Below the pieces are notes generated by a model. That model saw only the letters and a list, made by a program, of their open reading frames with translations, was not told where the DNA came from and did no database searches. The translations under genes and the position numbers were made by a program. Positions 1 to 64,000 of a DNA stretch of 64,000 bases are shown here, piece after piece. Each line of letters starts with the position of its first letter. Position 1 is the stretch's first letter. The stretch is from Herbiconiux aconitum (GTDB lineage Bacteria; Actinomycetota; Actinomycetes; Actinomycetales; Microbacteriaceae), in contig NZ_JANLCM010000001.1 of assembly GCF_024979235.1 (NCBI RefSeq), forward strand, positions 620,001-684,000, in the 5' to 3' direction.

Positions 1-42
1 AGAAGGGGCCGCAGGGGCCCCGCCGGAACGAGGAGAGACACC

Positions 43-465
43 ATGAAGTACATGCTGATCATGCGCAGCACCGCTGAGGCGATCGAGGCGTCGAAGTCGA
101 TGGACTTCACCGAGATCATCAACGCGATGGGCGCCTACAACGAATCGATGGTCAAGGCCGGAGTGCTGATCGGCGGCGACGGACTGACGGATGCGCAAGA
201 GGGCTTCGTCGTCGACTTCGGCGGCGAGACCCCGGTCGTCACCGACGGCCCCTACGGCGAGGTGCACGAGTTGTTCAACGGGTTCTGGATCGTGGAGGTG
301 TCCTCCCGCGAGGAGGCCGCCCAGTGGGCGAGCCGGGCACCGCTCGGCGCCGGGTCGAAGCTCGAGGTGCGCCGCATCACCGACGAGAGCGACTTCGAAG
401 CCTTCTCCGACAACGAGTACATCCAGAAAGAGAAGGAATGGCGCGGCGAGGGCGCGCTGGGCTGA
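43..465 (+). CDS. YCII/DGPF-domain protein
   Basis: This 140-residue protein belongs to the YCII-related (DGPF) family, small ferredoxin-like proteins of unclear biochemical role. The signature DGPYGEV is at residues 68-74, a variant of the namesake DGPF motif. The start has a clear ribosome site, GAGGAG, 7-9 bases upstream. The gene ends 5 bases before the ATG of an ECF sigma factor on the same strand, so the two are almost certainly one transcript. DGPF proteins are the usual neighbours of ECF42-group sigma factors, and that pairing is the best functional hint. No catalytic role can be assigned from sequence. Confidence 0.9.
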   Translation: MKYMLIMRSTAEAIEASKSMDFTEIINAMGAYNESMVKAGVLIGGDGLTDAQEGFVVDFGGETPVVTDGPYGEVHELFNGFWIVEVSSREEAAQWASRAPLGAGSKLEVRRITDESDFEAFSDNEYIQKEKEWRGEGALG

Positions 466-470
466 GCGTC

Positions 471-1736
471 ATGAACCCCGGCCCGAACGGCGTCGACGGT
501 GCGAGCATCCACCGCACCGTCGACGCCGTCTGGCGCATCGAGAGCGCGCGCATCGTCGCCACACTCGCGAAGGTGACCGGTGACTTCTCGCTCGCCGAAG
601 ACCTCGCTCAAGAGGCCGTGATCGACGCACTGGCGCAGTGGCCATCGGCCGGGGTGCCCCAGAATCCCGGTGCCTGGCTCACCGCCGTCGCGAAGCGCAA
701 GGCCATCGACGGCTGGCGACGACGCGAGCGTCTCGACGACCGCTACCGAGCGATCGCCCACGATCTCGCAGAGCTCGGAGACGCAACCGACGCCGGCGAG
801 CCCATCGACGACGACGTGCTGCGCCTCGTCTTCACCGCTTGCCACCCGGTGCTCGGGCGCGAGGCGCAGGTGGCGCTCACGTTGCGTGTGGTCGGGGGCC
901 TCAGCACCGAGGAGATCGCGCGACTGTTCCTCGTGCCGGTGGCGACGGTGCAGCAGCGGATCGTGCGAGCCAAGAAGACCCTCGCTGCGGCGAAGACGCC
1001 GTTCGAGACGCCCGATCCGAGCGAATGGTCGGCGCGCCTCGGGTCGGTGTTGGGCGTGGTGTACCTCATCTTCACCGAGGGGTACTCCGCGACATCCGGA
1101 GACCGCTGGATGCGTGCCGAGCTGGCGGGAGAGGCACTCCGGCTCGGCCGCATGGTGGCGGGTCTGGTGCCGCGCGAAGCGGAGGCGCATGCTCTCGTGG
1201 CCCTGATGGAGTTCCAAGCTTCGCGGTTCGGAGCCCGCTCGCGCGCCGACGGCAGCCCCGTGCTGCTGGCCGACCAGGATCGCGCGCGCTGGGACCGCGC
1301 CCAGATCGGCCGCGGGGTCGCCGCACTGGAGCGAGCGGATGCGCTCGGTCGCGGGCGCGGGCCGTACGCCCTGCAGGCCGCTATCGCCGAATGCCATGCC
1401 GTGGCTCCGTCGGTCGACGACACCGACTGGGAGCGGATCGTGGTGCTCTACGAAGCCCTCGGCCGCATCGCGCCGAACCCGGTCGTGGAACTGAACCGTG
1501 CCGTGGCGGTGTCGATGGCGGTGGGGCCGGCATCCGGATTGCGCATCGTCGACGAGATATCCACGTCGGGTGCGCTGGCGGGCAGCTACCTGCTGCCGAG
1601 CGTTCGTGGCGAGCTGCTCGCCCGCTTGGGCCGGGTGCAGGAGGCCCGCTCGGAGCTCACGACGGCGGCGGGCCTCGTCGCGAATGACCGTCAGCGCCAG
1701 GTGCTGCTCGATAAGGCGGCAGCGCTCGAGGAGTAG
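471..1736 (+). CDS. ECF42-type RNA polymerase sigma factor
   Basis: This is a 421-residue extracytoplasmic-function sigma factor. Region 2 (about residues 15-80) carries the acidic 'DLAQEAVIDALAQW' core, and region 4 (about 115-165) has the helix-turn-helix 'LSTEEIARLF...VQQRIVRAK'. A long C-terminal part (about 185-421) matches the DUF6596/TPR-like extension of SigJ-like ECF42 factors and replaces the usual anti-sigma control. I chose the ATG at 471 because sequence upstream in this frame overlaps the DGPF gene and is not family-like. No anti-sigma gene lies nearby, which fits ECF42 biology, where the C-terminal extension is needed for activity. Confidence 0.9.
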   Translation: MNPGPNGVDGASIHRTVDAVWRIESARIVATLAKVTGDFSLAEDLAQEAVIDALAQWPSAGVPQNPGAWLTAVAKRKAIDGWRRRERLDDRYRAIAHDLAELGDATDAGEPIDDDVLRLVFTACHPVLGREAQVALTLRVVGGLSTEEIARLFLVPVATVQQRIVRAKKTLAAAKTPFETPDPSEWSARLGSVLGVVYLIFTEGYSATSGDRWMRAELAGEALRLGRMVAGLVPREAEAHALVALMEFQASRFGARSRADGSPVLLADQDRARWDRAQIGRGVAALERADALGRGRGPYALQAAIAECHAVAPSVDDTDWERIVVLYEALGRIAPNPVVELNRAVAVSMAVGPASGLRIVDEISTSGALAGSYLLPSVRGELLARLGRVQEARSELTTAAGLVANDRQRQVLLDKAAALEE

Positions 1737-1750
1737 GCGCGGCAGCGGCG

Positions 1751-2695
1751 CTACAGCTCGGCCGCCGGGCGGACCGGACGCTTCGCCGTCGAGTCACTCC
1801 GCCGAGCGATCGCCCGCGCAATCCGCAGGTCGCTCCACCCGAAGCGCCCCTCAGGCAGTGCAGCGCGGATGCGCGCCTCGGTGAACCGCTGGGCCGGACG
1901 GATGCCGTCGGGCAGCTCGGGCGCCCACGGCGCCGCTTCGCTGACACCCTCACCCAGCATCCGCGCCTGCGCCTTCGCGACGAGCGGAACCACCATCGCC
2001 CATTCGGTCAGCTGGGCGAGAACGCGGATCGACCAGACCGGCACGCGCACGTACAACGGCCGACGGCCGGCGACTCCGGCGATGCGGCGGACGGCGGCCC
2101 CGAGTTCGAGCTCTTCGGCTCCCATGACGGCGACGGTGGGGTCGGGGATGCGGCCCTCCAAGGCGGCGACCAGCACATCGACCGCCTCCTCGACCGGAAT
2201 GGGCCGGACGGTGCGCTCGCGGTAACCGACGGTCGCGAACACCGGGAAGGTGCGCACGGCTCGGGTGACGTGGTCGACCATGTGGTCGCCCGGGCCGTAG
2301 ATCATGCCCGACTTGAGGATCGTGTGCTCGATGCCCGAATGCCGGATGAGTTCTTCGGCGGCCCATTTCGTCTCGTGGTACCCCGACCCGCAGTCAGGAC
2401 GGGCGCGCAGGAAGCTGAGCATGACGATGCGCTTCACGCCGGCTCGGCGAGCTGCCTCGACGACGGCGCGGGTGCCCTCGACGTGCACGTGGTCGAAGGT
2501 CTGGTCGCCGATCTCCCGGTTGATGCCGGCGCAGTGGGCGACGGCATCACAGCCGGCGAATGCCTCGGCGAGCGCTTCGACGTCGTCGATCGCGACGCCC
2601 GTGCGGCGTAACACGACCACGGTGTCGGCAGCGCCGAGCCGCTCCGCGAGGTGACGCCCGACGAACCCGGTACCGCCCGTGATGGCCACCCGCAT
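1751..2695 (-). CDS. NAD(P)-binding Rossmann protein (extended/atypical SDR, epimerase-like)
   Basis: This 314-residue protein starts with a Rossmann nucleotide-binding loop, GGTGFVG, at residues 7-13. It has the SDR catalytic pair YHETK near residue 127. It resembles NmrA/NDUFA9-like 'complex I NDUFA9 family' and nucleoside-diphosphate-sugar epimerase proteins of actinobacteria; the substrate is unknown. The start at 2695 is preferred over an in-frame ATG at 2734 because AAGGAG sits 7 bases upstream of it. A strong AT-rich inverted repeat at 2718-2758 lies just upstream and is probably its operator. It is convergent with the sigma-factor gene, with a 14-base gap. Confidence 0.85.
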   Translation of the reverse strand: MRVAITGGTGFVGRHLAERLGAADTVVVLRRTGVAIDDVEALAEAFAGCDAVAHCAGINREIGDQTFDHVHVEGTRAVVEAARRAGVKRIVMLSFLRARPDCGSGYHETKWAAEELIRHSGIEHTILKSGMIYGPGDHMVDHVTRAVRTFPVFATVGYRERTVRPIPVEEAVDVLVAALEGRIPDPTVAVMGAEELELGAAVRRIAGVAGRRPLYVRVPVWSIRVLAQLTEWAMVVPLVAKAQARMLGEGVSEAAPWAPELPDGIRPAQRFTEARIRAALPEGRFGWSDLRIARAIARRSDSTAKRPVRPAAEL

Positions 2696-2717
2696 GATGT
2701 CGCTCCTTCGCTCATTA

Positions 2718-2758
2718 GCAATATAGCTACACACTATCTAGCAATGGCGCTATATTGC
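2718..2758. promoter_or_regulatory. AT-rich inverted repeat, likely operator of the upstream-facing NAD(P)-binding gene
   Basis: Perfect 10-bp arms GCAATATAGC (2718-2727) and GCTATATTGC (2749-2758) are separated by 21 bp. Inside, TAGCAAT occurs as a direct repeat at 2717-2723 and 2740-2746, exactly 23 bp apart. The block stands out as an AT-rich island in GC-rich DNA, immediately upstream of the ribosome site of the gene starting at 2695. Its symmetry is typical of a dimeric repressor site. The regulator is not identifiable, because no TetR/MarR/PadR gene is adjacent. Confidence 0.55.
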
Positions 2759-2817
2759 AAACAAGCCGGTTCCAGGTCAGCGTGGCGAGGTCGATCTGGC
2801 CGGTCAGCGTGGCCCGG

Positions 2818-3333
2818 TCAGCTCCGCCGGGTCACCAGCCCCCGCACGAAGGATGCCTGCCCCGCATGCTGCAGGTCGTCGGAGAGCACGCTCACCAGGC
2901 GCACCGCGAGTGTGACCGGTGGATTCCAGCTGTGGTCGACCACACGACCGAGATCGGCGTCGCCGAGTGAATGCAGGTAGGCGACGGTCGACGCGTAAAC
3001 CGCTTCGTGATAGCCGATGAGAAGCTCGGCGGAGATGCCGGCCACCTGCCCGACCTCGGCCGACGACTGCGCGTAACCCGTCGCATCCGGAGCGAAGGGA
3101 AGACCGAAGCGGTCGAACCAGCCCTCCGCCGTCCATACCTGCTCGGTGCCGGCGACGTCGGCGAGGTGGTCGTCCTGCACCCGGGTGAGGTGCCAGACCA
3201 GCCAAGCCACCGAGTTGGCCTCGGGGTCGACGCGGACCGCCAGCTCCTCCTCGCTCAGGCCGCCGGCGGCGCGGCGGACGGTGTCTCGGATGCGTGTGAA
3301 CGCATCCTGCAGCAGCTCGATGCTCGGGGTCAT
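2818..3333 (-). CDS. DinB-superfamily protein (DUF664, mycothiol-transferase-like)
   Basis: This 171-residue four-helix DinB/YfiT-like protein has the conserved 'SVAWLVWHLTRVQDDHLADVAG' helix around residues 40-62 and further metal-ligand histidines near residues 110 and 155 ('YHEAVYAS', 'DDLQHAGQ'). The family uses a His triad to bind a divalent metal, and in actinobacteria includes mycothiol-dependent transferases and maleylpyruvate isomerases. I prefer the ATG at 3333 over the one at 3339, because AGAGG abuts the earlier ATG and is correctly spaced from the later one. The exact reaction is unknown. Confidence 0.85.
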   Translation of the reverse strand: MTPSIELLQDAFTRIRDTVRRAAGGLSEEELAVRVDPEANSVAWLVWHLTRVQDDHLADVAGTEQVWTAEGWFDRFGLPFAPDATGYAQSSAEVGQVAGISAELLIGYHEAVYASTVAYLHSLGDADLGRVVDHSWNPPVTLAVRLVSVLSDDLQHAGQASFVRGLVTRRS

Positions 3334-3437
3334 GGGCATCCTCTCGTCACCCCTTCGGGCTTACTCTTCACCGCCGGCACATGCAACACCCAGGTTGATT
3401 CAGGGTCTTCAAATCGCGACGTCGTACCCTGGCGCAT

Positions 3438-5747
3438 ATGCCCGAACGTCTCAACCGCTTCACCGAGCGCTTTCAGCGCGTCGTCGACGGCACAAAACGC
3501 CCGGTCGGAATGATCGCCCTGCTCAGTGTGGTGGCCGCTCTGCTCGTGACCGTGCTGGCCGTGCCGGCGATGGCCGTCACCGGTGTCTACGCCTCCCGGT
3601 CGGTGGATGTGCTCGACAGCCTGCCCGATTACATCCGACCCACGACCCTCGCGCAGAAGTCGGAGATCTACGCCACCAACAGCGACGGATCGAACACTCT
3701 CCTGGCTACCGTGTTCGACCAGAACCGGCAGGAAGTGGAGTGGGACGACGTGTCGCAGTATGTGAAGGATGCGGTGGTCTCCACCGAAGATCCGCGCTTC
3801 TACGACCACCACGGCGTCGACATCGCGTCGAGCCTCCGGGCCGCCGTGGGCAACGTGACGTCGGGCGGCGTCGAGAGCGGCGCATCCACCATCACCATGC
3901 AGTACGTGCGCAACATCCTGGTGCAGCAGGCCGAGATGATCGACGACCCCGCCCAGCGCGAAGCCGCCTACGAGTCGGCCACCACCGAGTCGCTCGACCG
4001 CAAGCTGCAGGAGATGCGGCTGGCGATCGCGCTCGAGAAACAGTATTCCAAAGACGACATCCTGCTCGGCTACCTCAACATCGCGAACTTCGGCGGCTCG
4101 GTCTACGGCATCGAAGCGGCCGCGGAGTACTACTTCGGCGTGAGCGCCCGCGATCTGAGCCTCGCCCAGGCCGCGACGCTCGCCGCCACCGTGAACGAAC
4201 CGAACGGATTGCGGATCGACGAGCCCGAGAACATCCCGGACAACGAGGCTCGGCGCAATGAAGACGTACTCGCCTCGATGCTCAAGCACAAGGCGATCAC
4301 CCAGCAGCAATACGACGAGGCGGTTGCCACGCCGGTGACGCCCAACATCACCGAGCCCACGACCGGATGTCAGGCTGCGGCGAACGGGGCAGCTTACTTC
4401 TGCGACTACGTGACCTGGATCGTGAAGAACGACCCCAGCTTCGGCGACTCCGCGGATCAGCGCTGGTCGAACTTCAAGCAGGGCGGCTACAAGATCTACA
4501 CCACCCTCAACACCGATCTGCAGGCCAACGCGAACGAGACCATGCAGGAGTACATCCCGGCCAGCTACGACGGGGCCGACCTCGGCTCGACGATCGTCAC
4601 CGTGCAGCCCGGCACCGGCCGCATCCTCGCCATGGCCCAGAACACCACCTTCGACGACGACCCCGACACCGCGGCGCCGGGTGCGACCGCGGTCAACTAC
4701 AACACCGACATCGACTACGGGGGCTCCTCAGGGTTCCAGGTCGGCTCGACCTACAAGGTCTTCGCGCTGGCCGAATGGCTGAAACAGGGCCACACCCTCT
4801 CCGACCGCGTGAGCGGCAACGAGCGGGAGTGGGACATGTCGACCTTCCCGAACTCCTGCCAGACGCTCGGCGGCCCGTGGGAGCCGGCGAACGACGGCAG
4901 CTCCCGGCCCGGCACCATGTCGGTGCAGAGTGCTCTGACCAACTCGGTGAACAACGCCTTCGTGGCGATGGCGCAGCAGATGGACCTCTGCAAGATCAAA
5001 GACACCGCAGCCTCGCTCGGCGTGCACCGCGCCGACGGCGCCGACCTCGACACCCAGCCCTCGTCGGTGCTCGGCACCAACGAGATCGCGCCGGTGACGA
5101 TGGCGGCCTCCTATGCAGCCATCGCGGCGAACGGCCTGTTCTGCGCACCGGTCGCGATCGACAAGATCGAGGGCCCCGACGGCACCGAGCTCACGCCCCC
5201 GCAGGCGAACTGCGCCCAGGCGCTCGATCCGTCGATCGCGTCGACCCTCGCCTACGCGATGCTCGGGCCGATCGAGAGCGGCACGGCGACCGCCTCGGAT
5301 CCGGATGACGGCATCACCCACATCGGCAAGACCGGCACCACCGACAACGAGAAGGACACCTGGATGGTGGGCGCCTCCACGGCCGCCGCCACCGCGGTCT
5401 GGGTGGGCAACGTCAACGGCAATGTGTCGATGACGGAGGTCGATCCGAACGGTTATGCGGGCAGCACGGTGCGGCATCGCATCTGGCGCTCGGTGATGAC
5501 CGCGAACGACGACGTGCTCGGCGGCGGCGACTTCCCCGATCCCGATCGGGCGCTGGTGAACGGCTCGTCGTCGCGCTTCGACGACGACGATTCGGAATCC
5601 GATTCCGACTCCACGCCGACCCCCACGGCGCCGCCGACCTCGACTCCGAACGCCCCGGTGCCGCCGGTCGTGCCCGTCGACCCGGCGCCGCCGGTCGACC
5701 CCGGCCCCACTCCCCCGTCGACCCCGGCGGCCGACCCCGCGGAATGA
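3438..5747 (+). CDS. class A penicillin-binding protein (transglycosylase/transpeptidase)
   Basis: This 769-residue bifunctional enzyme polymerises and cross-links peptidoglycan at the outer face of the membrane. A short cytoplasmic tail is followed by one membrane helix at about residues 23-50. The GT51 transglycosylase domain has its catalytic Glu at 117 in 'STEDPRFYDHHG'. The transpeptidase domain has Ser437 and Lys440 (STYK), Ser503-x-Asn505 (SVN) and Lys631-Thr-Gly (KTGTT). The C-terminus (about 710-769) is an acidic stretch followed by a Pro/Thr-rich tail, common in actinobacterial PBPs. All catalytic motifs are intact. A 72-bp palindromic element follows 3 bases after the stop codon. 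Confidence 0.96.
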   Translation: MPERLNRFTERFQRVVDGTKRPVGMIALLSVVAALLVTVLAVPAMAVTGVYASRSVDVLDSLPDYIRPTTLAQKSEIYATNSDGSNTLLATVFDQNRQEVEWDDVSQYVKDAVVSTEDPRFYDHHGVDIASSLRAAVGNVTSGGVESGASTITMQYVRNILVQQAEMIDDPAQREAAYESATTESLDRKLQEMRLAIALEKQYSKDDILLGYLNIANFGGSVYGIEAAAEYYFGVSARDLSLAQAATLAATVNEPNGLRIDEPENIPDNEARRNEDVLASMLKHKAITQQQYDEAVATPVTPNITEPTTGCQAAANGAAYFCDYVTWIVKNDPSFGDSADQRWSNFKQGGYKIYTTLNTDLQANANETMQEYIPASYDGADLGSTIVTVQPGTGRILAMAQNTTFDDDPDTAAPGATAVNYNTDIDYGGSSGFQVGSTYKVFALAEWLKQGHTLSDRVSGNEREWDMSTFPNSCQTLGGPWEPANDGSSRPGTMSVQSALTNSVNNAFVAMAQQMDLCKIKDTAASLGVHRADGADLDTQPSSVLGTNEIAPVTMAASYAAIAANGLFCAPVAIDKIEGPDGTELTPPQANCAQALDPSIASTLAYAMLGPIESGTATASDPDDGITHIGKTGTTDNEKDTWMVGASTAAATAVWVGNVNGNVSMTEVDPNGYAGSTVRHRIWRSVMTANDDVLGGGDFPDPDRALVNGSSSRFDDDDSESDSDSTPTPTAPPTSTPNAPVPPVVPVDPAPPVDPGPTPPSTPAADPAE

Positions 5748-5750
5748 GTC

Positions 5751-5822
5751 CGGACTTCTCCAAACGTCGTGCGAACCCCCCGGCTATACCGCCGAGGTCG
5801 GCGCGACGTTTGGAGAAGTCCG
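5751..5822. repeat. 72-bp dispersed palindromic element, family A copy 1 (probable bidirectional terminator)
   Basis: The 19-bp arms CGGACTTCTCCAAACGTCG (5751-5769) and its exact reverse complement (5804-5822) enclose a 34-bp GC-rich loop. It lies between the convergent PBP gene (+) and gabT (-), 3 bases after the PBP stop, so it could end transcription from both sides. A homologous element of the same 72-bp length is at 26856-26927, again between convergent genes. There is no U-tract. Confidence 0.8.
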
Positions 5823-5843
5823 CGGCTCAGGCGCGGAGCGCGG

Positions 5844-7193
5844 TCAGGCGGAGAGCTCGGCCAGCTTCTGCTCGATGACCGTGGCGGCATCGTCGATCAG
5901 CTCCTCGCTGATGACGACGCTCGGGAGGAAGCGGAGCACGCTGTCCCAGCTGCCGGCATCGAGCACGATGACGCCGTTCGAGGTGGCGTGCTTGATGACT
6001 GCCGTGAGCGCCTCGGGGTTGGGCTTCTTGGTGCCCGGATGCACGAGCTCGACCCCGAACATCGCGCCCTTTCCGCGAACCTCGCCCACCACGGAGTACT
6101 TCGACGCCCAGTCACCGATGCGGGCGAAGAAGGCGCGTTCGACGCGCTGCGCCTCGGCGATCAAGTTCTCGCGCTCGATCAGGTCGAAGACGGCGAGCGC
6201 TGCCGCCGTCGAGACCGGGTTGCCACCGAAGGTGCCGCCGATGCCGCCGGGCTGCACGGAGTCCATGATCTCGGCGCGGCCGGTGACGGCGGCGAGCGGG
6301 AAGCCGCCGGCGATACCTTTGGCGCTGGTGACGAGGTCGGGCACGACGCCGTGGTGCTCGATCGAATACCAGGCGCCCGAGCGCGCGATGCCCGCCTGGA
6401 TCTCGTCGGCCACGAAAACGATCCCGTTCTCGGTGCAGAACTCGCTCAGGCGCTTGAAGAAGCCGGGGGCCGGGATGACGATTCCTCCGTCGCCCTGGAT
6501 CGGCTCGACGAAGAGCGCCGCCAGTTCGGTGGCGCCGATGTGGGTGGTGATGTAGTCGATGGTGCGTTCGGCGGCCTCTTCGCCCGTCATGCCATCCGGG
6601 TCGCGGAAGGGATAGCTGATCGGCACACTGTAGATGTCGCCCGGCATCGGGCCCATGCCCGCGCGCTCGGGCCACGGGCGGTAGGTCATGGCCATGGTGA
6701 GGTTGGTGCGGCCGTGGAAGGCGTGGTCGAGCGTGGCGATGACACGGCGGCCCGTATATTTGCGGGCGATCTTCACCGCGTTCTCGACGGCCTCAGCACC
6801 GGAGTTCACGAGAATCGAGCGCTTCTCGAAGTCGCTGGGCGTGATCTCGGCGAGCTTCTCGGCGACCTTGAGGTAGTTCTCGTAGGGCGTGACCGTGAAC
6901 AGGGTGTGGGTGAGCTTGCCGGCCTGCTCGGCGGCGGCTTTGGCGACATCCGGATGCGCGTGACCGATCGTGGTGACCCCGATGCCGCAGCCGAGGTCGA
7001 TGATCTGGTTGCCGTCGACGTCGACGAGGATGGCGCCTGATCCGTGGTCCATGTAGATGTCGGCGAGCGTGCCGGCGCCCCGGGAGACGGTCTTGCGGCG
7101 ACGCTCGTGCAGCTCCCGCGACTTCGGCCCGGGCAGTTCGGTGACGAGCTTGCGCGCTTGCGGAACGGAGAAGGTGTCGGCAGAAATGACCAT
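5844..7193 (-). CDS. gabT: 4-aminobutyrate aminotransferase (class III, PLP-dependent)
   Basis: This 449-residue class III aminotransferase most likely converts 4-aminobutyrate plus 2-oxoglutarate to succinate semialdehyde plus glutamate. Visible family features are the N-terminal 'RGAGTLADIYMDHGSGA' region, the PLP-binding 'NSGAEAVENAVKIARKYTGR' segment, the 'FVADEIQAGIARSG' Asp motif, and the Schiff-base Lys in 'VTSAKGIAGGFPL'. Length and N-terminus match actinobacterial GabT. No succinate-semialdehyde dehydrogenase gene is adjacent, so the pathway is completed elsewhere. A related omega-amino-acid substrate cannot be excluded. Confidence 0.92.
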   Translation of the reverse strand: MVISADTFSVPQARKLVTELPGPKSRELHERRRKTVSRGAGTLADIYMDHGSGAILVDVDGNQIIDLGCGIGVTTIGHAHPDVAKAAAEQAGKLTHTLFTVTPYENYLKVAEKLAEITPSDFEKRSILVNSGAEAVENAVKIARKYTGRRVIATLDHAFHGRTNLTMAMTYRPWPERAGMGPMPGDIYSVPISYPFRDPDGMTGEEAAERTIDYITTHIGATELAALFVEPIQGDGGIVIPAPGFFKRLSEFCTENGIVFVADEIQAGIARSGAWYSIEHHGVVPDLVTSAKGIAGGFPLAAVTGRAEIMDSVQPGGIGGTFGGNPVSTAAALAVFDLIERENLIAEAQRVERAFFARIGDWASKYSVVGEVRGKGAMFGVELVHPGTKKPNPEALTAVIKHATSNGVIVLDAGSWDSVLRFLPSVVISEELIDDAATVIEQKLAELSA

Positions 7194-7228
7194 GCTTCGA
7201 GCCTAACCGCTGCCGTTTCTCTCCCGTC

Positions 7229-7813
7229 TCACCGCCGTTTCGCAGGACAGCTGTCGACGTGGTCGTCGACGACGCCGGTGGCCTCGAGATAGGCGTACAC
7301 GATCGTGGAGCCGACGAAAGTGAAGCCGCGCTTCTTCAGGTCTTTGCTCAGGCGGTCGGAGAGTTCGGTGGTGGGCGGGAGGTCGCCCAGACCCTTCGGA
7401 TGGTTGACGATCGGTTCGCCGCCGACCCAGCCCCACAGGTAGTCGGCGAAGCTGCCGAACTCTCCCTGCACGCGGATGAGGGCGAGCGCGTTCTTGCGGG
7501 TGCCGAAGATCTTCAGACGATTGCGGATGATGCCCTCATCGAGCATGAGCGCCTCCAGCTCGTCGTCGGTCATCGCCGCGACCGCCTCGACATCGAAGTC
7601 GCGGAAGGCTCTCGCGTAACCCGCTCGACGGTTCAGGATGGTCGACCACGACAGCCCCGCCTGCGCGCCTTCGAGCGTCAGCATCTCGAAGAGGTGCCTG
7701 TCGTCGCGACTCGGCACGCCCCATTCGGCGTCGTGGTAGGCGCGCATCGCGGGGGACCCGGTGGCCCAGGAGCAGGTGCCGTCGTGCGGGTCGGGTGAGG
7801 CGGGATCGGTCAT
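7229..7813 (-). CDS. tag: DNA-3-methyladenine glycosylase I
   Basis: This 194-residue helix-hairpin-helix glycosylase removes 3-methyladenine from alkylated DNA. The N-terminal 'CSWATGSPAMRAYHDAEWG' carries the first Cys and His zinc ligands, and the C-terminal 'DDHVDSCPAK' supplies the second His-x3-Cys pair, as in E. coli Tag. The 'EGAQAGLSWSTILNRR' segment forms the base pocket region. Length is normal. It ends 35 bases before the gabT start on the same strand side and could be transcribed ahead of it. Confidence 0.95.
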   Translation of the reverse strand: MTDPASPDPHDGTCSWATGSPAMRAYHDAEWGVPSRDDRHLFEMLTLEGAQAGLSWSTILNRRAGYARAFRDFDVEAVAAMTDDELEALMLDEGIIRNRLKIFGTRKNALALIRVQGEFGSFADYLWGWVGGEPIVNHPKGLGDLPPTTELSDRLSKDLKKRGFTFVGSTIVYAYLEATGVVDDHVDSCPAKRR

Positions 7814-7852
7814 GGGTCGATCCTCTCAGCCCCGTCCGACATCCGGGGAGGT

Positions 7853-8443
7853 TCACCCACCGGCGGAGGAACCGAAACCCGACTTGCCCGAACCGCCGAA
7901 GCCGCCCTTCAGGGGCGCGCGATCGCCCGCCTTCGCACCCGCCGGGGCGGGCGAGACCACGTCGGATTGGATCTTCGAACCCGGCGCCGCGAATCCACCG
8001 CTCGGAACCGGGGCCCAACCCGAGACGCGCGGCGACGCCCAACGCGACCCCGCGAACAGCAACGGGCCGAGCCACAGGCCCGAATAGTGCGCCGTGGGGT
8101 AGCGACTGGAGGGCTCGCAGAGCTCCTCTGGCGTGTCGACGATGTCTTCGCCCTGGCGCTGCAGCACGGCGATCTGCTCGGTGACGTCGGCGATGCAGTC
8201 CTCTTTCGAGTCGTACATCGGCCGCTCCGCGTTCTGCGGCACGACGTACTTCTCGCCGTCGGCGCCCTCGAGCACGATGCCCTCGTCGGTCGGCGCGCAG
8301 CCTGAGAGCGCGAGCACCGCACCCGCGATGGATGCGACCGCCACGCCGCGCTGGACTGCGGCCCGCGAGGGGCGGGCCAGACCGGCACGCTGACCGGCGG
8401 CGATGCCCGAGAGGGTCAGACGGGTGGATCGGGCCGATTTCAC
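7853..8443 (-). CDS. DUF1190 (YgiB-like) lipoprotein
   Basis: This 196-residue protein starts with GTG at 8443, and the GTGA overlaps the stop of the upstream ATP-grasp gene. A hydrophobic segment (about 33-47) ends in the lipobox LSGC with Cys49, so it is predicted to be a lipoprotein. The middle 'MYDSKEDCIADVTEQ' region and the C-terminal 'RGGFG/GSGKSGFGSS'-type Gly/Ser tail match DUF1190 proteins such as E. coli YgiB. A much longer frame continues upstream to 8983 but overlaps the neighbour and is not family-like. The ygiC-ygiB pairing supports the call. Its function is not established. Confidence 0.82.
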   Translation of the reverse strand: MKSARSTRLTLSGIAAGQRAGLARPSRAAVQRGVAVASIAGAVLALSGCAPTDEGIVLEGADGEKYVVPQNAERPMYDSKEDCIADVTEQIAVLQRQGEDIVDTPEELCEPSSRYPTAHYSGLWLGPLLFAGSRWASPRVSGWAPVPSGGFAAPGSKIQSDVVSPAPAGAKAGDRAPLKGGFGGSGKSGFGSSAGG

Positions 8444-9726
8444 GACGTCTCCTCGGTGGGGTGTGGATGCGGGGGCTGCGGGTCGGAGTCGTCCGGATCG
8501 CGATCGGCCGGGTCGGGCTGGTCCGGATCGATGTAATGCGGCACGAACTCGGCGAGGTCGCCGGTGATCGGTCCGCTGGTCTCGCGCAGGTCGATGCCGG
8601 CCGGGGTCTCCCCCACGATCCAACTCCCGATCACCGCGGTCTTGCCCGGGATCGGCGCGAACCGCGCCCGCTCCTGAAACACGAAGCCCTCGTCGCCGTA
8701 TGCACCGGGCGCCGATGCGATGACCCCACCGGAGGCATCGACGAGCCGCACGTTCGCGCCCTCCCGGCCCAGTCGCGGCTTGGCGACATGGGCTCGGCCG
8801 GCCAGCGCATCCGGAGTGGCGAAGGCGGGCAGGAGATTCGGATGCCCGGGGAACAGTTCCCAGAGCACCACCAGCAGCTGCTTGTTGCTGAGCAGCAGCT
8901 TCCAGGCCGGCTCGACCCATTGGGTCGCCCCGCGGCTGGCCGGGAGGAACCCACCGAACTGCTCGGCGAGCATCCACTCCCACGGATACAGCTTGAAGAT
9001 GCGGCGGATGGGCTCATCGTCACCGTCGAGGAAGACGTTGTCGTCGACACTCCAGCTCACGTCTTCCATGAAGATCAGCTTCGGATCGAAGCCCGCTGCC
9101 GCCGCGGTCTCGGCCATGTAGGCAACGGTGTCGAAGTCCTCGACGATCAGCTCCCCGTCACCCGTGTCATGCAGCGACGCCAGGTGCAGCCGCGCACCCG
9201 GTGCGAGACCCCAGCGAGCGGTGCGGATGTGCTCCCACTGCTCGATCAAGAGCTCGTGCAGGCCGTTGAACTGGTCGGCGCCGACGGGCAGCGAACCGGC
9301 CGCGGTCTGCTCCTCGAGCCACTGCCACTGTGCCGCAGCCGTCTCGACCAGAGACGTCGGAGTGTCGGCGTTGAACTCGAGCAGCGTGACCGTGCCGGCT
9401 CCGTCGTAGGCCAGGTCGAAGCGGCCGTAGACGGTGGGGTCGTCGTCGTCCCAGGATGCGCGCACCAGCTCGTGGAACCGCTCCGGAATGCCGAACTCGT
9501 CGAAGCGCCCCTGCCGCACCACGAACTCCACGGCCTCCATGCAGCGGGCGAAGAGCTCCGTCGTGGCCTGCTCGAGCAACTCGATCTCAGGCATCGTGAA
9601 GACGTAGGCGGCCGACTCGTTCCAGTAGGGCCGACCGCCCTCCGACTCGAGGTCGTAGAAGCTGAACCCCACCGCGTCCAAGCGGGACCGCCAGTCAGGG
9701 CGCGGGGTGAGTTCGATCCGTCGCAT
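8440..9726 (-). CDS. glutathionylspermidine synthase-family ATP-grasp ligase (YgiC-like)
   Basis: This 428-residue protein is homologous to the C-terminal synthetase domain of glutathionylspermidine synthase. Family motifs include 'FSFYDLESEGGRPYWNESAAYVF' near the N-terminus, 'LLEFNADTPTSL' (about 115) and 'PKLRGREGANV'-like ATP-grasp residues around 310-325, here 'KPRLGREGANVR'. The amidase half of the bifunctional enzyme is absent, as in YgiC/YjfC. The ligase substrate is unknown, and actinobacteria mostly use mycothiol rather than glutathione. The gene is translationally coupled to the downstream lipoprotein gene, mirroring the E. coli ygiBC pair. Confidence 0.9.
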   Translation of the reverse strand: MRRIELTPRPDWRSRLDAVGFSFYDLESEGGRPYWNESAAYVFTMPEIELLEQATTELFARCMEAVEFVVRQGRFDEFGIPERFHELVRASWDDDDPTVYGRFDLAYDGAGTVTLLEFNADTPTSLVETAAAQWQWLEEQTAAGSLPVGADQFNGLHELLIEQWEHIRTARWGLAPGARLHLASLHDTGDGELIVEDFDTVAYMAETAAAAGFDPKLIFMEDVSWSVDDNVFLDGDDEPIRRIFKLYPWEWMLAEQFGGFLPASRGATQWVEPAWKLLLSNKQLLVVLWELFPGHPNLLPAFATPDALAGRAHVAKPRLGREGANVRLVDASGGVIASAPGAYGDEGFVFQERARFAPIPGKTAVIGSWIVGETPAGIDLRETSGPITGDLAEFVPHYIDPDQPDPADRDPDDSDPQPPHPHPTEETS

Positions 9727-9754
9727 TGTGCTTCGAGCCTACGCGGCCCGCCTG

Positions 9755-10627
9755 TCAGCTCAGGGCGCTGAGCGCCGCGAACTCCTCGTCGGAGAGCTGG
9801 ATGCGCGCCGCCTCCACGTTCTCGTCGAGATGCTGCAGCGACGAGGTGCCCGGAATCGGCAGCATCACCGGCGAGCGGTGCAGCAACCAGGCGAGTGCAA
9901 GCTGCGAAGGGGTGGAGCCGTGCGTCGCCGCGAGGGCCGCGAGCGGAGAACCGGCGCCGGAGAGCTCCCCGGTGGCCAGCGGGAACCACGGAATGAAGGC
10001 GATACCCTCGGCCTCTGAGTAGTCGAGCAGCTCGGTCGCGCTGCGGTCGGTGAGGTTGAAGAGGTTCTGCACCGAGACGATCGGGGCGATCGCGCGAGCC
10101 GCCACCACCTGGTCGACCGTCACCTCGGAGAGCCCGATGTGACGCACCTTGCCCTCGCTCTGCAATGCCGCGAGCTCACGGATCTGATCCTCGAGCGGCA
10201 CTTTCGGGTCGATGCGGTGCAGCTGCAGCAGGTCGATGCGATCGACGCCGAGGTGGCGCAGGTTCAGCTCGGTCTGCTGGCGGAGGTACTCCGGGCGGCC
10301 GACCGGGGTCCACTGGTTCGGACCCTGGCGGGTGAAGCCGACCTTCGTGGCGATGGCCACATCGGAAGCGTAGGGATGCAGGGCCTCGCGGATGAGGGCA
10401 TCCGTCACGAACGGACCGTAGGCATCCGCGGTGTCGATGAGGTTCACGCCGAGCTCGACCGAGCGACGCAGCACGGCGATGGCGGCGGCTCGGTCGGCCG
10501 GGTCACCCCAGACGCCCGGACCGGTGAGCTGCATGGTGCCGAAGCCCAGCCGGTTGACGGTGAGGTCGCCTCCGATGGCGAAGGTTCCGGATGCGGCGGC
10601 AGGAGTTGCGCTTTCGTTCGAAGTCAT
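9755..10627 (-). CDS. aldo/keto reductase
   Basis: This 290-residue NADPH-dependent oxidoreductase has an AKR (beta/alpha)8 fold. The catalytic tetrad is visible: Asp-Tyr in '[11 protein letters not shown]' (about 53-63), Lys in 'VAIATKVGF' (about 84) and His in '[10 protein letters not shown]' (about 116). The C-terminal cofactor-binding region '[11 protein letters not shown]' is present. I chose the ATG at 10627; an earlier in-frame ATG at 10690 would overlap the divergent glycoside hydrolase gene and adds non-family residues. The substrate is unknown. Confidence 0.92.
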
Positions 10628-10688
10628 GCAGGAGAGAACCCGGCACCGGTCTCGTGCATTCCGGCGGAAGGGTGCACACACTGAGATC

Positions 10689-12362
10689 ATGAAGGTGACC
10701 GATACCAGCGACCTGTGGTGGAAGAGCGCGGTGATCTACTGCCTCGACGTCGAAACGTTCATGGACTGGAATGCCGACGGCGTCGGCGATTTCGCGGGCC
10801 TTGCGAACCGTCTCGACTATCTGGCCGAGCTCGGTGTGACCTGCGTCTGGCTGATGCCGTTCTATCCGACGCCCGATCGCGACGACGGCTACGACATCAT
10901 CGACTTCTACGGCGTCGATCCGAGGCTCGGACACTTCGGCGACCTCGTCGAGGTCATCCGGATCGCCCGGGACCGCGGGATGCGCGTGATCGCCGACCTG
11001 GTGATCAATCACACCAGCGACAAGCATCCGTGGTTCAAAGCGGCCCGTTCCAGCAAGACGAACCCCTACCGCGACTATTACGTCTGGCGCGATTCGCCCC
11101 CGACCGGCGACGGTGCGCCCGTGTTCCCCGATCAGGAGACGAGCAACTGGCAGCTCGACGAGAAGACCGGGCAGTACTACCAGCACGTCTTCTACAAGCA
11201 CCAGCCCGACCTCAACATCACGAATCCTCTGGTGCGCGACGAGATCGCGAAGGTGATGGGGTTCTGGCTGCAGCTGGGGCTGTCGGGGTTCCGCGTGGAC
11301 GCGGTTCCGTTCCTGCTCGACGAGTCGGGCGTGATCGACGGATCTCGCCTGCTGCCCGATCCGCACGGCTACCTGCGGTCGCTCCGTTCGTTCCTCGGCC
11401 GGCGCTCGGGCGACGGCGTGCTGCTCGGCGAGGTGAACCTGCCCCGAGAGGAGCAGGAACTGTTCTTCGGCGGTGTCGAGGGCGACGAACTCACGATGCA
11501 ATTCGACTTCATCTCGATGCAGAACATGTATCTCTCGCTGGCGCGGCAGGATGCGTCTGCGCTCATTGCCGCCTTGCAGTCACGCCCCGCGGGCTCGCCC
11601 GATTCGCAGTGGGCGAACTTCGTGCGCAACCACGACGAGCTCAGCCTCGACAAACTGAGCGATGCCGAGCGCCAGGAGGTCTTCGCCGCCTTCGGGCCCG
11701 AAGAACGGATGCAGGTGTACGGGCGTGGTCTCGTGCGGCGCCTGCCACCGATGCTCGACGGCGATCCGCGGCGCATCCGTCTCGTCTACAGCCTGCTCTT
11801 CTCGATGCCGGGCACGCCCGTGCTGTTCTACGGCGAGGAGATCGGCATGGGCGAGAACCTCGACGCCGAGGGGCGGATGGCCGTGCGCACGCCGATGCAG
11901 TGGAGCTCGGGCGCGACCGGCGGATTCTCGGCCGCGCGACCCTCGCGGCTGCGCAACGCCGTCGTGACGGGCGGATACGCGCCGGAGCACGTGAATGTGG
12001 AGGAGCAGCGCCGCGACCCGTCGTCGCTGTATTCGTTCATCCGGATGCTCGTGCAGCACTACCGCAACGCGCCCGAATTCGGCTGGGGCGCGTTCTCCGT
12101 GCTCCCGGTCGAGTCGTCGTCGGTGCTGGCGCACTCGCTCACCTGGAACGACCGGCAGGTCGTGGTGCTGCACAACTTCGCGGCGTCGCCCGTGACGGTG
12201 CCGCTCGATCTCGGGCGAGCACATGCCGGGTGCGAACTGAGCGAGCTGCTCACGGGCGAGTCGACGCGGGCGGATGCGTCAGGCCGGGCGACGGTGGCGC
12301 TCGACGGATACGGGTTCACCTGGTTGCGGGTGATCCCGGAAGGCGAGCGGCTGCAGTACTGA
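10689..12362 (+). CDS. GH13 alpha-glucosyltransferase/amylase, trehalose-synthase-like
   Basis: This 557-residue GH13 enzyme most resembles trehalose synthase (TreS, maltose-trehalose interconversion). It starts with '[25 protein letters not shown]', close to the TreS N-terminus. Catalytic residues are Asp about 204 in 'GFRVDAV', Glu about 247 in 'LLGEVNLP' and His-Asp about 315 in 'RNHDE'. The TreS-like segment '[16 protein letters not shown]' follows. No maltokinase domain is fused. Related GH13 glucosidases cannot be excluded. The gene is divergent from the aldo/keto reductase, with only 61 bases between starts. Confidence 0.85.
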
Positions 12363-12429
12363 CGGCGACGCCCGGCATCCTGCTTGCCATCGGGGTGCGC
12401 ACGCTGCCACGCTTCTGACAGAGCAGGAC

Positions 12430-12459
12430 GCGGCGCGACGGAGCGCGGCGCGACGCAGC
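12430..12459 (+). repeat. 15-bp tandem duplication
   Basis: Two adjacent 15-bp units (12430-12444 and 12445-12459) differ at one base; the core is GCGGCGCGACG. They lie between the TreS-like gene and the DUF1622 gene, in a very GC-rich spacer. No function is evident. Confidence 0.6.
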
Positions 12460-12491
12460 GGGACGCGTGACGACGGAGCAGGCGGGCGGAC

Positions 12492-12905
12492 ATGGACTTC
12501 TACGGGATCATCGAGATCGTCGGCCAGGTGATCGACGCCGCGGGTGTCACGGCGATCGTGGTGGGGGCGCTGTACGCCTCTCTCAACGCGCTGACGCGGG
12601 GGCTGAGGCGGCAGCATCCGGTGTACACCCAGTTCCGGCGGCTACTCGGGCGCGCGATCCTGCTGGGGCTCGAGCTGCTGGTGGCGGCCGACATCATCCG
12701 CACCGTGGCCGTGGCCCCGACGCTGGAGAGCGTCGCCGTGCTGGGGGCGATCGTGCTCATCCGCACCTTCCTCAGCTTCTCGCTGGAGCTCGAGATCACC
12801 GGGCGCTGGCCGTGGCAGAAGCCGGTCGTGGGGCCGGTGCCGACGCTGGAGCCGGCGCCCGCGGGTGGTCCGGCCGGTGCGGCCGGCTCGGAGCCGGCAG
12901 GCTGA
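12492..12905 (+). CDS. DUF1622 family membrane protein
   Basis: This 137-residue protein has three predicted membrane helices, at about 9-30, 50-72 and 82-100. The segment 'RRLLGRAILLGLELLVAADIIRTV' is the diagnostic part of DUF1622, and 'IVLIRTFLSFSLELEI' follows. The C-terminus is a Pro/Ala/Gly-rich cytoplasmic tail. The family's function is unknown. It is convergent with lipA, with a family-B palindromic element between them. Confidence 0.85.
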   Translation: MDFYGIIEIVGQVIDAAGVTAIVVGALYASLNALTRGLRRQHPVYTQFRRLLGRAILLGLELLVAADIIRTVAVAPTLESVAVLGAIVLIRTFLSFSLELEITGRWPWQKPVVGPVPTLEPAPAGGPAGAAGSEPAG

Positions 12906-12909
12906 GCGC

Positions 12910-12973
12910 TTCGGGAGGAGCAGGAGCAGACGAACCCCTGTGCGGGCCGTCGTGTTGCGCAGCTCCTCCCGAA
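12910..12973. repeat. 64-bp dispersed palindromic element, family B copy 1
   Basis: Terminal inverted repeats TTCGGGAGGAG (12910-12920) and CTCCTCCCGAA (12963-12973) bound a 64-bp element that starts 5 bases after the DUF1622 stop codon. The inner sequence, including TCGTGTTGCGCAGCTCC on its right side, is shared with the inverted copy at 60149-60213. Its position between convergent genes suggests a transcription terminator. Confidence 0.75.
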
Positions 12974-13053
12974 AATCGACAGGGCGGGGCTTGGCGTGGC
13001 AATGCAGACGTGGCAGTGCAGCAGCGAGCCGGGGGTCGGCTCGACGAAGCGCC

Positions 13054-14106
13054 TCAGACGGCCTGGGCGAATCCCGCGGGGGCGTCGGCCGCCTCTGCGA
13101 GCGGAGCCAGCGCCTCGGGGATCTCCCAGCCCTTGCGGCGCATCGACTGCGCCCAGAGGCGCCCCGCGCGATACGACGAGCGAACCAGCGGACCCGCAAG
13201 AACACCGAGGAACCCGATCTGCTCGGCCTCCTCCTTGATGTCGACGAACTCCTCCGGCCGCACCCACGACGCCACCGGCAGGTGTCGCGGCGACGGCCGC
13301 AGGTACTGCGTGACCGTGATGATGTCGCAACCGGCGTCGTGCAGGTCGCGCAGCGCCTCCGAGATCTCGGCCCGGGTCTCGCCCATGCCCAGGATGAGGT
13401 TCGACTTCGTGATCAACCGCGCCGACCGAGCCTGCGTCAGCACGTCGAGCGAGCGTTCGTAACGGAAGGCGGGCCGGATGCGCTTGAAGATGCGCGGCAC
13501 CGTCTCCACGTTGTGGGCGAACACCTCGGGCCGCGAATCGAACACCACCTGCAGCAACGACGGGTTGCCCGAGAAGTCGGTGGCGAGGATCTCGACGCCC
13601 GTTCCCGGGTTCAGCTCATGGATCTTGCGCACCGTCTCGGCGTGCAGCCACGCACCCTCGTCGGGCAGATCGTCACGCGCGACACCCGTGACAGTTGCAT
13701 ATCGCAGCTTCATCGAGACGACCGACTCCGCGACACGACGCGGCTCGTCGGTGTCGTAGTCGGCGGGCTTGCCGGTGTCGATCTGGCAGAAGTCGCAGCG
13801 GCGCGTGCACTGCGACCCGCCGATGAGGAACGTCGCCTCACGGTCTTCCCAGCACTCGAAGATGTTGGGGCAGCCCGCCTCCTGGCACACCGTGTGGAGG
13901 TCCTGCGTCTTCACCAGCGCCTGCAGTTCGCGGTATTCGGGGCCGAACTTGGCCTTCGTCTTGATCCACGGAGGCTTCCGTTCGATGGGCGTCTCGGCGT
14001 TGCGGATCTCGAGCCGCAGCATCTTGCGCCCCTCGGGCGCGTGCGCGGGCGCGCTCCCCGGAGTCGTGGCGGTCGCTCCACCGGCCGGTGCGCAACCCCC
14101 GCTCAC
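13054..14106 (-). CDS. lipA: lipoyl synthase (radical SAM)
   Basis: This 350-residue [4Fe-4S] radical-SAM enzyme inserts two sulfurs into protein-bound octanoyl groups to make lipoyl cofactor. The N-terminal cluster motif '[12 protein letters not shown]' (auxiliary cluster) and the radical-SAM motif 'CTRRCDFC' (CxxxCxxC) are both intact. The start is a GTG at 14106 whose GTGA overlaps the lipB stop, so the two are translationally coupled. The product modifies lipoyl domains such as the one in the E2 subunit encoded at 32622-34265. Confidence 0.97.
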
Positions 14107-14783
14107 CGCACGCCCGCCGCGACGACCTCGTGGCCCACGCGCACCAGGTCGCGCATCCGGTCGCCCGGCGATTCGAACTTGGCCATCACCGAGTCGACCA
14201 CGTCGGCCGGATCGACCCGGCGCCCGAGCACCTCGCTGATGGTCGTGACGCCGGCGTCGCGGATGCCGCAGGCCACGATCCGCTCGTAGGGCTCGAGGCT
14301 GTTGCTGCAGTTGAGCGCGAAGCCGTGCGTCGTGACGCCATGGGCGACGCGGATGCCGATAGCGCCGAGCTTGCAGGTGGTGCCCGCGACGGTGGTCCAG
14401 ATGCCGGAGCGGCCCTCGACCCGGTGCGCGACGACGCCCAGTTCGATCACCACGTCGAGCAGCAAGCTCTCGAGCGAGCGCACGTAGGCGACCACGTCGA
14501 TCGGATCGGGCAAGCGCAGGATCGGGTAGCCGACGAGTTGGCCCGGGCCGTGCCAGGTGATCTTTCCGCCTCGGTCGACCTCGATCACGGGGGTGCCGTC
14601 GACGGGGCGCTCGGAGTCCTCGGTGCGCCTGCCTGCTGTGTAGACGGCTTCGTGCTCGAGCAGCACGACCGTGTCAGGCGCATCCCCTGCCAGCACCTGG
14701 TCGTGCAGCCGCGATTGCAGCTCGAGGCCTTCGGCGTAGGGGACGAGTCGCCGCCCCACGCCTTCCACGACGAAGTCTGTCAT
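14103..14783 (-). CDS. lipB: lipoyl(octanoyl) transferase
   Basis: This 226-residue enzyme moves octanoyl from acyl-carrier protein to lipoyl domains. Key features are '[15 protein letters not shown]' (about 45-60), '[17 protein letters not shown]' (about 72-88) and '[22 protein letters not shown]', which carries the conserved Lys and catalytic Cys. I chose the ATG at 14783; an in-frame start at 14819 lies upstream of the likely TACAAT -10 box (antisense, around 14800). Little or no leader separates promoter and start. Confidence 0.95.
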
Positions 14784-14859
14784 GGGGCCAGCATAGGTTA
14801 ATTGTACTGAGTCCAACAATCCATCTTCCTTGTCCGGCTCGAACGAACCTCAATCGCGC

Positions 14860-14890
14860 TTGCTACGGCGTGCTACGGATGGCTACACTG
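14860..14890 (+). promoter_or_regulatory. toxin-antitoxin promoter with 10-bp phased repeats; leaderless start
   Basis: A -35 box TTGCTA (14860-14865) and a -10 box TACACT (14884-14889) are 18 bp apart, and the ATG follows 6 bases later, so the mRNA is probably leaderless. Three consecutive 10-bp units, TGCTACGGCG, TGCTACGGAT and GGCTACACTG (14861-14890), fill the promoter. Phased direct repeats over the promoter are what an autoregulating antitoxin would bind. Confidence 0.6.
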
Positions 14891-14895
14891 TAAGA

Positions 14896-15153
14896 ATGAC
14901 CGCCGTTCCTGTCCGCGAGCTCCGCAATCACACCGCCGACGTGGTGCGCCGCGTGCAGGGCGGTGAAGACATCACCATCACCGCCAACGGGGTCGCCGTG
15001 GCGTCGCTCGTGCCGGTGCGTTCCGGAAGGCGGGAGTGGATCGGCCCGGTTGACCTGATCGTGCTGCTCGACTCTCCGGCCGACGCGGGGTTGCGAGACG
15101 ATCTCGCCGAGCTCGCGGGCGACACCACCGACGAGCTCGGCCCGATCGCGTGA
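14896..15153 (+). CDS. Phd/YefM-type antitoxin
   Basis: This 85-residue protein opens with 'VPVRELRNHTADVVRRVQGGEDITITANGVAVASLVPV', the N-terminal DNA-binding fold of Phd/YefM antitoxins. The C-terminal half, acidic and likely disordered, should wrap the toxin. The ATG at 14896 is used because the promoter sits just before it; an upstream in-frame start at 14830 would place the promoter inside the gene. The stop overlaps the toxin's GTG start by 4 bases. Confidence 0.9.
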   Translation: MTAVPVRELRNHTADVVRRVQGGEDITITANGVAVASLVPVRSGRREWIGPVDLIVLLDSPADAGLRDDLAELAGDTTDELGPIA

Positions 15154-15560
15154 CAAGCGAGCGACTCGAGCGGGGTCTGCTCGACACGAGCGTCTTCATC
15201 GCCACCGGATCCCGTCGCGTGCTCGATCATTCGAAGCTGCCCATGCGCTCCTTCGTCTCGGTCATCACGGTGGCCGAGTTGCGCGCCGGAGTGCTGGCCG
15301 CGCGCGACACCGAGACCCGAGCGCGCAGGCTCGCCACCCTCGAAGGCATCTCAGACGTCGAGGCACTGGTGATTGACGACCGCGCCGCAGCCCAGTGGGC
15401 GCGGCTGCGCTTCCGGCTGTTCGAAGCCGGGCGTCGCGTGAATGTGAACGACTTGTGGATCGCGTCCGTCGCCCTCGCCAACGACCTGCCTGTGGTGACG
15501 CAGGATGCCGACTACGAGGTGCTGCTCGACCTGGGCGGGCCGGCGGTCGTGCGCGTCTGA
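15150..15560 (+). CDS. PIN-domain ribonuclease toxin (VapC-type)
   Basis: This 136-residue PIN-domain protein is predicted to cleave RNA, using Mg/Mn held by acidic residues. The first Asp is in 'GLLDTSVFIATGSRR' (about 9), the Glu in 'ITVAELRAGV' (about 41), and two Asp in 'NVNDLWIASVALANDLPVVTQDADYE' (about 99 and 117). All four acidic positions are present, so the toxin looks active. It starts with GTG overlapping the antitoxin stop (GTGA). Confidence 0.92.
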   Translation: MTSERLERGLLDTSVFIATGSRRVLDHSKLPMRSFVSVITVAELRAGVLAARDTETRARRLATLEGISDVEALVIDDRAAAQWARLRFRLFEAGRRVNVNDLWIASVALANDLPVVTQDADYEVLLDLGGPAVVRV

Positions 15561-15609
15561 GACGGCGGAAAGGCAGCGCGGGCCCGGCGCGGCGGGACAG
15601 AATTGACAC

Positions 15610-16398
15610 ATGAGTTCCGACCGGAGTTTCGACGACCTGCTCGGCGAAGGCGCTGCGGTGCCGACCGCGGGCTGGGACTTCTCGTGGTTCGAGGGCCGCG
15701 CGACCGAGGAGCGTCCGTCGTGGGGATACGCCGGGCTCGCGGCCGACCGGATCGCCTCGGCCGACGCGGTGCTCGACATCCAGACCGGGGGCGCAGAAGT
15801 GTTCGCCGGCGCGCTCGCGGCCGCCGGCGCGCGGGACGGCCGCATCCCCCAGACTGTCTGGGCCACCGAGGGCTATCCGCCCAACCTCACGCTGGCCCGC
15901 GAGCGCCTGGAACTGTTCCGCGGCGAGGTCGTGGAAGTCGCCGAGAACGCGCACCTGCCGTTCGCCGACGAGCGGTTCGATCTGGCGTTGAGTCGGCATC
16001 CGCAGTCCACGAACTGGGTCGACATCGCCCGCGTGCTGCACCCCGGCGGCACCGTCCTCACCCAGCAGGTGGCGGCAGGATCGAACCGCGAGCTGTACGA
16101 ATTCTTTCTCGGCCCGCAGCCCGTCGACGAGAACACCTCACGCAGCCTCGCGAATCTCGTGGTCGGCGCTCAGGCAGCGGGGCTCCGGGTGGTGGATGCG
16201 CTGCACGAGTCGACGAAGGTGGAGTTCTTCGACGTGGCGGCGGTGGTGTACTTCCTGCGCAAAGTGTTCTGGACGGTGCCCGACTTCGCGGTGGAGCGCT
16301 ACCGCGACCGGCTCGCGGCCGTGCATGCGCGCATCCAGGCCACCGGATCATTCGTGTCGCACAGCGAACGGGCGCTCATCGAGGCACGCAAGCAGTGA
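15610..16398 (+). CDS. class I SAM-dependent methyltransferase
   Basis: This 262-residue protein has a class I methyltransferase fold. The SAM-binding motif I region reads 'AVLDIQTGGAEVFAG' (about 55-70), unusual in having DIQTGG where DIGCGTG-like sequence is common. 'AENAHLPFADERFDLALSRH' (about 115-135) is motif II/III, and 'ARVLHPGGTVLTQQVA' follows. No substrate can be assigned. No clear ribosome site precedes the ATG. Confidence 0.85.
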   Translation: MSSDRSFDDLLGEGAAVPTAGWDFSWFEGRATEERPSWGYAGLAADRIASADAVLDIQTGGAEVFAGALAAAGARDGRIPQTVWATEGYPPNLTLARERLELFRGEVVEVAENAHLPFADERFDLALSRHPQSTNWVDIARVLHPGGTVLTQQVAAGSNRELYEFFLGPQPVDENTSRSLANLVVGAQAAGLRVVDALHESTKVEFFDVAAVVYFLRKVFWTVPDFAVERYRDRLAAVHARIQATGSFVSHSERALIEARKQ

Positions 16399-16486
16399 AC
16401 CGGCGAGCTTGACGCCAAGGAAAGATTGTCGATTCTTCTCTTATCGATTCACGAAAAGTCGGCACGTGACCTGCAATCCTGACAAC

Positions 16487-17449
16487 ATGGACGACAGAAT
16501 CACGCTTCGATTCCTCGCGGCGCCCCAGGATGCGGCCGTCGGCGGCACGACGGTCGCGGCCGGCCGGGTGCTGGAGTGGATCGACAAAGCGGGGTACGCC
16601 TGCGCCGTCGGCTGGAGCTCGTCGTACTGCGTCACCGCCTACGTGGGCAACGTGCATTTCACCCGGCCCATCGCATCCGGAGAGATCATCGAAGCGCACG
16701 CGCGCATCATCCACACCGGACGCACCAGCATGCAGGTGCTCGTCACCGTCGACGCAGCGGATGTGCGCAGTCGCGATTTCGTGCCGGCGACGCACTGCAT
16801 CCTCGTGTTCGTCGCGGTGGACGATCACGGGCGACCGCAGGAGGTTCCTCCGTGGTCGCCGACGTCGTCGAGCGATCGGATGCTCAATGCCCGCGCCGAG
16901 GAACGGCTCGCCCCGCGCCGCGCCATCCGCGACGCCATGCAGCAGCAGGCGTATTCGCCGGAGGGCACGACTCCGAGCACCGTGTTCCGTTTCCTGGCCG
17001 CTCCCGGCGACGCGAACTGGGGTGGCAACGCCCACGGTGGAACGGTGATGCGCTGGATCGACGAGGCCGCCTTCGCGTGCGCTGCGGGGTGGACGTCGGA
17101 GTCGGCGGTCGCCGTGTATTCGGGGGGCATCCACTTCTACCGGCCGATCCGGATCGGGCACATCGTGGAGGTGGCCGCGCGCCTCATCCACACCGGGCCG
17201 CAGAGCATGCACATCGCGATCCACGTGCGGTCGGCGCCGCCGTCGACGCCGCGGGCGCTGGAGCTCACGACGCAGTGCATGAGCGTGTTCGTGGAGCCGG
17301 ATGCCGCGACCGGGCGTTCGCGACCGGTGCCCGCGCTGACCCTCGTCTCCGACGAGGACCGGCGGCTCGACGCCCACGCCCTCGACCTCATCCGCTTGCG
17401 AGCGGGCCTCGAGGCGCTGCCGCTCGCGTCGGCGCCGGTGCCTGCGTAG
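16487..17449 (+). CDS. acyl-CoA thioesterase with two hotdog domains
   Basis: This 320-residue protein consists of two hotdog thioesterase domains (about 1-150 and 160-300) of the YciA/BACH acyl-CoA hydrolase type. The second domain has 'GNAHGGTVMRWIDEAAFACAAGW', the canonical active-site helix entry. The first has 'AVGGTTVAAGRVLEWIDKAGYACA', where the HGG step is altered. This suggests one domain may be degenerate, as in other double-hotdog thioesterases. The ATG at 16487 begins the first domain. Confidence 0.88.
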   Translation: MDDRITLRFLAAPQDAAVGGTTVAAGRVLEWIDKAGYACAVGWSSSYCVTAYVGNVHFTRPIASGEIIEAHARIIHTGRTSMQVLVTVDAADVRSRDFVPATHCILVFVAVDDHGRPQEVPPWSPTSSSDRMLNARAEERLAPRRAIRDAMQQQAYSPEGTTPSTVFRFLAAPGDANWGGNAHGGTVMRWIDEAAFACAAGWTSESAVAVYSGGIHFYRPIRIGHIVEVAARLIHTGPQSMHIAIHVRSAPPSTPRALELTTQCMSVFVEPDAATGRSRPVPALTLVSDEDRRLDAHALDLIRLRAGLEALPLASAPVPA

Positions 17450-17493
17450 TCGGCGCCTCGGGGGAGCGTCGGTGCCTCGGAAGGCCGAGTGGG

Positions 17494-17958
17494 TCAGCCG
17501 GCCGTGAGGCGCTCGAGGGCGTCGAGGGCCGGGCGCTGGCCCGCCAGCATCTTCACGCGCGCCTCGGCGAGCGGGAACCAACGCGCGTCGTCGATCTCCG
17601 GGAACTCCTGCCGACGGCCCGAACGTGGCGGCCACTCCAGCTCGAAGGTGTTGCTCACGACCGCATCCGGCACAGCGGATGTCTCCGCCGCGAACACCGT
17701 GATCACCTTGCGCGACGGCTGCCGGAACTCTCCCAACACCACGTATTCGACCTCCGGCGCAGGCGAACCCGTCTCTTCGGCGAACTCGCGCCGCGCGGCG
17801 GCCAGCGCCTCTTCGTCGGCGCCGTACTCGCCCTTCACGACTGACCACGACCCCTCGTCTTTGCGTGCCCAGAAGGGCCCGCCCATGTGAGCGATCCACA
17901 CCTCGACGCCGCCGTCGCTCCGCCGCCACGGCAGGATTCCCGCGCTCAGCACCGGCAT
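17494..17958 (-). CDS. NUDIX hydrolase
   Basis: This 154-residue protein contains a complete Nudix box near residues 42-64, 'GEYGADEEALAAARREFAEETG', which fits GX5EX7REUXEEXGU. The N-terminal 'SAGILPWRR...VWIAHMGGPFWARKDEGSWSVVKGEY' matches NTP pyrophosphohydrolases of the 'YtkD/MutT-like, SAGILLYR' type. I chose the ATG at 17958; upstream in-frame sequence reads into the neighbouring gene. The substrate is unknown. Confidence 0.92.
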   Translation of the reverse strand: MPVLSAGILPWRRSDGGVEVWIAHMGGPFWARKDEGSWSVVKGEYGADEEALAAARREFAEETGSPAPEVEYVVLGEFRQPSRKVITVFAAETSAVPDAVVSNTFELEWPPRSGRRQEFPEIDDARWFPLAEARVKMLAGQRPALDALERLTAG

Positions 17959-18010
17959 CCGGCACCCCCGAGCCGCGCACGGCGGCGCACCCGTGGTTCG
18001 CGCATCGGAC

Positions 18011-19024
18011 TCAGTCCTCCACTGCCAGGGTGGCGGTCGTGCGCATCCGGAGTTCGAGAGCGCCCGGCTGCTCGACGAGGTCGAACGCGACCCGGATCGA
18101 CGCGAACTCGGCGAGAGAGGCGACATGCGTTCCGCCGCACGGGATGCTGACTGCTCCTTCGGGCAGGTGGCAGGTCCACGTGCGACGCGCGCTCAGACCG
18201 CGATCGTCGCCGTCGCGCTGCACCTCGACGCGGGCCCCGGATGCGCTCCACTCCGCGAGCCGCGCGTCGACCGCAGCGGCCAGCGCCTCGAGCGGGGCGT
18301 CGCCGCCGCCCGACCCCTCGGTCAGCACCGCCGGCGCGAAGCCCTTCTTCCGCAGGGACTTTCCGATGCGGTAGACGTCGAGCGATCCGTTCGGTTCGAT
18401 GGTCGACGTCTCGATGGAGAGCTGGTCGAAGTCGGGGTTGCCGCGGCCGTCGCGTGCGACATCCTTCGTCCAGGCGCCGGCGAGCGCTTCGTTCAGCGCG
18501 AGCGATGCCAGGTGGCAGGCGGTGTGCCCCGCCGACAGCGCCCGCCGGTGCGCGGCGTCAACCTCGACGCGCGCCGCCGCGCCCTCGACGAGTCCACCGC
18601 CCGTCGCTGCGATCGACGTCGCCATCGAATCGCCAGAATCTGTCGCTATCGCTGCCGCCATTCCGTCGGAATGTGGCGATTCGGTGGCGGAGACGGGCGC
18701 GAGCACGTGCGCCACCACGAACGCCCAGCCGTCGGCGCCCGGGCGCACCGGCACGGCCGAACCGAGGAAGAGCTGCGCGCCATCCGTGGCCCCCACCACG
18801 CAGTCGACCACGGGATGGTCGTGCCCACCCACCGTCAGCGTCGCCCGATCCGCCCCTTGGTCGGGCCAGGCCGCGTCGACCGGATGGCACGCTGTCTCGT
18901 CGAGAAGCACCACCACCCTCCCGTCGCCGAGCGGTTCGACGTGCACGACGGTGCCCGACGACACCAGCGAACCGGACGGATAGGTGACGACGGTGTCGAC
19001 GCGCGGAAGAGCCATGTCGGTCAT
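18011..19024 (-). CDS. alanyl-tRNA editing protein (AlaX-like, SAD domain)
   Basis: This 337-residue protein hydrolyses mischarged tRNA, by homology to the second additional domain (SAD) of Thr/Ala-tRNA synthetases. The zinc ligands are intact: 'HRRALSAGHTACH' (HxxxH type, about 160-172) and 'IPCGGTHVASL' (CxxxH, about 295-305). A low-complexity stretch around residues 113-135 ('SATESPHSDGMAAAIATDSG') is encoded by an inverted repeat at 18621-18688 and looks inserted relative to the family. I chose the ATG at 19024 with GTGGGA upstream. It runs toward the NUDIX gene on the same strand. Confidence 0.88.
   Translation of the reverse strand: MTDMALPRVDTVVTYPSGSLVSSGTVVHVEPLGDGRVVVLLDETACHPVDAAWPDQGADRATLTVGGHDHPVVDCVVGATDGAQLFLGSAVPVRPGADGWAFVVAHVLAPVSATESPHSDGMAAAIATDSGDSMATSIAATGGGLVEGAAARVEVDAAHRRALSAGHTACHLASLALNEALAGAWTKDVARDGRGNPDFDQLSIETSTIEPNGSLDVYRIGKSLRKKGFAPAVLTEGSGGGDAPLEALAAAVDARLAEWSASGARVEVQRDGDDRGLSARRTWTCHLPEGAVSIPCGGTHVASLAEFASIRVAFDLVEQPGALELRMRTTATLAVED
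18621..18688. repeat. inverted repeat inside the AlaX-like gene (GAATCGCCA family)
   Basis: Arms GCCATCGAATCGCCA (18621-18635) and TGGCGATTCGGTGGC (18674-18688) pair with one mismatch; an inner hairpin CATTCC/GGAATG sits between. Read on the minus strand, it begins GAATCGCCACA and ends TGGCGATTC, as does the intergenic palindrome at 32553-32607. It lies within a coding frame and keeps that frame open. Confidence 0.55.
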
Positions 19025-19164
19025 TTTCCCACTCAATCCATAGCGGGCTCATAGACTGCCTCCCTAGCGTCTATTCGTCGCGGCTTCCTGCCGATCAGAC
19101 ACAGGATGCGAAGCACCTCGGCGATCAGCCGACGCAGCCGGCACGAGCAAGGAGCACCCGCGGC

Positions 19165-20172
19165 ATGAGCCCAGCGAAGTCCGACAAGAGCATGTACGAC
19201 GGGCTCGCGAAGAAGGACCGACAGGCGCTCGCCCGCGAGATCGCCCGCATCCAGCGCGAAGAGGAGCGCCGGCGCAAGAAGCGCAACCGCGTCATCCTCA
19301 TCACGAGCCTCTCGGTCGTGGTCGCGCTGGCTCTCGCCGGCACCGGCCTCGCGGTCTACAACGGCATCCGCGCCACCTTCGTCGGCCCGCTGAACATGTT
19401 GAGCGACGGCATCATCTTCACGGGTGATCCAGCGAACGCCTCTGCCGCCGAGGGGGCGACCCCGGCGCCGCCCGTCGCCACGAAGACAGCGGCGATCCAG
19501 CCGGATGCTCAACCTGTCGCCTCCGACCTCGACACTGCGACCGTGCTGCGCGTCACCGAGTACGTCGACTACTCCAGCCCCGACGTCGCGAAGTTCGAGA
19601 CGGCGAACGGATCGGCCCTGCAGTCCTACGTCTCAGCCGGTTACGCGAGCATCGAGTTGCACCCGGTGGCCCTCGAGGGTGCTGGGAGTTCCGACAGCTA
19701 CGCCACCCGCGCCGCCAACACGATCGCCTGCGTGGCGAACACGACCCCGGATGCGGCGCTCGTCGTGCACAACGCGCTGGTCGCCGCGCAGCCCACCCTC
19801 CCCGACGGCGGCCTCACCAACGACGCCCTCGTCGCCCTCGTGCAGAAAGCGGGAGCGACCGATCCGGCCATCGCCACCTGCATCACGGGCAACGAATTCG
19901 ACGACTGGGTGGGGAATGCGACCGCTCGGGCGCAGAAGAGCATCCCGAACTCCGATGTCACGACGCTCACCACGGTGCCGCTCGTCGTCATCGACGGCAC
20001 GGCCTACACCGGAGCACTCGACGACACCGAGGCGCTGAACACCTTCATCACCGACGTCTTCACCAAGGCGTCGGCTGCGGCCGGCGAGGATGGGGCGGGC
20101 ACCGAGGGCAGCGGGGCCACCGAGACCCCGGCACCCACTCCCGCCCCCACCCCCGACGGCCCGGCGGAGTAG
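19165..20172 (+). CDS. membrane-anchored thioredoxin-fold (DsbA-like) protein lacking CXXC
   Basis: This 335-residue protein has a charged cytoplasmic N-terminus (1-43, rich in Arg/Lys/Glu), one membrane helix (about 44-67) and an extracytoplasmic DsbA/DsbG-like domain (about 125-300). At the place where CXXC normally follows the first strand, the sequence reads 'VTEYVDYSSPDVAKFE', with SSPD in place of CxxC. The cis-Pro loop is recognisable ('TTVPLVVIDGTAY'). It is therefore probably not a disulfide oxidase. The tail is Thr/Pro-rich. AAGGAG precedes the ATG by 10 bases. Confidence 0.8.
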   Translation: MSPAKSDKSMYDGLAKKDRQALAREIARIQREEERRRKKRNRVILITSLSVVVALALAGTGLAVYNGIRATFVGPLNMLSDGIIFTGDPANASAAEGATPAPPVATKTAAIQPDAQPVASDLDTATVLRVTEYVDYSSPDVAKFETANGSALQSYVSAGYASIELHPVALEGAGSSDSYATRAANTIACVANTTPDAALVVHNALVAAQPTLPDGGLTNDALVALVQKAGATDPAIATCITGNEFDDWVGNATARAQKSIPNSDVTTLTTVPLVVIDGTAYTGALDDTEALNTFITDVFTKASAAAGEDGAGTEGSGATETPAPTPAPTPDGPAE

Positions 20173-20178
20173 TCCCGC

Positions 20179-20257
20179 CGAAACGACGGAGAATTCGACG
20201 CTAGGCCGGGTTCGACGGAGTCTGCGCGCCGATTCACGACTGATCTCCGTCGTTTCG
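20179..20257. terminator. 14-bp-arm palindrome between convergent genes
   Basis: The arms CGAAACGACGGAGA (20179-20192) and TCTCCGTCGTTTCG (20244-20257) are perfect reverse complements around a 51-bp centre. The element starts 6 bases after the stop of the DsbA-like gene and faces the LuxR gene from the other side. It has the same design as the family A and B elements, but no second copy is in the window. Confidence 0.6.
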
Positions 20258-20261
20258 ACAC

Positions 20262-20340
20262 CGGTGGGCAGGGCGGGGTGGGGCGGGCTGGGCGCGCGCG
20301 GCGAGGCGGGGCAGGGCCGGGTGGGGTGGGGTGGGGCGCA
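20262..20340 (+). other. G-run cluster with G-quadruplex potential
   Basis: Runs of three to four G separated by one to three bases occur at 20264-20285 and again at 20316-20338. Both satisfy the simple G3+ quadruplex pattern on the + strand. The cluster fills the gap between the palindrome and the end of the LuxR gene, so on the LuxR transcript it is C-rich. Confidence 0.5.
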
Positions 20341-20343
20341 GGC

Positions 20344-22023
20344 TCAGTCCAGGAGCCCGAAGCGGCCGACGGCCTGCTCGGCCTCGGCGCGGTTGGCGAC
20401 CCCGAGCTTGCGGTAGACGCTTCGCAGCTGCGACTTCACGGTGTTCTGACTCACGAACAACCGGTTCGCGATCTCGGCGACGGATGCCCCGGAGACCAGC
20501 TCCGCGAGCACCGAGCGTTCGCGCGGCGACAGCGGCACGGTCGAGTCCATCTCCGGCAGGAAGCTCCCCCGAGCCCGCACCCGGTCGAGTGCGAGCCGGA
20601 CCTGTGGCGTGATCGCCGACCCCGGAACCGCCGCCACGAGCGCGTCGAAGTCCGCACGGCGAATGACGGTCAGCGCCGAATAGAGTCGCGCGGACTGGAT
20701 CAGTGTCAGGGCCTGCTGGAATCCTTCCGCTGCCTCACGCCCCCATCCGCCACGCAGCCGAGTCACCGCGTTCAGCACGAGGGCTTCGGCGATCACCCGC
20801 TGCGCCGAGGTCGCGACGGTCAGCAGCGGCTCGACGATGCGAGCCACCGCCTGCAGGTCGCCCGTGAGCATGTCGACCTTCGCCTGCTCGAGCTGCAGAT
20901 AGTACGACGACGGCGGAATGGATCGCTGCCCCGCGAGCGCTTGCCGCGCCCGCGCCGGCTGCTCCAGCTCGATGTGCAGCTCAGCCCGTGCCACGGCGAT
21001 GAAGTGTGCGCTGATTCCTTCCGCGGTCAGCTCGGGCGGCCTGCTCTGCACGGCCGAGTCGATCTGCGTCAGCACCCGCCAGGCGTCACCCGTGTGCCGG
21101 GCGAGCCGGGCACGGAGATAGAGGATGACGGCCCAGTATTCGGGCGCCGTGGCCACGTCGGCGTAGACGTCGAGCACCTCGCCGGCCTCGTCGTATTCGA
21201 GCCGGTCGATGTGCCCGAGGGCTCGGCTGAGGTGCGCGGTGACGCCGTAGCGCTTCGACGTCCAGTCGGGGGGCCCGTCGGGCGCGTCGCCGCGCGGCAC
21301 CCGGTCGAGCCAGGCCTCCGCCTCGGCGGTCTGCCCGGCGATCGTGTGCAGCCAGGCGAGGCTGCCGGCCGAGCTGCGGTAGATGAGTTCGTTGCCGGTC
21401 ACCGCGGCGAGGTCGTGAGCATCCTGATATTCGCGGAATGCTTCGGTGCTCTGCCCCGCGGCTTCGCGCACCTTGCCCCATTGACTGTGCAGGTCGGGCA
21501 GGGAGTACCGCATCTCGACCACGGCCTCGTCGGTGGCGTCGCCGAGAGCCTCGCGCGCTTCGTCGACCCACCGCACCGCCCGGTCGAGACGTCCGGCGAC
21601 GCGCGCCGCGGCGGCACGGCTGGTGAGCTCGACGAGAACGTCGATGAGCGCTGTGGAGAGTCCGGGAGGCGCGGTGTCGCGAAAGCGCAGCGGCCGGGGA
21701 GCATCGCCGACCGGGAGGTAGCTGAGGTAGTTGTGGGCCGAGATCCAGCGCGGATTCGCGGCCACGACAGCGTCGGGCAGGGCCGCGACGGCGTCACGGA
21801 TGACGGCCGGATCGGCGATGATGAGCGCCGACCAGTTGCGTTCCATGAGTGTCTGCACGGCGGTCCAATCGGCGCGGGACACCGCATCCTGCAGCTCGCG
21901 CGCGATCGCGGATCGCTCTTCCGCGGATTGCTGTTCCGCAGGTCGGCCTTCCGCAGGTCGGCCTTCCGCAGATCGGCCTTCCGCAGGTCGGCCTTCCGCA
22001 GATCGGTCGGAGGGGTCGCTCAC
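20344..22023 (-). CDS. LuxR-family transcriptional regulator with TPR-like N-terminal region
   Basis: This protein of about 559 residues has a C-terminal LuxR helix-turn-helix (about 495-555), 'LSPRERSVLAELVSGASVAEIANRLF...TVKSQLRSVYRKLG'. The preceding 400 residues are helical and Ala-rich, resembling the MalT/LAL sensor region without its NTPase. I place the start at the GTG at 22023, with GAAGAGAG upstream; an ATG at 22086 is in frame but has no spaced ribosome site. The N-terminus carries a pentapeptide repeat (AEGRP/AEGRS) encoded by 15-bp tandem units. The target genes are unknown. Confidence 0.8.
   Translation of the reverse strand: MSDPSDRSAEGRPAEGRSAEGRPAEGRPAEQQSAEERSAIARELQDAVSRADWTAVQTLMERNWSALIIADPAVIRDAVAALPDAVVAANPRWISAHNYLSYLPVGDAPRPLRFRDTAPPGLSTALIDVLVELTSRAAAARVAGRLDRAVRWVDEAREALGDATDEAVVEMRYSLPDLHSQWGKVREAAGQSTEAFREYQDAHDLAAVTGNELIYRSSAGSLAWLHTIAGQTAEAEAWLDRVPRGDAPDGPPDWTSKRYGVTAHLSRALGHIDRLEYDEAGEVLDVYADVATAPEYWAVILYLRARLARHTGDAWRVLTQIDSAVQSRPPELTAEGISAHFIAVARAELHIELEQPARARQALAGQRSIPPSSYYLQLEQAKVDMLTGDLQAVARIVEPLLTVATSAQRVIAEALVLNAVTRLRGGWGREAAEGFQQALTLIQSARLYSALTVIRRADFDALVAAVPGSAITPQVRLALDRVRARGSFLPEMDSTVPLSPRERSVLAELVSGASVAEIANRLFVSQNTVKSQLRSVYRKLGVANRAEAEQAVGRFGLLD
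21932..22006. repeat. 15-bp tandem repeat, five units, in the LuxR gene N-terminus
   Basis: The units follow TTCCGCAGGTCGGCC with small changes (GG or GA at the variable position). They are in frame and encode (A-E-G-R-P/S) near residues 8-30 of the LuxR protein. Unit gain or loss would change length without shifting the frame. Confidence 0.75.
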
Positions 22024-22220
22024 GAGAATCTCTCTTCCTCTGAGCAGAGCCCCCACCAAGCTCGCTCGTGGGCAGAGCTTCGTCATCCCCTACGAAGTCC
22101 GGACCCGCCCGGATGCGCCCACGAGACGAGTGTAGCCCGGGTGAGGGACGAACGGTCACCCTCCGAGCGGCGCCCGATGCGTGCGCGAGGGGGGAACGGG
22201 ACGCGATACGGCGTTGTCGA

Positions 22221-22249
22221 TTGACGGCGTCGGTGGGTCATGGCATTCT
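22221..22249 (+). promoter_or_regulatory. promoter of the paaF-like gene
   Basis: TTGACG (22221-22226) and CATTCT (22244-22249) are 17 bp apart. A PaaR-type operator begins 2 bases after the -10 box, so bound repressor would cover the transcription start. Confidence 0.5.
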
Positions 22250-22250
22250 T

Positions 22251-22268
22251 ACTGAACGAATGGTCAGT
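22251..22268. promoter_or_regulatory. PaaR operator, site 1
   Basis: The site reads ACTGAACGAATGGTCAGT and is embedded in a longer palindrome with perfect 7-bp arms TTACTGA/TCAGTAA (22249-22270). It fits the consensus of four sites in this window (ACTGAACG NN YGGYMAGT). It lies upstream of the enoyl-CoA hydratase gene at 22292. Confidence 0.75.
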
Positions 22269-22291
22269 AAGTAGAGCGCAGTGAGGGTGCC

Positions 22292-23068
22292 ATGGCGAAC
22301 GCGGATGAGGCCGGCGTAGTGGATGGCACCGATTCAGCCCTGCGTCGGGTCGACGATCGGGCCGACCGGCTGCACGTGTGCCTCGACCGCCCCGCCACAC
22401 GCAACGCGATCGATCGCGCCCTGGTAAACGAACTGCACGCCGTGTGCGCCGAGCTCGAAGCCGGCCCGCGCATCCTCATCATCAGCGGCGTTGGCGGCGT
22501 TTTCGCTTCGGGCGCCGACATCGCCGAACTGCGCGAGCGGCGGCGAGCGGACGCTCTGGCCGGCATCAACTCCCGCCTGTTCGCACGGATCGCCGCGCTG
22601 CCGATGCCGGTCATCGCCGCGATCGACGGCTGGGCCCTCGGCGGCGGAGCAGAACTCGCCTACGCGGCCGACTTCCGCATCGCCAGCACCACCGCGAGAA
22701 TCGGCAACCCGGAGACCTCGCTCGGCATCATCGCCGCCGCGGGCGCGAGCTGGCGGCTCGCGGAGCTGGTCGGCGAACCGGTGGCCAAGGAGATCCTGCT
22801 CGCGGGCCGCGTGCTGAATGCCGAGGAAGCCCTCGCGCTGCACCTGGTCACCGAGGTGCACGAGCCGGCCGCCCTCCTCGCCGCAGCCGACGCCCTGGCC
22901 GACCGCATCGCGCGGCAAGACCCACTGGCGGTGCGCTTCACGAAGTCGGTGTTCCACGCGCCCCGCGCGGCGCATCCGGAGGTCGACGAAATCGCTCAGT
23001 CGGTGCTCTTCGAGTCGCCGGCGAAGTTCGAACGGATGACCGCGTTCCTGGAGAGGAAGAAGCGGTGA
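22292..23068 (+). CDS. paaF: enoyl-CoA hydratase/isomerase of the phenylacetate pathway (PaaF-like)
   Basis: This 258-residue crotonase-fold protein has the oxyanion-hole segments 'GVGGVFASGADIAEL' (about 70-85) and 'GWALGGGAELAYAADFRIAS' (about 112-131), and the catalytic region 'GNPETSLGIIAAAGASWRL'. In the paa pathway it would hydrate 2,3-didehydroadipyl-CoA. The symbol rests on context: a PaaR operator upstream and overlap (GTGA) with the 3-hydroxyacyl-CoA dehydrogenase gene. A PaaG-like isomerase role is possible. Confidence 0.82.
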   Translation: MANADEAGVVDGTDSALRRVDDRADRLHVCLDRPATRNAIDRALVNELHAVCAELEAGPRILIISGVGGVFASGADIAELRERRRADALAGINSRLFARIAALPMPVIAAIDGWALGGGAELAYAADFRIASTTARIGNPETSLGIIAAAGASWRLAELVGEPVAKEILLAGRVLNAEEALALHLVTEVHEPAALLAAADALADRIARQDPLAVRFTKSVFHAPRAAHPEVDEIAQSVLFESPAKFERMTAFLERKKR

Positions 23069-23949
23069 CGGCGGCGGCCACCCAGGGCCCGGGCGCGATC
23101 GGCGTGCCCGATTACGTCGGCGTGGCCGGCGGCGGGCGGATGGGGGTGGGCATCGCGCACGCCTTCCTGCTGGCGGGGGCATCGGTCACCGTTCTCGAGC
23201 GCGACGATGCTGCGGCGGCCCAGGCTCGATCCGAACTGCTGCGCGCCGCTCGAGCGAGCATCGACCGCGAGGCGACCTCTGAGAGCCTCGATGCCCTCGA
23301 GCTGCGGATGTCGTTCACCACGTCCGCCGACCCTCTTGCCGGCGCGGGACTCGTGGTCGAGGCAGTGCCCGAAGACTTGGCGCTGAAGCTGGAGGTACTC
23401 GCCCGGGTCGAGGCTGTGCTGCCCGGTGACGCGTGGCTCGCTTCGAACACCTCCTCACTCTCGATCGACGACATCGCAGCCACCCTCGATCGCCCCGAGC
23501 GCTTCTGCGGCCTGCACTTCTTCAACCCGGTTCCGGCGTCGAGCCTGGTCGAGATCGTTCGCGGGGGCCGGAGCGCCTCCGAGCTGATCGACGCCGCCCG
23601 CGGCTGGGTCGAGGCCATCGGCAAGACGCCGATCGTCGTGAAGGACTCCCCGGGGTTCGCGAGTTCGCGCCTCGGGGTGGTGATCGCACTCGAGGCGATC
23701 CGGATGCTCGAAGACGGCGTCGCGACCGCCGACGACATCGACACCGCGATGGTGCTCGGGTACAAGTTCCCGGTGGGCCCGCTGCACCTCACCGATCTGG
23801 TGGGCCTGGATGTGCGACTCGGCATCGCCGAATACCTCGAGTCGACACTCGGCGAGCGGTTCGCGGTTCCGCCATTGCTCCGCGAGAAGGTGGCCGAAGG
23901 CAAGCTCGGGCGCAAGAGCGGCGAGGGGTTCTTCACGTGGCCGGAGTGA
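23065..23949 (+). CDS. paaH: 3-hydroxyacyl-CoA dehydrogenase (3-hydroxyadipyl-CoA dehydrogenase-like)
   Basis: This 294-residue NAD-dependent enzyme starts with GTG at 23065, overlapping the upstream stop. The nucleotide loop is 'VAGGGRMGVGIAHAFL' (about 18-33). The catalytic His/Glu region is 'FCGLHFFNPVPASSLVEIV' (about 148-166), and the C-terminal 'GYKFPVGPLHLTDLVGLD' is typical of HBDH. In the operon it would oxidise 3-hydroxyadipyl-CoA to 3-oxoadipyl-CoA. The matching thiolase (PaaJ) is not in this window. Confidence 0.87.
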   Translation: MTAAATQGPGAIGVPDYVGVAGGGRMGVGIAHAFLLAGASVTVLERDDAAAAQARSELLRAARASIDREATSESLDALELRMSFTTSADPLAGAGLVVEAVPEDLALKLEVLARVEAVLPGDAWLASNTSSLSIDDIAATLDRPERFCGLHFFNPVPASSLVEIVRGGRSASELIDAARGWVEAIGKTPIVVKDSPGFASSRLGVVIALEAIRMLEDGVATADDIDTAMVLGYKFPVGPLHLTDLVGLDVRLGIAEYLESTLGERFAVPPLLREKVAEGKLGRKSGEGFFTWPE

Positions 23950-24008
23950 TCGACGCCCATGTCGCGAGCAGTCGGTTCGCTGCGACCGTGGCGACCGCCC
24001 CGCTCGTC

Positions 24009-24419
24009 TCAGCGCTTGTCGATGATCAGATTCGTGATGCGCACCGTGCAGAGCCGGTTTCCGTCGTCATCGGTCAGCACCACGTCGTGCGAGGTCGTGG
24101 TGCGGCCGAGATGAAGAGCCGTCGCCGTGCCGGTCACCAATCCCGAGCGTGCGCCTCGGTGATGGGTGCCGCTGACGTCGAGCCCGACCGCCGTCTTACC
24201 GAGGGTCGAGGCGTGGATCACTGCCGCCCAGGAGCCGAGCGCTTCGCCGAAGGCCATCGACGCGCCGCCGTGCAGCAGCCCGAACGACTGGGTGTTCCCT
24301 TCGACCGGCATCGTGGCCACCACCCGCTCGGCCGACTGCTCGAGAACCACGACTCCCATCTTGCGGTCGAGCTCGCCGAGTTCGATCGTCCACGGCTGAA
24401 GGCTGTCGGTGCCGGTCAT
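24009..24419 (-). CDS. paaI: hydroxyphenylacetyl-CoA thioesterase PaaI
   Basis: This 136-residue hotdog thioesterase has the PaaI active-site segment 'GLLHGGASMAFGEALGSWAA' (about 47-66) and 'GKTAVGLDVSGTHHRGARSG'. The family frees CoA trapped in dead-end phenylacetyl-CoA derivatives. It is transcribed divergently from paaZ, with a PaaR operator in the 71-bp gap. It is one of two paaI-like genes in the window; the other is at 37163. Confidence 0.92.
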   Translation of the reverse strand: MTGTDSLQPWTIELGELDRKMGVVVLEQSAERVVATMPVEGNTQSFGLLHGGASMAFGEALGSWAAVIHASTLGKTAVGLDVSGTHHRGARSGLVTGTATALHLGRTTTSHDVVLTDDDGNRLCTVRITNLIIDKR

Positions 24420-24454
24420 CCTGCATCCTCGTCTCTCGGAGTGCCCACCATGCT

Positions 24455-24472
24455 ACTGAACGTTCGGCAAGT
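24455..24472. promoter_or_regulatory. PaaR operator, site 2 (paaI/paaZ divergent gap)
   Basis: ACTGAACGTTCGGCAAGT matches the shared site in all fixed positions. Its location between the starts of paaI (24419) and paaZ (24491) would let one dimer pair control both directions. Confidence 0.75.
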
Positions 24473-24490
24473 CTTCGGAAAGGCCACCTG

Positions 24491-26836
24491 ATGTCCACGA
24501 TCTCCCCCGCTTCGCGCACCACCCCGACTCCCACCGCTGATGCGCTGACCACCGCCGGCGTCCGCATCCTGCAGAGCTATCTGGAAGGCGAGTGGCAGGA
24601 GCCGGCGAAGGGGTCGGCAGAACCGGTCCCGACGTTCGACGCTTCCACCGGCGAACCGGTCGCGCTCGTCGGCAGCGACGGACTCGACCTCGCTGCGGCC
24701 GTCGACTACGCCCGCACCGTCGGCCAGGCGTCGCTCGGGCACCTCACCTTCCACCAGCGGGCGCTCATCCTGAAGGCCCTCGCGCAGCACCTGAATTCCG
24801 ACGAGGTCAAGTCCGGTCTCTACGAGGTCAGCGCCCGCACCGGCGCCACCCGACGCGACAGTCTGGTCGACGTCGACGGCGGTATCGGCGTGCTCTTCAC
24901 CTATTCGTCGAAGGGCCGGCGGGAGTTGCCCAACGCCTTCGCGATCGTCGACGGCGCGCCCGAGAACCTGGCTCGCGACGGGTCGTTCGGCGGGCAGCAC
25001 CTCTACGCGCGCATCCCGGGCGTCGCCTTCCAGGTGAACGCTTACAACTTTCCGGTGTGGGGGATGCTCGAGAAGTTCGCACCCGCCTTCCTCGCGGGAG
25101 TGCCGAGCATCGTGAAGCCTGCGACACCCACCGCCTTCCTCACCGAAGCGGCGGTGCGCGCCATCGTCGACTCCGGCCTTCTGCCCGAGGGCTCGCTGCA
25201 ACTCGTGAGCGGATCGGTGCACGGCTTCCTCGACCTGTTAGACGTGCGCGATGTGGTCGGATTCACCGGATCGGCGTCGACCGCCGCGATCTTCTCCGGT
25301 CACGCGAACGTGCTCTCCGGCGGTGTCGGCCTCACCTGCGAGACCGACTCGCTGAACGCCGCGATCCTCGGCCCGGATGCGGTCGCCGGCACCCCGGAAT
25401 TCGACGCCTTCGTCGCCTCGGTGGTCACCGAGATGACGGCCAAGGCGGGTCAGAAGTGCACGAGCATCCGTCGCGTCATCGTGCCTGTCTCGGTGATGGA
25501 CGCGGTGATCGACGCCGTCGGCGCCCGCATCGACGCACGCGTGACGCTCGGCGACCCTCGCGCCGAGGGGGTCACGATGGGCCCGCTGGCGAGCACGGAG
25601 CAGAAGGCGGAGGTGCGCCGCAGCGTCGAGGCGCTGCTGGCCGGTGGGGGAAGGATCGCCTACGGCTCGCTCGACGAACCCCGCGTCACACGCGCCGATG
25701 GCACGGTCTCTGCAGCGCCCTCGGGCGCGTTCCTCTCGCCCGTGTTGCTTCGATTCGACGATGCGGATGCGGACGCGGTGCACGAAGTCGAGGCATTCGG
25801 GCCGGTCGCCTCAGTCGTGGGCTACCGAGACCTCGCCGACGCCGTGCGTTTGGCCAATCGCGGCGGCGGCTCCCTCGTGGCCACGGTGGCGAGCGCGGAT
25901 GCGTCGACCGTCGCCACCCTCGTGACGGGCATCGCGCCGTTCCACGGAAGGGTGCTCGTGCTCGACCGCGACGACGCCCGCTCGAGCACCGGCCACGGCT
26001 CCCCCGTGCCGCATCTCGTGCACGGCGGCCCCGGTCGCGCAGGCGGCGGCGAGGAGCTCGGCGGCATCCGCGCGGTGAAGCACTACATGCGCCGCACAGC
26101 TCTGCAGGGGTCGCCGGCCGTGCTGACAGCCTTGACCGGCCAGTGGCGCGCGGGTGCGGGCGTGCAGGCGGATCTGTCGGGCGCTGGGGCGTCGTGGTCC
26201 AGCCCGTCCACCGCGTCCAGCCCGTCTACCGCGTCCAGCCTGTCCACCGCGTCCACCGCGTCCACCGCGTCCACCGCGTCCACCGCGTCCACCGCGTCCA
26301 CCGCGTCCACCGCGTCCACCGCGTCCACCGCGTCCACCGCGTCCACCGGTAGCGTCGACCCCGCCGGGGCCACTGGCGCCTCTGGCGCCGAGCATCCGTT
26401 CCGCAAGCCGCTCTCGCGGTTGCGCCTCGGTGACGCGATCGACTCGGAGGCCCGCGAGATCTCGCTCGACGACATCGGGCATTTCGCGGAATTCACCGGC
26501 GACACGTTCTACGCCCACACCGACGAGGAGGCGGCGGCCGCGAATCCGTTCTTCCCCGGCCGCGTCGCGCACGGCTACCTGCTCATCTCGTGGGCGGCGG
26601 GCCTGTTCGTCGACCCAGCGCCGGGCCCCGTGCTCGCGAACTACGGTCTCGAGAACCTGCGATTCCTGACGCCGGTCTCCCCGGGCGACGCGATCCGCGT
26701 CACCCTCACCGCGAAGGAGATCACGCCGCGCGAGAAAGAGGACTACGGCGAGGTGCGTTGGGACGCAGTGCTGCACAACCAGCGCGACGAGGTCGTGGCC
26801 ACCTACGACGTGCTCACGCTCGTTTCCAAGGAGTAG
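24491..26836 (+). CDS. paaZ: PaaZ: oxepin-CoA hydrolase / aldehyde dehydrogenase fusion with repeat linker
   Basis: This 781-residue bifunctional ring-cleavage enzyme opens oxepin-CoA and oxidises the resulting semialdehyde. The aldehyde dehydrogenase domain spans about 25-550, with catalytic Cys near 323 ('AGQKCTSIRRVIV') and Glu near 284 ('LTCETDSLNA'). The C-terminal MaoC/hotdog hydratase (about 640-781) has the Asp/His active-site segment 'DTFYAHTDEEAAA...GRVAHGYL'. Between them, residues about 569-620 are a Ser-Thr-Ala repeat encoded by a 9-bp minisatellite, absent from typical PaaZ. A ribosome site AAAGG precedes the ATG. Confidence 0.95.
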   Translation: MSTISPASRTTPTPTADALTTAGVRILQSYLEGEWQEPAKGSAEPVPTFDASTGEPVALVGSDGLDLAAAVDYARTVGQASLGHLTFHQRALILKALAQHLNSDEVKSGLYEVSARTGATRRDSLVDVDGGIGVLFTYSSKGRRELPNAFAIVDGAPENLARDGSFGGQHLYARIPGVAFQVNAYNFPVWGMLEKFAPAFLAGVPSIVKPATPTAFLTEAAVRAIVDSGLLPEGSLQLVSGSVHGFLDLLDVRDVVGFTGSASTAAIFSGHANVLSGGVGLTCETDSLNAAILGPDAVAGTPEFDAFVASVVTEMTAKAGQKCTSIRRVIVPVSVMDAVIDAVGARIDARVTLGDPRAEGVTMGPLASTEQKAEVRRSVEALLAGGGRIAYGSLDEPRVTRADGTVSAAPSGAFLSPVLLRFDDADADAVHEVEAFGPVASVVGYRDLADAVRLANRGGGSLVATVASADASTVATLVTGIAPFHGRVLVLDRDDARSSTGHGSPVPHLVHGGPGRAGGGEELGGIRAVKHYMRRTALQGSPAVLTALTGQWRAGAGVQADLSGAGASWSSPSTASSPSTASSLSTASTASTASTASTASTASTASTASTASTASTASTGSVDPAGATGASGAEHPFRKPLSRLRLGDAIDSEAREISLDDIGHFAEFTGDTFYAHTDEEAAAANPFFPGRVAHGYLLISWAAGLFVDPAPGPVLANYGLENLRFLTPVSPGDAIRVTLTAKEITPREKEDYGEVRWDAVLHNQRDEVVATYDVLTLVSKE
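26197..26349 (+). repeat. 9-bp minisatellite in the paaZ interdomain linker
   Basis: Eleven perfect copies of GTCCACCGC occupy 26242-26340, with a twelfth degenerate copy to 26349. Three preceding 18-bp units alternate GTCCAGCCN with GTCYACCGC (26197-26250; the last overlaps the first perfect copy). The array is in frame and encodes Ser-Thr-Ala units, so slippage would alter only linker length. Confidence 0.95.
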
Positions 26837-26855
26837 CCCACCCGTCGTCGGTGCC

Positions 26856-26927
26856 CGGACTTCTCCAAACGTGGAGCGAACCGCGCCCGCAGGGAGGCGC
26901 GGTGGGCGCGAGGATTGGCGAAGTCCG
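26856..26927. repeat. 72-bp dispersed palindromic element, family A copy 2
   Basis: It begins CGGACTTCTCCAAACGT and ends GAAGTCCG, like the copy at 5751-5822, and has the same 72-bp length. Its arms pair less perfectly (about 14 of 20 positions). It sits 19 bases after the paaZ stop, between convergent paaZ and paaR, a position suited to a bidirectional terminator. Confidence 0.75.
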
Positions 26928-26941
26928 GATGATGCGGCAGC

Positions 26942-27580
26942 TCAGGCCGAGGGGCGCGGGTGCAGGCCCTCGAAGGCCACCGTGATGACGTCGTCGGCCA
27001 GCTGGTCGGGCGCGAGCGGGCCACCCGGCTTGTACCACTCCACGATCGAGTTGATCATGCCGAAGATCAGCCTCGTCGTGGTGCGGGCGTCGACATCGGC
27101 CCGCAGTGTGCCCTCGGCGTGCGATTCCTCGACCAGTGCGGCCACCGCGTGGTCGAAGTCGCGACGGCGCGCGAGAGCCTCGCGCTCGAGTTCGGTGTTG
27201 CCGCGCAGGCGGAGCAGCAGCGTCACCGAGGGAAGCTCCTCGCACAGCACCCGAACGGCGCCGCGCAGCACGAACTCGAGTCGCGCATCCGCCGATCCCT
27301 CCTGCGCGCCGGGCAGCGTGAGCACGCCCTCCAGCTCGCCGAGGCCGCGCTCGAGGGCGAGGCGCAGCAGGTCTTCTTTGCTGCTGACGTGGTAGTAGAT
27401 GGCCGATTTGCTCGTGCCGAGACGTTCGGCGAGCGTGCCCATCGACGTCGCGTCGTAGCCGAACTCGTTGAATGCCGCGACCGCGATGTCGAGCACCGTC
27501 GCGAGGTCATAGGGAGCGCGCCCCGACCGCCCGTTGCCACCGCGCGGCGCGGGCGGATCGGTGTGTCGTGGCTGGCTCAT
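26942..27580 (-). CDS. paaR: TetR-family regulator of the phenylacetate genes (PaaR-like)
   Basis: This 212-residue TetR protein has its helix-turn-helix at about residues 25-70 ('AAFNEFGYDATSMGTLAERLGTSKSAIYYHVSSKEDLL') and a helical ligand domain behind it. It is divergent from paaA with a PaaR-type operator in the gap, so it probably represses itself and the paa operon. In related bacteria the inducer of TetR-type PaaR is phenylacetyl-CoA; that is inferred here. The C-terminal segment 'IFGMINSIVEWYKPGGPLAPDQLADDV' is common in TetR regulators of acyl-CoA catabolism. Confidence 0.88.
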   Translation of the reverse strand: MSQPRHTDPPAPRGGNGRSGRAPYDLATVLDIAVAAFNEFGYDATSMGTLAERLGTSKSAIYYHVSSKEDLLRLALERGLGELEGVLTLPGAQEGSADARLEFVLRGAVRVLCEELPSVTLLLRLRGNTELEREALARRRDFDHAVAALVEESHAEGTLRADVDARTTTRLIFGMINSIVEWYKPGGPLAPDQLADDVITVAFEGLHPRPSA

Positions 27581-27608
27581 GGCTCCCGACTTTAGCCGAC
27601 CGCACCGC

Positions 27609-27637
27609 TTGTTCCCCGCATCGAACGGTGTTATCGT
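27609..27637 (+). promoter_or_regulatory. promoter of the paaABCDE operon
   Basis: TTGTTC (27609-27614) and TATCGT (27632-27637) are 17 bp apart, directly followed by the PaaR site. GAGGAGG at 27681-27687 is a strong ribosome site for paaA. Confidence 0.45.
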
Positions 27638-27639
27638 TT

Positions 27640-27657
27640 ACTGAACGATCGGTAAGT
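27640..27657. promoter_or_regulatory. PaaR operator, site 3 (paaR/paaA divergent gap)
   Basis: ACTGAACGATCGGTAAGT is the most symmetric of the four sites, lying in the palindrome TTACTGAACGATCGGTAA (27638-27655). It overlaps the predicted start of the paaA transcript and can also control paaR. Confidence 0.8.
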
Positions 27658-27691
27658 AGGGCGATGCGTCCGTCCTGAACGAGGAGGCACC

Positions 27692-28744
27692 ATGGTCACC
27701 CCCGACGACGACCCTGACGGCTCTGGTCTGCGACGTTTCGAAGAACTGCTCGCCAGCGAGAGCCGGGTGGAGCCGACCGATTGGATGCCGGCGGCTTACC
27801 GCAAGACGCTCATCCGTCAGATCTCGCAGCACGCCCACTCCGAGATCATCGGCATGCAGCCCGAGGGCAACTGGATCACGCGCGCCCCGAGCCTCAAGCG
27901 CAAGGCCATCCTGATGGCGAAGGTGCAAGACGAGGCCGGCCACGGGCTCTACCTCTACTCCGCTGCCCAGACGCTCGGCATCGACCGAGAAGAGATGTTC
28001 GACCAGCTCATCACCGGCCGTGCGAAGTACTCCTCCATCTTCAACTACACCACTCCCACTTGGGCCGACATGGGCTCGATCGGCTGGCTCGTCGACGGTG
28101 CCGCCATCTGCAACCAGGTGCCGTTGTGCCGCGCCTCCTACGGCCCCTACGGCCGGGCGATGGTGCGCATCTGCAAGGAGGAGTCGTTCCATCAGCGGCA
28201 GGGATTCGAGATCCTGCTCGCCCTCATGAACGGCACCGAGGAGCAGCGCGCGATGGCCCAGGAGTCGGTGAACCGGTGGTACGCACCGGCGCTGATGATG
28301 TTCGGCCCGCCGGATGAAGACTCCCCCAACTCGAAGCAGAGCATGGCCTGGAACATCAAGCGCTTCTCGAACGACGAGTTGCGTCAGCGCTTCGTCGACA
28401 TGCTCGTGCCGCAGGCCGAGATCCTCGGAATCACGCTGCCCGACCCGGCCATCCGCTGGAACGACGAGCGCGGCCACTACGACTTCGGCGAGCTCGACTG
28501 GAACGAGTTCTACGAGGTGCTGGCCGGCCGCGGTCCCGCGAACACCGTCCGGGTATCGCGCCGCCGCACCGCCCACGAGAACGGCGCCTGGGTGCGCGAG
28601 GCGGCGCGGGCCTACGCCGACAAGCAAGCGGGCGCATCGGGCGCATCCGGTGCATCCGGTGGCGCCATCGCCGACGCCGCCGTCGCCACCGCCACCCCCG
28701 CAGGCGCCGCCACTGGCGCCGCCGCCGAGAGGATCGCGTCATGA
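27692..28744 (+). CDS. paaA: 1,2-phenylacetyl-CoA epoxidase, catalytic subunit A
   Basis: This 350-residue di-iron ferritin-like subunit performs O2-dependent ring epoxidation of phenylacetyl-CoA. Metal-ligand helices are visible in '[15 protein letters not shown]' (ExxH, about 72-86) and '[15 protein letters not shown]' (ExxxH, about 157-171). The family-specific '[24 protein letters not shown]' is present. The last 40 residues are an Ala/Gly/Ser-rich extension ([10 protein letters not shown] and following) beyond the usual PaaA end. The stop overlaps the paaB start (ATGA). Confidence 0.97.
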
Positions 28745-29049
28745 CCAGTCCCGGAGACTCCGGCACCCGCGAGACGTGGCCTCTCTGGGAGGTCTTCCTG
28801 CGCTCGTCGCGGGGACTGTCGCACGTACACGCCGGGTCACTGCATGCTCCCGACTCCACGATGGCGGTGCGCAACGCTCGCGATCTCTACACCCGCCGGG
28901 GCGAAGGGGTCTCCATCTGGGTGGTGCCCGCCTCGGCCATCACGGCGTCCGATCCGGATGCGAAGGGCGAGTTCTTCGAGTCGCCACAGGGCAAGGAATA
29001 CCGCCACGCGACCTACTACACCGCGTCAGAGACGGTGCCGCACCTGTGA
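28741..29049 (+). CDS. paaB: 1,2-phenylacetyl-CoA epoxidase, subunit B
   Basis: This small 102-residue subunit of the epoxidase complex is full length for the family. The core '[48 protein letters not shown]' is diagnostic. PaaB bridges the catalytic A/C heterodimers in known complexes. It is coupled at both ends: ATGA with paaA and GTGA with paaC. Confidence 0.96.
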
Positions 29050-29879
29050 TTCCGAAGAGCAGCCGAGCCGTCTCCACGGCCCTCACCCCTGAGGCGATCG
29101 CCGCGTCGATCGCCTCGGCGGAGACGGCCGCCTCCGAGCCCGTCGCGCGCTACGCACTGGGCCTCGGCGACGACGCGCTCGTGCTCGCGCATCGACTCGG
29201 CGAGTGGATCGCGAATGCCCCTGAACTCGAAGAAGACGTGGCTCTGGGCAACATCGGTCTCGACCTGCTCGGCCACGCCCGCAGCTTCCTCACTTACGCC
29301 GGCTCGGCGTGGGGCAGGAGCGAAGACGATCTCGCCTACTTCCGCGGCGAATCCGACTACCGCAACCGGCAGTTGTTCGAGCAGCCGAGCGGCGACTTCG
29401 CCCACACCATCGCGCGGCAACTCTTCGCCTCGGCCTACTTCGATGCGCTCTACCGCGCGCTGCAACGCTCGACCGATCCGACGCTGGCGGCCATCGCCGC
29501 GAAGGCCACCAAAGAGGTCGACTACCACCTCGATCACAGCGTGCAGTGGCTGCTGCGACTGGGTCTCGGCACCGCAGAGTCGCATCGGCGGATGCAGCGG
29601 GGCGTGGACGCGATGTGGCCGTTCGTGGGCGAGCTCTTCAGCCCCGAACCCGAAGCGGATGCCGGGGGCGCACTCGAGGGTGTCGCCGTCGACCCCGAGA
29701 GTTTGCGCGCGGCCTTTGACGAACTCGTGCCGAGGTTGATCACCGACGCCGGACTGGCCGTGCCGACGATTCCGTTCGCTTGGGGTGGTGGCCGCGAGGG
29801 CCGACACACCGAGGCTCTCGGCCCGATGCTGGCCGAGATGCAGGTGCTGGCCCGCGCGCATCCGGGGGTGACGTGGTGA
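29046..29879 (+). CDS. paaC: 1,2-phenylacetyl-CoA epoxidase, structural subunit C
   Basis: This 277-residue ferritin-like partner of PaaA starts with GTG at 29046, overlapping the paaB stop. Family segments include 'ALGLGDDALVLAHRLGEWI' (about 38-56), 'LGNIGLDLLGHARSF' and 'ATKEVDYHLDHSVQWLLRLGLGT'. PaaC is structurally similar to PaaA but normally has no working di-iron site. The stop overlaps the paaD GTG start. Confidence 0.96.
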   Translation: MIPKSSRAVSTALTPEAIAASIASAETAASEPVARYALGLGDDALVLAHRLGEWIANAPELEEDVALGNIGLDLLGHARSFLTYAGSAWGRSEDDLAYFRGESDYRNRQLFEQPSGDFAHTIARQLFASAYFDALYRALQRSTDPTLAAIAAKATKEVDYHLDHSVQWLLRLGLGTAESHRRMQRGVDAMWPFVGELFSPEPEADAGGALEGVAVDPESLRAAFDELVPRLITDAGLAVPTIPFAWGGGREGRHTEALGPMLAEMQVLARAHPGVTW

Positions 29880-30565
29880 TCATGGCCGCGGCGATGGACC
29901 ATGCGGCCCCGGGCCGTGACCACGACGCCGAGGTCGACGCCCGCAAAACCCGGAACGCCCTCGTCACCCGAGACGCTCGCGAGACCCGCGACGCCCCGGA
30001 GAGCCGCGACACTCTTGACGCCCAGAACGACCGCGACACTCTCGACGCCCTCGAGCTCGAGGCACGTCCGCGGCCGCAGAGCGGCGCCGAGCGGGCCATC
30101 TGGGAGTTGGCGGCCACGGTGGTCGACCCCGAGGTGCCGGTGCTCACCATCGAAGATCTCGGCGTGTTGCGCGGGGTCACCTTCGCCACCGCCTCCGGGT
30201 CGGTCACGGTCGAGATCACCCCCACCTATTCCGGCTGCCCCGCCGTCGACGCCATGCGCGACGACATCGTGGGCGTGCTGCACGGCAACGGATACGACGA
30301 CGTGTCGGTGAAGGTGGTGCTCTCCCCCGCCTGGACCACGGACTGGCTGAGCGACGAGGGCCGCACGAAGCTCGAGCAGTACGGCATCGCGGCCCCCGGC
30401 CCCCGCCGCAGCGACGGCACTGTGAGTCTCGGGCTCGGCATCCGTTGCCCCCGCTGCGGGTCGATGCACACCCGCCAGCTCTCCCGCTTCGGTTCCACCT
30501 CGTGCAAGGCACTCTACGTCTGCCAGCGCTGCCAGGAGCCGTTCGACTACTTCAAAGAGCACTGA
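29876..30565 (+). CDS. paaD: phenylacetate degradation protein PaaD (DUF59/MIP18-like, zinc ribbon)
   Basis: This 229-residue protein is believed to help assemble the Fe-S or metal centres of the epoxidase system. The MIP18-like domain (about 70-160) includes 'VVDPEVPVLTIEDLGVLRGV' and 'PTYSGCPAVDAM'. The C-terminal four-Cys ribbon is 'CPRCGSMHTR...CQRCQEPFDYF'. An N-terminal extension of about 60 residues, rich in repeated R-D-T/A motifs, is unusual. I chose GTG at 29876 for the GTGA overlap; ATG 29882 is the alternative. The final 18 bases are tandemly duplicated. Confidence 0.93.
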   Translation: MIMAAAMDHAAPGRDHDAEVDARKTRNALVTRDARETRDAPESRDTLDAQNDRDTLDALELEARPRPQSGAERAIWELAATVVDPEVPVLTIEDLGVLRGVTFATASGSVTVEITPTYSGCPAVDAMRDDIVGVLHGNGYDDVSVKVVLSPAWTTDWLSDEGRTKLEQYGIAAPGPRRSDGTVSLGLGIRCPRCGSMHTRQLSRFGSTSCKALYVCQRCQEPFDYFKEH

Positions 30566-30583
30566 TACTTCAACGAGCACTGA
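30548..30583 (+). repeat. 18-bp tandem duplication across the paaD stop codon
   Basis: TACTTCAAAGAGCACTGA (30548-30565) is repeated with one change at 30566-30583. The first unit contains the paaD stop, so the second copy is untranslated and carries a second in-frame stop. Confidence 0.85.
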
Positions 30584-30602
30584 TGCACACCAAGGAATAC
30601 TG

Positions 30603-31733
30603 ATGTCCCTCACCGAGACGCCGCCCGGCACTGCCCCGGCCGCGCGCCGCCGTGCCGCGTTCCACACCCTCACCGTGTCGGAAGTGCGCCCCCTCACCGA
30701 CGACGCGATCGAGGTGTCGTTCGAGGTGCCGCCCGCCCTCGCCGACGCCTACGACTACGCTGCCGGGCAGTACATCGCCATCCGCACGAGCCTCGAGGGC
30801 GAAGACGTGCGCCGCAGCTACTCGATCTGCCAGGCACCGAGCCGCGGATCGCTGAAGGTCGGCATCAAGCGCGACCTCGGAGGGCTCTTCTCCAGCTGGG
30901 CCGTCGAGAACCTCGTCGCCGGGATGGAGCTCGAGGTGATGAGTCCGGAGGGGCGCTTCACCGCTCAGGCACCTCTCGATTCGCCCGGGCATTTCGTGGG
31001 CGTGGCGGCGGGTTCGGGCATCACGCCGATGATGTCGCTGATCGAGCACACGCTGCGCGAGAATCCCGCCGCTGTGTTCGAACTCGTGTACACGAACCGC
31101 ACGGCGCTGGACACGATGTTCGTCGACGAGCTCGCCGACCTCAAAGACCGCTACACCGCGCGTCTCGCGCTGCACCACGTGCTGACGCGGGAGAAGCGGA
31201 GTTCCGAGCTGCTGTCGGGGCGGCTCGACGCCGAGCGCGTGAGGGCCATCTTCACGACGTTGCTGCAGCCGGCGACGATCGACGAGTGGTTTCTCTGCGG
31301 GCCGTTCGACCTGGTGCAACTCTGCCGCGACGAGCTCGCAGCGCTCGGCGTGCCGGCCGACGACGTCCGTTTCGAGCTGTTCACCACCGGGGCGCCCGAA
31401 CGCCCGGCGGGGCAGGCCGGTCGGCCGGTCGCCACGGATGCCGGCGACGCTGTTCACACCATCCAGTTCCGTCTCGACGGCACCACCGCTACGGTGACGA
31501 GTCCCGAGCACTCCCAGGAGAGCATCCTCAACGCCGCCTTGCGGGTGCGCCGCGACGTGCCGTTCGCCTGCGCCGGCGGGGTCTGCGGAACCTGCCGCGC
31601 GAAGCTCGTCGAAGGGGAGGTCGACATGGTCGAGAACTATGCCCTGGAGCCCGACGAACTCGCACGCGGCTACGTGCTCACCTGCCAGTCCATCCCCACT
31701 TCTGCTGAAGTCAGCGTCGACTACGACGCGTAG
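30603..31733 (+). CDS. paaE: 1,2-phenylacetyl-CoA epoxidase, reductase subunit E
   Basis: This 376-residue reductase passes electrons from NADPH to the epoxidase. The FAD-binding motif 'RRSYSICQAP' is near residue 72. The NAD(P) site is 'GVAAGSGITPMMSLIEHT' (about 133-150). The C-terminal plant-type 2Fe-2S domain has 'CAGGVCGTCRAKL' (about 322-334) and a fourth Cys in 'GYVLTCQ'. All four cluster cysteines are present. AAGGA precedes the ATG. Confidence 0.96.
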   Translation: MSLTETPPGTAPAARRRAAFHTLTVSEVRPLTDDAIEVSFEVPPALADAYDYAAGQYIAIRTSLEGEDVRRSYSICQAPSRGSLKVGIKRDLGGLFSSWAVENLVAGMELEVMSPEGRFTAQAPLDSPGHFVGVAAGSGITPMMSLIEHTLRENPAAVFELVYTNRTALDTMFVDELADLKDRYTARLALHHVLTREKRSSELLSGRLDAERVRAIFTTLLQPATIDEWFLCGPFDLVQLCRDELAALGVPADDVRFELFTTGAPERPAGQAGRPVATDAGDAVHTIQFRLDGTTATVTSPEHSQESILNAALRVRRDVPFACAGGVCGTCRAKLVEGEVDMVENYALEPDELARGYVLTCQSIPTSAEVSVDYDA

Positions 31734-31756
31734 AGGTTCGAACCCCGAGGAGCGTC

Positions 31757-32536
31757 ATGACAGTCGAACTGACCATTGCCGACGGCATCGCCGAGGTCGT
31801 GCTGAACGCCCCGCAGAAGCTCAACGCCGTCGACGAGACCGCACTGGCCGAGCTCGCGGCAGCCTATGCCGAGGCCGAGGCGGCCGGCGTACGGGTGCTC
31901 CTCCTCCGCGGCGAAGGCCGGGCGTTCTCGGCCGGGCGCGACATCTCGCACGTCGACCCGGCGACGGATGATGCTCGCGGCTACCTCGCCGACGTCGTCA
32001 CACCGGTGCTCCGCCGGATGGCGGCCTTCCCCGCACCCACCTTCGCGATGGCCACGGGCGCCTGCCTCGGCGTGGGACTCGGTTTCCTCATCGCGACCGA
32101 TGTCGTCTACGTGGCCGACACCGCGAAGATCGGCTCTCCGTTCGCGAACCTCGGAGCCACCCTCGACTCCGGCGGCCACGCGCTGTTCTTCGAGCGGCTC
32201 GGCGCCCACCGCACGCTCGATCTCATCTACACGGGAGAGCTGATGTCGGGGGCCGAGGCCGTCGCATCCGGTCTGTTCAGTCGCGTGCTTCCCGCCGGCG
32301 AACTCGACGCCTTCACCCGCGAGCGCGTGACCCGAGTGGCCGAAGGTCCGACGGGCGCGTTCCTCGCGAGCAAGGAGCTCGTGCGGCGCCTGCGCGACGA
32401 GCGGATCGGACTCTGGACCTCGCTCGACGACGAGAACGAGGCTCAGGGCACGCTCTGCCTGAGCGACGACTACCGCGAGGGCTTCGCCGCGTTCCAAGAG
32501 AAGCGCAGCCCCGTCTTCGGCACCGCACGGGCCTGA
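31757..32536 (+). CDS. paaG: enoyl-CoA hydratase/isomerase (PaaG-like)
   Basis: This 259-residue crotonase-fold protein closes the paaA-E operon, with the site GAGGAG before its ATG. It has 'GEGRAFSAGRDISHVDP' (about 56-72) and 'ATGACLGVGLGFLIATDVVYVADTAKIGSPFANLGATLDSGG'. Position suggests the ring-1,2-epoxyphenylacetyl-CoA isomerase role of PaaG, forming oxepin-CoA. Assignment between PaaF and PaaG for the two crotonases in this cluster is by context only. Confidence 0.8.
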   Translation: MTVELTIADGIAEVVLNAPQKLNAVDETALAELAAAYAEAEAAGVRVLLLRGEGRAFSAGRDISHVDPATDDARGYLADVVTPVLRRMAAFPAPTFAMATGACLGVGLGFLIATDVVYVADTAKIGSPFANLGATLDSGGHALFFERLGAHRTLDLIYTGELMSGAEAVASGLFSRVLPAGELDAFTRERVTRVAEGPTGAFLASKELVRRLRDERIGLWTSLDDENEAQGTLCLSDDYREGFAAFQEKRSPVFGTARA

Positions 32537-32552
32537 GCGCTCCCGCCGCACC

Positions 32553-32607
32553 GAATCGCCACAACACGCCGCAACGAGCGCACCCGTAGCGGCGTGTTTG
32601 GCGACTC
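32553..32607. terminator. long hairpin between convergent paaG-like gene and E2 gene
   Basis: The left arm GAATCGCCACAACACGCCGC (32553-32572) pairs with GCGGCGTGTTTGGCGACTC (32589-32607), with one bulge and one mismatch, around a 16-nt loop. It is 16 bases after one stop and 14 bases from the other, so it likely stops transcription both ways. Its ends match the in-gene palindrome at 18627-18682. Confidence 0.75.
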
Positions 32608-32621
32608 GAGAGGCGCCGCCG

Positions 32622-34265
32622 TCAGAGGTTGCCGAGCAGCAGCAGGGGCTCCTCGACGCAGCGGGCCACGTAGGTGAGAAAGCCGGATGCGACGTCGCCG
32701 TCACACACGCGGTGATCGAAAACGAGGGTGAGCTCCACCACTTTGCGCACCACGATCTCGCCGTCGACCACCCAGGGGCGGTCGATCACGCGGCCGACTC
32801 CGAGCATCGCGACCTCGGGGTGGTTGATGATGGCGGCCGATCCGTCGACACCGAAGCCGCCGTAGTTGTTGAGCGTGAAGGTGCCACCCGAGAGCGCACT
32901 GGGCGGGAAGTCGCCCTTCTCGGCCCGGGTGACGAGCGCCGTGATCTCGTCGCGCAGAGTGCGCGTGGTGAGGTCGTGCGCACCGTGCACCACGGGCACC
33001 ATCAGTCCGCGCGGAGTCTGCGCCGCGAGACCGAGGTTGATCGAGCCGTGCTGCACGATCTCGTTCGTCTCGTCATCGACCGAGGAGTTCAGGATCGGGT
33101 ACTGCCGGAGACCCGCGACCACGAACCGCGCGATCAGAGCCGTGAGACTGAAGCGCTCCCCCGTCGATTTCTGCAGGCGCTCCTTCGCGGCGAACAGCTC
33201 GGTGGCGTCGACATCGAGCCAGATCGTGGCCTCGGGGATGAGGCGGCGCGACTGCGCGAGGCGAGCGGCGACCACCTTCCGCAGCCCGGTGATCGGGATG
33301 CGCACATCCCCCACCCCGATGCCACCAGAGGCCACGCCTCCCGCACCCGCTCCTCCCAAATCCACTCCTCCCGAATCCATTCGTCCCGAATCGGGGTAAA
33401 ACGGGCTGGATGGCACGATTTGGGACGAGTCGGCTCGCGCGTCGGCCGCGCGCGCGGCGATCGCGGCCTCGACGTCGTGGCGGAGGACGAGAGAGCCCGC
33501 GCCGCTGCCGAGCAGGGCGCCGGCGTCGAAACCGTGGTCGCGGGCGCGCTTGCGCACGATCGGCGAGACCACCGGCGAGCGGCGGGAAGGGTCGAGCAGG
33601 GCGTCGCCTGGCCTCGCGGGTTCAGCCGGTGCGGGTGCGGCCGCGCCGCTCAGGGCGGCAGCGCTCCCGCTCGCGGCCGGCGCGGGTGAGGGCGCGCCGC
33701 GGCCGAAGCGTCCACCGGCGGGCCGCTGCAAGCGCAGCGTGGACTCCTTCGTGCCGTAGCCCACGAGAACCGCACCCGATCCGGCGACCGTAGCCGGCGC
33801 ATCCGGAACTCGCACCGCGGTGCCGGGAACGACATCGGTGCCCCCGGCTGCCGCTGCGTCATCCGCCGCCGAGGCCGGGGGCCGGGAATCCGTTGCCGAG
33901 GCGGGAGATGCGGCATCCGTCGGCGAAGCGGGAGACGCGGCATCCGCCGCAGAGACCGGCGATGCGACCGCACCCGCGGGCACCGCCGCTGCCGGCGCCA
34001 CCCCCGCCACCGGCGCCACCGGCGCATCGACCGGCACCACCGTGATGAGCGGCGACCCCTTCGTCACCACGTCGCCCGGCGCACCGTGCAGCCGCTCGAC
34101 GCGCCCGCCGTAGGGCGACGGCAGCTCCACGATCGACTTGGCCGACTCCACTTCCACCACGAGCTGATCGATGGCGATCACGTCACCCGGAGCCACCAGC
34201 CACGACACGATCTCGGCCTCGGTGAGGCCCTCGCCGAGATCCGGCAGCAGGAATTCGCTGGCCAT
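32622..34265 (-). CDS. 2-oxoacid dehydrogenase E2 (dihydrolipoamide acyltransferase)
   Basis: This 547-residue E2 subunit has an N-terminal lipoyl domain with the lipoyl-Lys in 'VEVESAKSIVELPS' (about 42). A long Ala/Pro/Ser-rich hinge follows, then a peripheral-subunit-binding domain 'VSPIVRKRARDHGFDAGALLGSG' (about 235-257). A second Gly/Ser linker leads to the catalytic domain, ending in the active-site 'DHRVCDGDVASGF'. It probably serves branched-chain 2-oxoacids (BkdC type), although a pyruvate complex is possible. The second linker contains an odd palindrome and 15-bp repeats (33340-33427). I chose the ATG at 34265. Confidence 0.92.
   Translation of the reverse strand: MASEFLLPDLGEGLTEAEIVSWLVAPGDVIAIDQLVVEVESAKSIVELPSPYGGRVERLHGAPGDVVTKGSPLITVVPVDAPVAPVAGVAPAAAVPAGAVASPVSAADAASPASPTDAASPASATDSRPPASAADDAAAAGGTDVVPGTAVRVPDAPATVAGSGAVLVGYGTKESTLRLQRPAGGRFGRGAPSPAPAASGSAAALSGAAAPAPAEPARPGDALLDPSRRSPVVSPIVRKRARDHGFDAGALLGSGAGSLVLRHDVEAAIAARAADARADSSQIVPSSPFYPDSGRMDSGGVDLGGAGAGGVASGGIGVGDVRIPITGLRKVVAARLAQSRRLIPEATIWLDVDATELFAAKERLQKSTGERFSLTALIARFVVAGLRQYPILNSSVDDETNEIVQHGSINLGLAAQTPRGLMVPVVHGAHDLTTRTLRDEITALVTRAEKGDFPPSALSGGTFTLNNYGGFGVDGSAAIINHPEVAMLGVGRVIDRPWVVDGEIVVRKVVELTLVFDHRVCDGDVASGFLTYVARCVEEPLLLLGNL
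33382..33427. repeat. palindrome in the E2 linker coding region, beside 15-bp degenerate repeats
   Basis: CGTCCCGAATC (33382-33392) and GATTTGGGACG (33417-33427) pair with one mismatch. Immediately to the left (about 33345-33390), three 15-bp units ending in CCTCCCAAAT, CCTCCCGAAT and CGTCCCGAAT encode D-S-G-G-like linker residues. The frame stays open throughout. Confidence 0.6.
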
Positions 34266-34269
34266 CCGG

Positions 34270-35343
34270 TCACCACTCCCAGGTGTCGAGAGCGGCGAGC
34301 ACGCGCTCGGCGGTCGGCAGGTGATGTTCCTCGAGCTGGGGAGAGGGGAACGGTACATCGAATCCCGCGATGCGGAGGATGGGCGCCTGGAGGTGGAAGA
34401 ACTGCCGCTCCGTCACCCGCGCGGCGACTTCGGCACCGTAGCCGCCGAACTGGGCGGCCTCGTGGATGACGGCGGCGCGACCGGTCTTGCGCACCGAAGC
34501 GCCCACTGTCTCGTCGTCGAAGGGTGACAGGCTCCGCAGGTCGACGACCTCGACCGAGAGCCCCTCGGCCTCGCCGAGGGTCGCCGCTTCGAGGGCTGTC
34601 TTGACCGTCGGACCATAGGCGATCAGCGTCACGTCGGTGCCTTCGCGCAGCACCTGCGCCCGCGTCATCGGCGCCGTGCGCACGGGCAGGGCGACCGCGT
34701 CCTTCGACCAATACCGGCTCTTCGGCTCGAGGAAGATCACCGGGTCGTCGCTCGCGATCGCCTCGCGGAGCATCGAGTAGGCATCCGCCGGGTTCGACGG
34801 GGTGACGACGGTGAGGCCGGGGGTGTGCGTCCAGTACGCCTCCGAGGAATCGGAGTGGTGCTCGACCCCGCCGATGCCACCGGCGTAGGGGATGCGGATG
34901 ACCACGGGCAGCGAGACACGACCCCGCGTGCGGTTGCGCATCTTCGCGAGATGGGAGGTGATCTGCTCGAAAGCGGGGTAGCTGAAGGCGTCGAACTGCA
35001 TCTCGATGACGGGCCGCAGGCCGTACATCGCCATGCCGATCGCGGTGCCGACGATGCCGGATTCGGCGAGCGGGGAATCCCAGACGCGCGATTCACCGAA
35101 GGTCGCGTGCAGCGCATCCGTCACCCGGAAGACACCGCCGAGCGGGCCGACGTCTTCGCCGAACACGACCACCGACGGGTCGTCGGCCAGGGCGTCGCGC
35201 AGGGCGGCGTTGAGTGCGCCGGCGATGCTGAGCGGGGCGGGCGCGGCGGGCGTCCCGGGTGAGGCGACCGCCGACGGCGAAGGCGTGAGCGCGCTGCCGG
35301 TGGCAGCGCTGGTGCCGAGTGCGTTGTCGTCGAGGATCGTCAT
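34270..35343 (-). CDS. 2-oxoacid dehydrogenase E1 beta subunit
   Basis: This 357-residue E1beta has the transketolase-type core 'VVVFGEDVGPLGGVFRVTDAL' and 'DSPLAESGIVGTAIGMAMYGLRPVIEMQF', and 'VIRIPYAGGIGGVEHHSDSSEAYWTHTPGL' with the conserved His. The N-terminal 35 residues (Ala/Pro/Ser-rich) exceed the usual length. The start ATG overlaps the E1alpha stop, and the E2 gene begins 4 bases after its stop, so the three form one operon. Confidence 0.94.
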   Translation of the reverse strand: MTILDDNALGTSAATGSALTPSPSAVASPGTPAAPAPLSIAGALNAALRDALADDPSVVVFGEDVGPLGGVFRVTDALHATFGESRVWDSPLAESGIVGTAIGMAMYGLRPVIEMQFDAFSYPAFEQITSHLAKMRNRTRGRVSLPVVIRIPYAGGIGGVEHHSDSSEAYWTHTPGLTVVTPSNPADAYSMLREAIASDDPVIFLEPKSRYWSKDAVALPVRTAPMTRAQVLREGTDVTLIAYGPTVKTALEAATLGEAEGLSVEVVDLRSLSPFDDETVGASVRKTGRAAVIHEAAQFGGYGAEVAARVTERQFFHLQAPILRIAGFDVPFPSPQLEEHHLPTAERVLAALDTWEW

Positions 35344-36515
35344 GAGGTGCTCCCGGGTTCGGCGGAGACGGATGCGGTCGAGACGGATCCGCTCGAAACG
35401 GATGCGGTCGAAACGGTGGCGGCCAGCTCCCGCTCCAAGAACGCCCGCTGCTCACGCAGCGCGGGCCGCTCGGCGGCGTACACGTGGTCGAAGAGTTCGA
35501 GCGGATCGAGCACGGGGTTCGTGTTCATCGCATCCCGCGTGGCCCCGGCGAGCTCCTCCGCGGCATCTGCGATCTCCTGACGCAGTTCGTCGCCGAGAGC
35601 TCCGGATGCGCGCAAGTAGGTCTCGAGACGCGCCACCGGATCGAGGGTCTTCCAGTGCGCCACCTCGTCTTTCGACCGGTAGCGCGTCGGGTCGTCGGAG
35701 TTCGTGTGCGACTCGATGCGGTAGGTGAGGCCTTCGATCAGTGTCGGTCCGCCTCCGGATCGCGCGTTCTGCACGGCCGCCGACGTGACGGCGTGCATCG
35801 CGGCCACGTCGTTGCCGTCGACGAAGTAGCCGGGCATGCCGTAGCCGATCGCGCGGTCTGCCAGGGTGCGGGCGTGCGACTGCTTCGCGAACGGCACGCT
35901 GATGGCGTAACCGTTGTTCTGCACCACGAACACCACGGGTGCCTGCCACACCGAGGCGAAGTTGAAGGCCTCGTGCGCGTCGCCCTCGCTGGTCGCTCCG
36001 TCGCCGAGCAGGGTGAGCGCCACCACGTCATCGCCCTTCAGCTTTGCGGCCGTGGCCAGCCCGACCGCGTGCAGGGCCTGGGTGGCCAGCGGGGTGGCCT
36101 GCGGGGAGATCCGGTGCTCGTAGGGGTCGAATCCCATGTGCCAGTCACCGCGGAACGACGACAGGATCTGCTCCGGCGGCACCCCGCGCGTCAGCAGCGC
36201 GATGCTGTCGCGGTAGGTCGGGAACAGCCAATCCTGCTCACCGAGAGACCGCACAGCTCCGATCTCGCACGCCTCCTGCCCGAACGCGGAGGGGTAGGTG
36301 GCGAGCCGGCCCTGCCGGGTGAGAGCGGTGACCTGAACATCGAAACGGCGGGCCAGCACCATGCCGCGATAGAGATCGAGCAGCATCTCGGGCTCGGGAA
36401 GCACGAAGCCGGCACGCTCCGCGCCCTCCACCGGCACGCCCTTCTCGTCGATCAGGCGGATCGGCTTCTGAGTGGGGCGCACGGGTTCGGCGCGAGCGGC
36501 GACGTCGTCGTTCAT
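35340..36515 (-). CDS. 2-oxoacid dehydrogenase E1 alpha subunit (TPP-binding)
   Basis: This 391-residue E1alpha binds thiamine diphosphate through 'LLGDGATSEGDAHEAFNFASVWQAPVVFVVQNN' (GDG...NN motif, about 175-205). 'PTYRDSIALLTRGV' and 'YRIESHTNSDDPTRYR', carrying phosphorylation-loop-like residues, are present. The last 20 residues are Ser/Thr/Val/Ala-rich and come from 15-bp repeats. I chose the ATG at 36515; ATG 36599 is in frame but family similarity begins after 36515. An Lrp-type gene precedes it on the same strand. Confidence 0.92.
   Translation of the reverse strand: MNDDVAARAEPVRPTQKPIRLIDEKGVPVEGAERAGFVLPEPEMLLDLYRGMVLARRFDVQVTALTRQGRLATYPSAFGQEACEIGAVRSLGEQDWLFPTYRDSIALLTRGVPPEQILSSFRGDWHMGFDPYEHRISPQATPLATQALHAVGLATAAKLKGDDVVALTLLGDGATSEGDAHEAFNFASVWQAPVVFVVQNNGYAISVPFAKQSHARTLADRAIGYGMPGYFVDGNDVAAMHAVTSAAVQNARSGGGPTLIEGLTYRIESHTNSDDPTRYRSKDEVAHWKTLDPVARLETYLRASGALGDELRQEIADAAEELAGATRDAMNTNPVLDPLELFDHVYAAERPALREQRAFLERELAATVSTASVSSGSVSTASVSAEPGSTS
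35366..35410. repeat. three 15-bp tandem units at the 3' end of the E1 alpha gene
   Basis: The units AGACGGATGCGGTCG, AGACGGATCCGCTCG and AAACGGATGCGGTCG are adjacent and in frame. They encode the Val-Ser/Ser-Thr-Ala-Ser tail of the E1 alpha protein and add nothing recognisable to the enzyme. Confidence 0.8.
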
Positions 36516-36564
36516 GATGTCATCGTGCAGCAGCGCCACGAGCGATGCGAGAGCCACGGAGAAG

Positions 36565-36576
36565 GTCTGTACAGAC
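36565..36576. promoter_or_regulatory. perfect 12-bp palindrome upstream of the E1 alpha gene
   Basis: GTCTGTACAGAC is self-complementary and lies 49 bases upstream of the E1alpha start and 46 bases after the end of the Lrp gene. It could be an operator for the adjacent Lrp/AsnC regulator. That link is an inference from position. Confidence 0.45.
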
Positions 36577-36622
36577 GGTCGGAACGGCCCGAAATCCATG
36601 CCATTCGTCTTGCCGGAAGGGC

Positions 36623-37090
36623 TCAGATGGGCCAAACGTCCATCATGACGCCGGGCGCGGTTCCCGGATGTTCGTCGAGCACCACGTGCGAGCGCGTGGA
36701 CACGACGCCCGGCAGCGCGTGGATCTGCCGCATGATGGCCTCGCTCAGCCGCTCGTGATCCGGAGCACTGACCGTCAGAACGAAGTCGATGTCGCCGCTC
36801 ACGGCCTGCACGTTCTCGACGTAGGGCAGTGCGGCGAGCGCCGTCGCGAGATCCGACCACACCACGTCGCCCACCTTCACGATCACGATGGCGGTCACGT
36901 GCAGGCCCAAGGCTTTGCGGTCGACGGTCGCGGCGAAGCCCGAGAGCACACCCTCCGAGATCAGCCGCTGCACCCGGTTGTGCGCCGCCGTGCGCGAGAT
37001 GTGAACGCGGCCGGCGAGTTCGCGGATCGACAGACGGGAGTCCTGGGTCAGCTCCGAGATGATGGCGCGATCGACGCGGTCGACGTTCAT
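36623..37090 (-). CDS. Lrp/AsnC-family regulator
   Basis: This 155-residue protein has an N-terminal AsnC-type winged helix 'VDRAIISELTQDSRLSIRELAGRVHISRTAAHNRVQRLISEGVL' (about 5-48) and a C-terminal RAM ligand domain (about 65-145). Its position just ahead of the 2-oxoacid dehydrogenase operon, in the same direction, matches BkdR-type control, where branched-chain amino acids are effectors. The ligand cannot be read from sequence. Confidence 0.92.
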   Translation of the reverse strand: MNVDRVDRAIISELTQDSRLSIRELAGRVHISRTAAHNRVQRLISEGVLSGFAATVDRKALGLHVTAIVIVKVGDVVWSDLATALAALPYVENVQAVSGDIDFVLTVSAPDHERLSEAIMRQIHALPGVVSTRSHVVLDEHPGTAPGVMMDVWPI

Positions 37091-37127
37091 CGCATCAGGC
37101 TACCGTCGGGGCCTGGCGAATGGTCGC

Positions 37128-37156
37128 TTGCCGTGCCGGGGTACTTACCGTACGTT
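37128..37156 (+). promoter_or_regulatory. promoter of the second paaI-like gene (leaderless)
   Basis: TTGCCG (37128-37133) and TACGTT (37151-37156) are 17 bp apart, predicting a transcript that starts at the ATG at 37163. The -10 box lies inside the PaaR site. Confidence 0.45.
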
Positions 37157-37160
37157 CAGT
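37143..37160. promoter_or_regulatory. PaaR operator, site 4
   Basis: On the minus strand this reads ACTGAACGTACGGTAAGT, the same consensus as the three sites in the paa cluster. It ends 2 bases before the ATG of the thioesterase gene at 37163 and overlaps its predicted -10 box. Confidence 0.75.
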
Positions 37161-37162
37161 CC

Positions 37163-37573
37163 ATGGACACGACGGATGCCCCCAACCCCGCTGCCGAGGC
37201 CATGATCGACCGCGATCGCGCATCGGCCGCACTCGGAATGACCGTGCTCGAATCGCGGCCGGGGCACGGCGTGGTGAGCATGCGCATCCGCGACGACATG
37301 CTGAACGGCTTCGACGTGGTGCACGGCGGCATCATCTTCTGCGTGGCCGACACCGCCTTCGCGGTCGCCTGCAACGAAGGGGCGGAGACGACCCTCGGCG
37401 CCGGCGCCGAGATCAGCTTCCTGCGGCCGGTGCGCCTGGGGCAGACGTTGACGGCGACCGCCGAGCGGCGCATCCGGAGCGGCCGCACGGGTCTCTACGA
37501 CGTGCGCGTCACCGACGAGGCGGGCGAGGTGGTGGCCGAGTTCCGCGGCCGGAGTCACACCCTGCGCGCCTGA
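37163..37573 (+). CDS. second PaaI-type thioesterase
   Basis: This 136-residue hotdog thioesterase has the segment 'GFDVVHGGIIFCVADTAFAVACNEGA' (about 49-74) and 'LGAGAEISFLRPVRLGQTLTATAE', diagnostic of PaaI. It is a paralogue, not a duplicate, of the 24009-24419 gene; the sequences differ widely. Being controlled by a PaaR site suggests it is part of the phenylacetate response although it lies 4.6 kb beyond the cluster, past the oxoacid dehydrogenase operon. There is no ribosome site, consistent with a leaderless mRNA. Confidence 0.9.
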   Translation: MDTTDAPNPAAEAMIDRDRASAALGMTVLESRPGHGVVSMRIRDDMLNGFDVVHGGIIFCVADTAFAVACNEGAETTLGAGAEISFLRPVRLGQTLTATAERRIRSGRTGLYDVRVTDEAGEVVAEFRGRSHTLRA

Positions 37574-37584
37574 CGCCGCGCCGC

Positions 37585-38556
37585 TCACCGCGCCACCACT
37601 CCGCGCCCCTCAGGGCTCCAGGCGGGGGCGGCAAGGCGCATGGTGGCGCCCGCGCGGGCGGCGAACGCCGTGGCCGTGGTGGCGATGGTGCGCTGCATCA
37701 CTTGCACGGCGGAGGTGGGCGCCACGTCGGAGGGGCGCGCCAGGCTGATCGTGCGGGTGAGCGTCGGAGCAGCGAGGCGCACCGAGCGAAGACCCGGACG
37801 GTCGATGAGCACCATCGCGGGCACGATCGCGACGCCGAGGCCGCGCTCGACGAACCGCAACACGGCATCCATCTCCGCGCCCTCGAGAATCACCTCGGGT
37901 GCGAGATCGGCCGCGTGGAAGGCCGCATCCGTGGTGCTGCGGAGGTCGTAGGTCGAGCTGAACACGATCTGCGGCAGGGCCGCGACATCCGCGAGGCCGA
38001 TGGATGCGCGGGTCGTGACGGGTACCGCGCCTGCCGACGAGATCACCACCAGCTCCTCGACGAGCAACGGGCTCACCGTGAACCGCTCGGCGGATGTCGC
38101 GTCGGAGGTGGTGATGAGCGCGAGGTCGAGTTCCCCGGCGGCGAGTTCGTCGAGCAGCCGCCGCGAGCCCTGCTCCGAGAGGTGCAATTCGATGGCCGGA
38201 TGCGCCGCGTGGAATGCGCTCAGCACTTCCGCCACCAGGCTGATGCAGAGCGTCGGGGTCGCGCCGAGTCGCACCCGGCCGCGTTGGAGTCCGGCGAGCT
38301 CGTTCAACTCGCGCCGCACCGAGTCGGCGTCGGCGAGCATCCGTCGGGCCAAGGGCAGCAGTGATTCGCCCGCCGTCGTGAGCGTGCTCCCGGATCGGGC
38401 GCGGTGGAACAGCTCGGCGCCGAGATCTTGCTCGAGCGACGCGATCTGGCGACTCAGGGAAGGCTGCGCGAGATGCAGCAGTTCGGCCGCGTGGGTGAAG
38501 TTGCCCACACGGGCCACCTCGACGAAGCTGCGGAGTTGTTCGAGGTTCATTTCCAT
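37585..38556 (-). CDS. LysR-family transcriptional regulator
   Basis: This 323-residue LTTR has an N-terminal helix-turn-helix 'LEQLRSFVEVARVGNFTHAAELLHLAQPSLSRQIASLEQDLGAELF' (about 4-49) and a periplasmic-binding-like effector domain. It is divergent from the flavoprotein gene at 38628 with a 71-bp gap, the classical arrangement for controlling the neighbour. An internal start two codons later (ATG at 38550) is equally possible. The effector is unknown. Confidence 0.92.
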   Translation of the reverse strand: MEMNLEQLRSFVEVARVGNFTHAAELLHLAQPSLSRQIASLEQDLGAELFHRARSGSTLTTAGESLLPLARRMLADADSVRRELNELAGLQRGRVRLGATPTLCISLVAEVLSAFHAAHPAIELHLSEQGSRRLLDELAAGELDLALITTSDATSAERFTVSPLLVEELVVISSAGAVPVTTRASIGLADVAALPQIVFSSTYDLRSTTDAAFHAADLAPEVILEGAEMDAVLRFVERGLGVAIVPAMVLIDRPGLRSVRLAAPTLTRTISLARPSDVAPTSAVQVMQRTIATTATAFAARAGATMRLAAPAWSPEGRGVVAR

Positions 38557-38627
38557 AGCCTAAACGCATGGTCACCAGCAGTCATATGCATTGGAGTAAT
38601 TCGAAGTCGATGCTTAGCGTGGAGGGC

Positions 38628-40361
38628 ATGAGTACTTCAGAACGACAGATCTCCACCACCGTGCTCGTGATCGGTACGGGTGGTTCGGGCCTCCGCGCCT
38701 CGATCGAACTCGCCGAGCAGGGCGTCGACGTGCTCGCCGTCGGCAAGCGTCCGAAGTCGGATGCGCACACCTCGCTCGCCGCGGGCGGCATCAACGCGGC
38801 CCTCGGCACCATGGACGTGGAGGACAGCTGGCAGCAGCACGCCGCCGACACCCTCAAGGAGTCGTACCTCCTCGCCAACCCGCACACCGTCGAGATCGTC
38901 ACGGAAGGCGCCGCGCGCGGCATCGAAGACCTCGAGCGTTACGGCATGCCCTTCGCCCGCGAGGAGGACGGCCGCATCTCGCAGCGCTTCTTCGGCGCAC
39001 ACACCTTCCGCCGCACCGCGTTCGCCGGCGACTACACCGGTCTCGAGATCCAGCGCACCCTCATCAACCGGGCCGCGCAGCTCGACATCCCGATCCTCGA
39101 CAGCGTCTACATCACCCGCATCCTGGTGAACGACGACGGCGCGGTGTTCGGCGCCTACGGTTTCGACCTCGACGACGGAACTCGCTACCTCATCCACGCC
39201 GACGCCGTCATCCTCGCCGCCGGCGGACACAACCGCATCTGGCGCCGCACCTCCAGCCGCCGCGACGAGAACACCGGCGACTCGTTCCGCCTGGCCGTCG
39301 AAGCCGGCGGGCGCTTGCGCGACCCCGAGCTCGTGCAGTTCCACCCGTCGGGCATCATCGAGCCCGAGAACGCGGCCGGCACCCTCATCTCCGAGGCGGC
39401 GCGCGGCGAGGGCGGCATCCTCACGAACGCCCTCGGCGAGCGCTTCATGGCGAAGTACGACCCCGAGCGCATGGAGCTCTCCACCCGCGACCGCGTCGCC
39501 CTGGCCTGCTACACCGAGATCAAGGAGGGCCGCGGCACCCCCAACGGCGGTGTGTGGCTGGATGTCTCGCACCTGCCCCGCGAGACCATCATGACCCGCC
39601 TGCCCCGCGTCTACCAGACGATGCTCGAGCTGCAGATGCTCGACATCACGAAGGAGCCGATCGAGATCGCGCCCACCGCGCACTATTCGATGGGCGGCGT
39701 CTGGGTGCGACCGGAAGACCACGGCACCGACGTGCCCGGGCTTTATGCCATCGGCGAGGCATCCAGCGGCCTGCACGGCGCGAACCGGCTGGGCGGCAAC
39801 TCGCTGATCGAGCTGCTCGTCTTCGGGCGCATCGTGGGCCAGGCCGCTGCTGCGTACTCGGCCGGGCTGCCGGCGCAGAAGCGTTCGGCCGCCGCGGTCT
39901 CCGTCGCCCGCGATGAGATCGCGGCACTGCTCGCCTCCGACGGGCCCGAGAACGTTCGCGCTCTGCAACGCGCCATCCGCAACACGATGACCGAGCACGC
40001 CGGCGTCGTGCGTGACGAGCAGGGCCTGCTGGCGGGCCTGGCCGAACTCGATGCGATCGAGGCGCGCATCGCCGCCGTGGGCATCCACCCCGACATCGCG
40101 GGCTATCAGGATCTCGCGCACGCCTTCGACCTCAAGTCGGCGGCGCTCGCTGCCCGCGCCACGCTGCAAGCGGCGCTCGAGCGCCGGGAGACGCGGGGGT
40201 GCCACAACCGCAGCGACTTCCCCGACACCGACCCGGAGCTGCAGGTGAACCTGGTCTGGAGCCCCGAGACCGGTGTGACCCGCGAGTCGATCCCGCCCAT
40301 CCCGGAGTCGATCGCCGCCCTCATGCGCGACGTCTCCACGGCAGGCAAGCTCGTCGAGTAG
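38628..40361 (+). CDS. SdhA/FrdA/NadB-superfamily flavoprotein (orphan)
   Basis: This 577-residue FAD enzyme belongs to the fumarate reductase/L-aspartate oxidase superfamily. The FAD loop is 'VLVIGTGGSGLRASIELAEQG' (about 12-32). 'KSDAHTSLAAGGINAALGT' matches the flavin site, 'QFHPSGI' replaces the usual HPTG, and 'GEASSGLHGANRLGGNSL' is the FAD-binding end. No Fe-S or membrane-anchor gene is adjacent, so it is not a normal succinate dehydrogenase operon. nadA/nadC are also absent nearby. GGAGGG precedes the ATG. Substrate unknown. Confidence 0.85.
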   Translation: MSTSERQISTTVLVIGTGGSGLRASIELAEQGVDVLAVGKRPKSDAHTSLAAGGINAALGTMDVEDSWQQHAADTLKESYLLANPHTVEIVTEGAARGIEDLERYGMPFAREEDGRISQRFFGAHTFRRTAFAGDYTGLEIQRTLINRAAQLDIPILDSVYITRILVNDDGAVFGAYGFDLDDGTRYLIHADAVILAAGGHNRIWRRTSSRRDENTGDSFRLAVEAGGRLRDPELVQFHPSGIIEPENAAGTLISEAARGEGGILTNALGERFMAKYDPERMELSTRDRVALACYTEIKEGRGTPNGGVWLDVSHLPRETIMTRLPRVYQTMLELQMLDITKEPIEIAPTAHYSMGGVWVRPEDHGTDVPGLYAIGEASSGLHGANRLGGNSLIELLVFGRIVGQAAAAYSAGLPAQKRSAAAVSVARDEIAALLASDGPENVRALQRAIRNTMTEHAGVVRDEQGLLAGLAELDAIEARIAAVGIHPDIAGYQDLAHAFDLKSAALAARATLQAALERRETRGCHNRSDFPDTDPELQVNLVWSPETGVTRESIPPIPESIAALMRDVSTAGKLVE

Positions 40362-40370
40362 CCCGCACCC

Positions 40371-40405
40371 GACCCCGCGCCCCGCCACCGCGGAGGCGCG
40401 GGGTC
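40371..40405. terminator. GC-rich hairpin terminator after the flavoprotein gene
   Basis: GACCCCGCGCC (40371-40381) and GGCGCGGGGTC (40395-40405) form an 11-bp perfect stem with a 13-nt loop. It starts 10 bases after the stop codon and is followed by GAATT but no U-run. Confidence 0.7.
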
Positions 40406-40443
40406 GAATTGACGGCGTCGGGGCGACGGGGCAGGCTGACGGC

Positions 40444-41397
40444 ATGCCCCGTCGCGTCGTGCTGCTCGTGTTCGACGGCATGAAACTGCTCGACGTCACC
40501 GGGCCGGCCGAGGTGTTCAGCGAAGCGAACCTGATGGGCGCCGACTACGAGCTGCGTTTCGTCTCGCCCGACGGTCAGGATGTCGCCACCTCCGTCGGCA
40601 TGCGCCTGCCCGTCGACGGCGCGGCAGCCGACATCACGGCGGCCGACACGGTCATGGTCAGCGGCGGTGACGCGCTGCCCACGGGAGTCATCCCGCCCGC
40701 CTTGCTGGACGCGGCGCGCATCCTCTCCGCCCGCACCCGCCGGATGTCGTCGATCTGCACAGGTGCGTTCATCCTCGCCGCCGGCGGCTTGCTCGAGGGC
40801 CGGCGGGCGACGACGCACTGGCGCCACGCTGCCCTGCTCGGCAGGCTCTACCCGTCGGTGCAGGTCGACCCCGACGCCATCTTCGTGCGCGACGGCACCG
40901 TCTACACCTCGGCCGGCGTCTCGGCGGGCATCGACCTGGCCCTCGCTCTGGTCGAGGAAGACCACGGCGCCGCCCTCACCCGCCGCGTCGCCCAATCGCT
41001 CGTGGTCTACATGCAGCGCGCGGGCGGCCAGTCGCAGTTCTCGGCCTCGCTCGCCGGGCCCGCGCCGCGCACCCCGGTTCTGCGTTCGCTGGTCGACGGG
41101 ATCGCCGCCGACCCGGCCGCCGACCACACGCTCGGCGCGTTGGCCCGGCAGGCGGCCGTGAGTCCGCGGCACCTCTCGCGACTGTTCCACGACGAGCTCG
41201 GCACGACTCCCGCGAAGTATGTGGAGGGCATCCGTTTCGATGCCGCGAAGGCGATCCTGGATGCCGGCCACAGCGTCACCGACGCGGCCGAGCGCTCCGG
41301 ATTCGGCAGCCCCGAGACCCTGCGGCGCGCCTTCGTGGCCCGGCTCGGTGTCTCCCCGAGCCGCTACCAGCGCCGGTTCCGCACCACCCAGGCCTGA
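40444..41397 (+). CDS. GlxA-family regulator (DJ-1/PfpI domain plus AraC helix-turn-helix)
   Basis: This 317-residue protein has an N-terminal DJ-1/PfpI amidotransferase-like domain (about 1-180) with 'MSSICTGAFILAAGGLLEGRRATTHW', where the Cys sits at the nucleophile elbow. The C-terminal AraC domain (about 215-315) contains 'ALARQAAVSPRHLSRLFHDELGTTPAKYVEGIRFDAAK' and 'AAERSGFGSPETLRRAFVARLGVSPSRYQRRF'. It probably controls the HD hydrolase gene that follows, an inference from order. Confidence 0.92.
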   Translation: MPRRVVLLVFDGMKLLDVTGPAEVFSEANLMGADYELRFVSPDGQDVATSVGMRLPVDGAAADITAADTVMVSGGDALPTGVIPPALLDAARILSARTRRMSSICTGAFILAAGGLLEGRRATTHWRHAALLGRLYPSVQVDPDAIFVRDGTVYTSAGVSAGIDLALALVEEDHGAALTRRVAQSLVVYMQRAGGQSQFSASLAGPAPRTPVLRSLVDGIAADPAADHTLGALARQAAVSPRHLSRLFHDELGTTPAKYVEGIRFDAAKAILDAGHSVTDAAERSGFGSPETLRRAFVARLGVSPSRYQRRFRTTQA

Positions 41398-41430
41398 GCC
41401 GCGCGTCCCGCAGCGCTGCGCGCCTCGCCT

Positions 41431-41446
41431 GCCCGGGCGCCCGGGC
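41431..41446. terminator. 16-bp perfect GC palindrome
   Basis: GCCCGGGCGCCCGGGC is self-complementary and lies 34 bases after the GlxA-type stop, in the 194-bp gap before the HD gene. It may act as a weak terminator or cruciform. The rest of the gap shows only a ribosome site (TTGGAG) before the ATG at 41592. Confidence 0.4.
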
Positions 41447-41591
41447 GCGCCCCGCCGAGCCGCGTCGTGGCGCCATCGTTCTGTCAGCCCGTCCCGATCC
41501 GAGGGGTGTGTGGCCGCGCAGGCGGGGCCACGGATGCCCGGTGCGAGCGAGGCTCGAAGTGTCCGAACCGCACCCATCGATTGGAGCCCCC

Positions 41592-42230
41592 ATGATCGAG
41601 TCCATCGCCGGCGTCGACATTCCCGACACCGCTCTCGCGAACGACGCCACCGCCCTCATCCGTGAGACCACTCCCCCGCTCATCTTCGATCACTCGCGCC
41701 GGGTCTTCTTGTTCGGCAGCCTGCAGGCACGCGCCCTCGGCCTCGCCCCCGACCCCGAGCTGCTCTACGTGGCGGCGCTGTTCCACGACACGGGGCTCGT
41801 CGAGCCCTACCGCGGCGAGGAGCAGCGCTTCGAGCTCGACGGCGCCGATCTGGCGAAGGCCTTCCTTCTCGAGCACGGCTACTCGGCCTCCGACGCCGCG
41901 CTGGTCTGGACCTCGATCGCACTGCACACCACCCCCGAGGTTCCGTGGCGGATGGACCCGGTGATCGCCTCCACCACCGCGGGCGTCGAGACCGACGTTC
42001 TCGGAATGCGGCTCGGCAACCTCGACGCTGCAACGATCGAGGCCGTGACAGCCGTGCATCCGCGACCCGACTTCAAGAACCGCATCCTGCAGGCCTTCAC
42101 CGACGGATTCGCCCACCGCCCCGACTCGACCTTCGGCACGGTGAACGCCGACGTGCTGGAGTATTTCGTGCCCGGCTTCCGGCGCAGCGACTTCGTCGAC
42201 GTGATCCGAGGTTCCGACTGGCCGGAATGA
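41592..42230 (+). CDS. HD-domain hydrolase (cyanamide-hydratase-like)
   Basis: This 212-residue HD-superfamily protein has the metal ligands in 'FDHSRRVFLFG' (His about 33) and 'AALFHDTGLV' (His-Asp about 60). It resembles the HD proteins annotated as cyanamide hydratases or phosphohydrolases. Histidine in 'SIALHTTPEVP' is a third likely ligand. It lies downstream of a GlxA/AraC regulator. The actual substrate is unknown. Confidence 0.85.
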   Translation: MIESIAGVDIPDTALANDATALIRETTPPLIFDHSRRVFLFGSLQARALGLAPDPELLYVAALFHDTGLVEPYRGEEQRFELDGADLAKAFLLEHGYSASDAALVWTSIALHTTPEVPWRMDPVIASTTAGVETDVLGMRLGNLDAATIEAVTAVHPRPDFKNRILQAFTDGFAHRPDSTFGTVNADVLEYFVPGFRRSDFVDVIRGSDWPE

Positions 42231-42240
42231 GCCGGCGGCA

Positions 42241-42259
42241 GGCAGGCCGGATGCCTGCC
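42241..42259. terminator. small hairpin after the HD gene
   Basis: GGCAGGC (42241-42247) and GCCTGCC (42253-42259) form a 7-bp stem with a 5-nt loop, 11 bases after the stop codon. It separates the HD gene from ndh. There is no U-run. Confidence 0.5.
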
Positions 42260-42333
42260 CGAGAGTTCCCCGAAAAGGTCACAGAAACGGCCTCTGATCG
42301 GTCTTAATAGGTGACACGAAAACGGAGGTCAAC

Positions 42334-43674
42334 ATGCGTAAGATCCTCATCGTCGGTGGCGGGTACGCCGGTTTCTACACGGCCTGGCGGCTGGAGAAGA
42401 AGCTGCGCCAGGGCGAGGTGGAGGTCACCCTGGTCGATCCCCGGTCGTACATGACCTACCAGCCGTTCCTGCCCGAGGTGACGGCGGGATCGGTCGAGGC
42501 GCGGCACGTGGCGGTGTCGCTGCGGCGGCACCTGAAGCACACCACGGTGGTGGCGGGGAGCGTCGTCGAGATCCGGCACGCCGACAAGACCGTGACCGTC
42601 CGGCCACTGGAAGGGCCCGACTACCCGTTGGAGTACGACATCGTGGTGGTGACGGCCGGCGCAGTCACCCGCACCTTCCCGATACCGGGCATCGCCGAGG
42701 AGGCGATCGGGATGAAGCAGGTCGAGGAGGCGGTCGCCGTGCGCGATCAGCTGCTCACCGCCTTCGAGCGCGCCTCCACCCTGCCGCGTGGAGCCGAGCG
42801 GCGGCGACTGCTCACGACCACCATCGTGGGAGGCGGCTTCACGGGCGTCGAGGTGTTCGGCGAACTCCTCTCCTTCGCCACGGCGCTGTTGAAGCGCTAC
42901 CCGCAGCTCGGCTTCGACGAGCTGGACTTCCACCTGGTCGAGGCGATGGGGCGCATCCTGCCCGAGGTCACCGACGAACCGGGCCGGTGGGTGGTGCAGC
43001 ACCTCGAGCAGCGGGGCGCCCACGTACACCTCAACACGCAGCTCACCTCGGCGGCGGGCGGGCACATCGTGCTCTCCACCGGCGAGGAGTACGACACCGA
43101 GCTGCTCATCTGGGCGGCGGGCAACGCCGCCAACCCCGTCGTGGCCAAGCACACCGACCTGCCGGTCGACCAGCGCGGGCTGCTGCAGGTGCGCGCCGAC
43201 CTGCGGGTGGGCACCGACGAAAAGGCGATCCCGGATGCCTGGGGTGCGGGCGACAACGCCTCCGTGCCCGACCTGGCGTCGCCCGTTCCCGGCGCTCGCA
43301 CGGTGCCGAACGCCCAGCACGCCGTGCGCCAGGGCAAGCGACTCGCCTCGAACCTGGCGGCGACCCTGCGGGGCGAGGAGCCGAAGCCCTACATCCACCA
43401 CAGCCTCGGCACCGTGGCGACACTCGGTCTCGGGCACGGCATCTTCCAATACAAGGGGATCGTGATCAAGGGGTTCCTCGGCTGGGTGATGCACCGCGGC
43501 TACCACGTGCTCGCCGTGCCCACCTGGGAACGCAAGGTTCGGGTGGCTCTCGTGTGGTTGAGCGCGGTGTTCTTCGGCCGCGACATCGTGTCGCTCCAGT
43601 CCGCTCGAACCCCGCGGCAAGCGTTCACCTCGGGCGGCGTGCCCCCGGAGGTCGCACCGCTCGGCCGCCGCTGA
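42334..43674 (+). CDS. ndh: type II NADH dehydrogenase
   Basis: This 446-residue membrane-associated flavoprotein oxidises NADH and reduces menaquinone without pumping protons. The FAD loop is 'ILIVGGGYAGFYTAWRLE' (about 4-21). 'YMTYQPFLPEVTAGSVEARH' matches the family, the NADH loop is 'TTIVGGGFTGVEVFGEL' (about 165-181), and 'AWGAGDNASVPD' binds FAD. The C-terminal amphipathic region anchors it. GGAGGTCAAC before the ATG is a very strong ribosome site, suggesting high expression. Confidence 0.93.
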   Translation: MRKILIVGGGYAGFYTAWRLEKKLRQGEVEVTLVDPRSYMTYQPFLPEVTAGSVEARHVAVSLRRHLKHTTVVAGSVVEIRHADKTVTVRPLEGPDYPLEYDIVVVTAGAVTRTFPIPGIAEEAIGMKQVEEAVAVRDQLLTAFERASTLPRGAERRRLLTTTIVGGGFTGVEVFGELLSFATALLKRYPQLGFDELDFHLVEAMGRILPEVTDEPGRWVVQHLEQRGAHVHLNTQLTSAAGGHIVLSTGEEYDTELLIWAAGNAANPVVAKHTDLPVDQRGLLQVRADLRVGTDEKAIPDAWGAGDNASVPDLASPVPGARTVPNAQHAVRQGKRLASNLAATLRGEEPKPYIHHSLGTVATLGLGHGIFQYKGIVIKGFLGWVMHRGYHVLAVPTWERKVRVALVWLSAVFFGRDIVSLQSARTPRQAFTSGGVPPEVAPLGRR

Positions 43675-43678
43675 CGGG

Positions 43679-44248
43679 TCAGTAGGCCGTGAGGGAGCGG
43701 ATGTAGGCCCCGAGCAGACGGTCGAAGCTGCGGTCGATGTCGGCCGGCATCCCGAATCCGCCCGCCGCTTCGAGGGCCACGAAACCGTGCAGCACGGCGC
43801 GGAGGCCACGGGTGGCGTCGACCGCGTCGTCGCCCTGCAGGCCGAAGCCCGCGAGCACGTCGAAGATCACGCGCACGGCGTCTTCTGCCGCCTGCACCTG
43901 CCCTGGTTCGGCTCCCGCGCTGACGCGGGGAGCTGCGATCGTGGCGGCGTAGCGCCCCGGATGCTCCCGAGCCCAGTCGCGCAAGGCGCGCGCCAGTGTC
44001 GCGACCGCGTCGGGGCCGGCTTTGCCGACCGTGGCGCGCACCATCACGTCGGTGAGCTCGCGCGTGGCGCGCTCACCGACGGTGGCGCGCAGCCCGCCGA
44101 GGGAGTCGATGTGCTTGTAGAGGCTCGGCAGCTTGATGCCGAGCCGGCCCGCGACCGCCGCGAGGGTGATCGATTCGAGCCCCACCTCGTCGGCGAGTTG
44201 CTCGGCCTCCTCGGCAACGCGGTCTTTGGTGACGCCGGCCCTAGGCAC
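43679..44248 (-). CDS. TetR-family regulator with TetR_C_13/WHG-type domain
   Basis: This protein of about 189 residues has the helix-turn-helix 'AEQLADEVGLESITLAAVAGRLGIKLPSLYKHIDSLGGLRATV' (about 10-55) and a C-terminal domain with 'AVDATRGLRAVLHGFVALEAAGGFGMPADIDRSFDRLL', characteristic of the WHG family. The start is probably GTG at 44248, overlapping the upstream hydrolase stop by 8 bases; a GTG 15 bases later is an alternative. It shares an operon with the hydrolase and presumably binds the tandem operators at 45109-45150. Confidence 0.88.
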   Translation of the reverse strand: MPRAGVTKDRVAEEAEQLADEVGLESITLAAVAGRLGIKLPSLYKHIDSLGGLRATVGERATRELTDVMVRATVGKAGPDAVATLARALRDWAREHPGRYAATIAAPRVSAGAEPGQVQAAEDAVRVIFDVLAGFGLQGDDAVDATRGLRAVLHGFVALEAAGGFGMPADIDRSFDRLLGAYIRSLTAY

Positions 44249-45107
44249 GCTCGAACCCGCCGTTTGCGGCGAGCGGCAGACCCGTGACGAAGGCGAGCAC
44301 GGCCGGGGTGACGATCTCCGGGCGCTGCGCGTGGGGGTAGTGGCCCGCATCCGGAACCATCACGATCTCGGCGCCGGCCTGTCCCGGTCGGGCGAACTGC
44401 GACTCGATCCAGCGCGCCTCGCCCGCCGGGTCGCGGAAGTCGGGGTCGCTCTCGCCCATCACCAGGAGCGCGGGCGCCACGACGGAACCCACGCGCTGCT
44501 CGGCTTCGGCGTGACTCGTGCGCGTGGTGCGTGAGAAGGCGGCGGCACGGCCGGGGCGGCGCATCTCCGTGCGAACGGACGCGCGGTATTCGGCGAAGTC
44601 GGCCGGCTTCTGCCCGGCGTAGAGGCTCGGCAGGTAGGCGTTCCAGACCGCGGCAGCCCACGGCCGAGCCATCATGACCCGGAACAGGCCACCCAGAAGC
44701 GGGTTCATCGGCGGATTGCGCACGAACGGTCCGACGAGAACGAGGCCGGCGACCAGGTCGGGGCGGCGCGCGGCCACGAGCACGGCAGAGCCCGCACTCA
44801 TCGAGTTGCCCACGATGACGGCGGGGCCGCCCAGCTCGTCGATCAGCGCGATGAGGTCGTCGGCGGTCTCGGAGTCGCCGTAGGAGGAGAAGGTGGCGTC
44901 GCTGTCGCCGTGGCCGCGCAGCTCGGCGTCGGCGACGCGGAATCCGGCGTTCACGAGCTGTGGCGACAGCTCACGGTAGGTGGAGCGGAGGTCGCCCATG
45001 CCGGGCGAGGTGACCACGAGCGGGCCGGAGCCGGCGAGCCCGTAGGCGAGCCGCCCCTCCCCGCGGTCGAGGTGGCGGAGGATGCTGGTGTGATCGGTGG
45101 CGTTCAT
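44241..45107 (-). CDS. alpha/beta hydrolase
   Basis: This 288-residue alpha/beta hydrolase has 'SPGMGDLRSTYRELSPQLV' as the oxyanion region, the nucleophile elbow 'VIVGNSMSAGS' (Ser about 112), acid 'LVMGESDPDF' (Asp about 226) and base 'PDAGHYPHAQRPE' (His about 262). The elbow reads G-N-S-M-S, where most members have G at the last position. The substrate is unknown. The ATG at 45107 lies 1 base from two abutting 21-bp palindromes, so expression is likely controlled by the TetR encoded downstream. Confidence 0.9.
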   Translation of the reverse strand: MNATDHTSILRHLDRGEGRLAYGLAGSGPLVVTSPGMGDLRSTYRELSPQLVNAGFRVADAELRGHGDSDATFSSYGDSETADDLIALIDELGGPAVIVGNSMSAGSAVLVAARRPDLVAGLVLVGPFVRNPPMNPLLGGLFRVMMARPWAAAVWNAYLPSLYAGQKPADFAEYRASVRTEMRRPGRAAAFSRTTRTSHAEAEQRVGSVVAPALLVMGESDPDFRDPAGEARWIESQFARPGQAGAEIVMVPDAGHYPHAQRPEIVTPAVLAFVTGLPLAANGGFERA

Positions 45108-45108
45108 G

Positions 45109-45150
45109 AAAGCTACTCTAGCTAGCTTTAAAGCTAAAGGCAATAGCTTT
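45109..45150. promoter_or_regulatory. two abutting 21-bp operators upstream of the hydrolase-TetR operon
   Basis: Each operator is AAAGCTA-N7-TAGCTTT. The first covers 45109-45129 and the second 45130-45150, with no bases between them; the junction makes the 14-bp palindrome TAGCTTTAAAGCTA. The four 7-mers are perfect. The block begins 2 bases upstream of the hydrolase ATG, so it overlaps the promoter. Confidence 0.8.
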
Positions 45151-45167
45151 ACTTCACATGGGTGAGA

Positions 45168-46223
45168 TCACGCCAAGTTCTGCCGCGGCACCACGACCTT
45201 CTTGATGATGAGCAGGATCGACGCGGTCACGGGTGCCGCGATCAACGCACCGAGCAGACCCAGCAGAGTGCCGCCCACCATCGCGCCGATCAGCACGAGT
45301 GAGCCCGGAATACTGATCGCCTTGCCCACGATCCGTGGCGTCAGCACGTAGGCCTCCACCTGCACGTAGACGAGCATGATGATGCCGACCAGAAGCGCCG
45401 TGCCCGGAGAGGTGAAGAGCGAGACGAAGGTCACGAGCACGAGGTTGATCACGCTGCCGACCAACGGGATGAGCGTGATCGGAAATGCCAGCGCCGCCAT
45501 GATGCCGGCGTAGCGCACTCCGCACGCCGTGAGCAGGATGAACGTGAAGGCGGCATTCATCGCCGCCAGGATGACCATGCCGCCGAGGTAGGACCCGACC
45601 GATTTCGTGATCTCCTCGGAGAGGCTGATGAACCCCTCGCGCTTCGACGCCGGCACGAGCGAGTAGACGGCCGCCTTGATGCTCTCGAGGCCCGCCACGA
45701 AGTAGAGGGTCAGCACGGCCACGAAGATGACGTTGAAGGTGCCGTTCAGGATGTTCACGCCCACCCGCAGCGCTCCGCCACCGATGGCGAACCAGGTGTT
45801 CGGATCGCTCGCGGTCTTCTGCAGCCACTCCACCGCGGGGGTGAGGGCCCCGCCGAACGACTCGTTCACCGTGATGAACCAGTCCTGTTTCTCGATCTGA
45901 TTGAAACCCTGCGGCAGGTAGGTGAACAACTCGGTCAGCTGCTCGACCACCACCGGGATGATGAGCCAGAGCAGCAGGGCCATCAGCAGCACGAACCCCG
46001 CCATCACCGTGAGCACTGCGAGCGTGCGCGAGAACTTGCGCGCTTCGAGCCACTGCACCACCGGGTAGAGGCCGAGGCACACGAACAGGGCCACAAAGAT
46101 CAGGGTGAGCGCGGTCGCGATCGACGAGATCGCCAGGCCGAGCAGCAGGGCGAGCAGCACGCCGAGCGTCGCCACGAAGCCGAAACGGAAAGGGCCACCG
46201 GTGAGGAGCTTCGGGATCGCCAT
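45168..46223 (-). CDS. AI-2E family transporter/permease
   Basis: This 351-residue polytopic membrane protein of the AI-2E (UPF0118) family has eight or so predicted helices. Two are at about 12-50, another at about 60-90, and a cluster of four lies after residue 200. 'PLVGSVINLVLVTFVSLFTSP' and 'VEAYVLTPRIVGKAISIPGSLVLIG' near the C-terminus are diagnostic. Members export small molecules or act as antiporters; the substrate here is unknown. I chose the ATG at 46223; sequence upstream in frame crosses the divergent VOC promoter. Confidence 0.92.
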   Translation of the reverse strand: MAIPKLLTGGPFRFGFVATLGVLLALLLGLAISSIATALTLIFVALFVCLGLYPVVQWLEARKFSRTLAVLTVMAGFVLLMALLLWLIIPVVVEQLTELFTYLPQGFNQIEKQDWFITVNESFGGALTPAVEWLQKTASDPNTWFAIGGGALRVGVNILNGTFNVIFVAVLTLYFVAGLESIKAAVYSLVPASKREGFISLSEEITKSVGSYLGGMVILAAMNAAFTFILLTACGVRYAGIMAALAFPITLIPLVGSVINLVLVTFVSLFTSPGTALLVGIIMLVYVQVEAYVLTPRIVGKAISIPGSLVLIGAMVGGTLLGLLGALIAAPVTASILLIIKKVVVPRQNLA

Positions 46224-46270
46224 GCGCTCAGAATAGGGGTTGACCGCACCTGCGCGGCGCATCCGGAATT

Positions 46271-46294
46271 TAGTTGTGGCTACAACTGTTGTAG
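46271..46294. promoter_or_regulatory. symmetrical operator upstream of the VOC gene
   Basis: The region contains the overlapping palindromes GTTGTGGCTACAAC (46273-46286) and ACAACTGTTGT (46282-46292), both perfect or near perfect around short centres. It is 8 bases upstream of the VOC ATG at 46303 and in the divergent gap with the AI-2E gene. MarR-type regulators bind TTGTAG/CTACAA-like sites, but no regulator gene is adjacent. Confidence 0.55.
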
Positions 46295-46302
46295 GGAGCA
46301 TC

Positions 46303-47175
46303 ATGACGAACCCATCCGAGCTGCTCGCCGCCGACGCCACCATGGGTGCCGTGACCCTGCGCGTCGGCGATCTCGACACCATGACCGCCTACTACCGCGA
46401 CGCCGTGACGCTCGACGTGATCGCCCAGCAGGGCGACAGCGCGGTGCTCGGGCGGGGCGGGGTTCCCTCCGTCATCCTGCAGCACGCACCCGAGTTGAAG
46501 AACCCCGAACCGCGCTCGGCCGGGCTCTTCCACACCGCCATCCTCTTCGACAGCGAGCGAGCCCTCGCCGCAGCCGTCTACTCGGTGGCCACCCGCTTCC
46601 CGAACTCGTTCACCGGCTCCTCCGACCACTTGGTGTCGAAGGCGTTCTACTTCGACGACCCCGAGGGAAACGGCGTCGAACTCTACTGGGATCGCGACCG
46701 CACCCAATGGAGCTGGACCCACGGGCAGATCGAGATGTCGACGCTGTTCCTCGATCCGAACGCCTTTCTGCAGCAGAACCTCACCCCCGAACTGGTCGCC
46801 GACCCGCGCATCGGGGCGGCCGGCGTCGGGCACGTGCACCTCTCGGTGGGCGACGTGCCGCAGGCCCGCGACTTCTACGTCGACTCCCTGGGGTTCGAGG
46901 TGACCACGGCGCTCGGCGCGCAGGCGCTCTTCGTCTCGGCGGGCGGCTACCACCACCACATGGCCATGAATGTGTGGAACTCGCGCGGCGCCGGGCGCCG
47001 GCAACAGACGCTCGGGCTCGGTCAGGTCGAGATCGTGCTGCCGTCGGTCGACGATGTGGCGGCCACCGAGGAGCGCCTACGGCACCGCGGTCTCCAGACG
47101 GCCGACGACGGCCGTTCGGTGACGGTGAGCGACCCGTGGAACAACACGATCCTGCTCCGCCCGGCAGGGACTTGA
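46303..47175 (+). CDS. VOC-superfamily protein (catechol-2,3-dioxygenase-like)
   Basis: This 290-residue protein has two vicinal-oxygen-chelate modules. The first (about 14-120) reads 'MGAVTLRVGDLDTMTAYYRDAVTL' and 'DPEGNGVELYWDRD'. The second (about 165-285) reads 'GVGHVHLSVGDVPQARDFYVDSLGF' and 'YHHHMAMNVWNSRG'. The second His/His/Glu set looks complete. The N-terminal module has Arg where a His ligand would stand. Substrate unknown. GGGAG precedes the ATG. Confidence 0.87.
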   Translation: MTNPSELLAADATMGAVTLRVGDLDTMTAYYRDAVTLDVIAQQGDSAVLGRGGVPSVILQHAPELKNPEPRSAGLFHTAILFDSERALAAAVYSVATRFPNSFTGSSDHLVSKAFYFDDPEGNGVELYWDRDRTQWSWTHGQIEMSTLFLDPNAFLQQNLTPELVADPRIGAAGVGHVHLSVGDVPQARDFYVDSLGFEVTTALGAQALFVSAGGYHHHMAMNVWNSRGAGRRQQTLGLGQVEIVLPSVDDVAATEERLRHRGLQTADDGRSVTVSDPWNNTILLRPAGT

Positions 47176-47182
47176 CGATTAC

Positions 47183-47238
47183 GCACAGAATCCGGGGCAC
47201 CGGTGCCGTATACGGGCTCGGTGCCCCGGATTCTGTGC
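47183..47238. terminator. 20-bp perfect-stem palindrome between convergent genes
   Basis: GCACAGAATCCGGGGCACCG (47183-47202) and its exact reverse complement (47219-47238) surround a 16-bp loop that contains CGTATACG. It lies 7 bases after the VOC stop and 9 bases from the end of the giant nuclease gene, so it should terminate both. Confidence 0.8.
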
Positions 47239-47247
47239 ATTACAGCG

Positions 47248-50200
47248 CTACGGGCAGACCGTGAGGTCGGCCACCGCCTCGGTGAGCGAGTTCACACCGC
47301 CGAGGAGCGTCGCTCGCTCCGCACCCAGGTCGCGGATCTGCGCCAGAGTGGCTGCCGGCACGCAGGTGCCCGGCACCGTGAACAGCGGCGCATCGATCTT
47401 GGGGCCGAAGGCCGACCCCGCCAGCGCATCCGGGAAGTTCACGCCGGTGGCGATGAGCACCCGGTCGGCCTCCTCGAAGAAGTGCGCGTTCACCGTGCGC
47501 GACACCGCGTAGCGGTCGGCGCCGCCGAGCCGCACCGTGTGCGTGATGCCCCAGGCGTCTTCGTAGATTCCCGACGACACCGAAGCCGACCCACCCGCGA
47601 TCACGATGTCGGCGACATCGAGATCGGTGAGCAGAGCCGAAGTCGCAGAATCGAGTGACTGCTTCGAACCGTCGACCAGGATGACCGGCCCTGCGCCGTC
47701 GACCGCTGCTCCCGCCGAGAGGGCGTCGGCGAAGGTCCCTCCGGTGGCGAGCACCGCGAACGGCGCGCCATCGGGGAAGGCGGCCTCGGCGACGTTCCGC
47801 GACACCTCGAAGCGGTCGGCGCCGGCGATGCGCGTCACGTCGTCGGCGATCGTCTTGAGCGTCGTCTCGACGGATGCACTCACCGAGTTGAGGCCACCGA
47901 CGATCACGATCTTCGACGGGTCGAGCCGCTCGAGCTCCGCCTTCACGACATCGGGCATGCCGGTGGGCGTCGTCAGCAGGATCGGCGCGTCGACGCCGGC
48001 AGCGGCCGGAGCCGCGGACAGCGCATCCGGGAACACCTCACCCGAGACCACGTAGACCGTGTCGGAACCCGTCGGCCAGCCCTCCTTCGAGGTGTTGACC
48101 GCGACCTCGTAGCGGTTCGCTCCCGCGATCCGATCGGTGTCGATCGCTGCGACCACCGTGATCGGCACCCGCACCTCGGTTCCGCTCGGCTGCGCGGTGA
48201 GCAACAGCTCACCGGCGCCGACCGGCGCGTCGGCCGGAACGGTCAGCGACACGGTGGCCGCCCCGTTCGTGACCGTGATCGGAGCGAAAGTCGCCGCCGA
48301 CCCGGTCCAGGATGCCGTCAGTTGCGTGTTCTGCGGGCTGCCCTGCGACGTCAGGTCGAGGTTGGCCACATCGAAGGAGACCGTCGAACCGGGCTCGACC
48401 GGAGCGGCCGGCGTGTTGGTGACCTTGGCCGCGTTGCGCTGGAAGCTCGGTGCGAGATCCTCGTTCGCACCCAGGTACGTGATCCAGGCGTCGCGGTCGA
48501 CGAGACCCGAGTCACGGGTGTCGGTTCCGTTCACGAACTCACGGAAGTTGTCGCCTCCGGTGAGCAGGAAGTTGAACGAGCCGATGCGGTACGACGTGGC
48601 CGCGTCGATCGGCTGGCCGTCGATCCAGATGCCGGTCACGCGATCGCCCGCAGCACGGGAGTCGTCGTAGCTGTACCGCACGTTGTCGCTCAGCCCCAAC
48701 TTGAGGAAGGCGCGTGAGGGAACGGTGCCGTCGGCGTTCGTCTGCCACTGCTGTTCGAGAACGGTCTTGAACTGCGCGCCCGTGAGCGAGGTCGTCCAGA
48801 GGTTGTTCACGAACGGCAGCACGGCATTCGCCTCGGAGTAGGTGATGACACCGTCGGTGTTCGCCGGGTTCGTCGCCGTGTTGCCGGCGAAGAGCAGTTC
48901 GGCTCGCAGGCCACCGGGGTTCACCACGCCGATCGTCGCACCACCGCGGTCGGCGGGTGAGAGCGACTCGACGAGCGAGTTCGCCACCAGGTTGCCGAGC
49001 GCCGATTCGGATGCCCGATCGTCACGCGTGCCGCCGGTGTACTTGCCGCCCACGTAGGAGCCGCCGGTGTACGCCGTGGTGATGTCGGCCGTGACCGAAC
49101 CGACCGGTTGGTTGCCGACCTCGGCCGCGAAAGCGAGCGCCGCGTCGACGATCGTCTTGACCTCGGCCACCCGCGGGTAGTCGGCGACGAGCTGCGCGTC
49201 GAGTGCCGCGCTGTTCGCCGCGGTCTCCGCCGGGGTGCTCCCGGCCGGCGCCGCGAGGCGAGCAACGTTCTCGGCCGTGTACGACTCGAGGTCGCCGTTC
49301 TCGGCATCCAGCGTCAGCACCACGTGACCGATGTTCGCGCCGTAGCTGCCGGTCTGCAGCACGGGGCGGGTCTTGCCGGTCTCACCGGGGATCGCGCCGT
49401 CCCAGACGTAGCTCTGGTGGGTGTGTCCGGTGAAGATGGCGTCGACGGATGCCGCGGTGTCGTTCACGATCTTCGCGAAGACCGTGCTCTTGGCGAGCTC
49501 GGTCTCGAGGTCGACCGTGGCCGACTCGCTGTCGGGTGCACCCTCGTGGTAGTTCGCCACGATCACATCGGCTTCGCCGTTCGACTCGTCACCGTCGGTC
49601 AGCTCGGCCGCCACGCGGTTCACCGCCTCGACCGGGTCTCCGAAGTCGAGGTCAGCGACTCCTGTCGGGGTGACGAGGGTCGGCGTCTCCTGGGTGACCG
49701 CACCGATCACCGCGACGCTGAGGCCGGCCTTGTCGTAGAGCGCGTACTCCGGCAGGGCCGGCGTCGTGGTGCCCTTGTCGTAGACGTTGGCGCCCAGGTA
49801 GTCCCAGAGCGCGTTGCGGTCGCCATCCGGGCCGACGATGCGGCCGGTCAGGTCGGCGAAGCCCTGGTCGAACTCGTGGTTGCCCACGGCGCTCGCGTCG
49901 AGCTGGAGTGCGTTGAGCACGTCGATGGTCGGCTGGTCCTGCTGGATGGAGGACTCGAACAGCGAGGCGCCCACGTTGTCGCCCGAGGAGACGAAGAGCG
50001 TGTTGGCGTCTCCGCCCGCCGCCCGGAGCTGTTCGACGGTTCCGGCGAACTTCACCGTGTTGGCGTCGATGCGACCGTGGAAGTCGTTGATGTCGAGCAG
50101 GTTGAGATCGACCGTCGATGGCGCCTCGCCGAACGAGTAGCCCACGACCACCGGGTCGTGGTCGCTCGAGCGGTAGACGCTCTCGTCGTAGAAGTTCGTG

Positions 50201-52671
50201 GCGTTGTAGTTGAAGCGGCTGTACTCCAGCGCGATCGACTCACCCGAGTTGATGTTCCAGATGTCGACGCCCGACACCTTCGCATCGGCCGAGGCCGAGG
50301 CGAAGACGTGGTCGAGCGAACCGCTCTGGCCGTCGAACGAGTAGCTGTACTTGCCCGTCTTCGTGCCCTGGTCGACGTAGCCGGCGTCGGTGATGGCGAC
50401 GGCCGGGTCTTCCTTCGAGTAGGCGTTGAAGTCGCCGATCAAGAACACGTCGCTCGTGCCGAGGTCGGTCTGCAGCTGGTTCGAGAAGGCGAGCAGCGCG
50501 TTGGCCTGAGCGACGCGCGACGCGTTGGATGCGCCCTGGCCGTCGCCCTGGTCGGCGTCGGCGCCCGATCCGGAGCCCTTCGACTTGAAGTGGTTGACGA
50601 TCGCGATGAACGCGTCATCCGCATCCCCGTCGACCGGCTCGAACTCCTGCGCCAGCGGCTGGCGTGCGTTCGCGAAGGCCGGGTCGACCAGAACGTGCGA
50701 GTCGCCCACCGGTTCGACCGCGTCGGCCTTGTAGATGAAGGCGGTGCGGATGACGTCCTGCTGGGCCACCGGCGGCAGCTGGTCGGCGTCGGGCGAGGGC
50801 ACGAAGTCCCAGTCGCTCTCGCCGTTGGGCAGAGCGGCATTGAGGGCATCCGTCAGCGTGCTCAGCGCGTCGTCGCGATCGAAGCCGAACTTCACCGAGT
50901 TCTCGATCTCCTCGAGCGAGACCACTTCGGCGCCGAGGCCGTTGATGGCCGCGACGATCTTCGCCTGCTGGCGGGCGAGGTCTTCGTCCTCCGCCGCGCC
51001 ACGGGCGTCGCAGCCCGTGTTCACGGTGACCGGGTCGCCGTCGCGGTCGGCGTAGTACGAGCATCCGGAGAGCTCGTCACCGGTGGTGGTGAAGTAGTTC
51101 AGCACGTTGAAGCCGGCGATCTGGATGTCGCCACCCACCTCGCCCGGAGCCGCGGCGCGCACGTTCGAGAACGTGGCCGGAGCCGTGCCCTCGGCGGTGA
51201 GCGGCGCGGTGGGCTGGAACTTCCAGATGCTGTTGCGGAAGTCGAGCACCACTGCACCGGTGAAGGTCACTGCCGAGCCGACCGTGATCGTGGGGTTCGC
51301 GGTGAGGTAGGGAAGCGGGATGTCCTTGTTCGCGTCGGCGCCGAGGAAGTTGATGCTCGCGCCGTCGTCGAGCGTCACGGCACGGGCCGCGTTGTCGGCC
51401 ACTGCCGCAGCGTACTCGGGGCTGCCCGGGCGGGCGATCTCGGTGGGGGTCAGCAGCGGCGACGAGCCCGAGGCGAGCCCGATCTCGGCGTACTGGTTCG
51501 TGGAGTAGGTGTTGCTCACCGTGAAGGCGCCCTGTGGTGCGAGCAGCATGCCCTCGAGCGACTCCCGCTGGGCGATGTCGCCCGGGAGGGAGACCGTGGC
51601 CGGCGCCGGCGCCGTGACGGTCGAGGCATCGAGCTTCACCAGGCCGTCGGCCGAGGTGACGTTCAGCTCGGTGAGGCCCTGGAACTCGGAGACCGTGCCG
51701 GTGAGCTGCACGTAGTCGCCCACGGCGACGGATGCCGCGGTGCTCGCCGAGTAGACGAAGATCGCGTCGGACGCGGTGTGCGTGCCGAGGTCGACTGCAC
51801 CGCCGGTTCCCGCGGTCTGAACGTAGTAGCCGTTGAAGCCGCCCGTGCCGTAGGCCGCGGTCACGACGCCCGTGGTGGTGACCGTCGGCGCCGGGGAGGC
51901 GGCGAACGGCGAGGTGTCGGTGGTGCCCTGGAGCTCCGCGATGGTGTGGGACTCGGGGTCGGTCGGGTCGGTGGGATCGGTCGGGTCGGTGGGATCCGTC
52001 GGATCGGTGGGGTCCGTCGGGTCGTCCGACGCCGCGTTCTGGGGCGTCGGAGCGGCGGCTGCGAAGTCGGCTCCGTTGTCGTTGGTGTCTCCCCCGTCGG
52101 TGCGGTTGACCGACGTCGTCACGGAGGCGGCGGGGGCTGCCGTGCCCTCGAAGGTCAAGGAGCTGCCGTACCCGAGCAGGTCGATCACGTCGGGGTTGTC
52201 GACGAGCGATCCCGTGGCCGGTGCGGTGAGCGGCGTGGTCTGGTCGGCGAAGAAGATCGTTCCACCCGCACCGGCGAAGGCGACGTTGCCCACTGCATCC
52301 GGCGTCGGGAGCGCTTCGCCGTTCGCCGCGTTCGACGCCGACTGCACCAGGTAGTGGCCGCCGGCCGCGATCGAACCGCTGAGCGGAATGACGCCGCTCG
52401 GGTCGGCTGCGCCGTCGGCCTTGCGGTACTGGATCGAGGTGCCGTCGAGCGACACCTCCTCGTCGCCCGGGTTGTAAAGCTCGACGAAGCGATTGAGGTA
52501 GCTCGCCCCGGCGCTGCCGCCGTTGAAGTAGGCCTCGTTGATCACGACACCGGTTCCGTCGACGCTGGCGGAAGCGGATGACGCGACCCCGATGAGGGGT
52601 GCGGCGAAGAGCGCGCCCCCGAGGATCGTCGCGAGAGCCGCTTTGGCGGACCTCGTGGCTGACTTTGACAT
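47248..52671 (-). CDS. giant secreted ExeM/NucH-type nuclease plus 5'-nucleotidase with CWB2 cell-wall repeats
   Basis: The predicted protein has 1807 residues. A signal peptide (1-36) is followed by a lamin-tail domain (about 40-170) and a Thr-Pro-Asp linker (about 216-240). An OB-like/ExeM region precedes an endonuclease/exonuclease/phosphatase domain (about 514-845, 'GFNVLNYF', 'VVSLEEIENS', 'GDFNAYSKEDP', 'SSDHDPVVVGY'). Then come a calcineurin-like phosphatase (about 860-1100, 'DFHGRID', 'GNHEFDQGF', 'TGHTHQS'), a 5'-nucleotidase C-terminal domain (about 1185-1415) and three CWB2 repeats (about 1513-1807). It likely degrades extracellular DNA to nucleosides and phosphate at the cell wall. 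TAGGAG precedes the ATG. All catalytic motifs look intact. Confidence 0.93.
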   Translation of the reverse strand: MSKSATRSAKAALATILGGALFAAPLIGVASSASASVDGTGVVINEAYFNGGSAGASYLNRFVELYNPGDEEVSLDGTSIQYRKADGAADPSGVIPLSGSIAAGGHYLVQSASNAANGEALPTPDAVGNVAFAGAGGTIFFADQTTPLTAPATGSLVDNPDVIDLLGYGSSLTFEGTAAPAASVTTSVNRTDGGDTNDNGADFAAAAPTPQNAASDDPTDPTDPTDPTDPTDPTDPTDPESHTIAELQGTTDTSPFAASPAPTVTTTGVVTAAYGTGGFNGYYVQTAGTGGAVDLGTHTASDAIFVYSASTAASVAVGDYVQLTGTVSEFQGLTELNVTSADGLVKLDASTVTAPAPATVSLPGDIAQRESLEGMLLAPQGAFTVSNTYSTNQYAEIGLASGSSPLLTPTEIARPGSPEYAAAVADNAARAVTLDDGASINFLGADANKDIPLPYLTANPTITVGSAVTFTGAVVLDFRNSIWKFQPTAPLTAEGTAPATFSNVRAAAPGEVGGDIQIAGFNVLNYFTTTGDELSGCSYYADRDGDPVTVNTGCDARGAAEDEDLARQQAKIVAAINGLGAEVVSLEEIENSVKFGFDRDDALSTLTDALNAALPNGESDWDFVPSPDADQLPPVAQQDVIRTAFIYKADAVEPVGDSHVLVDPAFANARQPLAQEFEPVDGDADDAFIAIVNHFKSKGSGSGADADQGDGQGASNASRVAQANALLAFSNQLQTDLGTSDVFLIGDFNAYSKEDPAVAITDAGYVDQGTKTGKYSYSFDGQSGSLDHVFASASADAKVSGVDIWNINSGESIALEYSRFNYNATNFYDESVYRSSDHDPVVVGYSFGEAPSTVDLNLLDINDFHGRIDANTVKFAGTVEQLRAAGGDANTLFVSSGDNVGASLFESSIQQDQPTIDVLNALQLDASAVGNHEFDQGFADLTGRIVGPDGDRNALWDYLGANVYDKGTTTPALPEYALYDKAGLSVAVIGAVTQETPTLVTPTGVADLDFGDPVEAVNRVAAELTDGDESNGEADVIVANYHEGAPDSESATVDLETELAKSTVFAKIVNDTAASVDAIFTGHTHQSYVWDGAIPGETGKTRPVLQTGSYGANIGHVVLTLDAENGDLESYTAENVARLAAPAGSTPAETAANSAALDAQLVADYPRVAEVKTIVDAALAFAAEVGNQPVGSVTADITTAYTGGSYVGGKYTGGTRDDRASESALGNLVANSLVESLSPADRGGATIGVVNPGGLRAELLFAGNTATNPANTDGVITYSEANAVLPFVNNLWTTSLTGAQFKTVLEQQWQTNADGTVPSRAFLKLGLSDNVRYSYDDSRAAGDRVTGIWIDGQPIDAATSYRIGSFNFLLTGGDNFREFVNGTDTRDSGLVDRDAWITYLGANEDLAPSFQRNAAKVTNTPAAPVEPGSTVSFDVANLDLTSQGSPQNTQLTASWTGSAATFAPITVTNGAATVSLTVPADAPVGAGELLLTAQPSGTEVRVPITVVAAIDTDRIAGANRYEVAVNTSKEGWPTGSDTVYVVSGEVFPDALSAAPAAAGVDAPILLTTPTGMPDVVKAELERLDPSKIVIVGGLNSVSASVETTLKTIADDVTRIAGADRFEVSRNVAEAAFPDGAPFAVLATGGTFADALSAGAAVDGAGPVILVDGSKQSLDSATSALLTDLDVADIVIAGGSASVSSGIYEDAWGITHTVRLGGADRYAVSRTVNAHFFEEADRVLIATGVNFPDALAGSAFGPKIDAPLFTVPGTCVPAATLAQIRDLGAERATLLGGVNSLTEAVADLTVCP
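51955..52024. repeat. 9-bp repeats encoding the Asp-Pro-Thr linker of the giant nuclease
   Basis: About eight degenerate copies of a 9-bp unit (GGGTCGGTC/G and variants with GGATC) encode (Asp-Pro-Thr)n between the N-terminal and middle domains. The units have drifted at third positions, unlike the nearly perfect paaZ array. Confidence 0.8.
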
Positions 52672-52978
52672 GGATCTCCTAGAGCTCGCGGATCACAGGG
52701 ATTCGGCCATGTTAGGAGCCCGACCGTAACGAAAGAAAGAGTGAACATTTCGCGCAGGTTAATTCGGAGGAGCTGACGTTTTGTCACCCTTTCGGGGGCC
52801 AAAAACTGTATGCGCTCAACCGCCAGGCTACAAGCCGTTGACAGCGAAATGGGTCGAATTTCACCCTCGAACAGGGCGCTCCGCCCCCGATTTCACCCTC
52901 GACGGAGGCCGGACCCGGCCACGATCGCGACCGGTAGACTGGAACCATACTTTTCCCGCCGATCCGCAGGAGCTCCCC
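52672..52978. other. 307-bp divergent intergenic region (giant nuclease / purS)
   Basis: No gene is visible here. The nuclease-proximal half (52700-52790) is relatively AT-rich. A consensus TTGACA (52838-52843) has no matching -10 at normal spacing. Two 13-bp direct repeats, ATTTCACCCTCGA, lie at 52858-52870 and 52890-52902. A -10-like TAGACT (52935-52940) and GGAG (52970-52973) precede the purS GTG. The direct repeats could bind a regulator. Confidence 0.6.
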
Positions 52979-53269
52979 GTGCCGAAAATCGTCGTCGACG
53001 TCATGCCGAAGGCCGAACTTCTCGACCCCCAGGGCAAGGCCGTGGCCGGCGCCCTCACCCGACTGGGCAACGACACCTTCTCCGGCGTGCGCGTCGGCAA
53101 GCGCTTCGAACTCACCGTCGACGGTCCGGTCGACGAGGCCGTGCTCAGCTCAGTGCGCGAGATCGCCGACGAGCTGCTCTCCAACTCGGTGATCGAAGAC
53201 GTCGTGGGCATCACCGTGGTCGACGAGACCGGCGCGCACAGCGCGGCGGCATCCGGAGCCCTGGCATGA
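52979..53269 (+). CDS. purS: phosphoribosylformylglycinamidine synthase subunit PurS
   Basis: This 96-residue subunit of FGAM synthase (purine synthesis) starts with GTG at 52979 behind AGGAG. '[21 protein letters not shown]' and 'RVGKRFEL' are diagnostic, followed by a C-terminal extension of about 15 residues. PurS joins glutaminase PurQ to synthase PurL. The stop overlaps the purQ ATG (ATGA). The purL gene does not follow purQ in this window. Confidence 0.95.
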
Positions 53270-53964
53270 CCCGCGTCGGGGTCATCACCTTTCCCGGCTC
53301 GCTCGACGACCGCGACGCCCAGCGCGCGGTGCGCTTCGCGGGCGCCGAAGCCGTCGCCCTCTGGCACGGCGACCACGATCTGCAGGGCGTCGACGCGATC
53401 GTGCTGCCGGGCGGCTTCAGCTACGGCGATTACCTGCGCTGCGGGGCCATCGCCTCACACTCGCCGATCATGCGCGAGGTCGTCACAGCCGCCGAGCGCG
53501 GCGTGCCGGTGCTCGGCATCTGCAACGGCTTCCAGATGCTCACCGAAGCGCACCTGCTGCCGGGCGGGCTCATCCGCAACGACCACGGCTCGTTCATCTG
53601 CCGAGACCAGGTGCTGCGCGTCGAGAACACCTCCACGGCGTGGACCAACGGATACACCGCCGGCCAGGAGATCACCATTCCGCTGAAGAACGGAGAGGGC
53701 GGCTACATCGCGTCGGCCTCGACGCTCGAGCGACTGGAAGGCGAAGGCCTGGTGGCCTTCCGCTACGTGGGTGTCAACCCCAACGGCTCGCTGAACGACA
53801 TCGCGGGCATCACCAACGAGCGCGGCAACGTGGTGGGCCTGATGCCGCACCCCGAGCACGCGATCGAGCCCGGCTTCGGTCCCGACACCGCCGCCGCGAT
53901 GCGGTCGGGTGTCGACGGACTGGCGATGTTCACGTCGGCGCTCACCGCGCTGTTGGCGGTTTAG
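53266..53964 (+). CDS. purQ: phosphoribosylformylglycinamidine synthase glutaminase subunit PurQ
   Basis: This 232-residue class I glutaminase supplies ammonia to FGAM synthase. The catalytic Cys is in '[14 protein letters not shown]' (about 86-99), and the His/Glu pair is in '[12 protein letters not shown]' (about 193-204). '[17 protein letters not shown]' is the oxyanion strand. The gene is translationally coupled to purS. Confidence 0.97.
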
Positions 53965-53983
53965 GTCCCGTAGAGTCGGCGCC

Positions 53984-54529
53984 ATGACGGCCGACATCAC
54001 ACTCCTGCAGGGCGACATCACGACGATCGCCGCCGACGCCATCGTGAACGCCGCCAACAGTTCACTGCTCGGCGGAGGGGGCGTGGATGGCGCCATCCAC
54101 CGCCGCGGCGGGCCCGCCATCCTCGAGGAGTGCCGGGAGATCCGCCGCACGCGCTTTCCCGACGGGATGCCCGCGGGCGACGCAGTCGCCACCACGGCCG
54201 GAAGGCTGCCGGCGCGGTGGGTCATCCACACGGTCGGCCCCGTCTGGAGCGCGCGTGAAGACCGGTCGGCCGTGCTCGAGTCGGCCTACCGCCGGTCGCT
54301 CGAGGTGGCGGCCGAGCTGGGCGCGGCATCCGTCGTCTTCCCGGCGATCAGCGCCGGCGTCTACGGCTGGCCGGCCGAGAGCGCCGCGGAGATCGCGGTC
54401 GACACGGTGCGATCCTCCCCGTTCGACGGCGCCGTGACGTTCGCGCTCTTCAGCGCCGAGATGCTCGACCACTTCCGCGCGGCAGTGGTCGCCCAGAACC
54501 GCAATCGTGGCGGGAACCCCGCCGGATAG
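53984..54529 (+). CDS. macrodomain protein (O-acetyl-ADP-ribose deacetylase-like)
   Basis: This 181-residue macrodomain binds or hydrolyses ADP-ribose derivatives. 'LLQGDITTIAADAIVNAANSSLLGGGGVDGAIHRRGGPAI' (about 6-45) is the YmdB-type signature, including the Asn and Asp that act on O-acetyl-ADP-ribose. 'VVFPAISAGVYGWP' closes the ribose pocket. It begins 20 bases after purQ and may share its transcript, though no functional link to purine synthesis is known. Confidence 0.94.
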   Translation: MTADITLLQGDITTIAADAIVNAANSSLLGGGGVDGAIHRRGGPAILEECREIRRTRFPDGMPAGDAVATTAGRLPARWVIHTVGPVWSAREDRSAVLESAYRRSLEVAAELGAASVVFPAISAGVYGWPAESAAEIAVDTVRSSPFDGAVTFALFSAEMLDHFRAAVVAQNRNRGGNPAG

Positions 54530-54550
54530 CGCGTCGGTTGGGGCGCCCGT

Positions 54551-56011
54551 TCACTTCGTCTCCTCGACCTCCGCAGGGTCTTGGTTCACCACGGCCAGCG
54601 CGCGCGTGTCGAGCTCGGCGGCGCCGCCGTATCCGCTCGAGCGACGATGCAGATAGGTGATGACCCAGAGCACGATGCCGAGCACCAGCAGGATGCCCGC
54701 GATCGCATACTGCTGCGGCGGCCGGCCCGAGGTCCATGGCAGCACCAGGGCGATGCACGCGATCGACCCGATCACCGGAAGGGCCGTCGGCGTTCGGAAG
54801 TGCTTGTGCTCGACGCGCTTGGGGCGCAGCACCAGCACACACACGTTCACCACCGAGAACACCGCGAGCAGCAGCAACGAGGTGGTGCCCCCGAGCAGCA
54901 CCGCGATCGGGTTGGCCGGGTCGATCGAGACGTACGAGGTGAGCCCCAGCGCGATCACCGTGGTGAACAGGATGGCCGCCCACGGCGTGCGGCGCTTCGG
55001 CAGCACCTTCGACAGGAACGGCGGCAGTACGCCCTGCTTGCTCATGCCGTAGAGCAGCCGGCTCGCCATCATCATGTTGATGAGCGCCGAGTTCGCCACC
55101 GCGAACAGGGAGATGAACGGGATGAGCGCCGAGATCGGGAAGTCGGGTGCCGCCGTCTGCACCACCGTCACCAACGGGGTGTCGTTTCCGGCGAGCTCCC
55201 CCACCGGCACGATGGCGACCGCGACGATCGACACGAGCACGTAGATCACCGCCGTGATGCCGAGCCCCGTGAGCATCACCTTGGGGAAGATCTTCGAGGG
55301 GTTCTTGGTCTCCTCGGCCATGTTCACCGAATCCTCGAAGCCCACCATTGCGAAGAAGGCGAGCGAGGTGGCGGTGGAGATGGCGAGGAAGACGTTCTTG
55401 TCGTCGGGCGTCGCGAAGGCGACCACCCGCGAGAAGTCGGCCTGGCCCCCGAAGATGGCGAAGGCGCTGATGAAGATCACCAGCAGCAGACCCGAGAGCT
55501 CCACCAGCGTCAACACCACGTTGAGACCGACGCTCTCGGCGACGCCCCGGAGGTTCACCGCGGCGATCAGGATCATGAACGCCAGGGCGGTGAGCAGCGC
55601 GATCCCGGGCCCGTCTCCGAGGCCGAAGCCGATCGCGAAGTTGCTCGCGAACGCACCGGCGGCCGCCGATGCCGAGGTGATGCCCGACGACATCACCGTG
55701 AAGCAGATCAAGAACGTGACGAAATGGATGCCGAAGGCCTTGTGCGCATACAGCGCGGCACCGGCCGCCTGCGGATACTTCGTGACCAGTTCGAGATAGG
55801 AGCAGGCGGTGATGGTGGCCACCACGAAGGCGATGATGAAGGGCACCCACGCGGCCCCACCCACCTCGGCAGCGACCTGCCCGGTGAGCGCGTAGATGCC
55901 GGTGCCGAGGATGTCGCCGATGATGAACAGCAACAGGAGCTTCGGCCCCATCACCTTCTTGAGTTCAGGCTGCGTCTCCGGCTCGCCGGTCGACTGCGCT
56001 GTCGTCGTCAT
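54551..56011 (-). CDS. APC-superfamily amino-acid permease
   Basis: This 486-residue transporter has about 12 membrane helices and the signature 'IGDILGTGIYALTGQVAAEVGGAAWVPFIIAF' in helix 1. 'MVGFEDSVNMAEETKNPSKIFPK' (about 215-237) is the conserved helix 6/loop of the APC family. The start ATG at 56011 has GGGGGGC immediately upstream and is preferred over the ATG 12 bases earlier. The substrate is unknown; cationic amino acids are typical for this subgroup. Confidence 0.92.
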   Translation of the reverse strand: MTTTAQSTGEPETQPELKKVMGPKLLLLFIIGDILGTGIYALTGQVAAEVGGAAWVPFIIAFVVATITACSYLELVTKYPQAAGAALYAHKAFGIHFVTFLICFTVMSSGITSASAAAGAFASNFAIGFGLGDGPGIALLTALAFMILIAAVNLRGVAESVGLNVVLTLVELSGLLLVIFISAFAIFGGQADFSRVVAFATPDDKNVFLAISTATSLAFFAMVGFEDSVNMAEETKNPSKIFPKVMLTGLGITAVIYVLVSIVAVAIVPVGELAGNDTPLVTVVQTAAPDFPISALIPFISLFAVANSALINMMMASRLLYGMSKQGVLPPFLSKVLPKRRTPWAAILFTTVIALGLTSYVSIDPANPIAVLLGGTTSLLLLAVFSVVNVCVLVLRPKRVEHKHFRTPTALPVIGSIACIALVLPWTSGRPPQQYAIAGILLVLGIVLWVITYLHRRSSGYGGAAELDTRALAVVNQDPAEVEETK

Positions 56012-56038
56012 GCCCCCCAGCATGCCCCCGAATCGGGT

Positions 56039-56536
56039 TTACGGCTTCCACACCATGAGCACCACGACGAGCACGAGCAGCAGGCTGACGATGCCCGAGC
56101 CGGCGCTGATCGCGGGGTATCCTGAGCGCTGGTTCGTGCCACCCGCCGTGGCCGCGCCCCCCGCGGTCGCGACACCGCCCGCGCCCGCGGTGGCCGCACC
56201 GGAAGGCTCGGCGGCCGCGCCGGCGCGACGCATCGACGGCACCACGACGACGAGGTTCAGCACGATCGCCACGACGTAGGCGATGATCGACCACAGCACC
56301 CAAGGGGTGGTGAGCGACAGTGCATACTTCTCGTCGGCCATTCCGACGAGGCCGAAGCCCAGCACGAACACGATCAGCGACAGATAGCTGAAGATCATGG
56401 TCGACTTCGCCAGCGTGCGCACCTGGGCGGTGTTGCCGGCGCGGATGGCGCGCAGCGCGGTCATCGGAAGGATGGCCATGGGCCCGACGATGAAGACGGC
56501 GCCGACGACGTGCAGAACGGAGAAGAGTGTTTCCAT
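56039..56536 (-). CDS. DUF2269-like integral membrane protein
   Basis: This 165-residue protein has four predicted helices (about 4-28, 47-68, 78-102 and 145-163). 'LHVVGAVFIVGPMAILPMTALRAIRAGN' matches the DUF2269 N-terminus. A low-complexity Ala/Gly segment (about 105-135, with repeated ATAGG) lies between helices 3 and 4. It ends 27 bases before the permease start on the same strand and may share a transcript. Function unknown. Confidence 0.8.
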   Translation of the reverse strand: METLFSVLHVVGAVFIVGPMAILPMTALRAIRAGNTAQVRTLAKSTMIFSYLSLIVFVLGFGLVGMADEKYALSLTTPWVLWSIIAYVVAIVLNLVVVVPSMRRAGAAAEPSGAATAGAGGVATAGGAATAGGTNQRSGYPAISAGSGIVSLLLVLVVVLMVWKP

Positions 56537-56596
56537 GGGTTCAGGCTATCGACTCGCTCGCCCCGCAGACCGCCGCCGGCGCGGCGCGGTCCCGCG

Positions 56597-57010
56597 CTAC
56601 TTCTGGCCGGCGACGTTCACGAGCCAGCCGATGCCGAACTTGTCGACCAGCTGGCCGAAGCTGTCACCCCACGGCGCCTTCTCGAGGGGCACGCCGACGG
56701 TTCCGCCCTCGGCGAGCTTGTCGAAGTAGCCGCGCAGCTCGGCGTCGTCTTCTCCGCTCAGAGAGACGCTGATGTTGTTGCCGGGGTTGTACTCCATGCC
56801 GGTCGGCACATCCGAGATCATCAGCGTGAGACCCCCGGGCGTCGTGAGCTGCGAGTGCATGATGAGCCCGCCCTCGCCCGGCTCGGTGGGCATCTGGAAC
56901 TCGTCGAAGGTGTTGCCGATGAGCTCGCCGCCGAAGACCGACTGGTAGAACTCGCCCGCCTCCTTCGCCTGACCTCGGAAGTTGATGTACGGGTTCAGAA
57001 CAGTGCTCAT
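56597..57010 (-). CDS. PhnB/VOC-type protein (glyoxalase-like)
   Basis: This 137-residue VOC protein is of the PhnB type. 'LNPYINFRGQAKEAGEFYQSVFGGEL' and 'PWGDSFGQLVDKFGIGWLVN' are diagnostic. The family commonly annotates as '3-demethylubiquinone-9 3-methyltransferase', but it is a VOC fold of unknown activity. GGAGGAG lies 6 bases upstream of the ATG, a very strong ribosome site. Confidence 0.92.
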   Translation of the reverse strand: MSTVLNPYINFRGQAKEAGEFYQSVFGGELIGNTFDEFQMPTEPGEGGLIMHSQLTTPGGLTLMISDVPTGMEYNPGNNISVSLSGEDDAELRGYFDKLAEGGTVGVPLEKAPWGDSFGQLVDKFGIGWLVNVAGQK

Positions 57011-57126
57011 GGCAGACTCCTCCAGGTCGGTCGGCCGCCCCGATCGGGTGGCGACGAGAGCACGATAACAGAGAATGTGGACGCCGTACACATCTTCTCG
57101 TGAACGACCGACGACCGACTCGTAAC

Positions 57127-58329
57127 TCAGCTCGCACAGGCTCCCGACGCCACGGGCTCGGTGGCCCCGGCAGCCGCCACGACGGGAGCGATCTCGTCGA
57201 GTGTCATGGCGTATCCGGTGTCGGCGTCGATCGTCGATCGCGCGAAGACCACGCCCACCACCGCACCGCCCTCGTCGAGCAGCGGTCCGCCCGAGTTGCC
57301 CGGGCGCACGGTGCCGCGAAGCGAGTAGATCTCGCGCGTCACCTCGCCCTGTTCGTAGATGTCGCGACCCACCGCATCCATCACCTCGCGCACGCGGGCC
57401 GGCATCACCGAGTAGCCACCGTTCTCGGGATAGCCCGCGACGACTGCCGGATCGGATGCGGCGAGCTCGCTTCCGAGCGCGAGCGGAGCGACCGGGAGCC
57501 CGGGCACCTGGAGCACCGCGAGGTCGCGCACCGGGTCGAACACGACGAGTTCGGCAGGCAGCAGCTCGCCGACCCCGCCAACCTGCACGTAGAGGTCTTC
57601 GGAGCCGGCCACGACGTGGGCGTTCGTGACGATGCGGTCGGCGGCCACCGCCCACCCGCTTCCCTCGGCGTCAGAACCGCAGGCCGGGGCTGAGGAGAGC
57701 ACGCGCACCACGCTTCCGGCGGCGGCGTTGACGGCATCCGGGATGCCGGGCTCCGGCGGCTGCGCGGCCTGGATGCTCTCTCCGCCGAATGCGAAGACCT
57801 GCGGGAACCCGGAATCGTTGAGCGCCGCATCGAGGGTTCCGAGCGCGGTCGACGAGGGCACCGGCGAGAGCGTGTTGAGCGTCGAGACCACCCGCGAAGA
57901 GGCGACGAGTTGGGTGACGGGCATGAGCCCGGTGGTCTGCAGGAAGCCCGCGAGCAGCCACACCACGACGCCCCAGGTCAGCAGCCCGAGCACGGCGCCG
58001 CCGATCGCGTCCAGCCCTCGCCCGATCTTGACCGACCCGATCACGCGGCGCAGCAGCCCGGCCACGAGGGTGAGCACGCCGACCGCCGCCGCCATGCAGA
58101 GAAGAAGGAGCACGCCCGCAGCGATGGTGCGTTGCAGGGCAGTGTTCCAGCCCATTCCGGCGAGCCAGTCCACCACCGGTGGCGCGATCACCGTGGCCAG
58201 GAGCGCTCCGCCGATGATGCCCGCGAGCGAGGCCGCGGTGACGAGAGCGCCGCGCCGCCATCCGCTCAGCACGGCCAGCAGGGCGATCACGATCAGCACG
58301 ATGTCGACGATGATGTCCATTGTCGTCAT
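57127..58329 (-). CDS. MarP-like membrane serine protease (CvpA domain plus trypsin-like domain)
   Basis: This protein of about 400 residues has four N-terminal membrane helices (CvpA/colicin V-production-like, about 5-160) and a periplasmic trypsin-like protease (about 210-390). The triad is visible: His in 'RIVTNAHVVAGSE', Asp in 'DPVRDLAVLQV' and Ser in 'VRPGNSGGPLLD'. Two Cys (in 'APACGSD' and at the C-terminus 'SGACAS') could form the regulatory disulfide known in Mycobacterium MarP. The role would be acid or oxidative stress resistance. The start is ATG 58329 or ATG 58320. Confidence 0.9.
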   Translation of the reverse strand: MTTMDIIVDIVLIVIALLAVLSGWRRGALVTAASLAGIIGGALLATVIAPPVVDWLAGMGWNTALQRTIAAGVLLLLCMAAAVGVLTLVAGLLRRVIGSVKIGRGLDAIGGAVLGLLTWGVVVWLLAGFLQTTGLMPVTQLVASSRVVSTLNTLSPVPSSTALGTLDAALNDSGFPQVFAFGGESIQAAQPPEPGIPDAVNAAAGSVVRVLSSAPACGSDAEGSGWAVAADRIVTNAHVVAGSEDLYVQVGGVGELLPAELVVFDPVRDLAVLQVPGLPVAPLALGSELAASDPAVVAGYPENGGYSVMPARVREVMDAVGRDIYEQGEVTREIYSLRGTVRPGNSGGPLLDEGGAVVGVVFARSTIDADTGYAMTLDEIAPVVAAAGATEPVASGACAS

Positions 58330-58448
58330 GCTATTCAGCGCACCTGGGAGACTCGAGTCGCACACCGGCCGACGCGACGCTGCGGCGCCCGCGACCCGCA
58401 GAGTCAGCAGCGAATCTGAAGTTCTTCAGCTGTCGATATGCTGGCGCC

Positions 58449-58829
58449 ATGTCCGGTTACATCACACCCAAGGGCACCTCCTACCCCGCCCCGCAACGCA
58501 TTCCCGCGAGCAAGGCCGCCGCTCGGTCGCTCTGGTTCGCGCTGTCCATCCTCTTCGCCAACCTCGTGATGACCATGGTCTCCGCGTATGCGCTGAGCCC
58601 GGGCACCGCTCCCGAGGTGGGATGGGTCCTGGCGGGCATCCACCTGGTGATTGCGCTGACGCTGTTCTCTTTCGCGCTGGTCTTCGGCATCAGTGGGCTG
58701 CGCGAAACCGTAGGCGGCCGGCTGCGCGGCCGCGGACAGGCGATCGCCGGGATCGTGGTGGCCGGCGTGCTGCTGTTCTTCGCGTTCGTCACCATGATGA
58801 CCGAGATCGAGCTCGCGTACTTCCGGTAG
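58449..58829 (+). CDS. small membrane protein (DUF4190-like)
   Basis: This 126-residue protein has three predicted helices (about 28-48, 57-80 and 97-118). A Pro-rich cytoplasmic N-terminus precedes them, and 'RGRGQAIAGIVVAGVLLF' near the C-terminus resembles DUF4190 proteins. It is divergent from the protease gene. Function unknown. Confidence 0.65.
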   Translation: MSGYITPKGTSYPAPQRIPASKAAARSLWFALSILFANLVMTMVSAYALSPGTAPEVGWVLAGIHLVIALTLFSFALVFGISGLRETVGGRLRGRGQAIAGIVVAGVLLFFAFVTMMTEIELAYFR

Positions 58830-58938
58830 ACCGCACGGCGTGGAAACCGCCGATCCTGATGGGAACCCCGTATACGGCGCCGGACGCCGCGACGTTTCGG
58901 AGCTGTCCGGGTCCCGGGCTCCGGCCGTCGGGGCAGGT

Positions 58939-59502
58939 TCAGGCGAAAGCGGCTGCGGCGCGGGCTTTCACGATCGCCAGGCCGGCCGACGCGAGGGCGC
59001 GGGCGACCGCATCCGGGTCGTCGAGGTAGCCGCCCACCGCCGCTCCGTCGCGCAGCAGCATCAACTCGCCTGCGGCCGCGGCGGGGTCGTCGACGCCCAG
59101 CGTTGCGAGCAGCTGCTCGAAGGCGTGCAGTTGCCAGCGCCGGTGCTCAGCCACGACGAGGCGCACCGGATGCGCAGGATCGGCATACTCGGCCGCCGCG
59201 TTGATGAAGGGGCAGCCCCGGTAGCCCGGCCGGCACGCTGCCGCCATGAGCGTCTCGATGGCACGCGCGAGCGCCTTCTGCGGATCGCCGTCGGCGACCG
59301 CGAGAACCTGCTCGATGGCGGCGCGCTCGTCGGCCGCACGGCGTTCGAGGTAGGCGACCATGAGGTCGTCCTTCGACCGGAAGTGCCGGTAGAAGGTGAC
59401 CTTGGTGGTGCCCACCCGGCCGATGATCTTCTCGGCACTGACGGCCCGGAAGCCCTCGGCGTAGAAAAGCTCGGAGGCTGCTTCGAGTATTCGTTCGCGC
59501 AT
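58939..59502 (-). CDS. TetR-family regulator
   Basis: This 187-residue TetR protein has its helix-turn-helix at 'ERILEAASELFYAEGFRAVSAEKIIGRVGTTKVTFYRHFRSKDDLM' (about 3-48). The ligand domain includes 'RPGYRGCPFINAAAEYADPAHPVR', a Cys-containing segment common in TetR regulators of oxidative or electrophile response. It is divergent from the glutathione-peroxidase gene, with a strong 22-bp palindrome between them. The start is ATG 59502 with AGAGG. Confidence 0.9.
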   Translation of the reverse strand: MRERILEAASELFYAEGFRAVSAEKIIGRVGTTKVTFYRHFRSKDDLMVAYLERRAADERAAIEQVLAVADGDPQKALARAIETLMAAACRPGYRGCPFINAAAEYADPAHPVRLVVAEHRRWQLHAFEQLLATLGVDDPAAAAGELMLLRDGAAVGGYLDDPDAVARALASAGLAIVKARAAAAFA

Positions 59503-59534
59503 CAGAACCTCTTTCTCGACTCGGCTCGACGGCA

Positions 59535-59556
59535 GTAGAGTTACCGGTAAGTCTAC
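59535..59556. promoter_or_regulatory. 22-bp palindromic operator between the TetR and gpx genes
   Basis: The block GTAGAG-TTACCGGTAA-GTCTAC is symmetric except for one pair. Its core TTACCGGTAA (59541-59550) is a perfect palindrome. It lies 33 bases from the TetR start and 34 bases from the gpx GTG, so it can control both. Confidence 0.75.
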
Positions 59557-59589
59557 CTGACGGAACAGTTGATCGAAAGAAGAGCGCTC

Positions 59590-60081
59590 GTGACCGAGAA
59601 CCTCAACCAGATCCCCCTCACCACCATCGACGGAGCCACGACGACCCTCGCCGACTACGCCCCGGTGAAACTCATCGTGAACGTGGCCTCGCGGTGCGGG
59701 CTGGCGCCGCAATACGAGAAGCTCGAGCAGCTGCAGAAGACCTACGGCGAGCGCGGTTTCACGGTGCTCGGCTTTCCGAGCAACCAGTTTCTGCAGGAGC
59801 TCTCCGACACCGACAAGATCAAGGAGTACTGCAGCACCACGTGGGGTGTGACCTTCCCGATGTTCGACAAGGTGAAGGTGAACGGCAAGTCGGCGCATCC
59901 GCTCTACGGCGAGCTCACGAAGACACCCGACGCGGCGGGCAAGGCGGGCCGCGTGAAGTGGAACTTCGAGAAGTTCGTCGTGACGCCCGACGGGCAGGTG
60001 CACCGCTTCCGCCCGACGGTCGAGCCGGATGCGCCAGAGATCGTCGCGCTGATCGAGTCGTCGCTGCCGGCCCAGGCGTAG
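59590..60081 (+). CDS. glutathione-peroxidase-family thiol peroxidase
   Basis: This 163-residue peroxidase of the GPx family uses cysteine, not selenocysteine. The peroxidatic Cys is in 'NVASRCGLAPQYEKLEQL' (about 37), with Gln/Trp/Asn partners in 'GFPSNQF' and 'VKWNFEKFVV'. A resolving Cys is likely in 'KEYCSTTW' (about 83), as in thioredoxin-dependent members. Reduction would be by thioredoxin, since actinobacteria rarely make glutathione. The start is GTG at 59590. Confidence 0.92.
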   Translation: MTENLNQIPLTTIDGATTTLADYAPVKLIVNVASRCGLAPQYEKLEQLQKTYGERGFTVLGFPSNQFLQELSDTDKIKEYCSTTWGVTFPMFDKVKVNGKSAHPLYGELTKTPDAAGKAGRVKWNFEKFVVTPDGQVHRFRPTVEPDAPEIVALIESSLPAQA

Positions 60082-60148
60082 CCGCGAGGATGCGCAGGGC
60101 AGCGCCCGGTGCGGCATTGGGCGCCGGTGCGGCGCCGCGCGCCTCCGT

Positions 60149-60213
60149 TTCGGGAGGAGCTGCGCAACACGAAGGCCGTATGCAGGGGCTCGTGCGCTTC
60201 TCCTCCTCCCGAA
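60149..60213. repeat. 65-bp dispersed palindromic element, family B copy 2 (inverted)
   Basis: It is bounded by TTCGGGAGGAG (60149-60159) and CTCCTCCCGAA (60203-60213). Its reverse complement aligns along nearly its whole length with the copy at 12910-12973, for example in CGTGTTGCGCAGCTCC. It lies between two genes on the same strand (gpx and the methyltransferase), where it could end the gpx transcript. Confidence 0.75.
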
Positions 60214-60252
60214 ATTGGGGCGCGCCCCGCGCGGGCGTAGAGTGACGCTCGC

Positions 60253-61188
60253 ATGAGTGAGATGAACGCATCCGCCCCGCCTGCGGGCAGCGGGCAGGCC
60301 GATGTCGCGGCGATCGTGATGCGGCTGCGGGCCGCCGGATGCGTGTTCGCCGAAGACGAGACCGCGCTGCTGCTCGACGCGGCCGACTCGGCTGACGCGC
60401 TCGAGCGCATGGTCGCCCAGCGGGTCGAAGGACTGCCGCTCGAACACATCCTCGGCTGGGCCGAGTTTGCGGGGTTGCGGATCGCGGTCGATCCGGGCGT
60501 CTTCGTTCCGCGCCGGCGCACCGAGCTGCTCGTCGCTGAGGCGCTCACGCTGCTTCGCCCGGGCGCGGTGGTGCTCGACCTCTGCTGTGGATCGGGCGCG
60601 GTGGGTGCCGCGATCGCGGCCGCCGCCGCCGCCGCAGAAACGGGCGCCGCTACCACCGCCCCCCACCCCACCGCCGATGACGCGGGCGCCTCCAGCACCG
60701 CCGACGCCCGCGCCGATCAACGCGCCGCCGACCCCCGGGTCACGGTGTACGCCGCCGACATCGACCCCGCCGCCGTACGGAGCGCCCGCCGCAATCTCCC
60801 CGGCCCCGGCCGCGTGTTCGAGGGCGACCTCTACGACGCACTCCCCGGCGAGCTCCGCGGAAGCATCGACCTCCTCGTCGTCAACGCGCCCTACGTACCG
60901 AGCGACGCCATCGCCACCATGCCTCCCGAAGCGCGCCTGCACGAGGCCCGCATCGCCCTCGACGGCGGCGACGACGGTCTCGACGTGCAGCGGAGGGTGG
61001 CGACGGATGCGCCGAGCTGGCTCTCCCCCACCGGTCACCTCCTGATCGAGACGAGCGAGCGCCAGGCTCCCACGACAGCGGCCATCTTCGCGGCGGCTGG
61101 ACTGCATCCGCGCATCGTGCACGACGACGAGTTCGACGCCACGGTGGTCATCGGCTCCCGTGAGAGCTCCGCCGCCCCGCCACGCTGA
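60253..61188 (+). CDS. PrmC-related protein-glutamine methyltransferase
   Basis: This 311-residue protein resembles the 'putative protein N5-glutamine methyltransferase' subgroup related to PrmC/HemK. The SAM loop is 'VVLDLCCGSGAVGAAIAA' (about 107-124). The catalytic motif is NAPY ('LLVVNAPYVPSDA', about 210), a change from the NPPY of true PrmC. A poorly conserved Ala/Thr/Asp-rich insert (about 127-160) separates motif I from motif II. It is probably not the housekeeping release-factor enzyme. Confidence 0.85.
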   Translation: MSEMNASAPPAGSGQADVAAIVMRLRAAGCVFAEDETALLLDAADSADALERMVAQRVEGLPLEHILGWAEFAGLRIAVDPGVFVPRRRTELLVAEALTLLRPGAVVLDLCCGSGAVGAAIAAAAAAAETGAATTAPHPTADDAGASSTADARADQRAADPRVTVYAADIDPAAVRSARRNLPGPGRVFEGDLYDALPGELRGSIDLLVVNAPYVPSDAIATMPPEARLHEARIALDGGDDGLDVQRRVATDAPSWLSPTGHLLIETSERQAPTTAAIFAAAGLHPRIVHDDEFDATVVIGSRESSAAPPR

Positions 61189-61203
61189 ACCACACTCGCG
61201 GGC

Positions 61204-61303
61204 GGCACCCGCGACCGACACTGTGCCCTTCCGAGCTGAGCCGCATCGGCGGATGGCACCCGCGGTCACGCAGTGCCCCACCGAACCGAACCGCGTCGCC
61301 GAT
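61204..61303. repeat. degenerate tandem duplication of a 50-bp unit
   Basis: Unit 1 (61204-61254, 51 bp) and unit 2 (61255-61303, 49 bp) both start GGCACCCGCG and share TGCCC, CCGA and CCGC(A/G)TCG(G/C)CG blocks at matching places. The repeat fills half of the 221-bp gap between the methyltransferase and the FAD gene; the rest of the gap shows no clear feature. Confidence 0.5.
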
Positions 61304-61409
61304 CGTGAGGCAATGGGCTCCCGCCGCCGAACCGCGACCATCTCCCCGCCCGGGGTGTCGCACACCGGGTCGACGAGCCGTCGCTGCGGCTCGCCGTAGC
61401 ATGCTGACC

Positions 61410-64000
61410 ATGACATCATCGTCGGCCGGCACTACCGCAGCTCGGGCAGCCGAGGGCGAGGGCCGTGAGTTGGCCGCCCAGCTGCGGGCCAGTGGATTCG
61501 CCGAGGTCGACGACAGCCGGCGTCGCCGCGCCGAGTACTCCAGCGACGCCTCGAACTACCGCGTCGTGCCAGAGGTGGTGGTCTTTCCGCGCGCTGCCGA
61601 CGAGGTGGCCGGGCTGGTGGACTTCGCACGCACCCACGACGTGCCGCTCACAGCGCGCGGCGGGGGCACCTCGGTGGCCGGCAACGCGATCGGTCCCGGC
61701 ATCGTGATGGACCTCTCACGCCACCTCGACCGGGTGCTGAGAATCGACCCGGATGCGCGCACCGCCGTCGTCGAACCGGGTACCACCCTGGGCAGCCTTC
61801 AGCACGCGGCCGCCCCCCACGGCCTCCGCTTCGGCCCCGACCCCTCCACCTGGGCGCGTGCAACCCTCGGCGGCATGATCGGCAACAACGCCTGTGGTCC
61901 GCGCGCGCTCGCGTTCGGACGCACCGCCGACAACGTGATCTCCCTCGACGTGGCCGATGGGCGGGGTCGACGTTTCACGGCGGGGCGCGGCGGCGCGGGT
62001 ACCGGCGCGGCATCCGGGATCGACCTCGTCGACGGCCTGGACTCGCTCGTGAATGCAAACCTCGACGTCATTCGCACCGAGCTCAGCCGCTTCGGGCGGC
62101 AGATCTCGGGCTACTCGCTCGAACACTTGCTGCCCGAGAACGGGCGCGACCTCGCCAAGGCGCTGGTGGGAACCGAGGGCACCTGCGTCGCGGTACTCGG
62201 CGCCACCGTGCGGCTGGTCGACCTGCCGCGCGATCCGGTGCTCGTGGTGCTCGGCTACCCCGACATGGCCTCGGCGGCGGATGCGGTGCCCGCCCTGCTT
62301 CCGCACCACCCGATGGCGATCGAGGGGCTGGATGCGCGGCTGATCGACGCCGTCGTACGACACAGTGGGCCGTTGGCCGCGCCCACCCTGCCCGCCGGCG
62401 GGGGCTGGCTGCTGGTCGAGGTGGCCGACCGCGAACCCGGCGACGCGCTCGATCGCGCCGAGCGCCTCGCACGCGACGCCGGAACCGCCGCCGTTCGCAT
62501 CCTGCCCGCCGGGCCTGAGGCCCGTGCCCTCTGGCGCATCCGCGAAGACGGCGCGGGCCTGGCCGGCCGCACCCCGGCGAACCGGCAGGCCTGGCCCGGG
62601 GTGGAAGACGCCGCGGTTCCGCCCGAGCGACTCGGCGCCTACCTGCGCGACTTCGACGACCTGCTCGGCCGCTACGGGTTGCACGGCTTGCCTTACGGCC
62701 ATTTCGGCGACGGATGCGTGCACGTGCGTCTCGACATCCCACTCGACACCGACGGCGACGTGTTGCGGTCGTTCATGGAGGATGCCGCGATCCTGATCGC
62801 CTCGCACGGCGGCTCACTCTCGGGCGAACACGGCGACGGTCGCGCCCGCAGCGACCTGTTGCGACACATGTACTCGCCGCGCATGCTCGATGTCTTCGGC
62901 GCGTTCAAGCACCTCTTCGACCCGGCGGATGTGTTGAATCCGGGGGTGATCGTGCGTCCGGCATCCGTCGACGCCGAGCTGCGCCGCCCGCACGCGTTGC
63001 CCATCGCCGCGATCAATGGTCTCGCCTTCGCCCACGACGACGGCGACTTCACGAAGGCCGTGCACCGGTGCGTCGGGATCGGCAAGTGCCGGGCCGACAA
63101 CAGCGTCTCGGGCGGGTTCATGTGCCCCAGCTTCCTCGCCACGAAAGACGAGAAGGACTCCACCCGGGGCCGCGCCCGCGTGCTGCAAGACATGATCAAC
63201 GGCACCCTGATCGAAGGCGGGTGGCGAGCACCCGAGGTGGAGGAGTCGCTCGACCTCTGCCTCTCCTGCAAGGCTTGCGCGAGCGACTGTCCGGCCGGAG
63301 TCGACATGGCCGCCTACAAATCCGAGGTGCTGCACCGGAGCTACCGCGGGCGCATCCGGCCCGTCACGCACTACACACTGGGGTGGCTGCCGCGCTGGGC
63401 GCGCATTGCCACCGGTGCGCGCGTCTCGGCAGTCGCGAATGCGGTGCTCTCGGTGCGGGCGTTCGAGAAGCTGGTGCTGCTGGCGGGCGGAATGGATGCG
63501 CGGCGTGCGATCCCGCCGTTCGCGCGGCGGCCGTTCCGGGCCTGGTGGAAAGCGCGGCCGGTCAGCGCCGACCGCGCCGCGGGCGCGGACCGCGGCGCCG
63601 CTGCCCCCGCCCGCAAGCGTGTGCTGCTCTGGGTCGATACCTTCTCCGACAACTTCTCCCCCACCATCGGCCGCGCCGCCGTGTCGGTGCTCGAGTCGGC
63701 CGGCTACGAGATCGTGGTGCCGAACCAGGCCGTGTGCTGCGGACTGACTTGGATCACCACGGGCCAGCTCACCGGGGCGCGCAAGAAGTTGGCGCACCTG
63801 GTGGAGGTGTTCCATCCGTATGTGGCCGACGGCATCCCGATTCTCGGCCTCGAACCGTCGTGCACGGCGGTGCTTCGCTCCGATCTCCTCGAACTACTGC
63901 CCGGTGATCCGCGGGCGCGCGACATCGCATCCGCCACCTATACGCTGGCCGAACTGCTTGCGGCCGAGGAGCCGGTCGGCCCCGGCGCCGCCTGGGTCGC
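61410..64000 (+). CDS. FAD/Fe-S oxidoreductase, D-lactate dehydrogenase-like (3' end beyond window)
   Basis: This open frame runs off the end after 863 codons. The N-terminal FAD-PCMH domain (about 45-260) has 'VPLTARGGGTSVAGNAIGPGIVMDLSRHLDRVL' and 'GGMIGNNACGPRALAFGRTADNV'. The FAD-linked oxidase C-terminal domain includes 'HFGDGCVHVRLD' and 'LSGEHGDGRARS'. The Fe-S domain follows with 'CVGIGKCR...MCPSF' and 'CLSCKACASDCPAGVDM', and the CCG-type 'VCCGLTW' lies near the end. It resembles fused GlcD/GlpC-type (Dld3) respiratory D-lactate or glycolate oxidases. The start is ATG 61410; ATG 61401 is in frame too. Confidence 0.9.
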   Translation, partial: MTSSSAGTTAARAAEGEGRELAAQLRASGFAEVDDSRRRRAEYSSDASNYRVVPEVVVFPRAADEVAGLVDFARTHDVPLTARGGGTSVAGNAIGPGIVMDLSRHLDRVLRIDPDARTAVVEPGTTLGSLQHAAAPHGLRFGPDPSTWARATLGGMIGNNACGPRALAFGRTADNVISLDVADGRGRRFTAGRGGAGTGAASGIDLVDGLDSLVNANLDVIRTELSRFGRQISGYSLEHLLPENGRDLAKALVGTEGTCVAVLGATVRLVDLPRDPVLVVLGYPDMASAADAVPALLPHHPMAIEGLDARLIDAVVRHSGPLAAPTLPAGGGWLLVEVADREPGDALDRAERLARDAGTAAVRILPAGPEARALWRIREDGAGLAGRTPANRQAWPGVEDAAVPPERLGAYLRDFDDLLGRYGLHGLPYGHFGDGCVHVRLDIPLDTDGDVLRSFMEDAAILIASHGGSLSGEHGDGRARSDLLRHMYSPRMLDVFGAFKHLFDPADVLNPGVIVRPASVDAELRRPHALPIAAINGLAFAHDDGDFTKAVHRCVGIGKCRADNSVSGGFMCPSFLATKDEKDSTRGRARVLQDMINGTLIEGGWRAPEVEESLDLCLSCKACASDCPAGVDMAAYKSEVLHRSYRGRIRPVTHYTLGWLPRWARIATGARVSAVANAVLSVRAFEKLVLLAGGMDARRAIPPFARRPFRAWWKARPVSADRAAGADRGAAAPARKRVLLWVDTFSDNFSPTIGRAAVSVLESAGYEIVVPNQAVCCGLTWITTGQLTGARKKLAHLVEVFHPYVADGIPILGLEPSCTAVLRSDLLELLPGDPRARDIASATYTLAELLAAEEPVGPGAAWV

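Follow-up and report, generated by a model that had tools for sequence, protein, structure and literature searches.

The phenylacetate pathway is usually opened by the ligase PaaK, and in Corynebacterium glutamicum the paa genes are reportedly repressed by PaaR, a TetR-type regulator with a 22-bp operator. For Thermus thermophilus, published accounts give the PaaR consensus as CNAACGNNCGTTNG and state that phenylacetyl-CoA releases the protein (PMC6651687, PMC9493321). Here, we describe four predicted PaaR operators in a window of 64,000 nt, the whole stretch of DNA that was analysed, from Herbiconiux aconitum (GCF_024979235.1, NZ_JANLCM010000001.1, positions 620,001–684,000 of the forward strand); all coordinates are positions within this 64-kb window, and the region discussed spans 22,251–37,160. 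A PaaR regulon with four operators and a TetR gene beside them is well supported as a prediction, and the sites are very probably the operators of the PaaR encoded at 26942–27580, the fourth of them serving paaI beyond a companion 2-oxoacid dehydrogenase operon and forming the right edge of the island. Such a regulon is of a known type; the interest lies in the wider island and in a companion dehydrogenase whose link with the pathway extends over an order.

The first-pass annotation had reported an 18-mer at four places, and it is present at each of them without mismatch, namely at 22251, 24455 and 27640 on the + strand and at 37143 on the − strand. Operator 1 (22251–22268, +; one 22-bp frame is 22251–22272 on the − strand) lies 23 bp before the ATG of a paaF-like enoyl-CoA hydratase gene (22292–23068, +; PF00378, with no cut-off passed among the 25 NCBIfam models listed), which is paired with a paaH-like 3-hydroxyacyl-CoA dehydrogenase gene (23065–23949, +; below the PaaH cut-off, with a putative GTG start overlapping the previous stop). 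Operator 2 (24455–24472, +) lies between an EntH/MenI-like thioesterase gene on the − strand and paaZ (24491–26836, +; TIGR02278, 966.2 bits), 18 bp from the start of the latter; a 9-bp repeat array was also observed between two domains of paaZ. Operator 3 (27640–27657, +; 22-bp frame 27636–27657) lies between paaR (−) and paaA (27692–28744, +; TIGR02156), 34 bp from the start of paaA and 59 bp from that of paaR. On the + strand follow paaB (28741–29049; TIGR02157), paaC (29046–29879; TIGR02158, with an inferred GTG start and a query that was short at its start), paaD (29780–30565; TIGR02159, given as an open frame with the true start inside), paaE (30603–31733; TIGR02160) and a paaG-like crotonase gene (31757–32536; 127.2 bits, below the PaaG cut-off of 345.15). 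The PaaABCDE epoxidase and PaaZ pass all their cut-offs. A PaaJ ortholog was not found, the best thiolase of the genome being 52% identical to a relative's paaJ and on another contig, while six of the nine genomes searched have a thiolase at 67–80%. Operator 4 (37143–37160, −) ends 2 bp before the start codon of paaI (37163–37573, +) and lies 52 bp before that of an lrp gene. Since the operators are near-palindromic (10–14 of 18 positions at each), the minus strand given for the fourth is merely a convention, and the paaI gene after it reads on the + strand.

When the 18-mer was searched in the window with up to three mismatches, seven rows were returned, all at the four sites; 100 shuffles averaged 2.15 rows and never gave more than six. 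The genome was searched with a palindromised pattern derived from the four sites, allowing up to two mismatches, which matched 14 places (25 rows; the reversed-pattern control gave 8 and 5 rows), where base composition would lead one to expect 0.018 exact matches and 0.83 with one mismatch. In this genome-wide search, three sites match exactly and the one at 24455, with one mismatch, ties with a place elsewhere (L005) from which the four-site matrix separates it (25.2 versus 21.4 bits), but the ranking is circular because both pattern and matrix were built from the four sites. L005 was rejected as a member of the regulon, as it adjoins no paa gene and scores 6.2 bits in the de novo matrix described below; as judged by eye, its position is within or immediately ahead of a metallophosphoesterase-like frame. 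The de novo motif, 22 bp long, was derived, with the window left out, from the 250 bp preceding paaI in each of 28 relatives. Of its 127,958 placements in the window, the eight best all coincide with the four sites, which reach 17.6, 15.1, 15.0 and 14.9 bits, against 10.2 for the top non-site. Operator 2 is the highest of the four in this matrix and the lowest in two other matrices. An earlier relatives' matrix, only partly independent as its sites had been chosen by likeness to those of the window, places all four within the first ten window placements (29.0 to 12.2; next 6.9).

The 18-bp site of the first-pass annotation is real but a truncated view: in relatives the element is 22 bp or longer, and a pair of overlapping dyads, offset by 4 bp, can be read in it. 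The relatives' consensus ACTNACTGAACGNNCGGTNAGT was framed by the analyst from sites picked by likeness to those of the window, a bias which the de novo motif was added to remove; this motif is shifted leftward by 4 bp relative to that frame and in relatives has ATATACT as its first bases, a sequence similar to a −10 box oriented toward paaA. PaaR-type operators precede the paa units, and the likeness to the motif reported for Corynebacterium PaaR held on counting, with 13, 11, 13 and 13 of 16 fixed positions matched by the four sites; among 2000 random 34-mers the count was most often 7, and nine reached 11 or more.

In 28 of 29 genomes the element precedes paaI at a distance of 2–208 bp, the 29 loci being all that were found among 34 PaaR genomes (the other five are without paaI at E 1e-15). 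Shuffled loci have a median of 7.2 bits and a 95th percentile of 12.7; one of 600, however, reached 19.0 bits, more than the lowest-scoring sites of the relatives (15.9 bits). In one relative (G126) the best site precedes paaA and not paaI; in three (G114, G063, G129) paaI is likewise apart from paaA and has the operator in front. As the operator before paaI is common to a divergent paaA or paaJ in many relatives, paaI is only a putative target in those. The paaR gene (26942–27580, −), divergent from the adjoining paaA, encodes both a TetR-type HTH (PF00440, 50.3 bits) and a TetR C-terminal domain (PF17932, 84.0 bits), with 2iai (SCO3833) as the best solved chain. Of 150 family genomes, 34 have PaaR and these very 34 have PaaA, and the helix residues are conserved across 16 PaaR proteins. 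Among NCBIfam models no cut-off was passed by the protein, the nearest being of ScbR type (52 versus 150 bits).

The gene after the fourth site had been described as a second paaI-like gene; instead, it is the one which passes the PaaI equivalog cut-off (TIGR02286, 134.3 versus 118.9 bits), while the thioesterase within the cluster (4HBT family; 24009–24419, −) fails it. The nearest models of the latter are EntH and MenI, neither cut-off being passed, and TIGR02286 is absent from the four families matched at E 0.001, with EntH best at 86.9 bits. Site 4 is therefore read as an operator kept before a displaced core paa gene: a thioesterase gene does appear to be the fourth target, as had been claimed, but it is not an outsider pulled into the regulon. 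Similarly, the site starts 4.6 kb past the last paa gene, as first described, but the operon in between is itself a companion of the pathway, so that it is outside in distance only.

This operon, on the − strand, comprises an Lrp/AsnC-type regulator gene (lrp, 36623–37090) upstream of genes for 2-oxoacid dehydrogenase E1 alpha of a paa-linked clade (35340–36515; start inferred), E1 beta (34270–35343; profile match) and E2 (32622–34265; profile match, start inferred). It is a paa companion: throughout the order sample it tends to be present together with the paa genes, and often close to them. With the clade limit set in the gap between E 6e-113 and 1.6e-87, the E1 alpha was found in 24 of 34 paaA-bearing versus 0 of 116 paaA-less genomes of the family, and in 68 of 99 versus 1 of 248 of the order; these are raw counts from overlapping samples that ignore kinship, and five candidates were scored per genome in the order search, which may overcount absences. 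Dehydrogenase and paaA lie within 20 kb in 21 of 67 pairs and within 80 kb in 44. In a tree, the paa-linked E1 alpha stands apart from nine other family copies (40–47% identical) with support of 100/100. E2 marks in the relatives' loci were left out of the results. In one relative, an aminotransferase gene (349.8 bits, cut-off 374) follows the dehydrogenase genes, an arrangement not seen in the other loci examined by eye.

No PaaK was detected in the H. aconitum genome (99.97% complete) with TIGR02155 or PF14535 at E 0.001, or with a PaaK protein query at E 1e-5, which leaves room for other aryl-CoA ligases; nor was PaaK found in 15 of the 34 paaA-bearing family genomes. The dehydrogenase is present in 13 of these 15 (two of which, G009 and G114, are 86% and 90% complete) versus 11 of the 19 that have PaaK (p 0.07, one-sided), and lies within 20 kb of paaR in 12 of 13 versus 5 of 11 (p 0.018), as counted by eye from coordinates, with one genome (G125) whose genes are on different contigs taken as not near. 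A link between PaaK loss and dehydrogenase presence is thus left as a weak one. In a 2026 survey, the 20 genes flanking paaK in either direction were inspected, and PaaA and PaaC were also weighed as markers (PMC13186573). Tentatively, the Lrp/2-oxoacid dehydrogenase module of many Actinomycetales might oxidise phenylalanine-derived phenylpyruvate straight to phenylacetyl-CoA, which would make PaaK dispensable, and lost as here, while PaaR would sense the product; in this genome, the paaI operator may tie the complex to PaaR. Should the dehydrogenase make phenylacetyl-CoA, the missing entry step becomes directly testable. Counted against this reading are that the E1 alpha passes the pyruvate dehydrogenase model TIGR03181, though narrowly (414.7 versus 411.35 bits) and with a model name being no substrate test, and that the co-occurrence counts ignore ancestry.

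The same TIGR03181 match favours an ordinary pyruvate or branched-chain complex without a role in the pathway, as do the solved chains listed for E1 alpha, which belong to E1 proteins of the pyruvate, branched-chain and unspecified 2-oxoacid types, and the neighbouring regulator, an Lrp-type gene next to genes of this kind being a typical feature of bkd operons. Such an ordinary complex is nevertheless rather doubtful in view of the separate E1 alpha group, its near-exclusive occurrence with paaA, within the limits of those counts, and its proximity to the paa genes. At the position aligned with Phe66 of the Thermus E1 alpha, which presumably lines the substrate pocket, 29 paa-linked rows have Val or Thr and nine others Leu; a changed pocket is at most weakly suggested.

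Site 4 might instead control the divergent lrp–dehydrogenase operon, with or without paaI, so that PaaR would govern the supply of a 2-oxoacid-derived CoA ester. Its short distance to the lrp start codon and the paa linkage of the dehydrogenase fit this proposal, and in two relatives (G025, G102) an operator precedes E1 alpha by about 0.65–0.7 kb, but is closer to opposite-reading paa genes. We consider the proposal unlikely, as none of 23 relatives has an operator in the 500 bp preceding the dehydrogenase (at most 10.8 bits, versus 28.5 in the window), and general PaaR control of the complex was rejected, the window being alone among 24 dehydrogenase-bearing family genomes. A sigma-70-type scan of 36980–37230 returned no promoter on either strand, a result that favours neither reading. 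That the sites belong to another TetR or Lrp regulator and are merely near paa genes is highly improbable: similar CTGACCGATCGGTCAG sites do adjoin another TetR-like gene (L007, by eye), but all four sites precede paa genes, the paaR–paaA gap holding one of them, and other family members, as well as Arthrobacter, again have the element ahead of paa genes. L007 and L008, tandem CTGACCGATCGGTCAG sites lying by eye beside that other TetR-like gene, were rejected as PaaR sites.

The preferred reading, by analogy with characterised PaaR proteins, is PaaR control of the paa genes. Without substrate, PaaR would bind the sites 2–34 bp before the start codons and block the paaFH, paaZ, paaA–G, paaR and paaI units; with the −10-like ATATACT lying within the relatives' motif, repressor binding would mask both the promoter and the start. 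Phenylacetyl-CoA would then release it. Site 4 would serve paaI, now across a 2-oxoacid dehydrogenase operon from the other paa genes. As paaI and the companion dehydrogenase belong with paa, the functional island would extend over about 22.25–37.57 kb with site 4 as its right edge, and the companion complex may make the starting compound of the pathway.

Among known systems, the locus resembles that of C. glutamicum, said to share a TetR repressor of paa genes and a 22-bp operator, and the relatives' consensus ACTNACTGAACGNNCGGTNAGT departs from the motif reported for it at just one of 16 fixed positions. It differs in that three window sites have one strong 18-bp dyad with an eroded outer arm, and in that paaI is detached and no paaK or paaJ ortholog was found in the Herbiconiux genome. 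The PaaR of T. thermophilus (TTHA0973) shares the AACGNN half, but its other half is CGTT where the window has YGGY, and its 14-bp site is without ACT arms; PaaI is likewise listed in an operon of its regulon, there together with phenylacetyl-CoA ligase (PMC6651687, PMC9493321). The PaaR of Burkholderia cenocepacia also has several operators before separate paa operons, and its inverted repeat was called dual, overlapping and QacR-operator-like, although its 15-bp sequence is another one and its phylum different (PMC2770484, PMC9493321). Finally, PglB/PglC of Streptomyces pristinaespiralis, likened here by their published description, are an E1 alpha/beta pair said to convert phenylpyruvate to phenylacetyl-CoA, albeit a biosynthetic one within an antibiotic cluster (PMC7089894, PMC10685826).

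The 18-mer proposed as a PaaR operator in the first-pass annotation occurs at all four places given there, without mismatch at 22251, 24455 and 27640 and on the opposite strand at 37143. All four sites are near-palindromes with the half-site ACTKAMCG, and the strand assigned to each is therefore conventional. Operators 2, 3 and 4 sit between divergent genes, while operator 1 precedes a paaF-like/paaH pair. The proposed whole-genome search (4,160,394 bases) was run with a pattern built from the sites, which at up to two mismatches recovered 14 places: three sites matched perfectly, the remaining site carried a single mismatch and tied with a place elsewhere, and nine further places had two mismatches. 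A reversed-pattern control gave 8 and 5 rows where the pattern itself gave 13 and 12. Since this pattern had come from the sites themselves, 28 relatives were also used to derive a motif de novo from the 250 bp preceding their paaI genes, with the window excluded. The resulting motif, ATATACTAACTGAACGnTCGGT, scores 16.6–39.3 bits in 27 of these relatives and fails in one, G126. Its eight top placements in the window (n = 127,958) all fall at the four sites, with best scores per site of 17.6, 15.1, 15.0 and 14.9 bits, compared with 10.2 bits for the top placement elsewhere. The motif starts with ATATACT in the operator regions of the relatives, and most of this heptamer is lost from the window's sites; judged from its sequence, the operator looks merged with the -10 box of a promoter. 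Elsewhere in the same genome, two tandem CTGACCGATCGGTCAG-like palindromes (L007/L008, G000:C1:536459-536495) adjoin a TetR-like gene and what looks by eye like a transporter frame, and a similar tandem pair is found again in the relatives G114 and G075.

In a family sample of 150 genomes, PaaR and PaaA are found together in the same 34, of which 29 carry a PaaI homolog at E 1e-15. Counting the own genome, 28 of these 29 have the top 18-mer of the locus 2–208 bp ahead of paaI, at 15.9–28.5 bits, whereas shuffled PaaR loci (n = 600) give a median of 7.2, a 95th percentile of 12.7 and a maximum of 19.0 bits; in the exception, G126, the site precedes paaA. The 18-mer holds as one dyad of a pair but falls short of the whole element, which in relatives spans at least 22 bp, ACTNACTGAACGNNCGGTNAGT; this can be parsed as a pair of 18-bp dyads offset by 4 bp, at which two PaaR dimers may bind. 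The regulator itself (26942-27580) combines a TetR helix-turn-helix with a TetR C-terminal domain; its product passes no NCBIfam cut-off and, among solved structures, matches 2iai (SCO3833) best. Lys58, Ala60, Tyr62 and His64, in what is presumably the recognition-helix region, are invariant across 16 aligned PaaR proteins. The nearest named PaaR loci belong to Microbacteriaceae (Rhodoglobus, Microterricola, Salinibacterium), and in excerpts of a 2026 survey (PMC13186573) PaaR is described as predominating among the paa regulators of Actinomycetes. The two sampled congeners, G011 and G093, have neither PaaR nor PaaA at the thresholds used, and the paa island is therefore patchy within the genus. 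A paa cluster with an Arthrobacter-like PaaR also occurs in an entry labelled Vibrio cholerae strain 35D (L135), apparently owing to contamination or mislabelling.

The gene after operator 4 (37163-37573) had been described as a second paaI-like gene, a label that has to be given up, as it is this gene that passes the NCBIfam PaaI equivalog cut-off (134.3 vs 118.9), while the thioesterase within the cluster (24009-24419) is nearest to the EntH and MenI models and passes neither cut-off. Across 20 regions compared, paaI usually adjoins paaA or paaR, several times followed by paaK, and it is divergent from paaJ in G114 and G063. From this placement and the cut-off, the window's paaI is a core paa member, displaced and with its own operator. 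Inside paaZ, a 9-bp tandem array (26197-26348; 16.9 copies of GTCCACCGC) keeps the frame and encodes a repetitive Ser-Thr-Ala linker joining two domains; its length could differ between strains.

Site 4 had been placed outside the cluster, beyond an oxoacid dehydrogenase operon. The operon does intervene (E1 alpha, E1 beta and E2 genes, 32622-36515, with an Lrp-type gene), but it is itself paa-linked and only seemed to place the site outside. Some E1 alpha copy at E 1e-40 is present in 144 of the 150 family genomes; members of the window's group are 51–72% identical to the window's protein, other copies 40–47%, and a tree sets 30 paa-linked rows apart from 9 others with support 100/100. Uncorrected for ancestry, the paa-linked E1 alpha occurs in 24 of 34 paaA-positive genomes against 0 of 116 others and, in an order sample of 347 genomes overlapping the family sample, in 69, 68 of them with PaaA, which is present in 99. 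Among 67 E1 alpha/PaaA pairs (own excluded), 51 share a contig and 16 lie on different contigs; 21 are separated by no more than 20 kb and 44 by no more than 80 kb. One relative carries a HisC-type aminotransferase gene after the dehydrogenase genes (L206:258-1400, minus strand), which would fit a phenylalanine-derived route. Among the 24 family genomes, an operator within 500 bp upstream of the dehydrogenase unit is found in the window only, the other 23 scoring at most 10.8 bits; in G025 and G102 an operator lies 0.65–0.7 kb upstream of E1 alpha, closer to paa genes. PaaR control of the complex is probably not a general rule, but an effect on lrp and the complex is possible in the window, since site 4 lies 52 bp before lrp.

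No match to TIGR02155, PF14535 or a PaaK protein was found in the own genome, which may still encode another aryl-CoA ligase. PaaK is present at 63% identity or more to the query protein in 19 of the 34 genomes and absent from 15, three of which have only distant matches (25–34%). An ortholog of the relatives' paaJ was likewise not found in the own genome, where other thiolases may stand in. Because phenylacetyl-CoA is the ester entering the paa pathway, with phenylpyruvate as the 2-oxoacid from which it derives, the companion dehydrogenase complex is proposed as a feeder of the pathway, a role it may hold by analogy; excerpts of PMC7089894 and PMC10685826 describe a PglB/PglC phenylpyruvate dehydrogenase yielding phenylacetyl-CoA in pristinamycin biosynthesis. 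Against such feeding, however, E1 alpha passes TIGR03181, a model named pyruvate dehydrogenase, by 3 bits, 11 of the 24 family genomes that encode the complex keep PaaK, and G106 and G126 lack both. In one relative without PaaK, a thiamine-diphosphate decarboxylase-like gene, identified by eye, lies just beyond the paa cluster (L100:3905-5632).

Searches of open-licence PMC papers brought up no title or abstract opening describing a paa-linked 2-oxoacid dehydrogenase or a paa pathway in Actinobacteria that lacks PaaK; the 2026 survey, as excerpted, examines the surroundings of paaK (PMC13186573). What stands out lies beside the regulon: the paa island extends further, a 2-oxoacid dehydrogenase is linked to it, and PaaK was not found. 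The predicted PaaR regulon of four operators is well supported by sequence and is of a known kind. The PaaR motif of Corynebacterium glutamicum reportedly has 16 fixed positions, and the likeness to it put forward in the first-pass annotation is borne out: random 34-mers most commonly agree at 7 positions and reach 11 or more in 9 of 2000 cases, whereas 29 loci agree with the motif at 11–15 positions and the window's four sites at 13, 11, 13 and 13.
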